A stretch of 64,000 nt of DNA from Sipunculus nudus (Eukaryota > Annelida > Sipuncula > Golfingiida > Sipunculidae): the NCBI GenBank assembly GCA_026874595.1, contig CM049312.1:25847956-25911955 (forward strand), read 5' to 3'. Below are positions 1 to 64,000 of the stretch, in pieces (position 1 is the first letter of the stretch; every line of letters begins with the position of its first letter). Made by a program: the position numbers and the translations under genes. A model generated the notes under the pieces. That model searched no databases. It saw nothing but the letters and a program-made list of their open reading frames with translations, and was not told the origin of the DNA.

Positions 1-879
1 TGATTTAATTAGTTATGAATCTGCCATCCCTGAGTTGTATCAAAGTTCACTTTTGCAAGGTGTGTAAAACTTTTGGCAACGTTATACCTTTAGATCGTAA
101 ACAAGAAGTCTTAACAAAATCACACCAAATACATTAAGAGATATAAAACTACCCTGAAAATATCACAAAATAAGTTTTATATTTTACACCTTGTAATTTC
201 TTAGCCAGCAACCAGGCGGTTTGTCATCTCAGGGCCTTTATAATATTGAAAATTACAAAATATTAGACTGAAATTAGAGCATATGTTAATTGCAAGGTAA
301 TTAATTTCCCTGTCGGCAGTTTAGCATGTGGAATAAACAGCTGGCAATGCCGGCAGTTTAGCCACTTCCTTCATTAAAATGTTCAAAACTATCCCTTTTC
401 GCATGTACTTTACATTCTCAAAATTTCATTGGAAATTCGGATAATTTGGAGATATCATGAGACAATCCCATAGAGTGGCAAGCTAACAACGATAAACATA
501 ATCTCTGCCAATTTTTATTGTGGCGGTAATAATAAGATAAAGTATAAATTATAAAGCCTGATGTTTTTGTTATTTTTTAACAAACCTCCGCCTGGAGCCA
601 TTGCGATTTTGTCTCGGTTGATTTGTCTTTTAGCAATATTACCCAAACTTTTATAAAGATATTTCAATAAAACATTGTGGAGGGTTCGGGAATTTCCAAG
701 GCACAAACATTACCATTTTATCCATGTAATCGGGATAAGAGCAACGTTTTTGTAAGTACTATAGCGGCAGCCTGCCACCCAAACGTTGAATTTTAAATAA
801 CTGAAGTCACAGGCCCCTATCAGTTATTTTAGGCCTGAGTGTCATGTTGTCATGGCTATGTTTGACCAAAATTCTAGCG
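1..879. other. Intergenic, no gene recognised
   Basis: AT-rich sequence with no supportable exon. A CCCTGTCGGCAGTTTA motif near 309 recurs at about 6250, so part is a dispersed repeat. Confidence 0.5.
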
Positions 880-1270
880 GAGGCAAATATAACCCATCCC
901 CGACCACTTTCTAGTTGCATTATATTTAAATAGTATATTTACCGTTTATGCACAATTAACGTATTTCCAGATAGATGGCCCTTCGATAGCTCCTCGGAGA
1001 AATAAAATCAAATTTCGCAGGACTAAGGGGTGAAAATATGGGGATTGGCATCCCTTTGGACACAGTTGACATGGTTTCGAAAGTTCCAGACCAAAAAATA
1101 GACATATTCGAGGTGAAGCGACTGAAGAGTTGCATGCAATGGTAGAGTGGCACCACCGTTAATTATAATATAAATTCATGAATGGGGCGGCGGCGGGCGG
1201 GATGGAAAGTATGACCTTAAAGTATGAAAGTTTAGAGTGGTTCCAAGAAAGTACGCATCTGGATGAAAAG

Positions 1271-1965
1271 CTGAATAGTTGCATCCGCCAAACCAGAGTT
1301 TTGCGTATACTAAATGTTTCTCGCGGGTTCCGTCTCCGCCATCACTTTCTGGAAACCTCCTCTTAGGCCCTTGGACCGATCTTTCCGAAACCGGGCATAG
1401 TTATTCACTCACTTTTGAATTTGTACGTAACAAAGGCGGGTGGCGCCACCTGCAATCCTTTCTGTGCAGTATGGATCTGGATGTGTTAGGGATAACAGCC
1501 CATATCTCAGGAGTGGTATAATGTATTGAGCTCATATTTTTTTTCAAGTCCATAGATCTTGGATATCTCCGTCTCCATCTCGAGGCTGGTGGTGCCATCT
1601 GTAATCATTTTCGCTATTTCTTTTGGTAAAAATCGCCCATAATTCAGGAGTGGATGGATGTATCAGCCGTCTTGGATAGCTTTGATGTGGACCAGATATA
1701 GGTGGCGCAACCTGATGTTCCGTTTTCTAAGAATACATTGATGCACTTTTTCTCAGTAATGGATTGGTGTCTCGGCCTGAAAGTTTGCATGGTGTATCAA
1801 TCTGTAGATCTGTTTTTGGTGTAAATTGCACATATACGAAGAGTTTATTTGGCATCACTGATGCAACAAATTTGGAGTCATGTCATGTCAGGAACATTCA
1901 ATGCCTTACTTTACCCATGCCCGCGCCTCTGACATTTTGCGGCTACACGTAGTCGCTTGTCGACT
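1271..1965. repeat. About 0.7 kb present in the A flank, absent from the B flank
   Basis: The B-side paralogue passes from GGAAAGCTTAATCG straight to TTAATTC near 20160, while A carries this extra stretch. It holds several GGTGGCGCCACCTG-like motifs (about 1440, 1590, 1700), also seen near 21040, so it is probably a dispersed repeat. No TIR or target duplication was found. Confidence 0.4.
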
Positions 1966-2007
1966 GCACGTCTTTGGTTAATTCACTTATTCCTGTCATA
2001 ACTTTTA

Positions 2008-3952
2008 GAGCCAATGATTTTCCGTTTCAAAAACAAGGCTTTTCCGTTTCATTAATCACCAAATTCCGTTTCAATTCCGTTTCGTATTCCTGGGAGCCAG
2101 ATCCATTAATTTTGCTGACAAGATAGTTTATTTTACTGTTTTTAAATCATATAAAAAGATATAAATATATGTCAAGTCTTAATGTAACTTGTAATGTACA
2201 TTTTTACACTACTGTGGACAGATCTAATGGAATCGGAAAAAGGTTGTATATGTAAAATTTCATTCATTGCTAAAAATTCAGTTCAAGCCAAATGCAGATT
2301 TTATTACCAGTACCTTAGCTGAGACTGTAACAGGAATAATTATTGTATAGTCTGATCATTCATTATTCTTATTAAAAATGAAGAAGGAAAAAAAAGTTCA
2401 TATATAATCTTGTAATGTGACGTTACATTGTGAAAAGAATGCCATATTCATGTTAGGCCCTACTGTTTAGTGTATTCAGAACTGCTCATGCTAATTTAGT
2501 TTTCCAATTCTGACCCTCTGAATTTACAGGTAACATTTAAAAAATTAATTATTACAACAGTAATCATTACTTGTAGGTGCATTCCTGCACATGTTAAACG
2601 TGTTCCATGAATCAGCAAGTAGTCCCCAGCCAAGTATAATAAATGACATGCTGTCAACAAGAGCTGATAAAGAGGCTGAAGTGCTCAGCTGTACATGTGT
2701 ACAGGGTAGCCATCTCAGCACTGGCCAGTTCTTAATGAAATTTGTGGTGGCACATCTTGTAACAAGTTGTGTGTAAAGTAAAATAAATTACCATAGAAAA
2801 AAATAAAACAACATAATTCTTTTTGATATTTACTCTCATAATTTCCGGCTTCTATCTTAATTGGACATTTGCGTTTACACCGTTCCCAACCTGAATCATA
2901 AAACTTCACGATCGACGATCTCATCGACTCTTTATAACTGTCAAAATATATAAACTTAAATGGGCACGACATCGTTCCGACGAAGCAAGTTATATAAAAG
3001 TTGTTGCAAAGTTAACAAAACCCAGGTTTTATTCAATTATATACGATTTCGCAAGAACTGACGTAATATTTCTGTGAAAAAAAGTGCCGGTTCCTCCGTG
3101 ACATGTCAAGCGTGGCCGCGAGTATACAAGGGATTCACTGCGCGCGGCGATATGATACACAAGCGAGCTTACCTTGAAAACGAGCACAAGTGAATGCGCT
3201 GTCAAGAAAACGGGGACAGCTTGTTCTTCGGCATATTAATTAGGGTCAACGAATAAATTATGCAAAGTACCTACTCCTATTTCTGATAAAAGTTCACGTG
3301 ACTCCATCGCTTTTTTCATCGTGAAGGCTTTGAAGAATGCTCCCGTGCAATTCCTTTTGACCAGTTATGACGCGAGCGTATAGATGAGTTAGAATACCGC
3401 TTTAGTTTTGATTAAACTGGACAAAGTTTGCATTCAGCGTGATTATTTTCCCAAAAAGGCAGACCTTTGACATTTTGCATGCATTAACGTTACAAAGTCG
3501 GGCGCACTGCGTCCTGGGCTTAACGCTTTGCCGTTTGATAGCAGGGGATTCCCCTAAATCGTAAGGGGTCGCGTGTCTGAATATTAATAGCCCTAAAGGT
3601 CAGGCACATTGCATGTTTTTAGGGTCGACTCGCGGGTCACACCTGACACCTGTTACGTTAAGCCATGGGTCACTACATACAGTCATGCGAGCTACGATGT
3701 GTGATGGCCAACGCAGGGGCCTCTATTTGACAATAAATGTGGTGCAGGTCACTATTGCAAACGGATATTAAACGATTCTGGATTTCTGAAAGCTCTGAGG
3801 AATTGGATATGCCGATATCATGTGACTTTGTGAAGAAAATTCCAAATTTTTTCCAGGTTACCCAGACTCCGTGTCAAGTTGCAAATTCCGTTTCAAAATG
3901 CGTTTTCCGCGAATTCCGTCCGTTTCCCGCGATCACGGAAAATCATTGGCTC
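2008..3952. mobile_element. Non-autonomous DNA transposon, 18-bp TIRs, TA target duplication
   Basis: Both ends carry the perfect inverted repeat GAGCCAATGATTTTCCGT, flanked by TA at 2006-2007 and 3953-3954. The paralogous site near 20190 (ATTCCTGTCATCACTTTAAA) lacks it, which fits an empty site. Just inside the ends, direct TTCCGTTTC motifs recur (2031-2085 and 3880-3925). The 1945 bp hold no transposase-like reading frame. A TA target with short TIRs fits Tc1/mariner-like mobilisation, but the superfamily is not established. Confidence 0.68.
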
Positions 3953-4594
3953 TAAACTTTATCTAATGCCGTTTCCAAATAATAAAAGCCATTTTCACTT
4001 GTACGTCAAATGACTAATGGCTCACTGGAAAATTCTAAACTGATATCGGTTCCGGGAAAATCGGTTCTGTTTGGTTCGGCTTTGTATTTTAACGGTATAT
4101 ATTTAAATAGACAAATTATGATAACATCATTAATTATTTAAATAATTAAATGAAGAAATTAAAAAAAAACTTTATAAGTTTGAGATCCATGCCTGGGCAC
4201 TTTGAGACCTAGTGAGAGCATTATTAATTATGACTGGCCAGTAGGGAATATTAAATTAAAGTCACTTCCGAAAGACTGTTTATAACTCAACCATTGCTTA
4301 TTTAACTGTAACAGGCATCAACAGTATAGATTTATAAACTGTTAACAAAATCGCACCACTGTGGCTCTATGCCTCCATCATTCGAAACCGATTCCAGTTA
4401 TATTCTTAAATGCTCCTTGTTTGATAAAGCGCTAGGCTATTTGTTTCAGGCAATGCCTAATGACGAATCAATATATTACAAGTGATGCAGCATGACATAC
4501 CAGTATTACTTTACAAGAGAGATATTACTGGAGATATGAAATCGAAAAACCAGTCACATTTGACATACACTTATGATGATATTTGTAAATGGTG

Positions 4595-4658
4595 GACCAT
4601 ATATACTTCGGATGCGGGCCGCCCAACTCCGTGTTTACTCAGCCGGCTAGCCACGTAC
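4595..4658 (-). promoter_or_regulatory. Relic of the family promoter
   Basis: Matches the family core promoter in order and strand: a TATA-like CCATATATACTTCGG, then CTCCGTGTTTACTCAGCCGG (4627-4646), the same phrase found upstream of A and C. No exon 1 or coding exon follows on the minus side, so it appears to be a remnant of a lost member. Confidence 0.5.
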
Positions 4659-5439
4659 ACTTTGTAAAATGGATTAAAACGCATATAAAAGTGGAGCGTA
4701 CTTGTACCAAATTCAAAAGAAGGAAGGTGTTATCAGGTTATCAGGAAGGTTTTTTAAAGCAAGCAGCCGATCGGCCCCTTCCCCCTATACGTCTGACATT
4801 GTTTATATAAACAACATGATTTATTTGAGTGTGTTCGGTATGTCTCCTGATTATATGCGGACACGCACACTGGTGCCGTCTGTCGATATATGTGCACATG
4901 CAGCTGATCTCCGTGTGGTTTATGAGCTATGTGATATTCATTAATTTAATTGCAGGACAAATGTTTGTTGTCCAGGCGACGTACATGATTCTTATAGGTC
5001 AACATATATTTTATTTATTTAAGCATACAGTATTTAAACATAGTAACCCTTCAAACCAGATTTTCTTGTCTGCCACGGGGCTCTGTTTGGAATTACAATT
5101 TATACAATGTAAAATTATGTAAATTTTAAAAATCAAAGAACAATGACAATATGATTAATGCGGCTTTGGGTAAAATACTATTTTAAACATGAAAAGCACC
5201 TGTGAGTACATGTCAACATATAGCAAGTAGATTTAAATTCTCTCTCAACTATTTATTGAGTTATGTTTAAAATCATACAAAATTATATCATGACCACATT
5301 ATTTTTTAGTTATTTTTATCATCATAATTTAAACCTAGATTGTCAGATAAATGCAAGTTTTCTATATCAATTGATCGGCTTTGCTCCTTAAAATGAATCT
5401 ATATTAGCACTGATTAGCATTGTAAGCATATAGGGCTTG

Positions 5440-6500
5440 TGTAAAGAAATTCTTCTGGCCGCGTCTAGGATATATGCACGTCTTTGGCCCTTAACTGTCA
5501 GGAATGACAAAAAGTATGACCTAAGAGGGTTCTTTGCACATATTTCCCCATAAACCTTGAGAAATTTAAAATTATTTTCGTAGGGGCCATCACAGCACTA
5601 TGACTGTCAGCGACTAGGGATTGGTCATTCGGAACTCCTCGTCCGAATCTGTGAGTGAATCAAACAACCTTAAGTGGCCAGAATCAGACAAGATTTGCAT
5701 GCATATACATATACCGGTATGTGTGTTTTCATATAACTTCTGCCATGTATTAGAGGAAATTAAGTAACTCAGAAAAAAGTACTAAGGGGGTTTTTATTTA
5801 TTGAAATATTCACACATGTTCACGCTGAACTTGCCCCTTGACATAATATTAAGCAATCACTATTGCTTTTGAATTTAAAAAAAAAGAACTTGGATTTGAA
5901 ATTTGATTCATATTTCAGATACAAATGCAAATGTATAGAATTTCTCAAATGAAAATGCACAACATGATCATTACTATTTACATTCAAATGCAAATAAAGG
6001 TTTTTAAAGTTTGCGGTATTTAAAAGTCCTAAATTTAAATGCATTTGAGAAAGCACAAACAACTTAAGAGATGTCAAATCAAAACATAAGCAGATTACTT
6101 GATCAATGAAAAACAAAGGTAACCTTGAGACAGCTCAGGCAGGGCAGATTCATAACTAATTAAAGCTACTCAAACATCTTTACACCTCCACTAATTAAAG
6201 CCTATGGTAATGCTAGGCCTATCTAAACTGCTGGCAAGGTAAATTTTCCCTGTCGGCAGTTTACCCACATTGAACTTTTGTCACGGAACCCCCTCTTTGG
6301 CAGCGCCTTGGATATGTACGTCGTTAGTCTTGAACTTTGTCTTGAAAAGTGTTTCCATAAGGGATCATTTCCCATATTTCCCCATTAACTTGAGAAATGT
6401 TGAATTATATTTCAAGGGTGCTATGGCAGCGCTATATTTCAGCAACTACGGTTTTGTAACCAGTGGGGGAATTAAAGCGCCATCTGTCCTGTTTGGATGA
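5440..6500. repeat. Two diverged copies of a roughly 200-bp repeat
   Basis: The stretches near 5450-5640 and 6290-6480 share, in order, a GGATATATGCACGTC-like start, CATATTTCCCCAT, CTTGAGAAAT and a GGGGCCATCACAGC-like end. A third relative lies at 25600-25670. No coding potential recognised. Confidence 0.45.
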
Positions 6501-7607
6501 ACCTAAACAAGTCTTCATGAGAGCGCAAAATCATGAGCGAGTAATAAGCTTGTATCGTATACCATAACGGACTAAAACGTCTGTACCACCAAACAAACCG
6601 TGATGTGTGAGGTAAACAAGAACGGCGGCACATAAAGAGTAGTGACAGTTTGACACATTTATTTTTTATATTTACTTACACAAAACATCTTTTTTATTCC
6701 AAGGCAAATTAGAATATATTTAACTTATTCCGTATCTGCTAATAAAATATAAATACCAATGCATGCGCACGATTTTTTTTCGCATACTTTTTATGTGTAT
6801 TTAAAATTCCCTTATTCTTATGCAAGTTACCTTAGACAATTATGTGATCAATAAATATTAAACAAGCAGTTCTTTCGTGAAAAAGGACCAACATTCATTT
6901 GCGTATAGCGACTATAATCATTTTTCAAGAAAGTCTTAATTTGGCTGAGTAAAAATTTTCGAACAATACAAAAACTGCTTTTACTAATTTACACGATTTT
7001 AACTTTTAAGCGATATTTTTGAGCGACTTTGTTCGTTCGAAATAATCCATTTGCACTATATGGAGTTGTTCTAAAAAGTGTATTCATTCTTAATGGGAAA
7101 CCGCTGTAGGTGATATTTTTTTATGTACAATATATAATAAATATTTTGAGTCCGAACAGCCCAAATAAAAACACCTGGGTGTTTTACATAAATATTGATA
7201 TGATTCCAAGGGATATAGTGTAGATATTACTGGAATACTGGAATAGACGATATTTAGTCAGATTTCTGAAATTATATAAAATTTTTTAAATCTAAATAAA
7301 ATCAATCAGCATCAGAAATCTAAACTTTCTTGCCAACTTTTCCTACCATCCTGTAGAGCACATTCTCAGCTTTTTATAATATGTACATATCAAGTGGTCC
7401 CAGACCAGCAGATATGGAGGAAAAACTGAAGCAATGCTTATACATGCTCAGTTAGGCAGTTAGCAGACCTTCACCTGCATGGCAGCAGGGAAATCTTGCA
7501 TGGAGAAATACTGCATGAAGATACCGGTGCATATATCAAGTATTACAATAAACAGAACAAAGAAACAATAAGCTCACGTTTTGTTGGCATATGTTTTACT
7601 TGTATTG

Positions 7608-7613
7608 TTTAAT
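7608..7613 (-). terminator. Possible ATTAAA poly(A) signal, copy A
   Basis: Copy A lacks the AATAAA found in B, where the aligned position reads AACAAA. The nearest common variant is ATTAAA at 7608-7613, only 7 nt past the stop codon. Use of this site is a guess. Confidence 0.3.
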
Positions 7614-7619
7614 CCCACT

Positions 7620-10600
7620 TTAGAAGTTCTTCATGACCTCTGAAACAAAAGAAGAAAGAGGTAAGAGTAAGTCATGTTTGAATTATGCAGTAGTTTTCAA
7701 CATTAAAATATGTATCATGTTATCTGTGTATAGTATCTACATGCGTAAATAGTTACGCAAGAATGAATTATGAATTATGTCATTTAATGTTATTATATGT
7801 TTCCTATAATCTTATTAACGATTATAGTTATACTATATAGTTTTATGATTAATTAAAAATAAGAACAATGCATAAAGTACGATTTACTGGAATTATTAAA
7901 TTAGTTTTACCGATAGTTAACAAAGCTCAAACATGAAAAAAAATAAGATAAGGTACCTAAATATTTCTGATAAAGGTTTTTTATGATAATAGATTTAAAA
8001 ACGGTAATATGTTGGCTCCGACAGATGGTAAAACCGCTCTAGTACAATGGAATTAGCCTTATAGATCTGTTAAAAAGTATGATTATGCTGATAATATGTA
8101 AATCATGTAAGACGTACCACACATGAGTTCGTGACGGGTCATCTCATCACTGGCGTCCTCCAGACGCTGCTTCATGTCCATGTACCACTTGCCGATCTCC
8201 TCAGCACAACGTGGGGGCTCACCGCTCTCAATGCATCCCTCAAACTGTTCTAGCTTGTCTCTGTAACACGGCACAGGCATGTAAGAGTTAACGCTACAGA
8301 AACAACCGGACAGTTATGATATTAAACCTATTGAACCCATTTCTAAAAACCCATTCCATTAGTTGAATGCTCTTTTAAAATAAATGAATTATTGTTTGTG
8401 AAGATGGAATACTGGATAAGATTGACAATATTCTAATGTATTTAATATAAGACGATAATAATGATAACAGGACGGTAGCAATGTTATTACGCGCTCACCC
8501 CTCACATCCAGATTGACGTTAACCCATTCCAAAACACATGCACATCCTCTCACTTAAAAACCATTATCTCAACTTTACTGTGACACATCCTCACAATAAT
8601 ACACAGCATTTACTTTAAAAAGGTTTTAAAATACAATAAAATGTTTCCACTACAAAACTCTATACAACAATACACCCGTAGCCTTTCACCACAGCAATTT
8701 TTAAACTCTAGCCATATATTCCTCGTATCCCCGACCGAACCTTAATTCTGCAACTGTACATCATCAGATCACCAACCCGTCACTAATTCTACTTAAAACA
8801 TCTGCCCTTATCTATACAGAACACACCCTCACATCACCCATCCATCAATAATGTACTCACACCAAAAAGTATCGTAATAGGCCAACCATAACAAATACGC
8901 ACACCATCCGGCCTAGAATCTACCATTATTCACCGTTATAAACGACAAGCTCTTTTAGATAATTCAGTGACTCGGTACTCACCCGCATTTCTCGTCATTG
9001 AGAATAACGTCCATCTTGTCAGGGCACATGTCCAGTCTAGCGGCGCAGCTACCCAACTTCCTGCCAACATCCTCAAAGCACTGGTCGTGCTGACCTGTAA
9101 ATGAAAAAAGCAGCCAAGTTGTCATCCAGAACGTTCTGAAATTGAGAGACAAGGCAACAATGGTCAGTCCATTTATGGGTTTTTGTCCAGGTACAATTAA
9201 ATTACAGCTAAAGGGCTCTGTGTGAGCGGCTCAGTTAATGGTGTGCATTAAAAGAAGTATAATTAAAGTTAAAATATTGTATTGTTCATGAAGGGTTTCA
9301 CTGACCGGCGATACAGTATTTGTGGAACTCCCTCATAGCAGCGGCCATGAAAACCTTCTTTTGGCTCCTCTCACATCCGTCCAGCAGCTGGAAGACGAAC
9401 TTGTAGGCCTCTGATAATAAAATAAATTATAATTTGTATCAGAGATCATTTTTACTATGCATGCCACTAAGTGTCCTTTATACGTGGGAGCTGATTTTAA
9501 ACGGAAATATTCATGCATTTGATAATGGGAGGCCTCTGATAATGAAAAGAACATTCTTATATTTGGATATAATAGGCCTATGTAAAAGAAGTCATTTTTA
9601 CTACTGTATATTCCCTTAAAAGAAGGAGCTGATTTTGAAACTCTTTTTCTTTGGAAAATATATAAGCTTCTCTGTAATCCAACAACGACAACAAAAACAT
9701 GACATTCACTTTATTAATTCCTTGTAATTCAATATATCAATGATTGATTCCATCTAGATATTAGTTGAGGTTGAATTATACAAAACAACTGTAGCTATAA
9801 ATTGCGAGATAAAATGGCTCTCTTTTACGGCAGTAGGATCTAGTTTTACTCTGGTTTTCTGTAAAGCCGTTTCAGCGAATAACTTAAACAGGTTTTACTT
9901 TTTGCCAAGATTTGACAATGACACCGTACAGGGTCTTGGGGCACAAATTCTGTAACCAATTACATTATGCATATTGTTGCAGTTAAGAGCTAACTTATAA
10001 ACTATAATCTATCTTATATAAGGACATGTCTTATAAAAAGGATAATTGATTTAAAAGAATATTGCCCGATCTGATCAAAAACGTTAGTATTCCAGAAATA
10101 CTTGACGGTGGAACTACCTTGTTGAAGCATAATAAAGCATAAGATACGGGATGAACAATCGATAGTTACCGATATGTGCGTCAGCGTCCCAGCAGAGGTC
10201 GGTGGGGTTGATCTCTTCTTTCTCGATTCTCTCCATGATGGCGGGAGGAGGGGTCACCTGGATCCAGCGGCTTTTGGTGCATTGGAAATACAGCTGTAAC
10301 GAAGTGTAATAAAACAGATTTTATACGTTGTGTAATGAATACAGCTGTGACGATATGTAATAAATCGATTGTAACAATACTGCTTATAACGGTAACTATG
10401 TAATTCAGATATGACGATGTGTAAGTAATGCAGCTCTGATGACTTAATGCTTAATATGTAATATTAAATGTAATAAAACAGCCCTTACGATGTGTAATAA
10501 ATACATTACACAGAAAACTGTTTAATGAATGCAGCTACCATAATTTGCAATATATAGTGATGCGATGGGATGAAATCCATAAAATTGTAAAGATATATAA

Positions 10601-11031
10601 TGTGTATCTGTGACAACGTATTTTAAAGATAGTACAAGAATAGATAAACTAGATGCGGGTTTCGTGATTAATAAGCTATTATGAACTGTGATTATAGTGT
10701 TTTAAATTACATGCTGTACATCGGTTTATGAAATAAATATGCATTTTGGTTTTTGAGTTCAATTAAAAAAAAATTAACTTACAAGGTTTTCCACAATATT
10801 TCTCAGTCTTATATGTAGTATTTATTGAAAATACTTAAACACAAATATCATTAAGGCGGAAAAATAGTGATCTTTTCTAATTTTCTAGGTAGTTACCCCG
10901 TTTTCCTTGAATTGGAAGCTGTGTTCGATTCTGCTCTCGAGGTCTTCAAACATGGACATGTCACATTGAGGTCCATTGGCGCACTTGGCGGCGGCCACGG
11001 CCAACAAACAGGCGACGATAATGATCTTCAT
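7620..11031 (-). CDS. Copy A: secreted 13-cysteine protein, six coding exons, 212 aa
   Basis: Coding exons, in transcript order: 10897-11031, 10170-10293, 9306-9410, 8983-9094, 8118-8260 and 7620-7639. All junctions are GT-AG, and the frame stays open across phases 0,1,1,2,1 to TAA. The ATG is the first base of its exon (acceptor cag|ATG). Residues 1-15 (MKIIIVACLLAVAAA) look like a signal peptide cut before K16. The mature chain has 13 cysteines (17, 23, 50, 79, 99, 119, 127, 138, 145, 158, 168, 177, 206), tryptophans at 55, 80 and 184, many charged residues likely in helices, no N-glycosylation sequon and no membrane segment, so it should be secreted. It ends EVMKNF. I do not recognise the family. 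The helix-plus-cysteine spacing loosely recalls DUF19 or DUF1397 type extracellular proteins, which is only a guess. Copies B, C and D share the whole architecture. Intron 1 (2.8 kb) is swollen by foreign DNA. Confidence 0.87.
10294..10560. repeat. Degenerate acceptor-like repeats in intron 2 of A
   Basis: The end of intron 2 repeats, at irregular 25-40 bp spacing, the plus-strand pattern CAGCTGTAACGATGTGTAAT, which includes the true exon 3 acceptor (read as TTACAG|CTG on the transcript). Matching stretches lie at 28715-28975 (B), 41945-42370 (C) and 51653-51750 (D). Confidence 0.5.
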
Positions 11032-11269
11032 CTGAAATGTTCATCAAATTTATATAAACAATCTCATTATATAAAAACGATTGAAAGTAAGTGAATTGTT
11101 AAAATATTAAACCATAACGAATCAGGTTATAAAATTTTAACTGAGAAATATAATAAATTCATGTATTAGTTTGTAATTTTACATTTTTCAGAAAAATTAC
11201 TATTGCAGTATGCTGCAATCTATAATTGCAACATTATCTATGCACCATATCAATATAATAATAATGCGT

Positions 11270-13350
11270 TATCTAAAACAAAAAAAAAAGTTAAACCTTT
11301 TTTTTAAACATTAATATTTCTGACGTTGCTTTCATAATTAAAGATGACCTGGTGGACATGGAATTAGCATGGTAATACATTCATGAGCTTTAGAAAGAGT
11401 ATGGATAACCTAACTAAGTATATGAGCATCTGCCAGATTCCATTCCGGTTTCATTCTATACGTGACAGGGTAGTATCACACGCTTCTTCTCCCTTTTATA
11501 TACTGGTATTAACCAGGCCCGGCGACTAGTGTACCTGCGGGCCCTTTGGTACGTCATTGTCCCGATTGCTTGGTCATATCACCGAGAAACTTACAAAAGG
11601 CGTGCTCTTTTGTGAGCGAAACCCGTCCTATGTGCACGGTTACCCATCTGGCCTAAATAGCGCTCACCATGAGTGGGGACCGACCGTAAAAAATCTGACC
11701 GCCTCAACTAAGTCCTGTGCTAACATTAATACAACTCTTTCCTTTTTACAGGCCCACTAAAGCGCACTCAAAATGGACATCTAGAATGCCATCATGCCAT
11801 TTTTATGTTTCTAAGATTCTCAATAACCTTTAGCAAACCTCTTAAAGTAAGAACTTTTGAAAACTTGGTAAAGATGCAACAAAAGCTGAAAAAGATATTG
11901 CCATTATGTAAATATAAATGCATTCAGAATTTGTAGGAAAGCTAAAGCAAATGTAAACAGGACAGATGTCTGCTGAATATCCTAAGAGAGGTCGCCGGGG
12001 CCCCCAGTGAGTACCACCGGTAGATTCTTTGGATATTCCATTGTCCGTGCGTCTTCAGGTTTTGGCCATGTACCAGAACTAGTGTAATCTGTCCTACGAG
12101 AGCAGGTTGTCTGTCGTTAGCCCGAACATTAAACCTCCATCCGCACAGAATCCAAATACAGGTAGGAGAGAGATATTCGTCTAATTCGACCCGACCCCAA
12201 ACGGCAGTCTTATAAAAATTAACATGGGTATCTGTGCAAATGACCTAATATCCCCCGAAAAATTGTGATTCCCTTGTATATCCCTATGTGACATAGCCCA
12301 AGAACGAACCCTCCTAAACTTTTCAGGCATGCCGTGTCATTCTTAAACAAGAGCCGGTGGAGGTAACAATTATCTGGGTTTCTTGAGAGTACGTTCCAGT
12401 TTTTTTTCATACATACTCAAAATAAGGTCACAATATTTGTCCCGACTGAGTCAACATAACCCGTAATATGTTGGGTTTGTTGCATGCATGTCCTGAGGTT
12501 GAATGCCAAATATCATGATATGAACTACATTAGTTAGATCTGACCAAACTTTACAGGGTAAACTCTCGACCTAATAACGCAAACAGGGAGAAAAACAATT
12601 AAAAACGTTTTAGTTTGTTTTACAGGCCTGTACCTGGTGGCCACCTTGATGGTGGCACCTAGAGATTCCTGCTGTACAATGCAGCGGTTGAGATCCAGTC
12701 GTGTATAACCGCTGCGTGGAGAGCGTTACTCCACCCCTCCTAGCCATGACCACCAAACTCAGTAAGCAATGAAAATTGGACTGTTAAGCCTACTCGAGTA
12801 GTGATACAAGCAATATCGTGGAATGCATCGCAATGGTCTTCCATTATGTTGCATTCATATTGTTGTTAACAGCCCATAACCTTAATATTATGCTACGAAT
12901 GATGCATTAATGCAAGAGAATACATGTGAACTCACAACCGAAACTGAAAGCCCGTCTTTATAGTCACGAGTCTTTCCTGTATCGCGTACAAGTTGGCTGT
13001 ACCCAGTAACCCGTGCGAGCCATGCTTGGATTCATGCGGTCCGAAATTCAACAAACATGTGGAGGGTTTACCAATATGCTGAGTTAGAACGAATTTTTTC
13101 TGGTATATGTTTGGTGTTGTAAGAAAGAACAATAAAAATGCAAACGATTTGTCTGGTTTATGTCTATTGACAGTGTATCTGAAGGCCATGAGGCGTTTTC
13201 AGAAATGACGAAAATATTTCCATCCTCATGTGGCCTTATAATGCGTTCCTCAGACCTAGATGTAAAGGCACTCTGGCAGGCCATTAACTGGTCGTGATGT
13301 CAGAGGGCCGATATGGCGCTATACCCCTCCGTGACCACAGTCTAAAATAT
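11270..13350. other. About 2 kb of foreign DNA in intron 1 of copy A
   Basis: Intron 1 of B passes from the TGCTGCAATCTATA region to the GGAGCTCG region within about 100 bp (29880-29985). In A the same landmarks are at 11212 and 13383. The extra DNA is GC-richer than its surroundings and includes the palindrome GCAGCGGTT...AACCGCTGC (12682-12717) and a TGTACCAGAACTAGTG motif (12069) related to the sequence just past the minisatellite (18799). No protein homology recognised. Confidence 0.5.
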
Positions 13351-13855
13351 CACCGGAATCGCCAGAATTGAAAATGTTTCGAGGAGCTCGTTGTTCGTTG
13401 GATTATAAGAATAATGGGACTTGGCCCTAATACGTATAGTGTAATATGAACTCTCATTCAACACCAAGACTTTAGTATTATTAGTTAGTGAAACTCTATT
13501 CCACATATGAACTTCCACCATGCATGCACTCGCCGAAAATGTGAAATATATTCATATATTATATATAAGATTGGAAGTAAGTACAATGTAATGACGAATA
13601 GGTGTGGAAATTAAGATTTGTTTAAAAATAATTCTTTAAAAAAGGGCTTAAAAGGACTGTTTTCCTATTCCAATATTTCCAAATATCGAATAATGTAAAT
13701 TTCTTATATGAAAAACATTTGTTCTGCATGTTAATTTATTATATTCAATATAATATTTTGGGAATACACATTTATGAAAAAAAATCTTGTAAAATATATT
13801 TACAATTTCAAACCCGATGCTAAGTACCAATGTAACATAATGATATTCTACTCAC

Positions 13856-13920
13856 CTTTATGATTCTTGGTGTCAGTGATGTACTGATGATGGCTGTCAA
13901 AAATGATGAACCTTATATAG
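13856..13920 (-). promoter_or_regulatory. Copy A exon 1 (5' UTR) with TATA promoter
   Basis: The TATA box (CTATATAAGG on the minus strand) is at 13911-13920. The start of transcription is expected near 13888. The noncoding exon runs down to 13856 and ends ATAAAG before the donor gtgagt (13851-13855). The exon is conserved in B, C and D. Just upstream of the TATA box is a shared block containing GGCTGAGTAAACACGG, with a forkhead-like GTAAACA and a nearby GATATC. The exact start site is inferred from TATA spacing only. Confidence 0.72.
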
Positions 13921-15544
13921 ACCGAAGGCCGCCTCCGTGTTTACTCAGCCGGATATCGACGCCAACCCTTCATGTACTGGTTTTGTCGTCATTATCAAAA
14001 GGTCATTATTTTATATGTATCGTCCAATCATTTGTATCAGAGTGACAATTTGACCAGTTGTTAAAACAAATGACAAATGTGTTAATAGAGACAATGGATG
14101 GTTTATATATTTCACTCAGGTGTAAAAATATATCCTGGCGTCATCAGGCGACTTTGGGGGAACAGGTGAGGGAGAATGTATTGTATCAAATACCTTTATT
14201 ATGATATTATTACTATGTTACCAAGAAGACACTGGTATTAAATTTCATCTGCACAAATAAAATGATTTCTGTTGTTTGGTATGAAGAATTATACGAATGT
14301 TAAAATATGTAAAATATCCCTCGCCAGAGTCAGATCCCTGCAATAACATTTACTCCATCTGAAGAAAATATATAAATCATTAATTTTCGATTTAATAAAA
14401 CACGCAAATTTAGATAAAAGCGTCCCGAGAGTAAACAGGATTTAGAATATTTATATCATAATTAATAACTTAATTTTTTAGGTCGGTCAAATTTGTATGG
14501 ATTTATGTATAGGTCTATTAACTTTTACTTCAAACGCAGTTTCATCATCGTATACTCTGACAATTGTTTTTCGGATTCTTGGTACAAAAATATGTTTCAT
14601 GAGTAGGATAAGTATATAATGTAATATTCTTTAAAACAAAACACTAGATTCTAAAAATATAGTGTGTAACGTAACTTGTCTGTAGACAATACTTGCCAAG
14701 ATGTGTATCTCGTAAGCAGATGCTGGAGGATTTATTATAATTTACAATACAGACAACAACAAAAAATCCACATATATATGTACATGTGTAAAGTATAGGC
14801 CTAATATACAGAGAATAAAGTGAAAAGCACAACAAAAATAATTTATGAATGGAAACATCTCAATAAAGTTGAATTGTATATTTACAATTTAAATATTTAC
14901 TTTGATAATTAATATAATATCCCTTATTCTAAAATCAAAATTAGAAAGATATCATGTTCAGGGATTTGACATTACTGTGGGATCGAAATTAAAATGGGGG
15001 TAATATCATTTAATTGCCACATATATGTTTAATGCATCATTTTGTTTGTAGTAAACAATTACTGAGATCTTAAGATGCATTGGAAGGGTATCTGTAAAAA
15101 AGTAACAACACTTTGAAGACATTGTAAAAAGAGATGGTCATTAAACAATATATAAGATACTTTGTGTTTGTCATGAATGAAATTCTGTATTTCTGTATTA
15201 CTTGAGGGAGGGTTTCGTATATCACACAATGATCCTCTTTCCATATATTAACTAGAACACCCTCTTGTTGCAGAACATAGGTGACAAAACATTTTTTAGT
15301 CAATGGATGGCTCTTGGGCTGCCATTAATTATTTATCGAGTCATCTGTCCATTACGGTCCTCAGGTAGCGGTTATATACACTACAGTCGTCCCAGATCTC
15401 TTATGTTGTAACCGCTGCTTTGTATAGATCCTCTGGTTCTATCACCAGGGTTGGCGCAGAGCAAATAAGTGTAATCAGATCAATGAGAGAGTTGTATCGC
15501 ATTGTGCATCCAGCTCCGAACTTTTCACTTACGACTTTAAATTG
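13921..15544. other. 5' flank of copy A
   Basis: Apart from the core promoter block and the conserved block at 14111-14260, only AT-rich sequence without a supportable gene. It remains alignable in patches with the 5' flanks of B (to about 31600) and C (to about 45800). Confidence 0.5.
14111..14260 (-). promoter_or_regulatory. Conserved upstream block of copy A
   Basis: About 200 bp upstream of the TATA box. On the plus strand it holds TCAGGTGTAAAAATATA, then TGGCGTCATC, AACAGGTGAG, TGTATCAAATACCTTT and CCAAGAAGACA. The same order recurs upstream of B, C and D while sequence between blocks is less alike. A cis-regulatory role is inferred from conservation and position. Confidence 0.5.
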
Positions 15545-18500
15545 CTCTCGTTGGTCTTATTACACCAGGACACTAGCTCTACTTCGTCTTATTACACCAG
15601 GGCACTAGCTCTCGTTGGTCTTATTACACCAGGACACTAGCTCTACTTGGTCTTATTACACCAGGACACTAGCTCTACTTCGTCTTATCACACGAGGACG
15701 CTAGCTTTCGTTGGTCTTATTACACCAGGGCACTAGCTCTACTTGGTCTTATTATACCAGGACACTGGCTCTCGTTGGTCTTATTACACCAGGACACTAG
15801 CTCTACTTCGTCTTATTACACCAGGGCACTAGCTCTACTTGGTCTTATTACACCAGGACACTGGCTTTCGTTGGTCTTATAACACGAGGACGCTAGCTAT
15901 CGTTGGTCTTATTACACCAGGGCACTAGCTCTCGTTGGTCTTATTATACCAGGACACTGGCTCTCGTTGGTCTTATTACACCAGGGCACTAGCTCTACTT
16001 GGTCTTATTACACCAGGACACTAGCTCTACTTGGTCTTATTACACCATGGCACTAGCTCTACTTGGTCTTATTACACCAGGACACTAGCTCTACTTCGTC
16101 TTATTACACCAGGACACTTGCTCTACTTCGTCTTATCACACCAGGACACTAGCTCTAATTGGTCTTATTACACCAGGACACTAGCTCTACTTCGTCTTAT
16201 TACACCAGGGCACTAGCTCTCGTTGGTCTTATTACACCAGGACACTAGCTCTACTTCGTCTTATTACACCAAGACACTAGCTCTACTTGGTCTTATTACA
16301 CCAGGACACTAGCTCTACTTGGTCTTATTACACCAGGGCACTAGCTCTACTTGGTCTTATTACACCAGGACACTAGCTCTACTTGGTCTTATTACACCAG
16401 GACACTAGCTCTACTTCGTCTTATTACACCAGGGCACTAGCTCTACTTGGTCTTATTACACCAGGGCACTAGCTCTACTTGGTCTTATTACACCAGGACA
16501 CTAGCTCTACTTGGTCTTATTACACCAGGGCACTAGCTCTCGTTGGTCTTATTACACCAGGACAATAGCTCTACTTCGTCTTATTACACCAGGACACTGG
16601 CTCTCGTTGGTCTTTTTACACCAGGGCACTAGCTCTACTTGGTCTTATTACACCAGGACACTAGCTCTACTTCGTCTTATTACACCAGGGCACTAGCTCT
16701 ACTTCGTCTTATTACACCAGGGCACTAGCTCTACTTGGTCTTATTACACCAGGACACTAGCTCTACTTGGTCTTATTACACCAGGGCACTAGCTCTCGTT
16801 GGTCTTATTACACCAGGACACTAGCTCTACTTCGTCTTATTACACCAGGACACTAGCTCTACTTGGTCTTATTACACCAGGACACTAGCTCTACTTCGTC
16901 TTATTACACCAGGGCACTAGCTCTACTTGGTCTTATTACACCAGGGCACTAGCTCTACTTGGTCTTATTACACCAGGACACTAGCTCTACTTGGTCTTAT
17001 TATACCAGGGCACTAGCTCTCGTTGGTCTTATTACACCAGGACAATAGCTCTACTTCGTCTTATTACACCAGGACACTGGCTCTCGTTGGTCTTTTTACA
17101 CCAGGACACTAGCTCTACTTCGTCTTATTACACCAGGGCACTAGCTCTACTTGGTCTTATTACACCAGGACACTGGCTTTCGTTGGTCTTATAACACGAG
17201 GACGCTAGCTTTCGTTGGTCTTATTACACCAGGACACTGGCTCTCGTTGGTCTTATTACACCAGGACACTAGCTCTACTTCGTCTTATTACACCAGGGCA
17301 CTAGCTCTCGTTGGTCTTATTACACCAGGACACTAGCTCTACTTCGTCTTATTACACCAGGACACTAGCTCTACTTGGTCTTATTACACCAGGACACTAG
17401 CTCTACTTGGTCTTATTACACCAGGACACTAGCTCTCGTTGGTCTTATTACACCAGGACACTAGCTCTACTTCGTCTTAATACACCAGGGCACTAGCTCT
17501 CGTTGGTCTTATTACACCAGGACACTAGCTCTACTTCGTCTTATTACACCAGGACACTAGCTCTACTTCGTCTTATTACACCAGGGCACTAGTTCTCGTT
17601 GGTCTTATTACACCAGGACACTAGCTCTACTTCGTCTTATTACACCAGGACACTAGCTCTACTTGGTCTTATTACACCAGGACACTAGCCCTACTTCGTC
17701 TTATTACACCAGGGCACTAGCTCTACTTGGTCTTATTACACCAGGACACTGGCCCTCGTTGGTCTTATTACACCAGGACACAAGCTCTACTTCGTCTTAT
17801 TACACCAGGGCACTAGCTCAAATTGGTCTTATTACACCAGGACACTGGCTTTCGTTGGTCTTATAACACGAGGACGCTAGCTTTCGTTGGTCTTATTACA
17901 CCAGGACACTGGCTCTCGTTGGTCTTATTACACCAGGACACTAGCTCTACTTCGTCTTATTACACCAGGGCACTAGCTCTACTTGGTCTTATTACACCAG
18001 GGCACTAGCTCTACTTGGTCTTATTACACCAGGACACTGGCTTTCGTTGGTCTTATAACACGAGGACGCTAGCTTTCGTTGGTCTTATTACACCAGGGCA
18101 CTAGCTCTACTTGGTCTTATTATACCAGGACACTGGCTCTCGTTGGTCTTATTACACCAGGACACTAACTCTACTTCGTCTTATTACACCAGGGCACTAG
18201 CTCTACTTGGTCTTATTACACCAGGACACTGGCTTTCGTTGGTCTTATAACACGAGGACGCTAGCTTTCGTTGGTCTTATTACACCAGGGCACTAGCTCT
18301 CGTTGGTCTTATTATACCAGGACACTGGCTCTCGTTGGTCTTATTACATCAGGGCACTAGCTCTACTTGGTCTTATTACACCAGGACACTAGCTCTACTT
18401 GGTCTTATTACACCAGGGCACTAGCTCTACTTGGTCTTATTACACCAGGACACTAGCTCTACTTGGTCTTATCACACCAGGACACTGGCTTTCGTTGGTC

Positions 18501-18782
18501 TTATTACACCAGGGCACTAGCTCTCGTTGGTCTACAACAGGACACTAGCTCTACTTGGTCTTATTACACCAGGACACTGGCTTTCGTTGGTTTTATTACA
18601 CGAGGACGCTAGCTTTCGTTGGTCTTATTACTCCAGGACGCTAGCTAATGTTGGTCTTATTACACTAGGACACTAGCTCTCGCTGGTCTTATTACACCAG
18701 GACACTAGCTCTCGTTGGTCATATTGCACCAGGACACTAGCTCTCGTTTGCCTTATTTCACCAGGACACATGCTGTCGTGGG
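15545..18782. repeat. 32-bp minisatellite array, about 100 units
   Basis: Head-to-tail units of the type TTATTACACCAGGACACTAG plus a 12-bp tail (CTCTACTTGGTC or CTCTCGTTGGTC). Variation is limited to a few positions (GGACA or GGGCA; ACTTGG, ACTTCG or CGTTGG). Higher-order repeats are visible: the block with GACAATAGCT and TCTTTTTACA recurs 480 bp apart (15 units) near 16560 and 17040, and the ATAACACGAGGACG variant recurs near 15880, 17190, 17862, 18055 and 18247. Units are most diverged at the right edge. Because 32 is not a multiple of 3, open frames here are by-products. Confidence 0.95.
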
Positions 18783-19769
18783 TCTGCTTCTTGGCCCTGT
18801 GCCAGAACCAGTGTTATCATAACAACGAGGCATAAACTTCTGACTTACCATTCAGGGACTCTTAATTAATTACTTCATGATGACCTATATATAGAGTTTG
18901 AGGTATAGATGGCAAAAACATGGTTTAGGTCAGACTCATCTTCCTGTTCTAAATTCCTTAAAAGTTGAATGTACTCAATTCCTTTATAAATTTGAATTGA
19001 TTTGTCTTATTTGCTCACTATCACAATGCAATTTTTTTCTGAATCTCCCATCCAGATTTTTCGAAAATATCACTTTGTCAATTTTCAGCAGAATTTCAAA
19101 CAAGAGCTTCAATTTCTCGATGTATGATGCATGGGTTACCATGCAAGTTTCAAGCATGTCAGACCTGGGAAGCTTTCTAATGAGGCCAATATTTCTTATA
19201 TTATACATATTTACTTGGATTCTTGCCTTCTCCAGGAGTGTATGCGTTCATGCCCGTTTGTGTGTGCGTGTTTGCTTGTTCAAAACACACAATGATGAAT
19301 GGGATCTCGGTAATTTCGAAAATTGGGCCAAGGAAGAACCGATGTGTGGATCCGCAGTTTGTCCGGATTCAGAAGCGTCCTCAAGGAATATTCACAAATT
19401 TACAGTCATTTATGTGCTTATGGACCTGGGAATATGCGCAAAAAAAATGCAAACACGCTGAAACCTCGTGCGCAACGCAGGCTGGCCCTCCTGTTCAGGT
19501 CACGGTCGAGCGCACAGACCTTCGGTGGTTCTATTGGTTCTCTGCAATATGGCTTGTGCACACCGGCAATTTCAAACATAATGCAATAAATGATAAACTA
19601 ATGCAAACTTCTGCTCATTGTTTCCTGTCTCAGCAGAATGGGAAATGAAAATTATCAGCATCGTTGCCTACCTGTCTGTCCATTTTTAAATATTCAGTTT
19701 TTATGAATTTTATGAATGTTTTTGTGTGACGGAATATATACCATTGTAATTTAACATCAAAGTTTGATA
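18783..19769. other. Unassigned sequence between minisatellite and B segment
   Basis: Contains the longest uninterrupted frame of the window outside the family (18898-19461 plus, 187 codons). Its translation has scattered hydrophobic stretches but no recognisable domain, signal peptide or splice pattern, and two other frames overlap it. I do not call it a gene. Confidence 0.35.
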
Positions 19770-20444
19770 AGAATCCTGCCGGAGGCAAATATAATCCATC
19801 TCCCACCCTTTCCTACTTGTATTATATTTAACAAGCATATTTCCTGCTTATGTTGAGTTAATGTATTTTATAATAAGGGGCGCTTCGATAACTCCTGGTT
19901 AAAAAATGTAAAATTTCTCAAAATTCAGTTGAAAAACATACTGATTGGCCTCCCCTAGGACATATTTGATATGGTTCTGATGGTTCAAGGACATTAATGA
20001 GGTGGAGCTACAGAAGACTTGCGTTTAAAGGATGAGTGGCATCACCGTTAATTATAATACAGATTAATGAATGGGGCGGAGGCGGGTGGGATGGAAAATA
20101 TATCCATAAAGTATGAAAGTGGTTTCAAGAAAGTACGCATTCGGATATAGGAAAGCTTAATCGTTAATTCTCCTATTCCTGTCATCACTTTAAAGTTTCC
20201 AAATAAAGCTATTTTCACTTGAATTTCAAGTCAGTAATTCACTCAAATGAACCTTGTTGAATAGAGTTATTTGCTGAGACAGTGCCCAATGAAAAATCAA
20301 TATTATACAAAGAAAAGTAACCAAAATGCCTGAAAAGCTTTCAAGTGGGATATTACGTGAGATATAACTTTGGCGACCCAGTCATATTTGATTTACATAT
20401 TTTGATATAATCCATGAACTGTTCATAACATTTGGTTATGTTAG

Positions 20445-20492
20445 ACCTTATATAAGCTGCAGTTCTCCTCCACGTTTACCGACGCTCGGTAT
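20445..20492 (-). promoter_or_regulatory. Relic of the family promoter, B side
   Basis: GACCTTATATAAGC, then CTCCTCCACGTTTACC, resembles the family TATA region and the GTGTTTACTC block, in the paralogous position of the relic at 4595-4658. No downstream exon 1. Confidence 0.45.
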
Positions 20493-20529
20493 TTGTAATA
20501 TAGATTAAAAAGCATATCAGTGAAGCATT

Positions 20530-22050
20530 CTGGTCAATGCTCTAGTTGTTCAGATACTAGAGTTTTTGTATCAAATTTCTAGTTATTATTGGGTACTTCT
20601 GAACCTTATAGCTAGGAGGATATGGGTAACAGAGACCTTATTTAAAGTTTTCAAGAAGATTTTTTTACATGAACCTCCCAGCATGTCAAGTTAGAAGATT
20701 CCATGTCCAGAGGTTACGATTTATGGACGGATTTTACGGACGGACAGACGGACGGACGCCGGACAAAGGGTGATCGCTATAGCTCAGATGGCTTTCAGTC
20801 AGCTGAACTTTAAATGAAACAAAACCTCCAGAATCTTGATAATTAATGCATGGATTTCCCTGAATCTTGCCTTGAATATTGACCATGACTAGGGTTGTCA
20901 CTTCACGAAAACTGCTGGCGCTGCCTGTATTTTTTTCTAATTTTTACGATGTCAATTTCTCACCTGTGATTTTATGTAGTGTCCTGAATCCTGGTGCGTT
21001 TATTGATTATGATTGGTTTCTTCATTTTCTGAAGATTGGTGGCGCCACCTGTATTTTTCTATTTTTACGCTTTTTTCAATTATTTTGAGACTGTCAAATT
21101 ATATTGATACCATCAGATTTGCAACTGTGGTTTCATCTTGTGTCCAGAAATCAAGTTTGTTTATTAGGGTCATGCTTGAATAAACGGATGCCCTATAGTA
21201 ATCATCCTGTCTGTCCGTCTCTCAGTATGTCCGTCAAATTTGTTTTCTGATTATACCTTTTTTTATATATGGCCCCCTCTAAAGCAAGGACACTGTAGAA
21301 TTCTGTGTCATGAGGCCAAAGCCAAGGTCACTGGATACCCTTAATCAGAAAGATTGTGGATATATTTTAAGCATAACATTTCATCCCCAACCTTCCATCT
21401 AGCACATATAGCTGAACTACAAATAGGGGAAAAACCTGATTAACTTTCGGCTCACAAGGTCAACGGTCAAGGTCACAGGGGCCACCTGTCTACATATATG
21501 TTTCTGGATGATAACTCCAGTTTTGTTGGACATGTTGCTTTCAAACTTAACTTATATATGGCCAACCAATAACATGAGGACGCTTTTATTATGGGGTCAT
21601 GATGTCAAAGGTCAAGGTCACAGGACCCAATTTAAAAAAAAATGGGAATGAATTTTATTTTCGCCTGAAGATGTCTCCTCAAGTCAAAGAGGGATTGTTT
21701 GAGTTTTCATTGTCCCCTGAAGATGACTCCTGATGTCATAAATTTTGTTGTTAATTGGGAAGAAACGGGGGAGCTGGTGATAATACATTTTCAGACAGAC
21801 ACTCCAAAACCAATCCGAACCAAGGTATGCATAAGAGCAATCACTGACCCAGATTTGAATGAAATCGGTTAATAAAAGTTATCACACGGAAACGAAAACC
21901 TGACGGACGGACACACAGACAGAGAGACGGACAGACAGAGAGACAAATCCAAATCAAGTCCCCCGTTCCGCGGAAGCAAGGGACAAAAAGCTCATACATT
22001 TATCCATATAGACAAATAAAGCTGAACGTCGAGGCCCATGGGTCCCTAGT
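20530..22050. mobile_element. Dispersed repeat cluster of bivalve type
   Basis: Absent from the A-side paralogue, which runs straight from the GGATTAAAACGCATAT region to AAAGCAAGCAGCCGATC. Contains GGACGGACAGACGGACGG (20734), repeated GTCAAAGGTCAAGGTCACAGG-type phrases (about 21460 and 21600) and GACAGACAGAGAGAC (21940). From general knowledge these motifs are frequent in bivalve genomes. No intact coding region; the class of element is not determined. Confidence 0.5.
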
Positions 22051-22498
22051 TAAAGCAAGCAACCGATCAATCCCCCATACGTCTGACATTGCTTATATAA
22101 CAACATGTGAATGTTTTGAGAGTGTTCGGTGTATCTCCATATACTCAAGTGGACACGGATATTAGCGCCACCTGCCGATATGTGTGCACAAATGCTCTCT
22201 GTGTGGTTCTGGGATATTTGGTATTCATTCATTTTGCTATATGACAAATATTTGTTGCCGAGGCAACGTACATGATTGTTATAGTCAATATATATATTGA
22301 TTGTTAAACTTACATGTATTTTATACAGAATAAATCTTCAAACATGAGTGATTGGTCTGTCGGAAAATGCCGTTTATACAATGTAAACTCGTGTAAAAAA
22401 CATGAATAATGACAATATGATAAAAGTGGCTACTGCAAGATATCATATTATAATGACAAACATGAAAGTACATGTAAACAATTGCCAAGTTACGGAAG

Positions 22499-23994
22499 CG
22501 TATTGCTGCCACCTGGTAAAAGAAAAAAAATTATTTATCTCGTACGTACGACATATTACCTCGTACGTACGACATACTATCTCGTATGTACGACATACTA
22601 TCCCTTTTGTACGACATATTATTTCGTACGTACTACATAATAAATCTTACGGACCTGATTCACATGCTAAACAACATGCCAACAGACATATGTATAAGCA
22701 ATATATAAATGTTAAATAATGTGTGTTTTACATAAACTATAAACAGCATCTCCACCTCCTTGCAAACCGCTGGACCACCGTTAAAACGAAAACACACACT
22801 CACATATATTTATTTATTTATGGTACATATTTAAATGCTATTCGATTAATCATTTTTATTTTGTGCCCTGGTTTCTGAAATATTGAAAGGTAGCGAAATA
22901 TATCAAAACGTTGTCTGACTGTCATATACAGAACTCTTATTTTAAGATAGGTGATTAATTAATGTTAGCAGTGTATGCTGTTATAATAGTGAGCATGTCA
23001 TATGATAATAAGAAATAAACATTGCCTTTGCCAAACTGAAACTACTTTTTGGAGAAAGAAGGGTTCAGACAAGAGGTACAGCTACCAAATGGCCTGATTT
23101 TTAGTAACTGAGATTGGATATTTGTGGGGCAGATTTCTTATATTCTAAACCGATCTGTAAAAGAACTAGATTTATGGCATAATGCACCGTGTAATTGATC
23201 TTTCAAACTATGTAATGCATATACAGCCATTGATATGGTTGGTGGGTAGCTGAAAATTCAACAGCCCATTGTATGAAGTACGTATAATTTTTATTTTGAA
23301 ATAAATTATAAAAAAAAAATAAAAAAAAAACTATCACACATGGACGTGCGATTAATCTGTGACAGAAGTATACGAAATTCGAATACAAGTCTTTTCCTAA
23401 TATGTCAGGCTGAAGTGGTGATAAAATCTGCACCTCAGATTTGTCTCATTTTTGGATAAGTATAAGATCTTATGTGGTACATGTACGTTTAACTCGCCCT
23501 ACTGTAAACGGCATGAAGTTCAACTTATGGGATCAAACACTCATAATATATGAATCATGAACCTCTCCTCATGGGCATCTCTGTAGTACAGAACCTCTGT
23601 AAGTGTCTGATAAATGTTTAAAGATTTTGGTCACGCACAAGCGTCAATTATATAAAAGCCAAGAAACATGAAAGAGGAAACACCAAGAGAAGTTTGAAAA
23701 CCCTTGATTTGTTAAGTTATGCTGTACCACCACCAGGTGGCGTGAGTGCTGTGTTTGTGTCGTTTCTAAACGGTTGGTCTCGTTTCTAAATTTTATGTCC
23801 ATTTTAAAGAAAGCATAGGAATCCCCTGCAATTACAATATCTAATTGTGTCCCTTGAACATGTCGGAATATTTTAACTAGTCAAACAAGAACCTCTGATA
23901 GACATTACATGTATTACTAATGACATTATTATATTATCCATCGAATGAGCCCTTCTAACGCAGCGCTGGTAATAAATCCCAAGGCGTTCAGTCT

Positions 23995-24044
<50 letters not shown>

Positions 24045-25378
24045 CCGATTGTATAGTAGACAGTTTAAATGAAAAAGAACCTATTTCCATTTCACATACT
24101 AGGTATATTGAGTATACATGGAATACAGTGTAGTCTCCCTAAACTTTTACGTTATCTTTCAATATTTCGTTCTATAACAGTTTGCTTACTCCTTTATACA
24201 AGTGGAAAAAAACTTGCCCCGGGCAAAAAACAAACAGCGCTCACGCCAATTGGTGGCCGAAAAAATCAACTTCACAAATCAAGGTTTTTCAAGGTTTTCT
24301 GGGTGTTTTTTTTTTTCTTTCATGTTTCTCTCTTTTTTATAATTGTCGCGTGTGATAGACTAAGATCTTGCTTCTGGTCACGCGGTTTTATCATATTAAA
24401 CAGACAAAGGTGCACCGTGGTTACTCACACACAGAACCATTATGACGAATAAAACCGGTAAACAGGAGATATTAAGCCCGTGTATCGGCATGGACTTGCT
24501 GATCAATTTGGTTATTCACCCAAAATGAGTTAATAACGTGAGACAACACACATATTATTACAAAATAATATGAACCTTGAGTGTCAATGTACAGGTTTGT
24601 GTAATACACAGATGCCCGTAAAGAGAGGCTCCTGATTCATATATTATGAAACGAAGTGTTTGTTCCCATCAATTGAACTTCATGCCGGTTACAGTAGGGC
24701 GATAGATACTGTGCGTTATATCATCAATATAGTTTTTATACGGATCAATTTTGGAATATAAGAAATATAACCCACATATATCCATTCTCAATTACTTAAA
24801 ATAAGACTATTTGTAGCTGTACCTCTTGTCCGAACCCTACCTTCTTCTCAAAGTAGTTTTGCAAAGGCAATTTTTTTTCTTATTAATATTATGACAGGCT
24901 CACCATTATCACATCATACACTGCTAACAGAATTTAATTACCTATTTAAAAACGAAATTTCTGTAAATGACTGGCAGACAACGATTTGATAAGTTCAATT
25001 GCTTGAAATATTTCAGAAACCTAGACACAAAAAAGATGATAAATCGAATAGTATTTAAATTTATTGTATATTTAAATAAATAGATACATAAATAAATATA
25101 TGTATTTTTTTCTTTTCAAAGGTGTTCCGACGGTTTGAAAGAAGGTTGGGATATTGTGTAGCTAGGTTGAGAACAGGCATTATTTAATGATTTTTATTGC
25201 TTATACAAATATCAGTTGGTCTGTTGTGTGGTCTGTGAATCAGATCCGTAAGATTAATATGTCGTACGTACGAGACAATATGTCGTACGTACGAGATAAT
25301 ATGTCGTACGTACGAGATAGTGTGTCGTACGTACGAGATAAATAATTTATTTTTCTTTTACCAGGTGGCAGCAATACG
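22499..25378. mobile_element. Foldback element with long inverted arms
   Basis: The left arm (22499 to about 23605) and right arm (about 24586 to 25378) are inverted copies. The outer ends read CGTATTGCTGCCACCTGG and CCAGGTGGCAGCAATACG. Each end then has four or five tandem 21-bp units built on CTCGTACGTACGACATATTA. Further inward matches include TGCAAAGGCAA with TTGCCTTTGCCA, and GCCCTACTGTAA with TTACAGTAGGGC. The left arm has about 300 bp extra (roughly 23195-23490). The spacer (23606-24585) carries an AC microsatellite. AAG flanks both ends. The A-side paralogue near 5190-5235 lacks the element. Confidence 0.8.
23998..24042. repeat. AC dinucleotide microsatellite
   Basis: Uninterrupted AC run inside the spacer of the foldback element. 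Confidence 0.95.
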
Positions 25379-25674
25379 AAGAAGAACCACAAATTTTAGA
25401 TTTAAATTATATGTTAACTTTTTATCTAGTTTATTTTGATCACATTTTTGGTTATTTTACTATAATCATTTAAACCTTATGTCATATAAAATTAACAACA
25501 ATTCCGTCTTCAGAGATATAAGAAGCTTTATGAGACAAATGCGAGTTTTCTGTAGAAATTGAAGCATAAACGAAATGTATATATCTATATTGTAATTGAC
25601 GGTGGTCGCATTGGAATTCCCATACTTCGCCATAAATCTTGAGAAATTTAAGTTTTCGTAGGGGTATCACCGGG

Positions 25675-25690
25675 CGGGGGGGGGGGGGGG
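25675..25690. repeat. G homopolymer
   Basis: A run of about 15 G in the B 3' flank after ACCGGGC; length may be unreliable. Confidence 0.8.
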
Positions 25691-25985
25691 GTGATTTTGG
25701 AAGGGGATTCGGCTGAAGGAATACCTGCTGGGCAAAATAAGTTCATTATATATATGTATAATTTGTTATCTGTTTATATTAATAAAAAAGTACTGAAATA
25801 ATGCTTATGCATTCTCATTTGGCAGTTTTTTTTTACCTGAACCTGCATGACAGCACGAATAATTTGTCACTACTATATATATGCTGTTGGCCAAAAAAAA
25901 AAAAAAAACTGCACGGAGATACCGATTTAGATATACCAAATATTACAAAAAAAACACAACAAAATACATGAAGATGATCCAACGT

Positions 25986-25991
25986 TTTATT
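25986..25991 (-). terminator. Poly(A) signal AATAAA, copy B
   Basis: AATAAA on the minus strand, 37-42 nt past the stop codon. The 3' UTR would be very short. Confidence 0.6.
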
Positions 25992-26027
25992 TGCAAATGT
26001 TAAATTTCAAAAGTAGGCAAACCCACT

Positions 26028-29000
26028 TTAGAAGTTCTTCATGACCTCTGAAAAAAAGAAGACAGAAGTAATATAAATCCTGACCGGTCTCTGCATCAGA
26101 GTTTTGATTATGCAGCTGTGACCAGCACAAAACTATGTATGAGGTTATTTCTGTATAGTATTACACTGTATTATTTAATATAATAGTATATATTTATATC
26201 TTTTATTTCTTTATAAGCCGTGTTATTTCATGACTTATTAACCAAATATAAGATAAAAAATACGTTGGTTTTTATTTACCGTAATTATTAAATATTTTGT
26301 TAACTATTTTAAAAAGAGCGAATAGCATGCAAAGAAATAGTGGTACGCAAAGATATTTTTTTTGTTAATTTAAACATTTTCTGATAAAGTGATACAATAC
26401 CATCAGTTACTGATAATCTGTAATATTTTGGCTCCGCCAGATGTAGTGTTCTACTAAAATGGAATTAACAGACCAGTTTAACATTAAGATTATGTTGACA
26501 ATAAATAAATCATGTAAGACGTACCACACATGAGTTCGTGACGGGTCATCTCGTCGCTGGCGTCCTCCAGACGCTGCTTCATGTCCATGTACCACTTGCC
26601 GATCTCCTCAGCACAACGTGGGGGCTCACCGCTCTCAATGCAACCCTCAAACTGCTCTAGCTTGTCTCTGTAATACGGTACAGGTATGTAAGAGTTAACG
26701 CTATAGAGAAAACCGGCCAGTTATGATATTAAACCTATTGAGCCCATTTCTATAAACCCATTCCTTTAGTTAAATGCTCTTTTAAAATAATAGAATTATT
26801 GTTTGTGAAGATGGAATACCATAGAAGGTTGACAATATGCTAACGTATTAAATATAACACGATAATAATGATGACAGAACGATAGCAGTGATAATACACG
26901 GTCAACCACCACACCCAGATTGACGTTAACCCATTCAAACACACATGCACATTCTCTCGCGTAAAAAAAAATTCTATCTCACCTATACTGTAACACATCC
27001 TCGCAATAATACACAGCATTTACTTATAAAAGGTTTTAAAATACAATAAAGATGTTTCCACTACAAAATTCTATACAACAATACACCCGTAGCCTTTCAC
27101 CCCAACACTTTCTACACCATAGCCATATATTCCTCGTATCCCCGACCGAACCTTAATTCTACAACTGCACATCCTCTGAGCACCAACCCGTCACAAATTC
27201 TACTTAAAACATCTGCCCTTATCTATACAGAACACACCCTCACATCACCCATCCATCAACAATGTACTCACACCAATAAGCATCGTAATAGGCCCACCAG
27301 TACACATACGCACACCAACCGGCCTAGAATCTACCATTATATACCGTCATTAATGACAAACTCTTTTAGATAATTCAGTAACTCGGTACTCACCCGCATT
27401 TCTCGTCATTGAGAATAACGTCCATCTTGTCAGGGCACATGTCCAGTCTAGCGGCGCAGCTACCCAACTTCCTGCCAACATCCTCAAAGCACTGGTCGTG
27501 CTGACCTGTTAATGAGGAAAGCAGCCAAGTTGTCATGCAGAGCATTTTGAAGTTGAGAGACATGGCTACAACGTTCAATCCATTTAATGGGATTTTGTCC
27601 AGGTACATTTAAATTACAGCTAAAGGGTATATTGAACAAAGTCAGGCTTTCTTTGAGCGGCCAAATCAATGGTGTGCATTAAAAGAAGTATAATTAAACT
27701 GTCAAGATTGTATTGTTCATGAAGAGTTTCACTGACCGGCGATACAGTATTTGTGGAACTCCCTCATAGCGGCGGCCATGAAGACCTTCTTTTGGCTCCT
27801 CTCACATCCGTCCAGCAGCTGGAAGACGTACTTGTAGGCCTCTGATAATAATAAAAAATATATAATTTGTATCAGAGGTCATTTTTACTATGTATGCCAC
27901 TAAATTTCCTATATTCGTGGGAGCTTATTTTAAAAGGAAATATTCAAGCCCTTGATAATGGAAGGCCTCAGATAATGAAAAGAACGTTCTTATAATTTGA
28001 TATAATAGGCCTATGTAAAAGAGGTCATTTTTACTACTGTATATTTCCATACAAATAGGAGCTGATTTTGAAACTAAAAGGTCAGCCTCTGGTACTATTC
28101 TTTGGAAAACATTGCAGCTTCTTTGTAATCCAACAACGAACTATTAAGTACTTGCAATTCAATGATTGATTCTATCTAGATATTAGTTGATGTTGAATTA
28201 TACAAAACAACTGTAGCTATTACGTGCGAGATAAAATGGGTTCTCTATAACGGCAGTAGGATCTATTTGTACTTTTGTTTTCTATAAAACTGTTTCAGCG
28301 AACAAGTTAAACAGGTTTTCCTTTTTTGCCAAGATTTGACAATGACACAGTACAGGGTCTTTGGAGGCACAATTCTGTAACCGATAACATTATGCACATT
28401 GTTGCGGCTAAGTGCTAACTTATAAACTATTATCTATCAGATATAACGGTATGTCTAATAAAAAGATAATTGATTTGAAGGAAGATTGCCCGATCTGATC
28501 ATAAACGTTAGTATTCCAGCAGTACTTGGCGGTGGAACTTGATGAAGCATAAATAAAGCATAAGATTTAGGATGAACAATCGATAGTTACCGATGTGTGC
28601 GTCGGCGTCCCAGCAGAGGTCAGTGGGGTTGATCTCTTCCTTCTCGATTCTCTCCATGATGGCGGGAGGAGGGGTCACCTGGATCCAGCGGCTTTTGGTG
28701 CATTGGAAATACAGCTGTTACGAAGTGTAATAAACTCAGCTTTTATGCGTTGTGTAATAAATACAGCTGTAACTTTAAGTTACAAATAAGATTGTAACGA
28801 CGTTTAATCAATACAGCTTAACGGTAAGTATGTTATTCAAGTATGACGATGTGTAAGTAATAAACCTTTGATGACTTAATGTTTAATATGTAATATTTAT
28901 TGTAATAAAAACAGCCCTTACGATATGTAATCAATACATTACACAGAAAAAAAACTGTGTAATTAATGCAGCTACTATACTTCATGCTGTACATCGTTTT

Positions 29001-29315
29001 AGGAAATAAATATGCATGTTTGCTTTTGTGTTCTTTTTTTTTTAATTTTAACTTACAAGGTTTTCCAAAATTTTTCTCAGTCTGATATATAGTATTTATT
29101 GAAAATACGCAAACAACAAATATCATTAAGGCGGTAAAATAGTAATCTTTTCTAATTTTGATGACCAGTAAGTTAGTTACCCCGTTTTCCTTGAACTGGA
29201 AGCTGTGTTCAATTCTGCTCTCGAGGTCTTCAAACATGGACATGTCACACTGAGGGCCCTTAGCGCACCTGGCAGCGGCCACGGCCAACAAACAGGCGGC
29301 GATAATGATCTTCAT
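26028..29315 (-). CDS. Copy B: secreted 13-cysteine protein, six coding exons, 212 aa
   Basis: Coding exons, in transcript order: 29181-29315, 28591-28714, 27737-27841, 27394-27505, 26525-26667 and 26028-26047, with sizes identical to copy A (135,124,105,112,143,20). The product differs from A at few sites: A6 for V6, R16 and K19 in the N-terminal RCAKGPQC, and Y91 in AYKYVF. All 13 mature cysteines and the signal peptide are kept. The exon at 27394-27505 is identical at every base to that of copy A. Introns are 1140, 466, 749, 231, 726 and 477 bp, clearly alignable to A, so A and B are the closest pair. If intron 2 were retained, exon 2 would run on open to 28833, giving 160 codons. The spliced form is favoured because all four copies share it. 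Function unknown; secretion is inferred. Confidence 0.87.
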
Positions 29316-30455
29316 CTGAAATCATTATCATATTTATATAATTAATAACGGCTGTTTTGACACACACACATATATATATAAATTCGCCTCTGCCGATATG
29401 TCTAAGTTTTTATTCCTGCATACAAATATGTGCATAACCGCATAAATATGACAAGGCCTAAATCCCGCCTTTACCAATGGATCAATCAGCCGAAATCCCG
29501 ATTTGGGTTTAGACCGAATTGAATTCTGATCGTGATTATATCCAGTTCAAACCACGATAGAATACTGGCTTGAAGATAAAATTGTATGAATGAAAGGACC
29601 CTTTTCCCTCTAATGCCATTACTTAAACGTTGTCTTAAAATATGTTAGACTTGATCAGTGGACAGTTTTCTGGCTTATGGTAAATGAAATAGCCATTTAT
29701 ATGCATTTACCTTTGCATACAGAGGTTTATTTATTTTGGCTGGAAAACTAATGTGCATTGACAATGAGCGCATTGATAACATAGATAACTGATGTTGAAT
29801 ACAGTTATAAAATTTAACTGAGAATTTGATAACTGTGTCAGTTTGTAATTTTAAACTTATAAAAATGACCATTACAGTATGCTGCAATCTATACCTGCAA
29901 TATCATCTATGCATCGCAACCCTGACTACATTCTAAAAATCGACGGATATCGGCCGGAATCGAATATCGGCGAGGAGCTCGTAGCTCGACTGATTTTAAA
30001 AACCCACCGTTGACCGAATGGTAATTGAATGTATACGTAGCGTCATAGGAACTCTTATTCATCACAAAAACTTTAGAATTAGTAGCCAGTGATACGCTGC
30101 ATATCAACTACCATCACACAGAAAATGACAGATATATTATAATATCACAAGTTAAATTAGAAGTAAGAATAATCTAATGAGAAACAATTCTGGAAATAAA
30201 GGTTTGAGTAAAAATAATTCTTTTTTTTATAGAAAGGCTAAAATGGTCTAATTTCCTTCTCACAATTGGGAATTTCACATAACGAACATTAAATAATGTT
30301 AAAAACAATTTTGTTCCGGTCTTCTATCCTATCCAATATAAAATTTAAAGAATACGCATGTACAGAAAAATCCTAAAATACTTAAATTCTTAAAATTGGA
30401 AACCTGATGATATATACCAAAATAACATCATGATATTCTAAATCGAGCCACTCAC

Positions 30456-30520
30456 CTTTACGATTCTTGGTGTCAGCGATGTACTGATGATGGCAGTCAA
30501 AAATGGGGAACCTTATATAG
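30456..30520 (-). promoter_or_regulatory. Copy B exon 1 (5' UTR) with TATA promoter
   Basis: The TATA box is at 30511-30520, with a predicted start of transcription near 30488 and donor gtgag at 30451-30455. The exon ends CGTAAAG, so splicing to cag|ATG gives an ATG with A at -3. Upstream of the TATA box the GGCTGAATAAACACGG block resembles A. Start site inferred. Confidence 0.72.
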
Positions 30521-30710
30521 GCTGTAGGCCGCCTCCGTGTTTATTCAGCCGGATATCGATGGAAACTCTTCATGTACTGGTTGTGTACTTAACACCAACA
30601 GAGTATTATTCTAAATGTACTGTGGAATCAATTGTATCAGAGTGAAAATATGATCAGTTGTTAAAACATTTGACAGCATATGTTAATACAAACCACGGAT
30701 GGTTTTTATA

Positions 30711-30870
30711 TTTTACTCAGGTGTAAAAATATATTATCGGGTCACCAGGCTGCTTGGTTGAACAGGTGAGGTACAATGTGTTGTATCAAATACCTTTATT
30801 ATCGTATTATTTCTATGTTGCCAAGGAGATATTGTTATTGAGTTTCATCTGAACAAATAAAATGAGTCCT
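30711..30870 (-). promoter_or_regulatory. Conserved upstream block of copy B
   Basis: Counterpart of the A block, with TCAGGTGTAAAAATATA, then AACAGGTGAGG, TGTATCAAATACCTTTATTAT and GCCAAGGAGA in the same order and at about the same distance from the TATA box. The GGCGTCATC part has decayed to GGGTCACC. Confidence 0.5.
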
Positions 30871-32988
30871 GCTTAATGGATGTGAGAATTATACGTGCAT
30901 TTCAATAAAATGTAAAATATTTCTCGTTAGTTTTAGTAAATACATGTATATTGTTTTAAATGAATAACACACGCAAATAAAGGTTTCCCGAGTGTGGAAA
31001 GTATTTGGAATATTTATAGGATCATTAAATGCTTTAATATGAAACGTTTGCGTTAATGTATCAGCCTTTTGACGGTTTTATTTCAAATGAAGTTTCATCG
31101 TCACATAGTGGTAAAATTGTTCTTTGGGAATTTCCTGTACAATGATATGTTTAATGTGAAGATGAGTAGGATGAGTATATAACGTAACATATTTTAAAGC
31201 CAAATAGAAGATTCCATATTTACATTTGCATACGCAAACTTTCTATATGCAGTACTAGCCGGGATGTGAAGCTTGTAAACAAATGCGGGAAGATTTATTG
31301 CGATTTACAATACGAACAACCAAGCAAACACAACTCTATATATGTATGGTATAATATATTGAAAATCAAATGAAAAGGGCAAAAAATATACTTTTGTGAA
31401 TGGAAATATCTTAATGACGATTAATTCATCTTACCCCTTTAAATATTTACAATTGTGTTAGAATCATTATTCTTAAATTAAAATATAGAAAGAAATAAGG
31501 TACAGGAATTTGTCATTACTATGAGCCAACATTACAATGGATATATTATCACGTTAATTGACATATGCATGTATGTTAAATGTATCAATGTTTTATAGGT
31601 AGCAGGTAATTACTGAAATATTCAGATTGTGGATCTGTTTCCATTGGAAAACTTACGTTTTAAGTACAGATTAAAAGGGTCGGGGAGACTCTTGACATAG
31701 GGGATGAGGAAAAACAAATTTACTGCGTCCGCAGTCCTGATTCAGGATTTGAGGTATTACACATTTATTGATTTCTATGTAATGCTTATTTCATCTTTTT
31801 CGGTCTTCAATAATGAAGAAAATAAAGGATATCTATTTTTTTAAAAAAGTAAGATGTCAAGACCAAGAAGAAAATTCCCAAATTTATATTAGAATAAGAA
31901 GAAAATTTATTATGTATCCAACATTATTTATTAGGAACAGGGCTTCTGCAGCGCATACTCTTTACGACTGCGTATCCACTAATCTCGATCCTTTCGGATT
32001 TGGCAACATTGTAACGCTTTCCGAAACATCCTCAAGCATGGTCTAGCAGAATCGTAGGTTAAGCTGTCATGTGGTTAAAATTTTGAAATTAGCACTGGAA
32101 TTTACAGCAATCCTTGCATCTGTTACTTAGAAAATTGCATTGTCAACCTCAGTTCTAGAATTTGAAAGTTTGCGGCTGTCTTTTACAGTATTCGAGACCT
32201 TATGGATACTTGAACTATGGTGCAGTAGATATTACCTAATGAAGTAATGCAGCTTAATAAACAAATCAAATCATGTGCTAAAGTTAAAAATTGATTAAGA
32301 AATAAATGATAAATTTAGCAGTTGTGAAGGGCATTGAATATTTAGTCTCACGAGGAAATTGGGGAAGGGTCTTTGAATATATATATATACTAGCTGATAG
32401 ACCCGGTATACCGGGCTTATTCCCGGGGTTGGGGAGATTTATAAACTGAGATGTGAAATGTATGCTCATTTTTTTATTCTAAAAGTTAACAGAAAATATA
32501 GGTTTTCAGTGGAAAACTGTCTTAATAAGATATGTATAAACATAAACACTTCAGAATAACTCACGAACCTCAATGAGGCACAAAAACGTTTCTATGTCCA
32601 GCTGCCTGTATCTTAATTTTATCTGCCTCTTACTTTCAAACTACATGAATCCTAAACATCATACCGCCCGTCCGTATAAACTCAATTCGTGAGAGATCCT
32701 GCAGTCGCTCCAATAATTTTAACATTTATTTTGTGGGGCTCTCCTCGTGGCATGAAATTTATACCCCGGTATATTTACCTTGAAGACCTGGACAGTGATG
32801 GTGTTTACATTGCAAACCGGTATGAGACACGGGGGCAATCAGGTTTTCAATGATATTTGACTGGATTCAATCATTGGACGTATAAAGATTAGGTTGATGT
32901 GAGCAACACATGAAAGGTTAATTAAATGTACGTTGCAAGGAAACTGTTCCCGAAGAATGAAACAGAAATATGCATACCTTGTAAGCAG

Positions 32989-33170
32989 CAGAAGCGGACC
33001 ATACGGGACTGCATGCAGAGGGCCCGTATTCATTTTCAACCGCCGCAAACTTTTTTTTATCGTATCAGACAAATTTTGAGGCCTGAAACCCCCGACACCA
33101 CCCCAGCCCTGTTCCTGAAATTGGGACCCTGAATTAGGTTTTGTCATTAATCCTCCTGGGTTGAACTCTC
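32989..33170. mobile_element. Decayed relative of the 35198-35405 element
   Basis: Begins CAGAAGCGGACC and shares CGCCGCAAAC, TCAGACAAA, GAGGCCTG and the TTGGTTGGACTC-like tail with the other element. The right terminal repeat is lost. Confidence 0.45.
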
Positions 33171-33522
33171 CATTTCATATAGCGAAAAACATGTGTTTTA
33201 CCCTTTTACTGACCACGCACGTGGGTCAAATCCCTCATTGAAAGCAAGCGTTATTCATATGAACAAAAATCCTTAGTGTTAGAGGTAAAGTGACCACGAT
33301 GCACGCATTCCGGTGATTGACGAGGGCAGTTCGGCTGTGCTCGGTAGAAAAACGGAAAAATCACTCAAAATTATATGTATATTAAAAATCATTTATTTTC
33401 ATATCGCCTATGTCACTGCGGGGATAAAAACCTTTAAAATGATGTATGGCACAATATTGTACACAACGCGGTTTTAGAGAACACTGCGAACAAACGTGAA
33501 CTGAATTCCTTTTATAAGTATT

Positions 33523-33523
<1 letters not shown>

Positions 33524-33584
<61 letters not shown>

Positions 33585-33585
33585 A
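33524..33585. repeat. TA microsatellite
   Basis: AT dinucleotide run with one TT interruption. Confidence 0.95.
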
Positions 33586-35197
33586 CCTAAATGTTATGCA
33601 TATTGGAGGGTCTTTTTATTACTCCGAGTTTCACGCCAGTGCACTGGATGGAATCAACACCCGGACGATCATCAGACAACTTGGGGCCCAGTTGGGACTG
33701 TTACTACTCTCTTTGCTAGTTCGGTAGCTTCAGAGGTGGGAATTAGGAAACTATTTCTTTACGCCTATTTAATCGGATTATTGACTTGTGGCTTTTGTTA
33801 TGTAATAAGTTGTGCTTTTTCTCCTCGACACAGAAGTTACATTGATCCGAGATACGTTTCATTGTGTTAGAGTGTTGGATTATTTCCCTGGTAGTTGAAC
33901 ATTGGATGTTCTTACTCTTTAGATAAATATGCTTCGAAAGTTCTTTTTCTCGTTTTCTTAACGTTCATTTGCGGGATGATTTGTTGTGGTTATTGTACCG
34001 GTTTTAAATATGCCACTTACAAATCCAATGAAGCAAGCTGTTTGGTTTTCGGTGCTTTATTCATAAATATTAATTTTCATAATGGCAAAGTGTTTCAATA
34101 ATATTCCGATATATACGTTTTTATTATTATTGCTGTTTTAAAATATCAATAAATATTTAATTGATTATGATTTGCTGTTTTACGTGAATGGGAAATATTG
34201 AAACGCTTAATTCAGAAAGATAAACATATTTCAGTCAAGTGGAAAAGGGTGTAGTTGGGAGGGAACAGGTGAATGAAATGTTTGTATTTCACCTTGAATA
34301 TGCATGCCGCCTTCCCATCCAAAAATAGTAACATTAAAATTGGGGTTACAATTGAAAAAGAGGTCATAGTCGTTAACCACTCATAATTATCATTTTCTAT
34401 ACAATTATAGTAATGGTGCATAAAATCACGTCAAAGGTAATATTTAAATAACAATGAAAATACGGGCGTAGCAAAGGATATCAGCGTTCTTTGAATAGTT
34501 GCAGCAAATTTTTAACTAACAATAACCAGCAACAATGGTTGGTTTTCTCACTGTAAACTAAATTCTTGCTGCGTCTGTTTATTTAATGTATTTTTCACAA
34601 TATTTATAAATGGTAGCTTAAATATTCTTTAAATATAAATAGTCAACTCAATGACGAGCGGGCAACTTATTCTAATAAATGAAAGGATAATGATTTAATG
34701 AGGAAACGGTAGTACTTTCAAAAGATAAATTTCTTTTCCATTATCATTCATGCGGAAAGAAAGATTCTACAAAGATACTTTGGCTTGTTAAATACAGGCG
34801 TAACTAGCAGGTCTTTGGGCTTCCATCCTGAGATGATTTTATTGTTGTAAACGGAACCATAGTCAAATTCATGATAACAATACAGTTTATCTATTTCAAC
34901 TGTAGGCGCTCTAAAACTGATGATATTTTGTTTTTTCTTGAAGATTCCTAGAAACCGGATAGCTGTTTCCCTATCAGAGAGCAGCCAATTTTTCTCTTAA
35001 TCTTACTTATATTACACGGTCAGAGAAAATCTTAAAGGCAGCTGGTGTTCGATTTCATCTATATTTATTATAGCTGGCTGAGTTTTATCAATAAAGGTAC
35101 AAATACTGATTCTTAAAATGAATGCCATTGATACATATTATAAATGTGCTAAATCATTTTCCCTGCAAATTACTATACAAAATACGTGATATATAAT

Positions 35198-35405
35198 CAG
35201 AAGCGGATCCAGGAGAAGGGTCTAGGGTGTCCGGACCGCCCCTTTTTCATTCGCCGCAAACCTGTTTTTTAAATGTTTCAGACAAAGTTTTGCGGCCTGG
35301 ATCCCCCTTTTCCGGACTTAGTGATCTGTTTTTTTTAGGATTTTCATTAGTCCTACTTGGTTGGACTCCCCCCCCTTTTTTTCCTAAACCCTGGATCCGC
35401 CTCTG
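35198..35405. mobile_element. MITE-like element, 16-bp TIRs
   Basis: The ends are CAGAAGCGGATCCAGG and, inverted, CAGAGGCGGATCCAGG, with one mismatch in 16. The 208-bp body has no coding capacity. A target duplication is not clear. Confidence 0.65.
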
Positions 35406-37495
35406 TTAATTATTTAATTGTCAATTCCATACTTCCCCTCATATAGCACAAACACAGCCCCTGGTAAGTTTGTAATAAACAATATCAAATTTTACTGTAA
35501 ACTGATACACATCCCCACTTTCCTTTTTCAACAATTCGGATGAAATATTCAAAGAGGTAGAACTGACACGACTACAACGGTACAAATATTCCATTGTTCG
35601 TTACCACGGTTACCGAGGCACGCCCATGTAAACTCATTTGCATTACAGCGGGACGCGAATGTAAAACGCGGAGAACACTTTTCCCGAATATTGCCAACTA
35701 CAGCTGCGTGCTGTAATAATAAGACAATTAACCAATAAATAAGACAAGCGGTACTTCTTCCGAATATTACCGATAGTTGTCCATAAATTTTTGCGTAAGT
35801 AGGCCTAAGCGTCGCAGAATACTTTAATGCAGATTATGTCCCGTTGAGTTTCATGCAGATGAGTAAAACTTCTTTCTAGTAGACCCAAAGAACAGATTCA
35901 TATCTGTGTTAAAATCTCCAAATAGTTGATACTTTTAATGCCGAACGAACCTCGTGTCTCACGGCCCCGTCCAGTATTTTCAGAAACCACATGTGACTAC
36001 CGCATAATAAAAAAAGTTAAAAATAAATCAATGCGGACGGGTCCCGTTTGATTTTTCCTTCGAACAAGTGAGGGTTAACGTTTTCTGTGAACATGATGTG
36101 ATCGGGTGTCATTACTAAAAGCGATGTTTCGTCCGGCACGTGTCGGTCACGACTGACCAATTCTTTTGTTAGGCTGGGGCCAGGCGAAGCTTGTTTGCTG
36201 AACACTGATCCGATTAACTGCGGTACAGGTGCACCGAGTGATAAACATCTAAGTCGAGCCACCGGTGTATTACATGTGTTTATGTTCTCGTCTTTCTTGC
36301 GCATACGGCAGCTGCTAATAAACCATGATTTCCAAAAACTTGCACTGTCTTTCTACAAATTCAAATACCCCATGATATGCGTTTTGTAAAAAACCACGAA
36401 ATTTTAAGCCAACTATATTATCTGAATCTACCAGTATATGTGTTTGTTTGTAGCCCTGCTTGGGCTTTAGTATATTTACGTTTACTCCTAATATGCTTAA
36501 AATGAAACGTGATTCCATATACCGTTAGACGTAACTCAGTACTAGCTCTTATCACTAAAGCCCTGTTAAGTCCGTATGGTGAATCCCTTATATTTGCATA
36601 TTAGGGAGTCACAAGGCTCCTGGGAATTCCCTAACATTTGCAATTCAGGCCGTCACGCCTCCTGTGAATGGCATCGTTGCTATGAGGAAGCTTAACAGCG
36701 GTCCCATAGGGTATAGACAGCTCAACCCGCTCGGCAACATTCGCGCTGAAATCATGTATTCAGAAAGTCTATACTATTACATGGACCTTTATGTCTTATG
36801 ATATATCTCGGCTGTTCGAACATTACGGTCCATAGGCCAAATGTAAGTGCACTTTAAACACTGCCGCATCGATTTGTTCTGTGTATTTGTTACTGTTCAA
36901 GTTACACTTGAAAGTCTTGTACCACTGTTCAGTTGCAAACACGCTGATCGCCGTGATACATGTCTTTTTTTTGTGTATAATGTTGATAATAGTGATAAAC
37001 ATAATTATATATGCTATTGATTGTAATGAACACTTTAATCTGTGTGTGTTATATTTTTAAACTTCCTTTCACTCCCTGTCAACTCTTGCATTAAGACTAC
37101 TCCTGTATTAGGCCACTTTTATCCAATCTGAAAAATGACCGTTATATAAGAGTTCACCTGTATGTTTATATGTATGTTTATATGTAAACATATGTGTGTG
37201 TGCGGTATTAACATCAATAAAAGGACAACACATTTGAATTTCACAAATAAAATTTGATAAATTAGACGACCTTTAACTCTATGAAGTTCTTTAATCATAT
37301 TCCTTAATCCTTAATCATAATGAAATTTACGATAACCATACAATTGATCTATTTTAAAAGTGTTGGCGGTCTAAATGTTGATGTTTGTTTTGTGTTTCCC
37401 TTAAGATTCCCCTCTTTTTCTCTTGTTTTGAATAATATATATATATAATCAATGTAACACATTTACAAGTTCAAAACATCATAGGGAAAGTGTTC

Positions 37496-37498
<3 letters not shown>

Positions 37499-37544
<46 letters not shown>
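37499..37544. repeat. TA microsatellite
   Basis: Uninterrupted TA run. Confidence 0.95.
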
Positions 37545-37548
<4 letters not shown>

Positions 37549-38430
37549 TTCCATCCAAGATGTCAATACAAGAATTTTTTATTTTGTTCAAACCATTACT
37601 GGTTCATGAACCCGTATAAAGCGTTAAAATCATGTTGGTCATAAATTTATAAGGGATAAAATGTGAGTGTAGTAAAAAAAATTATAATGGTTAATTCGAA
37701 TTTACGAAACGCCTGGTTGACTCTTAGGAAGAATGGACACGTCAACCTGGTAACAAATAAATGTAAAATTAAACATTTTGATTATATAATTTTAAATATG
37801 TAATTTTACCTGCGCTACTCAGCGATCATGCGAGAGAGTCGGTGGTTATTTTCACCCATATAAATACATGTATATAGATTTAACCTCACATGAACTTAAA
37901 AAGTAGTCGCTCTTTCGATATTTAATGGAAATATCGAAATTTTATAAAGCTATAAATTAAATTACTCTTAAGTCTTGTCATATATAATGGGAAGACAATG
38001 GATGAAATTCGCTTTTTCTGGAGGGTATTGTTTAGGTTTATATTTTAATGTATTGTATGTAATTATCTTACAGAAAAAAGCATAATGTATGATGGGATAT
38101 GTATATAGCAAAAAGCCTCTAAAGTCTCATCTGAGAAAGAACACACTCCATATAACATAAGAAACCCACTTTGATTTAATTTACATCTTGTGGTATGAGG
38201 TATGTATTGATCATCATACACGAAAATGTTGCACCCCATCAAGACTTATCAGACCCCCCCCCCCCACCAAGTGTTTACAAGGCTAATTATTCAAGAAAGA
38301 AACGTTTAGTATTTCTCTATTTCACGACATTTAAGAATATGAGAGACGGTGGCGATGCAGGTGATCATTCAAACGGCTTTGCAAAAGGCGTAGCTGTGTC
38401 ATCATGCAATTATCACGATGAATGCGATGG

Positions 38431-38431
<1 letters not shown>

Positions 38432-38497
<66 letters not shown>
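38432..38497. repeat. TA microsatellite
   Basis: AT run with one AAA interruption; frames of repeated tyrosine and isoleucine across it are artefacts. Confidence 0.95.
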
Positions 38498-38502
<5 letters not shown>

Positions 38503-38583
38503 GATTTGTCCATTACACTGCTTCTTCACGTCCCTCTAAAATCGCTCGCCGTGCAACCATTGTCGATCAGATGTGTCCAAAGT

Positions 38584-38650
38584 CGTCCGAAACCAAGTGG
38601 TCTGATGGCCGTTGGACTGAAGAGCAGTCGGGCCATCAGGTTTCGGACAA
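38584..38650. repeat. Imperfect hairpin in copy C 3' flank
   Basis: Arms GTCCGAAACC...CTGATGGCCG and CGGGCCATCAGGTTTCGGAC face each other around a loop of about 17 nt. The paralogous stretches at 48527-48600 and 62597-62668 keep only the outer CGAAAT/ATTTCG pairing. Confidence 0.55.
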
Positions 38651-39147
38651 TTGAAGTCACATTCATTAATTCCGTCCTTCCGTCCGTCTGCCTGGATGTT
38701 CTACAATAATCAGAGGTTCGTTTGCCCATCACATCCTTGCGGTCGCTTCAAAGAACCGTTGAAATATTCCCCTCACGCAACTAATAGACTTTCATACCAA
38801 TGAACTCTCTGCCTACAGACAATAGACCCCTAGATTAAAGGCCTTTTTTTATGATAACTGGTTAAATTTTCCTGCCAGAGCACCTTGGGTTAAAATTCCA
38901 CAAGAAGCCGACTTTAACTTTCGGTCCACTTATTAACAAGGGATCAGTGCGTTCCACTATGTGACCTTGCGTTAAAATTGTTTACCCTTTTCGATTTCAT
39001 TCAGTAATCACCCAGGGAGATGCAGAATTTAAGAAATCGATATGTTTAAACAATAACATGGAGATGCAGGGCTAGATTAGATATTGGAAAAGCGAGAATA
39101 AACAGAAGAAAAAAAAAGTTCGTATGACTTTGTTAGTTTTCGTATAA

Positions 39148-39153
39148 TTTATT
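39148..39153 (-). terminator. Poly(A) signal AATAAA, copy C
   Basis: AATAAA on the minus strand about 21 nt after the stop codon at 39174-39176, in the position conserved in D and E. Confidence 0.6.
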
Positions 39154-39173
39154 TAAAAATAGTGAATCCCATT

Positions 39174-40337
39174 TTAGAAATTCTTCATGACCTCTGAAAA
39201 ATAAGAAAAATAGGTTTCAAACATGACGAGGCGTAACCACTGGAAAGGCACTACATTATTAAAGATTGCTTCAATGCGAATGTCCTTACCTCCGAAATAA
39301 GAACATAAAGTTCAGATTCTTGCTTTTAGTCTACAGACATAGCTAACCTCTTTGAGTATTATCTAATGGTCACATTGCGTTGTCGGGGAAAACCATAATT
39401 AACCATATAAAACCATGTTGTATTTTCATTATCAGAAAAAATATGGTACGTGCGCTTCCTCACCTATACATTTAGGTAAGAAGTTTTGTGTACATGAATT
39501 TAATAATGGAGCTGTAGTGTAACATAAAACGCAAAGAAATTCTCGAGAAGTGTATCCTTTGCAAGAACAGGAATATTTTATGGAGTAAAAAAATGTATCA
39601 ATGATCTTACAAGTTCGGACTGAACTCACCATCACATTAACTGACAAATTTAACAATGTAAAACGTACCACACATGAGTTCATGACGGGTCATCTCGTCG
39701 CTGGCGTCCTCCAGACGCTGCTTCATGTCCATGTACCACTTGCCGATCTCCTCAGCACAACGTGGGGGCTCACTGCTCTCAATGCACCTCTCAAACTGTT
39801 CTAGCTTGTCTCTGTAATCCGTTGTTTCAGTTAAAGTTACAGATTAAATCCGACCTGTGTATCATATTAACCCTATTCCACCCGTTTCCAACAAAATATT
39901 CCGGGCTTTTATAAAATAGGACATTAACTGTTCGTGTAGATGGACTACTACAGGAGATTGACTTATACGAATGTATTTTATGCTAATGTTAACACGACGG
40001 GAACAGGGTAGACACACCCTGACCCTACTCACCCGGATTGACGTATACCATAACCCATCCTCACACAAATGCACACCATCTCACTCCTCAATAATTCTAC
40101 CTCCCGTAAACTGTAACACATCCTCATATTAAATACCGCATTTATGTAGAAAGTGTAAGAATACCATAACAATATTTAAACTACAAAACTACACTACAAC
40201 ACAATTCCTAGACCATGCACCCGTAACTAATTCTACTTTATTATTATTTTTTATAGCAGAATGTACACATATACATATAACATAAATGCACGCTTAAAAA
40301 TCAATAAACAAGCAATAAAATAGGAGAAAAGCACAAT

Positions 40338-40386
<49 letters not shown>

Positions 40387-42704
40387 TATACTGTATAAAT
40401 AAATCATTAATTCCATTTTAAAACAGACATTTTTCTTCTAATACATAGAAGACTTATTGGAATTAAGTACAAATATCAGTAATATTGAATGAGTATGTTA
40501 TGTATATAATGTATACCATTTTATAGCATGCATCTATTTATAGACAAAGGATAATTATGTTTGTCTGGAATTATATGGAAAATCCAGGACTATAAAAATG
40601 AATATTAGCTTTCTACTTAAAACGCCAACCATCTGCCCTTTTCTCTACCCTAGCCTACCCCAACCCAAATCAACCACCCTTAATGAAACCATACCATAAT
40701 GCATTATTACAAACCAACCATACCACCATCCCACACCATCCGTTCGCCATTAGTTTTACCATAGTTCACCATCATCCATGATTATCTCTCTCAGATAATT
40801 CACCCTATCGCTACTCACCCGCATTTCTCGTCATTGAGAATAACGTCCATCTTGTCAGGGCACATGTCCAGTCTAGCGGCGCAGCTACCCAACTTCCTGC
40901 CAACATCCTCAAAGCACTGGTCGTGTTGACCTGTTAATGAGAAGAGCAACCATTTTATAAGCGAGTACATTCTGAAATTGAGAGAAAATTTTAAAATATA
41001 TTATCTATTTTATGTTAATGTACAGGTTTAAATTACAGCTAAGACTACATGCAACAAAGTCAGGCATTGTGTATGAGTTTCTCTTAATGGTATGAATTTA
41101 TAAAAGGAGTATAATTTAAGTTTACTGACAGGATTTTATAAACTAGTAAATGAAGAGTTTGCACTGACCGGCGATGCAGTGTTTGTGGAATTCCCTCATA
41201 GCAGCGGCCATGAAGACCTTCTTTTGACTCCTCTCACATCCATCTAGCAGTTGGAAGACGAACTTGTAGGCCTCTGAAAATCAAAAGAACATTTTATAAT
41301 TTGATAAATTGCATTAGAGATCATTTTTACTCTTGTATGCCATTATATTTCCTTCATATGTGGGGCTTATTTTGAAGGCAATATTCAGACCTTTAAAAAT
41401 GAAAAGATGATAAAGAAAAGAGATCATTTTTACTATTGCAAATTTCACTGTGTTTCCTTAATAAATGGGAGGTGATTTTGAAAGGAAATACTCATGTGGT
41501 GGTAATGTTCTTAAGGACAAAATGTACCCGGTCGGTCATTCAACAAAACGACGTTATTCACTGTATCAATATTCGTTGTAATTCAAAATTGATCATAGCT
41601 AAATGCTAGTTGAGGTTGAATTATACCTGCTAACATCTAGCATATAGACTATAATTTATAATACATGACGACATGTCTACTGAAAAGGATAACAGATTGG
41701 AATGAAAATTCGTCATAAACTCATCATAAACTTGGGTTTTTCCAGCATTATTCGACTGGGTAACTACCCGGTTGCAACATACATGAATCATAAGATTCAG
41801 GTTGAATATTTGATGGTTACCGATATGTGCGTCAGCGTCCCAGCAGAGGTCAGTGGGGTTGATCTCTTCCTTCTCAATTCTCTCCATAATGGCGGGAGGA
41901 GGGGTCACTTGGATCCAGCGGCTTTTGGTGCATTGGAAATAGAGCTGTAAATAACGACGTGTAATAAATACGAAAGAAACAAAATGCAATAAAACAGACT
42001 GATAAACCGTGTAATGAATATAGAATGTATATGTTGTGCGATAAATACAGTATAGTAACGATATGTTTTAAATGTGTAGCATCTAACGCATAACGCTCGG
42101 TAAGTATTAAAAGTCTGACGATGCGTAGGTAATACAGCTCTAAGGACTTGACATGAATGCATCTTTAACGGTGTGTAATAAATACCGCTAAAAGACTGTG
42201 TAATGAAGACAGCAATAAAGATGTGAAATAAATATAGATTTAATGGGTTTACATTAAAAGGAGTAAAAGAATTATAATAACAACATCTGTGACGAAATAT
42301 TATAAAGAATACTTGAAGAAAAGATGAAAATGATATAGTTGTAATACTCAACGTAATAAATATAGCTATGAGGAAGTGAGGTAATATTTGTTACCGTACT
42401 AGATGTACTTCAGTAATCTTAAGTAAAACCTCTATAATACAGGATTCCCATGAAATTTCTCAGATCGATATAAAGTATCTGGAAATATCTAAAAACAATA
42501 CATAATTAAGGCAGAAAAACATATGATATTTGACAACTGATCTAATTTTTTAAGCAGCAAGTTATATACCCCGTCTGTCTTAAACTGGAAGCTTTGTTCG
42601 ATTCTCTTCTCGAGATCTTCAAACATGGACATGTCACACTGAGGTCCATTGGCGCACTTGGCGGCGGCCACGGCCAACAAACAGGCGGCGATGATGATCT
42701 TCAT
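39174..42704 (-). CDS. Copy C: secreted 13-cysteine protein, six coding exons, 212 aa
   Basis: Coding exons, in transcript order: 42570-42704, 41821-41944, 41169-41273, 40819-40930, 39669-39811 and 39174-39193, the same sizes and phases as the other copies. The donor of the first coding exon is gtatat rather than gtaact. Substitutions relative to A include K33, Q37, T43 and D44 near the end of the first coding exon, H118 (KHC), R167 (FERC) and S172. All 13 mature cysteines are unchanged. The exon at 40819-40930 differs from A and B by one synonymous base. Intron 5 is longer (1007 bp) because of a MITE at 40239-40610. Intron 1 (1946 bp) contains an AC/AT microsatellite, a long TA run and a truncated second copy of exon 1. 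Family not recognised; predicted secreted. Confidence 0.87.
40231..40618. mobile_element. MITE in intron 5 of copy C with 8-bp target duplication
   Basis: The target TTCTACTT is at 40231-40238 and again at 40611-40618. The 372-bp body starts TATTATTATTTTTTATAGCA and ends with the inverse of TAATATTCATTTTTATAGTC, an imperfect TIR. Introns of A, B and D have a single ACTAATTC(T)ACTTAAAAC at the same place, so the empty site is known. It contains a TA run (40344-40382). An 8-bp duplication suits hAT-type mobilisation. Confidence 0.72.
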
Positions 42705-42752
42705 CTGGAATTTTAAGCAAATTTACATTATTAATCACGACTTTATTGACGG

Positions 42753-42753
<1 letters not shown>

Positions 42754-42802
<49 letters not shown>
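42754..42802. repeat. AC/AT compound microsatellite in intron 1 of C
   Basis: AC run passing into an AT run. B has a short ACACACATATATATATA at the same place (29363), so it expanded in C. Confidence 0.92.
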
Positions 42803-43645
42803 GCCTCGGCCGATATGTCGAAGTTTTTTTTTCCTGTTCGCCCTCCGAACAAACAATTGTGTACAATGTCGGATCAAAGAATTCGAAAACATATATATAT
42901 ATATATTAATTATAACGGTATATGTTATGTATTTTCAGCCGATGAAAAATATAAATATTTATTTTTATATCCTATATGAATAAAATCTAAAGCTATTTTC
43001 ATTTGGAAAGTTTTTAACAGATCCACGTGGAGGATACCGGAGGGGTTGTCTTTCTTCCATTTTGACATCCCGTAACATTTTGAGAAAAGTTTTAAATATA
43101 TGCGATATAAAGATGACATTTCGAGGCACCATTTATAAAAAAATGAGGATCTTCTGCTCCTCAACTACTGTTTTTTTAAATGTATTTGCATCACGTTGTC
43201 AAACTCAAGAGGGTGGGGCTTCCTGTGTGGCCGGCTATAAAATTTATAATTCTTTAATATTTGGATATAAAGTAGAAAGTCAAAAGGTTTCATTCGTTTG
43301 TAACATGTTAATATCTATATGGTAAAAATGCATATCTGCTTTCATAACTTGCAAAATAGCAACGGTTAGAAGTGATCCTCGTGGGGATTAAATTGATATG
43401 TTCAAGTTGCATGTTAAACATTGCAATATACCAGCTTCTCTGATCTTGGCACACACCGTACTCAACAAAGTACAGGATGTTAGTTCGAATATTAGCCGAA
43501 AAGCCGTGAAATCCGGAAAGACTCCCTCCGTCAGTAAAAAACATTTGGATGCTATTTTAATCACAAGGCTTTTCTTTAATTTCCTTAACTTATGAACAGG
43601 AATGTAATAAACTGTGGACAAATTACTAGTTTAATTGCGAGGGTT

Positions 43646-43650
<5 letters not shown>

Positions 43651-43709
<59 letters not shown>
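43651..43709. repeat. TA microsatellite in intron 1 of C
   Basis: Uninterrupted AT run. Confidence 0.95.
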
Positions 43710-43711
<2 letters not shown>

Positions 43712-44279
43712 GAAAATTAATTATGAATAACTTGGAAAAGGCTGGATAACTAATGAGCATTGGCAGTCTGTGCATTGTAAACTCAGTTAGCTGATATATG
43801 ATAAAATTATAAGATTTAATTATATTATATTTATTATACGGTTTATTATTTTATGTTTGATAGAAAATTGACCATTACAGTATGCTACATTATATAACTG
43901 CAATATTTGCTAAGCACCAAAAACCTGACCAAAATCTAAAAATCAACGGATGTCTAGCAATTGAAATTGGCAAGGAGCTCATTGCTCCGCCGATTAGAAA
44001 AATGTCCGCCGCTTATCGAATGTTTATGGGGCATAGGCCGAATACGCAGCGTCATATGAACCCATCGGCTCCGATGAACTGAAGTATTGGTCGCTAGTGT
44101 TACTCTTTATCACATATCAACTACCACAACTCTCAGAAAATGATATTTAAATATAATAGGTTAGGTTAAAAGCGAGAATAATGACGAACAATTGTCGGAA
44201 GTAAATCTGTGTTTAATTTATTTCATTTATTAATAGAAAGGCTAAAATGGTAGAATTTTTTTCTCACAATTGGTAATTT

Positions 44280-44463
44280 CCATAATACGCATTTCAAAAT
44301 GTCGAAAGCATTTTGCTCTGTTTGCGTATCATATCCAATATAAAATTTAAAGAATACATATTTTTAAAACATACCTGTACAAAATAATTGAAATTGCAAA
44401 CCTGATAAAAGTACCAATATAATAAAGGACATTCTAAATCGAGCCACTCACCTTTACGATTCA
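44280..44463 (-). pseudogene. Truncated duplicate of exon 1 and intron 1 start, copy C
   Basis: The sequence runs parallel to 44480-44660 and ends with the same intron-exon junction (ctcac followed by ctttacgatt, 44447-44461). It then breaks into short cacctttac-like repeats at 44462-44479. Only 10 bp of exon 1 remain. A spare 5' splice donor survives at 44447-44451 but has no promoter of its own. Confidence 0.6.
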
Positions 44464-44650
44464 CCTTTACACCTTTAACGAACATTTAATTATGTTAAAA
44501 ACAATTTTGTTCCGGTCTTCTATCCTATCCAATATAAAATTTCAAGAATACGAATGTACAGAAAATCCTAAAATACTTAAATTCTTAAAATTGGAAACCT
44601 GATGATATATACCAAAATAACATCATGATATTCTAAATCGAGCCACTCAC

Positions 44651-44715
44651 CTTTACGATTCTTGGTGTCAGCGATGTACTGATGATGAGAACCAGATATG
44701 GTGAACCTTATATAG
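44651..44715 (-). promoter_or_regulatory. Copy C exon 1 (5' UTR) with TATA promoter, B-like
   Basis: The TATA box is at 44706-44715, the donor gtgag at 44646-44650 and the predicted start near 44683. Exon 1 and the roughly 180 bp of intron next to it closely match copy B at 30287-30490. The more diverged block at 44280-44461 next to it ends in a truncated exon 1 and looks like the original C sequence. So the working promoter of C appears acquired from, or converted by, a B-like copy. Confidence 0.72.
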
Positions 44716-44904
44716 GCTGTTGGCCGCCTCCGTGTTTACTCAGCCGGATATCGACGCCAACCCTTCATGTACAGGTTTTGTTGTCAAATGACAGAAGAGT
44801 ATTATTTTAAATGTATCGTCAGATCAATTGTGTCAGAATGAAAATGTGATCAGTTGTTGAAACGATTACAGAGTACACAAATTCAGACAATAGATTGTTT
44901 ATAT

Positions 44905-45060
44905 ATTTCACTCAGGTGGAAAAATAATTCCTGGCGTCATCCAGCGGCTTGGTGGAACAGGTGATGGAGAATGTGTTGTATCAAATACCTTTGTTATGAT
45001 ATTATTTCTATGTTTCCAAGGAGACAATGTTATTACATTTCATATGAACAAATAAAATGA
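44905..45060 (-). promoter_or_regulatory. Conserved upstream block of copy C
   Basis: Carries TTTCACTCAGGTG, CCTGGCGTCATCC, GGAACAGGTGA, TTGTATCAAATACCTTTG and CCAAGGAGACA in the order seen in A and B, about 200 bp upstream of the TATA box. Confidence 0.5.
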
Positions 45061-47390
45061 GTTCTGATGTATGGAATAGAGAATCGTACGTACATTTAAC
45101 AATTTGTAAAATATCTCATGCCACAGGCAGTTCGCTTTAATTTCTGTAACGTTTACTCCATTTTAACTAATACATGCCATCATTTTCGAATGAATAAAAC
45201 ACGAAAATAAAGAAGTAGGTGTCCCGAGAGTCGAAACGATTCGAATATATATAGTTTCATTAAATGCTAAAATATTTACGTCGCTCGGAATCTTTTGAGT
45301 TAATGTATAAACCTTTATTCTGTTTTATTTCAAACAAAGCTTCATCATCACACTGGTGATGCTGGTACAATTATTCTTTGGATTCACTGTGTAATAATAT
45401 TTTAAGGATGTTTAGTATAAAACTTTACCTTCTTAAGAACAAAACGAAAAATTCTAAAATATCATGTGTTAAGTAAAACTGTATACAAGACTTGCGGAGA
45501 TGGAAATATCTCAATGAAGTTAAATTCATCTTAACACCTTTAATATTTACACTTATGATTAAAACATATTCCTTATCCTAAAATAAATATATAGAAAGAA
45601 ATAAGGTAAAGGAATTTGTCATTACTGTTGGTCAAACATTAAATTGCAAGAGGCATTGAAGCAACGCTTTTGCTGTTTGCTGTCGCTTATTTAAAATAAA
45701 TGTTTAAACGAAAATAGGCATATTATCCCGTGTAATTGTCATATATGTTAAAAGTGTCAATGTTTTATAGGCAGTAAATAATTACTGAAATGTTCAGATG
45801 CATAAGATTTATTTTTGTTGTAAAACATACGTCCTTAATACAAATTAAAACCTGGATCAATAGTGTGTATCGGAAATGGACCTTTTCTACTGCTAATTCG
45901 GATTTGAGGTTTACATTTTCATTTATTACCATGTCCTATATATTTTCTTTGTCAATAACAAGTAATGGCGGAAATAGGAGGACACATTATAGATATTAAG
46001 TAAGATATCAAGACGAAGAAGAAAAACCCAGTTTATATTTGAATAAGTACTAATGATATAAGTTACCATTATTATTTTATTATGAGGACGGTGCCTGCAA
46101 CCAGTGCTGTATACTAATACTTATTACCTGATCTTAAAACCTCCGTTCAGGCGCGATCCGTCATAAGCCGCCCAGTTGATGCTATCTTTTAGGATAAAGT
46201 CTAGCGACAGAGCATGGTTTTTCTTCAATTATATGGAGGATACTATGGAGAAATATACCTACGAAATATCATTTTCATAACTCTTGTGTAATGACGCAGC
46301 GTTTGATATATGTAACAAATTGAAAATAAACAGTTTATATATTGGTATGTATAGTGCAAGTTTTAATATCAATATTAACAGTACAACCTTCGGCCAGCAT
46401 ATACCTTTTTATTGGTTGGCACATATACATTCATGCTTAGGATATGCTTATTGAGTTGTTTCTCAGTTCATTGACTGAATGAGCAAATTGAATTCCCTAG
46501 ATTTACAATGGTATCGCAGTGATTGGATTCAGGACACAAAATAAATTATTCCGAAAAATCATATAATTATTCCGAATACTATTTTATTTTTTGCTTACTT
46601 ATATATTAAATTGATTTTTATTTGCTGTTTCACTTGACTGAGAGAAACGGAAACAAAATCCAGTGAAGGTATGGAGGTTCTGGTTGAGTGGTATCATGTT
46701 GATATATAGGTTATCATGTATGAATCCTGGCCACTTTGAAATGCAGCTTTTGTTACCAAAAATAATACTGCAAAAAAAGTAATAGTATTAATTAACATTA
46801 CACTTAGTTTTACAAGTGAACTGCCGATCGAAGTCGTTTATCACTAACTATTAATTTTATCTATAGAAATATTAATTGTCCATAAAAGAACATATCAAGG
46901 ATAATATTTAAAATAAAAAAGATAATACAATAGACCACTAGCCTATTTTGATTGGTATAAAGCAATATATATATAGATATATATATATAATATATGTATA
47001 AGTATATATTTAAAATGAATTATTAATTTACTATATATGAAAAAAATATAATCATTGTATCCGCCAAAACGTTGGTCATTTCTAGTTCATTCTCTATACG
47101 TATGAACGAATTGTACATAAATCGCGTTGAGGAAAGTTCTTCAATCTCAACTAGAATAAATGAACATAAGTTGTTAGTAAACATTGTAAATACGCCAAGC
47201 TGAAAACAAAAAAAAAAAGATGTAACCTGAGATGGTTGGTGCGGGAGTTTTAATGCACGCTTGAGTCATTTAGTGATATTTGTTCGTGAACCATGGAAAA
47301 AAAAAGATCAGTCTTCTCTATGCTTCATACATCTTTCCATCACCAGAATCTTGGCGGAGGTATAAATAAATCTAAGACTTCATCTAGTAT

Positions 47391-47492
47391 TATATAAAAG
47401 TTGTTCCGCCGAAATACCTTTCAGAGAAAGGCATGAATACACAGACTGAGCTGCTTAGGATTTATGCTGTATTGACTGCTACTTTCAATTAA
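47391..47492 (+). promoter_or_regulatory. Plus-strand TATA unit with 19-codon frame, D flank
   Basis: TATATAAAAG at 47391-47400 is followed 42 nt from its start by ATGAATACACAGACTGAGCT and a short frame (MNTQTELLRIYAVLTATFN, stop). The E-flank counterpart has the same TATA-to-ATG distance. It may be a minimal transcription unit, part of a retroelement LTR, or a coincidence of recent duplication. Confidence 0.3.
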
Positions 47493-49046
47493 CTTTCTAC
47501 TCCCTGTAAAAAAGTCAGGATTAATTTGTTGCTGTTTTCTTTGGTTTAAACATGTTTCTCTTAATTGGAATATACAAAGAACGCTTCACGCTAATAATTT
47601 AATTTTTAAATATACAGATATATACAGTGCAAAATAAGCAGAATTGAAATAATGTAAATCAACATAACAAATAACAATATAACGAGTGGGAATATGGCAT
47701 GATATTGATATCAGATAATGAACGCAAGATATTTTTTGAGGTCCCAGATTATGAAAAAGGATAGGCGTAGTATATAGCAGATTGAATCATATATCGACAA
47801 CACAATTCACAAGGGTAGTGTCAAAACCACGGTCTTAAAGGAACCTCATGCTGAGAGTTAAGGAATAATGGACTTCTTTGGATACATCAGCGTTTTGATC
47901 GGCTGTTAAACAAACGTGTTCATTTGAACGTATGGTCGAAACAAATTCTGCTATAAGATTTAGTTAGATTAATGGTGCAGCATGGCATGGAGTCAGACAT
48001 GATAGTCTTATATTTAGCACAGAGGCCAAATTAGGCGGCCTCCGTTAAAGCACATTTAAGAAAGAGTCGTTCAATATTTTACCACATGTTAGTCTGAGAG
48101 TCGGTGGTGATGGAGGCAAGCTGCCGTGAAAAAGCGTTGCTGTATCATCATGCAGTTTTGCCATGGAAGGGGTTGATTGTAGTATCTGTATTTTTATTAA
48201 TGGTTCTTTTTACATTTATTTATATTTTTATATGCTTTTATTTTTAAATTATTTTTATTGATAATCAGTTCATACTTGTATATGATTACTACGTTTGCAC
48301 GGGGAGGGGGGGGGGGGATGAATGAATGGCAGTTTAAACTGAATCATAATGAATATTACACATATTTAACATGTATCGTTATTTATTTGTTCAAGGATGC
48401 CTTTTAAATTAAGAAATTTCGGACTACGTCTTTCATGTATATGCGTTGATTTGTCCAATATATTCCTCCTTCGCTTCACTCAATTATCGCTCGCCGTTCA
48501 GCTATCAACTTTAACTGTGTACAAAGTCGTCCGAAATCTAATGGTTTGAATGCTGTGTGCCTGAAGAGCTGTCTGCTCACCAGATTTCGGGGCCCTAGAT
48601 GCCTCTTTAAGGGAATCCGTCTTTCCGTCGGTCTATGTTGGATAATAAAGTTTACCGTTTGTCCATCACGTTCTTTCGATCGCGTCAAATGACCATTGAA
48701 ATATCATTCTCATTGAACAAATGGACTACAAGAACGATAGGCTGTCGGTCTACAAACAATAAACCGATTGACTAAAGGCTTTCTTTATTATTGTTTTATT
48801 AGGTTAACTTAACCTGCCAAAAAAATGGGTTGAAATCCCCCAGGAAGCGGATATGAACTTTTGGTTCACTCATTTACAAAGCGTAAGCACGTTCAACTCC
48901 GCGGCGTTCGTTAAAATCGTTAACGCATGTCGATTTCAAGTACTGCACAGAGATGCAGGATTAGATTATATGTAAGAAAATAAGGAGAAACAGAAATAAT
49001 TAGAAAACAATAAAATGATCGAACAATTTGGTATATTTGAAAATGA

Positions 49047-49052
49047 TTTATT
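49047..49052 (-). terminator. Poly(A) signal AATAAA, copy D
   Basis: AATAAA on the minus strand about 22 nt after the stop codon, aligned with C and E. Confidence 0.6.
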
Positions 49053-49073
49053 TTTAATTCAGCAAATCCCATA

Positions 49074-52000
49074 TTAGAAGTTCTTCATAACCTCTGAAAA
49101 AAATAAGAAAAATATATTTCAAACAAGAATAACAACTAAAAACGAACTAATAAAGATTATTATTACCTTCGAGGTGATTCCTTATATTACAAATCCTACA
49201 AGTTATCAATTAAAATACATTGGTTGCCTGTTAGGTAATATTTAAAAGTCTCATTATACTGTCGGTCATGACCATAAGTAATTTTAAACAATAAGGCATA
49301 TTCAGTATCAGCGTAAAAATAATAAAATTGATATGCCTTGCATTTTATAATTACACTTTTGGGAAATTAGTTAACCATACGTGATGTTAATAGAACAAAT
49401 ACAATAAAACATAAAAAAGCAAAGAATTTCTGAAGAGGGGGATTTTAACAAGAAAATGAATATTTTATCGATAAAAAATGACAAAGCTACCAACGATCTT
49501 ACAATTTCGGACTAAACTCACAACCAAATTAACTGACAAATTTAAAAATTTAAGACGTACCACACATGAGTTCATGACGAGTCATCTCGTCGCTGGCGTC
49601 CTCCAGACGCTGCTTCATGTCCATGTACCACTTGCCGATCTCCTCAGCACAACGTGGGGGTTCACCGCTCTCAAGGCAACCCTCAAACTGTTCCAGCTTG
49701 TCACTGTGATCCGTTAAATGTCAGTTAGCGTTACAGATTATATTCGACCTATTACCCTTTATAGCCCATTCCACTCGTTCCTATCAACACATTCCACCAA
49801 ATGAATTTTATAAAATAGGATAATAATTGTTTGTTCACTAGAAACATTATCAAAGATAGATAATATGTTTATATATTTAATACTAATTTTGTAACGATGA
49901 TAGCAAAGTTGACACATGATCACCTTACTCTCCCTGAATGATGTATACGATAACACATCACACACATGTACATCATCTCATTGGAGAACCATTATTCTAC
50001 CTAGCCTATACTTCAACACATCCTCACAGTTATTAACCGCATTAACATACATTTAAAAAAAAAATATTTTCAAAATGTTCCAACTGCAAAATACATTGTA
50101 ACACATGCTAGCCCTTCACCCCAGCACTTATTTCGACCATAGCCATACATTTCCCATATCCCTGACCGAACCTTGATTCTACAACTGCACTTCCTCAGAC
50201 CACCAATCAGTCACTAATCCAACTTAAAACGCCACCCATCTGCCCTTATCTCTACCATTACCTTCCCTTACCCGACTCAACCACCCTTAACAAAACCATA
50301 CCATAATGCAATTTTACAGCACACCCATACCATCACCCCATACCATCCATTCACAGTTGGTTCAACCATAATTCACAATCACCCCTGATTAGCTCTTTCA
50401 GATAATTCACCCTAACGCTACCCACCCGCATTTCTCGTCATTGAGAATTACATCCATCTTGTCAGGGCACATGTCCAGTTTAGCGGCGCAGCTACCCAAC
50501 TTCCTGCCAACATCTTCAAAGCACTGGTCGTGTTGTCCTGTCAATGAATATTTCAGACAATTATCATCATGAACATTCTGAAATTTAGAGAAACTTCTAC
50601 AACACATGATCATTTCATGGGAATGTCCTGCTAACAGCAAGAGCCAAATGCAACCAGAGTCAAGCTTTGTGCATGCGGTTCAATGAATGATGTGTATTAA
50701 AAAGAGTTTCATTAAAGTTACCTGAATGATTTAATAAATTAATGAATGAAGAGTTTGCACTGACCGGCGATGCAGTGCCTGTGGAACTCCCTCATAGCGG
50801 CGGCCATGAAGACTTTCTTCTGGCTTCTCTCACACCCGTCAAGCAGCTGGAAGACGAACTTGTAGGCCTCTGATAAAGTAAAGAACATTTCACTTGCCTT
50901 AAATATGATCATGTGAATCAGATATAATAACCTGTGTATTCTCCATTATTCATGTGATATCTGGGAGAAGATTTTCGAAAGAAAGAAACATGCCCTGGTA
51001 CAATTCTTTGAAAACTTGTACCCACACTATAGTACAACAAAGGAAACTAAGGGATGTATCAATATTCAACAATTCAATAATTCAATATATCAATGATTGA
51101 TTATATCTAGATGTTAGTTGAGGATGAATTATATCAAACAATATTCCAGCACATACCAAACACGTCATTCAATAGGAACAAAGAGCTTCCTTTTAGAGGA
51201 GAAGGATCCTTTTTTTCATGAAATAATCTTTGTGACCAAATTATGCAGAGTTTTATTGTAGACACAATGTGTCAATGAAACGGTACAACATCTGAGAAGG
51301 TACTCGTTCTGTAACATATTTTATTATGGATATTGTTGCGGTTAACAACTGGCTTATAGACTGTATTTCATTTTACAAAACGACATGTCTACATAAAATA
51401 AAATCATTTTGAAGGAAAATTGCTCGATAGGATCGTACACATGGGCATTTCAGCAATACTCGACGTCAGAGCTATCCTGTTGCGGCATAAATAAATCCAA
51501 AGACACAAGCGAAAGTATAGATGGTTACCGATGTGTGCGTCGGCGTCCCAGCAGAGGTCAGTGGGGTTGATCTCTTCCTTCTCGATTCTCTCCATGATGG
51601 CGGGAGGAGGGGTCACCTGGATCCAGCGGCTTTTGGTGCATTGGAAATAGAGCTGTAACGATGTGATAAATACATTTGCAACGACCTGTAATAAATACTG
51701 CTGTAACGTTGCGTTATAGATGCAGCTTTCACAGTCTGTAATATAATTCTGGATTTTGTGTGATTGTATTTTCTTCACGCCTCACTGGACGACTAGCCGT
51801 CCTTATTTATGGCTTTCACATAGCCCGCTTACTATCCGTATGGTTTTAGGCTCGTTTCCTCTAGTTCTCATGTTTTTCATTTCCGGTTATACGTAAGAAT
51901 GCTTTTAAATAAAGGTTAAACATTCTTTAAGGGAAAATATGTGCGGTTGCACATATAAGCAGCAATAACAAGGGCCTCGTCTCCATTTCCCCAAATAGAT

Positions 52001-53342
52001 TCGCTACAAATTGGACTGGCGAATCCGAAGAACGTTTTTGTAAGGCCTTACACGTACAGTGGGCACATAATATTACATTATAGAAAACGGTAAAAATTGT
52101 GCTGAACCCTAAAGGACATGCGAAAATGGATCGAAACTTGAAATGTGCCTGTTTTGGTCCCTCGGCTGAAACAGGATGCGGCTATACATTTCAATATTGT
52201 GACAGATACATAGGAAATAGAGACCTGCGTTCTGAACCTTGTTACAAAGAAACATGTCTAAAAACAATAGACCGCTGCATGGATATAACAGCTTTTTTCA
52301 GTGTATCACCCCCAGTAATTTTTTTTTCATCTAACGTTATCATAGTTAAATCGAAAAGTCGTCTTTTCTTTGTTTTCATTATTCCACATAAATAATTGTT
52401 TTTAATATAAAACAAAACTGTGGTACAGGTGTTAATGATATTTTGTTCTTTTCATTTAATACGTTTTTCCTTGGCAAATCTGTACAGGAAAAAAAATTTA
52501 GTCGGCATGGACAAACAATATAATTAGTGGAAGGGTAGTATACTATATATAAGAGCAAAAGAGTAATGAATATACTTGTCTAACCTTTTCAAAATACAGG
52601 AATAAACAGATTAATTATCTCGACTGTGATTGTTTTCATTTTATAAAAAGACCGAGTGTATCTCAAAGACTGCTTTTTCCAATAGAGCAATATTTGATGT
52701 CATTTATAGTGGCAACGCGGATTCAGAGAACATTGCGAAGGTGGACCGAATTCCTTTTAAAAGTATTAGATATTTATATTTTATTAAAAAAAAGATAAAT
52801 TTGAAACTTAAAAATATCCTTTGTATGAGTGTAACTAATATACTTGTCCATCAGTTTCAAAATAAATTAATGAAAGATCTACTGTGATTGCCTCCACTTA
52901 TAATTTCAAAAACTGCGTGGGAAAGTAGTCGGAACCAACGCCTCCTGTAGGCAGTCTCGCGTCATCAACTGGTTATTTCACATCATCAGTTTATTATTAT
53001 TACGCCACTGAATTTATATACCTGCCCCTTTCTGTGTTTTCCGGGGTTTGATTATAGTTTGCCCCTTTTTGCTACCTTGATTTTATTTTACATTGTTTCT
53101 CCGAAAAATTATCACTAAAATATTAAATTCTAGAAAGATCTTCAGGCCAGTACAACAGTTATTGTTTGTGCAAAGGGTCTAATATTTATAAGCAGCTAGT
53201 AAGTTACCCCATCTTCTTTGAATTGGAAGCTGTGTTCTATTCTTCTTTCGAGGTCCTCAAACATGGACATGTCACACTGAGGTCCATTGGCGCACTTGGC
53301 GGCGGCCACGGCAAACAAACAGGCGGCGATGATGATCTTCAT
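49074..53342 (-). CDS. Copy D: secreted 13-cysteine protein, six coding exons, 212 aa
   Basis: Coding exons, in transcript order: 53208-53342, 51529-51652, 50765-50869, 50426-50537, 49561-49703 and 49074-49093. Sizes and phases match the other copies. The exon 49561-49703 starts after acceptor cacag with T rather than A, still giving glycine at the junction. Substitutions include F10 in the signal peptide, R33, D44, R117-H118, K141 and L169. All 13 mature cysteines are retained. D has the most nucleotide differences from A and B in the exon at 50426-50537. Intron 2 is enlarged to 1555 bp by unrelated DNA, and intron 1 contains a tRNA-like segment and a TGTA/TA microsatellite. Secretion is predicted; function unknown. 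Confidence 0.87.
51770..52990. other. Unrelated DNA inserted in intron 2 of D
   Basis: Intron 2 is 1555 bp here against 466-625 bp in the other copies. The extra DNA carries a plus-strand frame (52099-52395, 98 codons) whose first 60 residues are cysteine-rich, and a stretch (52725-52770) related to 33460-33510. No gene established. Confidence 0.4.
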
Positions 53343-53384
53343 CTGAAATCAGTATCATCATATAAATGCACGTCACTGCTAGTC

Positions 53385-53436
53385 GGAATCGAACCCAAGA
53401 TCTTCCGATTTCCGGTCGGCTTTAACCACTTAACTA
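53385..53436 (-). repeat. tRNA-like segment (possible SINE head) in intron 1 of D
   Basis: Read on the minus strand it has a box A-like TAGTTAAGTGG (53426-53436) and a perfect box B GGTTCGATTCC (53385-53395), with an anticodon-arm-like CCGACCGGAAATCGG between. The acceptor and T stems do not pair, so this is not a functional tRNA gene. It is probably a tRNA-derived SINE piece. Confidence 0.45.
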
Positions 53437-53536
53437 CAGAAGATCCCCGACCCCTGTGAAAACTTGCACACTTTTTTATAGTAACCATCGAAGTGACGCC
53501 ATCAGTTCCCGACTATTACGTGTATACCCGTTCATC

Positions 53537-53570
53537 TATGTATGTATGTATGTATGTATGTATGTATCTA

Positions 53571-53616
<46 letters not shown>
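53537..53616. repeat. TGTA and TA microsatellite in intron 1 of D
   Basis: GTAT tetranucleotide repeats pass into CTAT and then a TA run. Confidence 0.93.
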
Positions 53617-53618
<2 letters not shown>

Positions 53619-53798
53619 ACCTGAATAACTAAGAAGCATTTGCATTCAGTATATTGTTAACATAGATTTTGAATCATGTAATAGAGTTTAATTGAGATAT
53701 ATTTACATAATCCAAGTCCTTTTACTTGTTGCAAAATAATAATCGCAGTGTGCTGCATTATATGAACTGCCCATTATAAATTAAAAAAAAAATCAAAA

Positions 53799-53900
53799 GT
53801 AAATATAAACCTTTTTAACGTTGTTTTCGTAATTGAATGGTTGAATTGATGTAAATATAAACCTTTTTAACGTTGTTTTCGTAATTGAATGGTTGAATTC
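53799..53900. repeat. 52-bp tandem duplication in intron 1 of D
   Basis: Two essentially identical units starting GTAAATATAAACCTTTTTAA at 53799 and 53851. Confidence 0.88.
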
Positions 53901-54422
53901 AAGATCGCGATTTGGTTCATATCGGGATCTAGGCATTGACAAACGTTTCAACTCGGCATACACTCCTGGCATCAAGCGAGCTTGGTGCGGAATTCATAGG
54001 GGACCACTGAGGAGCCTTAGTCGAGTTAAATAGAGCATCGGAGGAGGCCCGGATGAGCTCTCAGCGTTATCCCGTTGTACCCATGTACAAATCGTTTTTT
54101 AACTCGGCCCCGCCCCTTAATCTATATATCGATACCTATGAGCGGGTGACAAGTAGGTCTAGTTATTTAAATTGGTGTAAAAATGAATGCATGTTGATAG
54201 AAAGGCTAATGGATTGCCCGTCTACTTTTCTCAAATAATATTCAAATGCTTATCTGGCATTTTCTTACACCATTCTTCATTTCTTAGTGATTAACTCATT
54301 TAAAAAACACAAAATAAGACACATTAATTATTAAAAGTAAAATGCCATAAATTCATCGAAACAGCTAACCTGAAGGTAAATAACCAATAAAACATAATTT
54401 TTCTACTTGAAGAGCCACTCAC

Positions 54423-54487
54423 CTTTACGATTCTTGGTGTCAGCGATGTACTGATGAAGAGAATCAGAATTTGTGGACCTTATATAG
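54423..54487 (-). promoter_or_regulatory. Copy D exon 1 (5' UTR) with TATA promoter
   Basis: The TATA box is at 54478-54487, the donor gtgag at 54418-54422 and the predicted start near 54455. Upstream of the TATA box the GGCTGAATAAACAAGG block keeps the forkhead-like core, but sequence beyond it is shorter than in A-C. Confidence 0.7.
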
Positions 54488-54686
54488 GCTGTAGGCTGCC
54501 TCCTTGTTTATTCAGCCGGATATCGACGCAACTGGTACCAGAGTGAGCATTTAATCAGTTGTTAAAACAAGTGAAAATATATGCTATATGAGATAATTGA
54601 CTGCTAAATGGGATGATCATTTCATTTCAACCGAATATTGAACAGAGCTGCCCTGTTTAAATATGAATTCTTCATTAAATGCATGT

Positions 54687-54845
54687 TTCATTTAGGTGTA
54701 AAAATATATACTTGCGTCATCCACAGAGGTTAACAGCTGAGTACAGGGAATTATATATAAAGCAATTTAATTGTGTTATTACTTAATTGTTGCCAAGGAT
54801 ACGTTGCGACTTCACCTGAACAAAACACTTATTAGGTATTATTCA
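54687..54845 (-). promoter_or_regulatory. Conserved upstream block of copy D, first unit
   Basis: Contains TTTAGGTGTAAAAATATA, TTGCGTCATCC, AACAGCTGAG and TTGCCAAGGATACGTT in the family order, about 200 bp upstream of the TATA box. Confidence 0.45.
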
Positions 54846-54944
54846 TTTTGATACATCAGCTGGAGAACCGTACGCTTATTAAAAAAAATGCTATTCTCTT
54901 CCCATTAGCTGTTTTATATGATTTTGTATCTATCACAAGTTTAA

Positions 54945-55100
54945 GACAGGTATAAAAATATATACTGACGTCACCCATCGATCCGGGTGGACAGCTGAGA
55001 GGTGGGAACATTGCATAAAACGCTTTTATTGTTTTTTATTCCTTTGTTACCAAGGAGACAGACAGTGTGATTAGACTTCAGATGAACAAAATAATAGGCA
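54945..55100 (-). promoter_or_regulatory. Conserved upstream block of copy D, second unit
   Basis: A second version of the same block about 260 bp further upstream: ACAGGTATAAAAATATA, then CTGACGTCACCC (a full CRE-type TGACGTCA), ACAGCTGAGAGG and TTACCAAGGAGACAG. Only D shows two units. Confidence 0.5.
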
Positions 55101-55361
55101 AGAGAATTGTACGCCTGGTATAAAATAATGTTAATTTTTTTCTGTGGAATTTCAGAGGTCGCACTCCTACATTAAAGTCTATATACAATTCCAAAAATGA
55201 AAGTAAAATGCCGATCCTCCTAGGCGACACCATTACAGAATTACATGTACAATCGAATTCAAGTCAAGATGAGTAGCTGAAGAGTGGGAACAACTTTAAC
55301 TATTCTCAGGTATTTTAACACTCCCATATGGTAGAACACACTCACCAGGATAAAAGAAATT

Positions 55362-55365
<4 letters not shown>

Positions 55366-55406
<41 letters not shown>
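55366..55406. repeat. TA microsatellite
   Basis: Uninterrupted AT run in the 5' flank of D. Confidence 0.93.
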
Positions 55407-55409
<3 letters not shown>

Positions 55410-55977
55410 ATATGCCACTGTGAAAATGTGTTTAAATGCTATTACATGTAAATACTTCTATGCCATAAGATAACAAATATAAATATGTTCTACAAATAGT
55501 TATTCATCACTTCCCCTACTTTCAGAATAATATAGTTGCAACCAATTTATTTTCAACGCAAAAAGAACATCGCCCTAACTACACTTGAAACTCTTGACCG
55601 GTCGATGTGTCAGTGAAAACAAAAGGAACTTCTATTGGATTATCTCGTTATGTACATAAGTCAATGATCAATATACGTGCGTACTCAGTCACCTGTTTTC
55701 TTAACAATGTCTTAATGACTTGATAATTTGTTGGAAGGTTTATTTAGTTAGAAATTTAGACCGAAAGAGGTTATAGAGAAAAAAAACTTCTCAATAAAAA
55801 TCTTAGCGGATTCTGAAAAAGCGGGCACGTGTTGAAGATAGGCTTTCATCTACCTCCTAACCCCATTGTAATAGTGCAAGTAGCTTTTATTCGCCAACAG
55901 CTAACAGCAAGGCGTCGGTTTCAGCAGTTGTTATCATTAAAATCATTTTAAACTTTCAATGCAGATCAAATAAATTA

Positions 55978-56010
55978 GTATATATATTTATATATATATA
56001 TATATATATA
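55978..56010. repeat. TA microsatellite
   Basis: AT run with a TTTA interruption. Confidence 0.85.
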
Positions 56011-56730
56011 ATACAAGAAGTTTTAATAAAAGTTTATGTTATATAAATAAATTATTATAATATCGCTATAAATATGTAAGTCTTGGTACAGTTAGTACTT
56101 ATAGTCACACTAATATTACCCGTAATATACCATCATGTTATCGGTAACTCGTTAACATTGACAAGCTCGCCATATCACGTGAACTCAAACAGATGATATA
56201 TCCAACTGTGTTGGGCATGTTCCCTTAGTAACAAATAATGTTACTCTTTAAAATTTACGGGTGTTATGATAGCTGTGCAACTAATTAGCTGTTTAGGCGG
56301 ACAAGCAGAAGGCGAATATCAAATCTGTAAATATATAAGCAACAGAGCCTTGTAAATAGCAGCTCAATCGATGTTCAATTTCATTGTGTCTGTTTTCCAG
56401 CACACTTGACTTTATTTACACGTGCAATAAATGACTGTGTAGGAGTATATGTCGCTTGCTTAAACAACTGAATAAATACTTATATTATGGTTATATGAAT
56501 CCAGTGAAGGTTTGGAGTTGCTGGTTGAGTGGTAACATGTGGATAAATAAGTTATAATGTATGAACCCCAGCCACAATTGACATGCCGATCTTCACTATT
56601 ATTATTATTATTTATGAAACATAGTTATGCTACATGAAAGAACATATCAAGGGTAACATTTAAAATACAACAGATAATACAAAAGATCACAAGCCCATTT
56701 TCTCTAGTTAACAAGTATACGTTGGGCCCA

Positions 56731-56890
56731 AGGAAGGTTAAAATGTTTCATGAGCTCTCCTTTTACGGTGTCACATGGAAAGCAAATGCTATCATGGTCG
56801 TTTATAGGCTAGGAATGTTAAAATGTTTCATGAGCTGTCCTTTTACGGTGTCACATGGAAAGCAAATGCTATCATGGTCGCTTATAGGCT
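56731..56890. repeat. 80-bp tandem duplication
   Basis: Two near-identical 80-bp units, e.g. AAATGTTTCATGAGCT at 56741 and 56821. Few mismatches, so recent. Confidence 0.88.
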
Positions 56891-59800
56891 AATATAACAC
56901 CCTAGGATCGGAAAAAAGGCTAAGAGCCATACGATGCTGAACAGCAAGATATAGCAAGACTTTAGAACCACCAAGTATCAGAATTCTTTACAATGAAAAT
57001 GCTTTTGAGATATAATATGAAATATTCATTTATTCATTCACTTATTTATTTTTGGCGTAGGGTAGATTCTCTTTTATATGTAAAATATCTAAGATTTGCT
57101 TTTGCGTAGGTGTGATAATGTATAGATATATACTTCCTGTGATAAAAGATCATTTCTTAGTTACAAATAGAAATACCTGTGCTGTGCTAACTACCTGTGC
57201 TGGTAATGCTTGCAATCATGACTAATAAAGGCTTATCCTGTCTTATCTAATCTAATCTTATCTTGTAAAGAAATTGCCATGCAGGTTCATTGTAAATAGA
57301 AATGGAACATGAATAAACGGAAAAGTCGATTCACTGCCGATGGGAATAGAACGTCACAGTAGTGATGTTAGAGTGTTATCCACTAGATGTGTCGCACAGC
57401 GACTTTGCATGCAGCAGGTAGAACCGGTGGCCTCATATGGTTTGTGGCATATATTATACAGAGAGATGTAAGAATAACCATGCTGGTTCATTGTATACAT
57501 AGAAATGGACGGCGACGATTTGTTTGAAATGGAAAACGTTTATAACTTGAAAAATCATATCCGCCTTGCATATCCGTGGGATCGGTTTTTGTAAATTTTC
57601 AACCACATTAACATATAGTTAAAAGGAACCTCAACAAAATTTCTTAAGTCGACTTATGATGTATTCAGCCCTCCGCGCACTCCAGCATAGAATAGTCTTA
57701 GACCAAGGTCTTAGGTGCAAAATTTCGATATGAGCAGTAAACGCCACCAAGCCAAGCAGAGATCCGCCAGCGTGCCCGGAGGGCAAGCAAGAGGGGGACA
57801 TGACAAGATAAAAAAAAACAGGAGCACCCACAAGTACAACGCAGAAACCGGAACATCCGTAAAACAGGCACAGTAGTAGAGTTAATCCATGGGTCAGTAG
57901 AGGTGAAGTCCTCCCCCCCCCGCCCAACCCCCAGGGGGATTTCCTAGAGCCTAATTTCTTTTAACTGGAGGTCCATAGTTTGGGAAAATGAATGTGGGGA
58001 CTTGAAACAAGGCTGATTTCCGAGAAATGGTCCTTTTTATCAAACCTCCTCAAAGTGCCAGGTTTGCGACCGACGGAATGTAACGTCCTTAATATTACCC
58101 CTATGGTGTTAATAAAAAACATTTATTTTATTGTTTTCAATGTTCCATAGATTATGTAAATTAATGTTTTTGCTTGATAAAGGTGATGTTTTGGAGAAAT
58201 GGCCTGTTTATCCAACCGAGCCAAAGTGCTAAGACTAAAGGAAGGAGGAAACCGGGTATGGTCAATAAAATTAACGATAACTTTTAAATTTCTAGTCCTA
58301 GGACCATGAATTATTATTTTGTCTCTTTTTCTTTGCTCAATGGGACAAATATAAATTAGTGCAGAAAATTTACCTTTTAAGTAAAAAAAGGACAACTCCG
58401 AGATTCATTTTTGCAGGGACCACTTTTCAGAATATTGCACAAATGTACCTGAGATTAGTGTTAGATAATTAGACTGTTCAGCACTGTAGGTCTATACTTG
58501 TGGCCAGTCTTAGATATTACCTAACATGGCTGAGGGTAGAGCACCATTATTATGCCTGTGTTGTTATAATAGTCACTGCATGGGTGCATCTGGCTCTCTC
58601 ACCAGCAGGATATACTTTACATAACTCGCAAAGACTGAAGTGTGCTAATCATGGATGAGCTAAAGATCACTGGATAGTTTAGAGGACTTCATTGGCAAAG
58701 CAGAATGAGATAACGAGCAAGGAGCTAATTTAATGTTTGTACTTGTGTACACAACCATGACATAGAGCTGACTCCCTCTGTAGTTTCACGCCCTTCCCCT
58801 TTCAGCTGATTAGCTGATCATCGCCGGTTAGGATTAAGCTCTTTATCAAATAAAAGGTTAGAACTGTGGTGAGCAAGTATTGTCCTCCAGCTAATGTAGC
58901 TGGTGACGAGGAGTGTACTCTATGCATATAAACGTGATAGAAATTGATTGTTTTATACTTAAGTTTTTATTTAATGTTTCTTTATAGCAGCATGTACATG
59001 GATAATATGTTTAAACTTCAATTATGCTGTAAGCTAAATATCTGAATATCTTGAATTTATTATTACTTTAAAGATGCTAAGGAGGCACAAATGCAATATT
59101 TGATTATTGTGTCCCAGTTACTGACATTCCCAGAGATAAGGCTGCAAAATTTTTTTTGTAAGGTGATTCTTAAAAAAATAAAAAAAACATGGTGATTCTA
59201 CGACACTCGTCATTACCTGTGAAAAAAAAAAACTGGAAAACGTTCTATCATCAACATAACATGATGACGCTATCTACTCAGATTTCATTATAAATATATG
59301 AAATTGAATTATATTTATTTTAGTTGGCTATATTTTTGGTTTACCTTTATGTTTATTTTCGGGATGAATGCGGGGCGGGTGCGGGTCGATATATTCTTTA
59401 TAGGTGTAGGGCTGGTTTTAACGACTGCGGGGCGGTTGCGGGCTGTATGTATGTTTATGGGGCGGTCTATACCTAACAGTTTAATTATACCTTTAGCTTT
59501 AAATTATACCTTTATAATATGTGACAGAGCTTTTTTTTCAGCTGGACTTGTGACGGGCTCGGTCTACATTCTCGAGACCTTGCCTCTATATATTTGCGAG
59601 TACAAGTCCGAGTCCAGAACCTTTGAGTCTAAGTCTGACTGTCTGAGTCCCTACAAAAGTGGACCCTGAGTCCGAAGTCGAGTCTTACAGCGCTGTTAAC
59701 ACCCTGGCCATTACATCCAGGTGCAAGGCTCAGGCAATGTTTACGAGAATCAGGGGCGCAATTCCCTTTTGTGAAGGAGGCTAGGTGTTAGAAAATACCA

Positions 59801-60002
59801 CATATACAGGCCCCTGCAGTAGGGGTATATAACCCCTCCCCCCAACACGCAATTTATCCATAGTTATATTAAATGAGGTGTATTCAAAACCCAATTCATG
59901 TTTGGGGGACATGAGCAATTTTGAAACAATGTCTTTTCAATAAACTTTAAAAAAAATTGTCCTTAAATTTCAAAGGGTAGGCCAATGTCTCCTGTGCCCC
60001 CT

Positions 60003-60048
<46 letters not shown>

Positions 60049-60980
60049 TTATTTATTTATGTATTCATATATGCCCGCCAGGAACTCAACGCTAGGACAC
60101 TCCGAGGTTTACATCGCCAGTATCGTCATTGGCGTAAGCCTTTAAGGCAGTTTATACAAATATAATGCACTTATGTTATACATTAACTGATCTGTAAGTC
60201 TTGTTATAAAGAGTGACCAAGAAAACTGAAATGTGATGTTTTGAAAGGTATTGTTTAAATTTACTTTTTATCGTGATATGTTTAATTAACTTATTGTAGC
60301 AATTGGAAGTCAATTAGTTAATTGTTAAGTATAAGGTATAATGATAAAGCACAATACCAGAAAACATCTTATCTGAGAGATAGTACTGCCCATATTACAT
60401 TAGAAACCAGCATTAATTAAATTTAAGTCTCATGATATGAGCAATGTGATCGTAATGACATACAAACATGTTTATGTACAATACGTACAGACAATAACCG
60501 TTAATGTCCAGTGTTTGTAAAATGGATTAATGCGAGAATAAATCAAGACACTATGTCCAGTCAATGTCCATTCAGATAAATTCAATTGATATACTGGGGC
60601 CTACCTGTAGGAAGAAGTCAACTTATGTTTGATAATTTGACATATTCAAGTAGTAGAGCAACACAAAACTGACGCCACTGTATATTTATGTTTCCTTTTC
60701 TCCCGTCTAGCTAGAATTTATCTATAAATATCCTATTTGAAGTGCTGGCTTTGACTCGATCAGGACGCTAGGTTAACCCATATTGGACTCAAGCATATGT
60801 ATATACAGATATAATTTATCTATCTGCAAACATCCGCCAGCAGGTATTATGTGTATGTCTTGGTTAGTAAGTATCTTTACTTATTTATCTGTTAACAAAT
60901 TTTCTCATACTGTTTGAAAGGATTGTGATCTTCTTGAGAGTTAGGGAAACAATTTGTTCAATTTACCCCACCTTTTCTGT
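56891..60980. other. Intergenic between D 5' flank and E 3' flank
   Basis: No supportable gene. Contains a C-rich stretch near 57910-57935, dispersed AT-rich sequence, and a TA run passing into TTTA repeats at 60006-60062. None of the short open frames shows a recognisable domain. Confidence 0.45.
60006..60062. repeat. TA/TTTA microsatellite
   Basis: TA run continued by TTTATTTATTTA. Confidence 0.9.
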
Positions 60981-61388
60981 AGAATGTGTGTTATTTCAAA
61001 AGTATTCTGTATACATATTAACGAATTGTAGATAAATCCTCTTAAGGAAAGTTCTTCAAGCGCCACTGGGATGAATGAAAGCTGTAAGTAAACATGGTTT
61101 ATGCGACAATGCTGAAAAACTAATGTAACCTGAGATAGTTGTGTGGGAGTTTAAAGGTCACCAGTTACGTGCATATAAGCAAAACAGCCAAACTTTGTCG
61201 AGTGAGCTGGGGTTCTGGTCTGTTTATAAAAAAGCATCTTACGGTTTTTTCTTATTTAAGAAACGTTTGATAAGGTGTCTAAATCAATACGCGCTTGGGT
61301 CATTCACTGTGTTGGTGAACCGTTACAAAAGCATCAAGCTTTTACACCTGGCGGAAGTACACATGGTGTCCAGGACTGCGTCTGGTAT

Positions 61389-61496
61389 TATATAAAAGAA
61401 GTTCCATCCGAAAATCTTTCAGATAAAGGCATGAATACACAGACTGAGCTGCTTAGGATTTCTGCTATATTTCCTGCAACTATCAATCACCTATAA
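61389..61496 (+). promoter_or_regulatory. Plus-strand TATA unit with 21-codon frame, E flank
   Basis: TATATAAAAG at 61389, ATG at 61431 and a frame MNTQTELLRISAIFPATI continuing three codons to TAA. The first ten residues equal those of the D-flank unit and then diverge. Confidence 0.3.
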
Positions 61497-63600
61497 AAAG
61501 GAATAATTTAATGATAATTCTTTAGATTAAACATGTTTCTTTTAATTGGAATATACATATAAAGCTTCGGGCAAATAATTTTATTTTGTCAATATACTGA
61601 TAGTGCAAAATAAGCAGATTTGAAATAATGTAAATAAACCAAATAAATAACAAATAAAGAATATAACGAGTGGGAATATGACATGATATTGATATCAGAT
61701 ATTGAACTTAAAATAGAGTTTTGAGTCTGACAGTTTGAAAAAGGATAGGCGTAGTATATAGCAGATTGAATCATATATCGACAACACAATTCACAAGGGT
61801 AGTGACAAAATCACGGTCAAAATAATTCTTAAAGGAACCACATGCTGAAAGTAAAGGAATATTGGACCTTTTTTGGAAATATCAGTGTTTTGATCAGCTG
61901 TTAAACAAACGTGTTCATTTAAACATGTGATCGAAACAAATTCTGCTATCAGAGTTTGTTCGATTCATGGTGCAGTTGGGCATAGAATCACAATAGTCCT
62001 AAACTTAGCACAGAGGCCAAGTTAGGAGGCCTCCGTTAAATCACATTCAAGAAAGAGAAGATCAATATTTTACCACATGTTAGTCTGAGAGGCGGTGGTG
62101 ATGCTGGTAAGCTGCCGTATAAAAAGCGTTGCTGTATCATCATGCAGTTATCACGACGATTGCCATGGAAGAAGTTAATTAGCCCATTGGTATTTTTGTG
62201 GTTCTTTTTATATTTTTCTTTCATTTTTTTATATGCTTTTATTTATATTTTATTTTTATTGATAATCAGTTCATACGTGTATATTAGTACTAAGTGTGTA
62301 AAGGGGGAAAATGAATGGCAGTTTAAACTGAATCATAATGATAAATACAAATCTTTGACATTTATCATTATTTAATTGTTCACGGATGACTTTTGAATAA
62401 ACAAACTTCAGAGAAAATCAAGATCTTCCTATTTATCTATTTATATTTGTGAAACAACAAACGTGATACCAGTAGTCAAACTACCGATGTTTATACGTCC
62501 TATCTATATATACGTTGATGATTTGTCCTATATATTATTTCTTCCCGTCCCTACATTATCTCTCGCTGTACAACCATCGCCGATTAAATGCGTGCAAAGT
62601 CGTCCGAAACATAATGGTTCGAAGGCTGTGTGCCTGAAGAGCTGTCTGACCACCAGATTTCGTGCCCTAGATGCCACTTTCCTTCGGTATATGTTGGATA
62701 ATAAAGTTTTCCGTTTGCCCACACGTTCTTATGATCGTGTCAAATAACCATTGAAATATCATCCTCATCGAACCAAAGGACTACTACACCAATGGGCCGT
62801 CGGTCTACCGACAACAGACCGATTGCCTTAAAACGGTCCAATCAGCTATAAAGCATATTGAATTAAGACAAAAAAATGGCGTCTTCCCTAAAAAATAAAC
62901 ATGTACTCGCCTAAACCTTTTGCTTAGTCTTGCAAACGAGTGTTGAAAAAAGTAAACCGGGCGCCATAACAGCTGTCAACATAAACACAGCGCCCGTGTG
63001 CATCCAGGAGCCACGAAACGTGTCAATCAGGAGATGCACTGAATGACTTTGCCCAAAAATTGAAATACATATTCTCGCTGACTGAACTCCGCGTCTTGCG
63101 GCTCGCAATCGGACCTCCGGTCACGAAGCCTTTTTTCGGCAGACAGACACAAGTGGACTGTGTTTACCAACACGCAGAGCCATAACAAGGTGTTAAACAG
63201 ACGTATGCGAGGTTGTAAGACTGTCTGCCGGGAGGGTTTTGCTGGGACATTTTTGTGTAAAGCGAAACTGTACTGTTGGTTTGAAAGAATATGCATAATT
63301 TTTCTCCTTATTATATCCCTTTAAGGCTTATCCGTGGTTGGTTTTTTTTACGCTTATTTAACCTGTCAAGCACCTGTGGTTGAAATTCCTCAGGAAGCGG
63401 ATATGAACTTTCGGTTCACTTATTTACAAGGCATAAGCGCATTCCACTCCTAGGCGTTGGGTTATAATTGTTTACCTATATCGATTTCAAGTACTCCACG
63501 GAGATGCAGAATTAGAAAATATGTAAGAAAAAGAGAAGAAATAGGAAAATAAAACATAAAACAATACAATAATCGAACGACTTAGTGTATTTGCATATGA

Positions 63601-63606
63601 TTTATT
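63601..63606 (-). terminator. Poly(A) signal AATAAA, copy E
   Basis: AATAAA on the minus strand about 22 nt after the E stop codon, aligned with C and D. Confidence 0.55.
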
Positions 63607-63627
63607 TAAAATATAGCGAATCCCATA

Positions 63628-64000
63628 TTAGAAGTTCTTCATAACCTCTGAAAAATAATAAAAACATATTTATGATTTATTTTAAATATGGCGAATCCCA
63701 TATTAAAAGTTTTTTCATAAAATCTGAAAAAAATAGGAAAAATATATTTTAAACATGACTAAGAATAACCATTGAAAAGGGACTATTAAAGATTGCTATA
63801 AATGCAGATGTTCTCACCTTCGAGGTGATTCCTAATATTACAGATCCTTGCTATCAATTAAAGTACAGTTGGTTACCTCTTTGGGTCATATTTAAAAGTC
63901 ACTTTTTATTTTCGGTAATAACCATAAATAATTTTAAACAATAGGGCATTTTCAGTATCGGCGTAAAAATAAAATTTATGTACCTTGCATTCCATAATTA
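63628..64000 (-). CDS. Copy E, partial: terminal coding exon and part of last intron
   Basis: The terminal exon 63628-63647 reads (G)AG GTT ATG AAG AAC TTC TAA, preceded in transcript order by acceptor cag, as in D. The flank below it matches the 3' flanks of C and D. The next exon is expected about 490-600 bp further up, beyond the window. No other E exon is visible, so whether E is intact cannot be judged. Confidence 0.65.
63670..63726 (-). pseudogene. Degenerate duplicate of the copy E terminal exon
   Basis: About 70 bp upstream of the E terminal exon the same stretch is repeated: poly(A) signal (63676-63681), GCGAATCCCATATTA, then a decayed exon and a ctgaaaaa acceptor. The exon copy has base changes and an extra T, so it would not keep the EVMKNF ending. 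It looks like a local tandem duplication. Confidence 0.6.

Follow-up and report, generated by a model that had tools for sequence, protein, structure and literature searches.

Tandem families of secreted, cysteine-rich proteins are common in animals, and several described groups offer points of comparison for the locus reported here. The DUF1397 proteins (27 kDa haemolymph glycoprotein type, PF07165) are likewise secreted, of about 200 residues and cysteine-rich. The DUF19 family (nematode T20D4.11-like, PF01579) also consists of secreted cysteine-rich proteins. The CHCH/Cx9C domain (PF16860) has a cysteine spacing that recurs in our proteins, between Cys158 and Cys168, although our proteins begin with a signal-like sequence. 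The mollusc mantle secretome is reported (PMC4897951) to contain new secreted genes and expanded lineage-specific families, with stress on repetitive low-complexity domains and rapid evolution. Our locus would share with it the presence of new or expanded secreted genes, but its copies are slow-evolving at the protein level.

Here we analyze a window of 64,000 nucleotides (the whole stretch of DNA under study) with an array of secreted, cysteine-rich genes, hereafter subfamily A. We find that the array consists of five complete genes under strong purifying selection, that a second subfamily (B) is present elsewhere in the genome, and that four of the five A genes are preceded by a likely promoter carrying an element of their own. 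Judged by its sequences, this is an orphan secreted cysteine-rich family of a familiar kind.

The array consists of five complete genes

The window was searched exon by exon with tblastn, using as queries the exon peptides read off the window and compared back with it. All copies found are on the minus strand: there are four of each of exons 1 to 5 of the A family, and five of exon 6. Matches to exons 1 to 5 had E-values from 2e-31 to 4e-21; exon 6, with only 6 residues, is weak by itself (E 0.26) and was placed through its DNA sequence and its acceptor. The coding exons of A1 to A4 invariably measure 135, 124, 105, 112, 143 and 20 nt, with intron phases 0, 1, 1, 2 and 1, GT-AG borders at every coding intron, and an open frame of 212 amino acids followed by a stop (Table 1). 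The preliminary description had reported four complete copies on one strand with identical exon sizes and phases and a 212-residue product, and these models confirm it. It had also reported one partial copy: exon 6 is indeed all that lies inside the window, but the gene itself, A5, is complete and intact, with the same exon sizes as the others and its remainder just outside. The array is thus made of five complete tandem genes. With respect to A1, the encoded proteins are 98% (A2), 96% (A3), 96% (A4) and 92% (A5) identical, and all five intact copies have a hydrophobic, signal-like start.

Table 1. Positions of the A genes and their upstream blocks in the window
Feature	Position	Strand	Details
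A1	7620..11031	-	coding exons 11031-10897, 10293-10170, 9410-9306, 9094-8983, 8260-8118, 7639-7620; 212 aa
A2	26028..29315	-	coding exons 29315-29181, 28714-28591, 27841-27737, 27505-27394, 26667-26525, 26047-26028; 212 aa
A3	39174..42704	-	coding exons 42704-42570, 41944-41821, 41273-41169, 40930-40819, 39811-39669, 39193-39174; 212 aa
A4	49074..53342	-	coding exons 53342-53208, 51652-51529, 50869-50765, 50537-50426, 49703-49561, 49093-49074; 212 aa
A5 exon 6	63628..63647	-	other five coding exons past the window edge, up to C7:25915970
A1 promoter (likely)	13856..13959	-	proximal element 13959-13938; TATA (CTATATAAGG) from 13920; likely non-coding exon ~13889-13856, ending in GTGAG donor
A2 promoter (likely)	30456..30559	-	proximal element 30559-30538; TATA from 30520; likely non-coding exon ~30489-30456
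A3 promoter (likely)	44651..44754	-	proximal element 44754-44733; TATA from 44715; likely non-coding exon ~44684-44651
A4 promoter (likely)	54423..54526	-	proximal element 54526-54505; TATA from 54487; likely non-coding exon ~54456-54423

The window also holds other features. The exon 6 region of A5 has a degenerate second copy (63596-63735), which lies some 75 bases upstream of the exon and has an acceptor-like site of its own. Between A1 and A2 there are a 32-bp minisatellite of about 101 copies (88% matches; 15544-18769), 1.6 kb upstream of the A1 promoter, and an imperfect inverted repeat of about 2.9 kb (22499-25378) with 21-bp palindromic sub-repeats near both ends, which looks like a fold-back mobile element. 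Within intron 1 of A4, a plus-strand ORF (52084-52395) has seven cysteines in about 45 residues and gave no Pfam match up to E 1. Ten other ORFs of the window were compared with Pfam and nothing reached a cut-off; a GM_CSF row on a plus-strand ORF (E 0.0098, 16.5 bits) fell below its cut-off of 20.1 and was rejected. An Rfam search of the window returned 0 matches.

A second subfamily lies on another contig

We then looked for relatives in the whole assembly (1.43 Gb, 153 contigs). With the A1 protein as query and an E limit of 0.01, there were at least 40 exon matches: 25 belong to the array and 12 to contig C11, and the other 3 are in relics at C7:25.45-25.48 Mb. The search with B2, a gene on C11, was run to E 1 and produced at least 49 matches, of which C11 accounts for 29 and the A array for 20. 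Both totals are minimum values, since only the best candidates were scored (54 for A1 and 53 for B2); among them, no third location of the family was found. The relics, about 0.4 Mb from the array, are A-like and show weak matches to exons 2 and 3 only.

The family genes on C11 form two groups about 1.5 Mb apart. B1 to B5 are intact, with six coding exons, the same phases as in A and small length changes in exons 1, 2 and 4; their proteins are 40-43% identical to A1. B6 has an exon 5 with a stop and a change of frame, its exon 1 was not found, and it reads as a pseudogene. The B genes are arranged in divergent pairs (B1/B2, B3/B4 and B5/B6), and the pair appears to have been duplicated as a unit. 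The presence of two subfamilies of one orphan secreted family in a single genome is new here.

Pfam and the PDB show no relative of the proteins

Regarding family assignment, the ten intact members were compared with Pfam listing matches to E 10, although above about 0.1 most matches are lost to the HMMER filters. Four families appeared (CX9C, Thionin, TetR_C_13 and DUF6833). CX9C was the sole row for A1, with 11.9 bits against a cut-off of 26.4, and was listed for 4 of the 10 members with a best E of 0.04; together with Thionin and DUF6833 we regard it as a weak chance match. The best E overall, 0.0024, was given by TetR_C_13 in two of the ten members, and was also taken as chance, since one would not expect a secreted animal protein to carry the domain of a bacterial regulator. 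In the PDB, A1 had 0 matches up to E 10, and a profile of ten rows gave five rows with E 0.16-1.5. The statement of the preliminary description that the protein cannot be assigned to a known family therefore holds, with no Pfam row over a cut-off for A1 and no relative of the ten members in Pfam or the PDB. An alignment of A and B compared with viral and prokaryotic contigs gave 102 and 109 stretches, respectively, with the peptide pattern, and no relative was confirmed among them. Literature searches with four family peptides and for 12-cysteine gastropod proteins found no matching paper, and searches on DUF1397 and more widely gave nothing naming this family among the matches listed.

One could argue that the family is a far-diverged member of DUF1397 or DUF19, beyond the reach of a profile search and with a role in haemolymph. 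Both families had been named as candidates from the sequence, and the C-terminal cysteine order and rough spacing of A may resemble those of DUF1397, which we treat as a lead only. Against this, neither DUF1397 (PF07165) nor DUF19 is present among the Pfam matches up to E 10 of any of the 10 intact members. The PF07165 profile had 0 matches in the whole genome but also 0 in its 14 control genomes, and this result carries no weight in either direction. We call the DUF1397 likeness a resemblance only, and consider a distant kinship with either family unlikely.

A probable core of twelve cysteines and one extra in subfamily A

The preliminary description had counted 13 invariant mature cysteines after a signal peptide, and we found the same number invariant among A1 to A4, behind the signal-like start. 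Their positions, listed for A1 and A5, are residues 17, 23, 50, 79, 99, 119, 127, 138, 145, 158, 168, 177 and 206. Mature B proteins have 12. In a MAFFT alignment of the ten intact genes, 11 mature cysteines form invariant columns in all of them. The first core cysteine was left unaligned, but Cys23 of A and the first cysteine of B are both 26 residues ahead of the next one (A1, A5, B1 and B2), and the later spacings in these four proteins differ by one residue at two places only (28/29 and 12/13). A twelfth core cysteine common to A and B thus matches by spacing and not by alignment, and on the same grounds the extra cysteine of A is taken to be Cys17. An even core of 12 suggests six disulfides, so a plausible arrangement is six bonds with Cys17 free or acting as a possible dimer link in A. 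The five mature A proteins have masses of 22.9-23.0 kDa and pI values of 4.8-5.0, and none of them contains an N-glycosylation motif. Going by crude propensities alone, the protein leans towards helix.

A conserved upstream block with an array-specific element

The ATG of each A gene is immediately 3' of an acceptor-like AG, which suggests a non-coding exon ahead of it. By comparing the window with itself, we found a short conserved block upstream of A1 to A4. It contains a TATA box (CTATATAAGG) that precedes the ATG by 1.1-2.9 kb, followed some 30 bases later by a block of about 34 bases ending in a GTGAG donor. We interpret it as the promoter and likely non-coding first exon of these four genes, with the exon start placed by inference. 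This block was absent from the preliminary description and is new here.

On the 5' side of the TATA box there is a 22-base element that is the same in A1 to A4 except for one A/G position. Exact matches genome-wide are confined to A1 to A4; allowing two mismatches adds one site, on contig C13, and the control with the element written backwards gave one match. The TATA box and likely non-coding exon were found in four of the five A genes and in all five intact B genes, whereas the strict pattern had no match in the B6 stretch. The proximal element of the five intact B genes is unlike that of A and carries a CCAAT-like motif. As for A5, no recognisable promoter block was seen in about 12.4 kb upstream, nor does it have a copy of the A element, so this gene, in spite of its intact frame, may be silent or under different control.

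The proteins are constrained while introns have drifted

In all ten pairs within A, dS ranged from 0.15 to 0.39 and dN/dS from 0.041 to 0.193, with a significant deficit of non-synonymous changes (Fisher p <=1.1e-7). Pairs involving A5 gave dN/dS values of 0.13-0.19, compared to 0.04-0.10 for the other A pairs. The ten B pairs gave dN/dS of 0.07-0.43 (p <=9.3e-4), the values between the two B types (0.30-0.43) suggesting that divergence between subtypes was less constrained. At the DNA level, identity is 86-100% for A exons and 45-89% for A introns; the lower end of the intron range is little above what a forced alignment of unrelated DNA scores, so the lowest introns may be unalignable. The A proteins remain 91-98% identical despite dS values of up to 0.39. 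Hence, the copies are old enough for drift while the protein has hardly changed, and strong purifying selection is acting on them.

One alternative is that the copies are recent duplicates that gene conversion has homogenised, and that dose was never selected for. In its favour, intron similarity is closest between the neighbours A1/A2 and A4/A5 (in the protein tree, A1 and A2 were joined at 82/90, below the threshold), and the pattern of intron 5 differs from that of introns 1 to 4. However, conversion would homogenise introns and synonymous sites as well as the protein, and here both have diverged around a nearly constant product. Constraint is therefore needed, and we find conversion as the explanation quite improbable.

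Much the same degree of improbability attaches to a role in defence or recognition, with tandem copies that provide variety under diversifying selection. In its favour, the family is secreted, cysteine-rich and tandem and has two subfamilies, and the mature part of exon 1 is among the least conserved between A1 and B1/B2 (4 of 30 residues identical). Nonetheless, dN/dS is 0.04-0.19 within A and within each B type, and all 20 pairs within subfamilies show a deficit of non-synonymous changes (p <=9.3e-4), so the dN/dS values and Fisher tests led us to reject it. Finally, uncollapsed haplotypes posing as tandem copies are a highly improbable explanation, favoured by nothing but the repetitive setting and set aside because intron lengths and gene spacing are unequal among copies, A introns differ by 11-55% and the gene structure recurs on another contig.

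The preliminary description had left open whether tandem expansion reflected selection on dose or on variety. With synonymous sites and introns drifted and the protein near-constant, the dN/dS values and non-synonymous deficit of all ten A pairs favour the former for this array and not the latter. They argue for an array that keeps one product in several doses without diversifying, although constraint does not prove that dose itself was selected.

Proposed role and significance

According to these results, we give about even chances to the view that this is a small orphan family, secreted and disulfide-rich, amplified for dose. The A protein, acidic and of about 23 kDa, would enter the secretory pathway, with its signal cut after Ala15. 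Its 12 core cysteines would form six disulfides, and the left-over Cys17 could join one chain to another. A single type of secretory cell would express the genes strongly under the TATA promoter and the array-specific element, and the copies would sum to a high dose of one product. The most likely reading is a secretory product made in high dose, with a TATA promoter that is tissue-specific. The B genes resemble A in the core promoter but not in the proximal element, which makes their use in a different tissue or stage probable. Rather than an arms-race effector, the product would be an abundant extracellular bulk protein, such as a haemolymph, mucus, egg or shell-secretion component, or a carrier.

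A more ambitious reading, which we regard as possible but doubtful, is that the 12 core cysteines define a new secreted fold, perhaps restricted to the lineage of this animal, with two separately regulated subfamilies, and that A is a covalent dimer through its extra cysteine, dose-amplified from a private promoter element.

In general terms, the family is one more unassigned secreted animal family. Its fuller gene model, with coding exons, a likely non-coding exon and a promoter, makes tissue and function directly testable, and the pairing of an array-specific element with a common core promoter offers a clean case for asking how a duplicated secretory gene gains an expression site.
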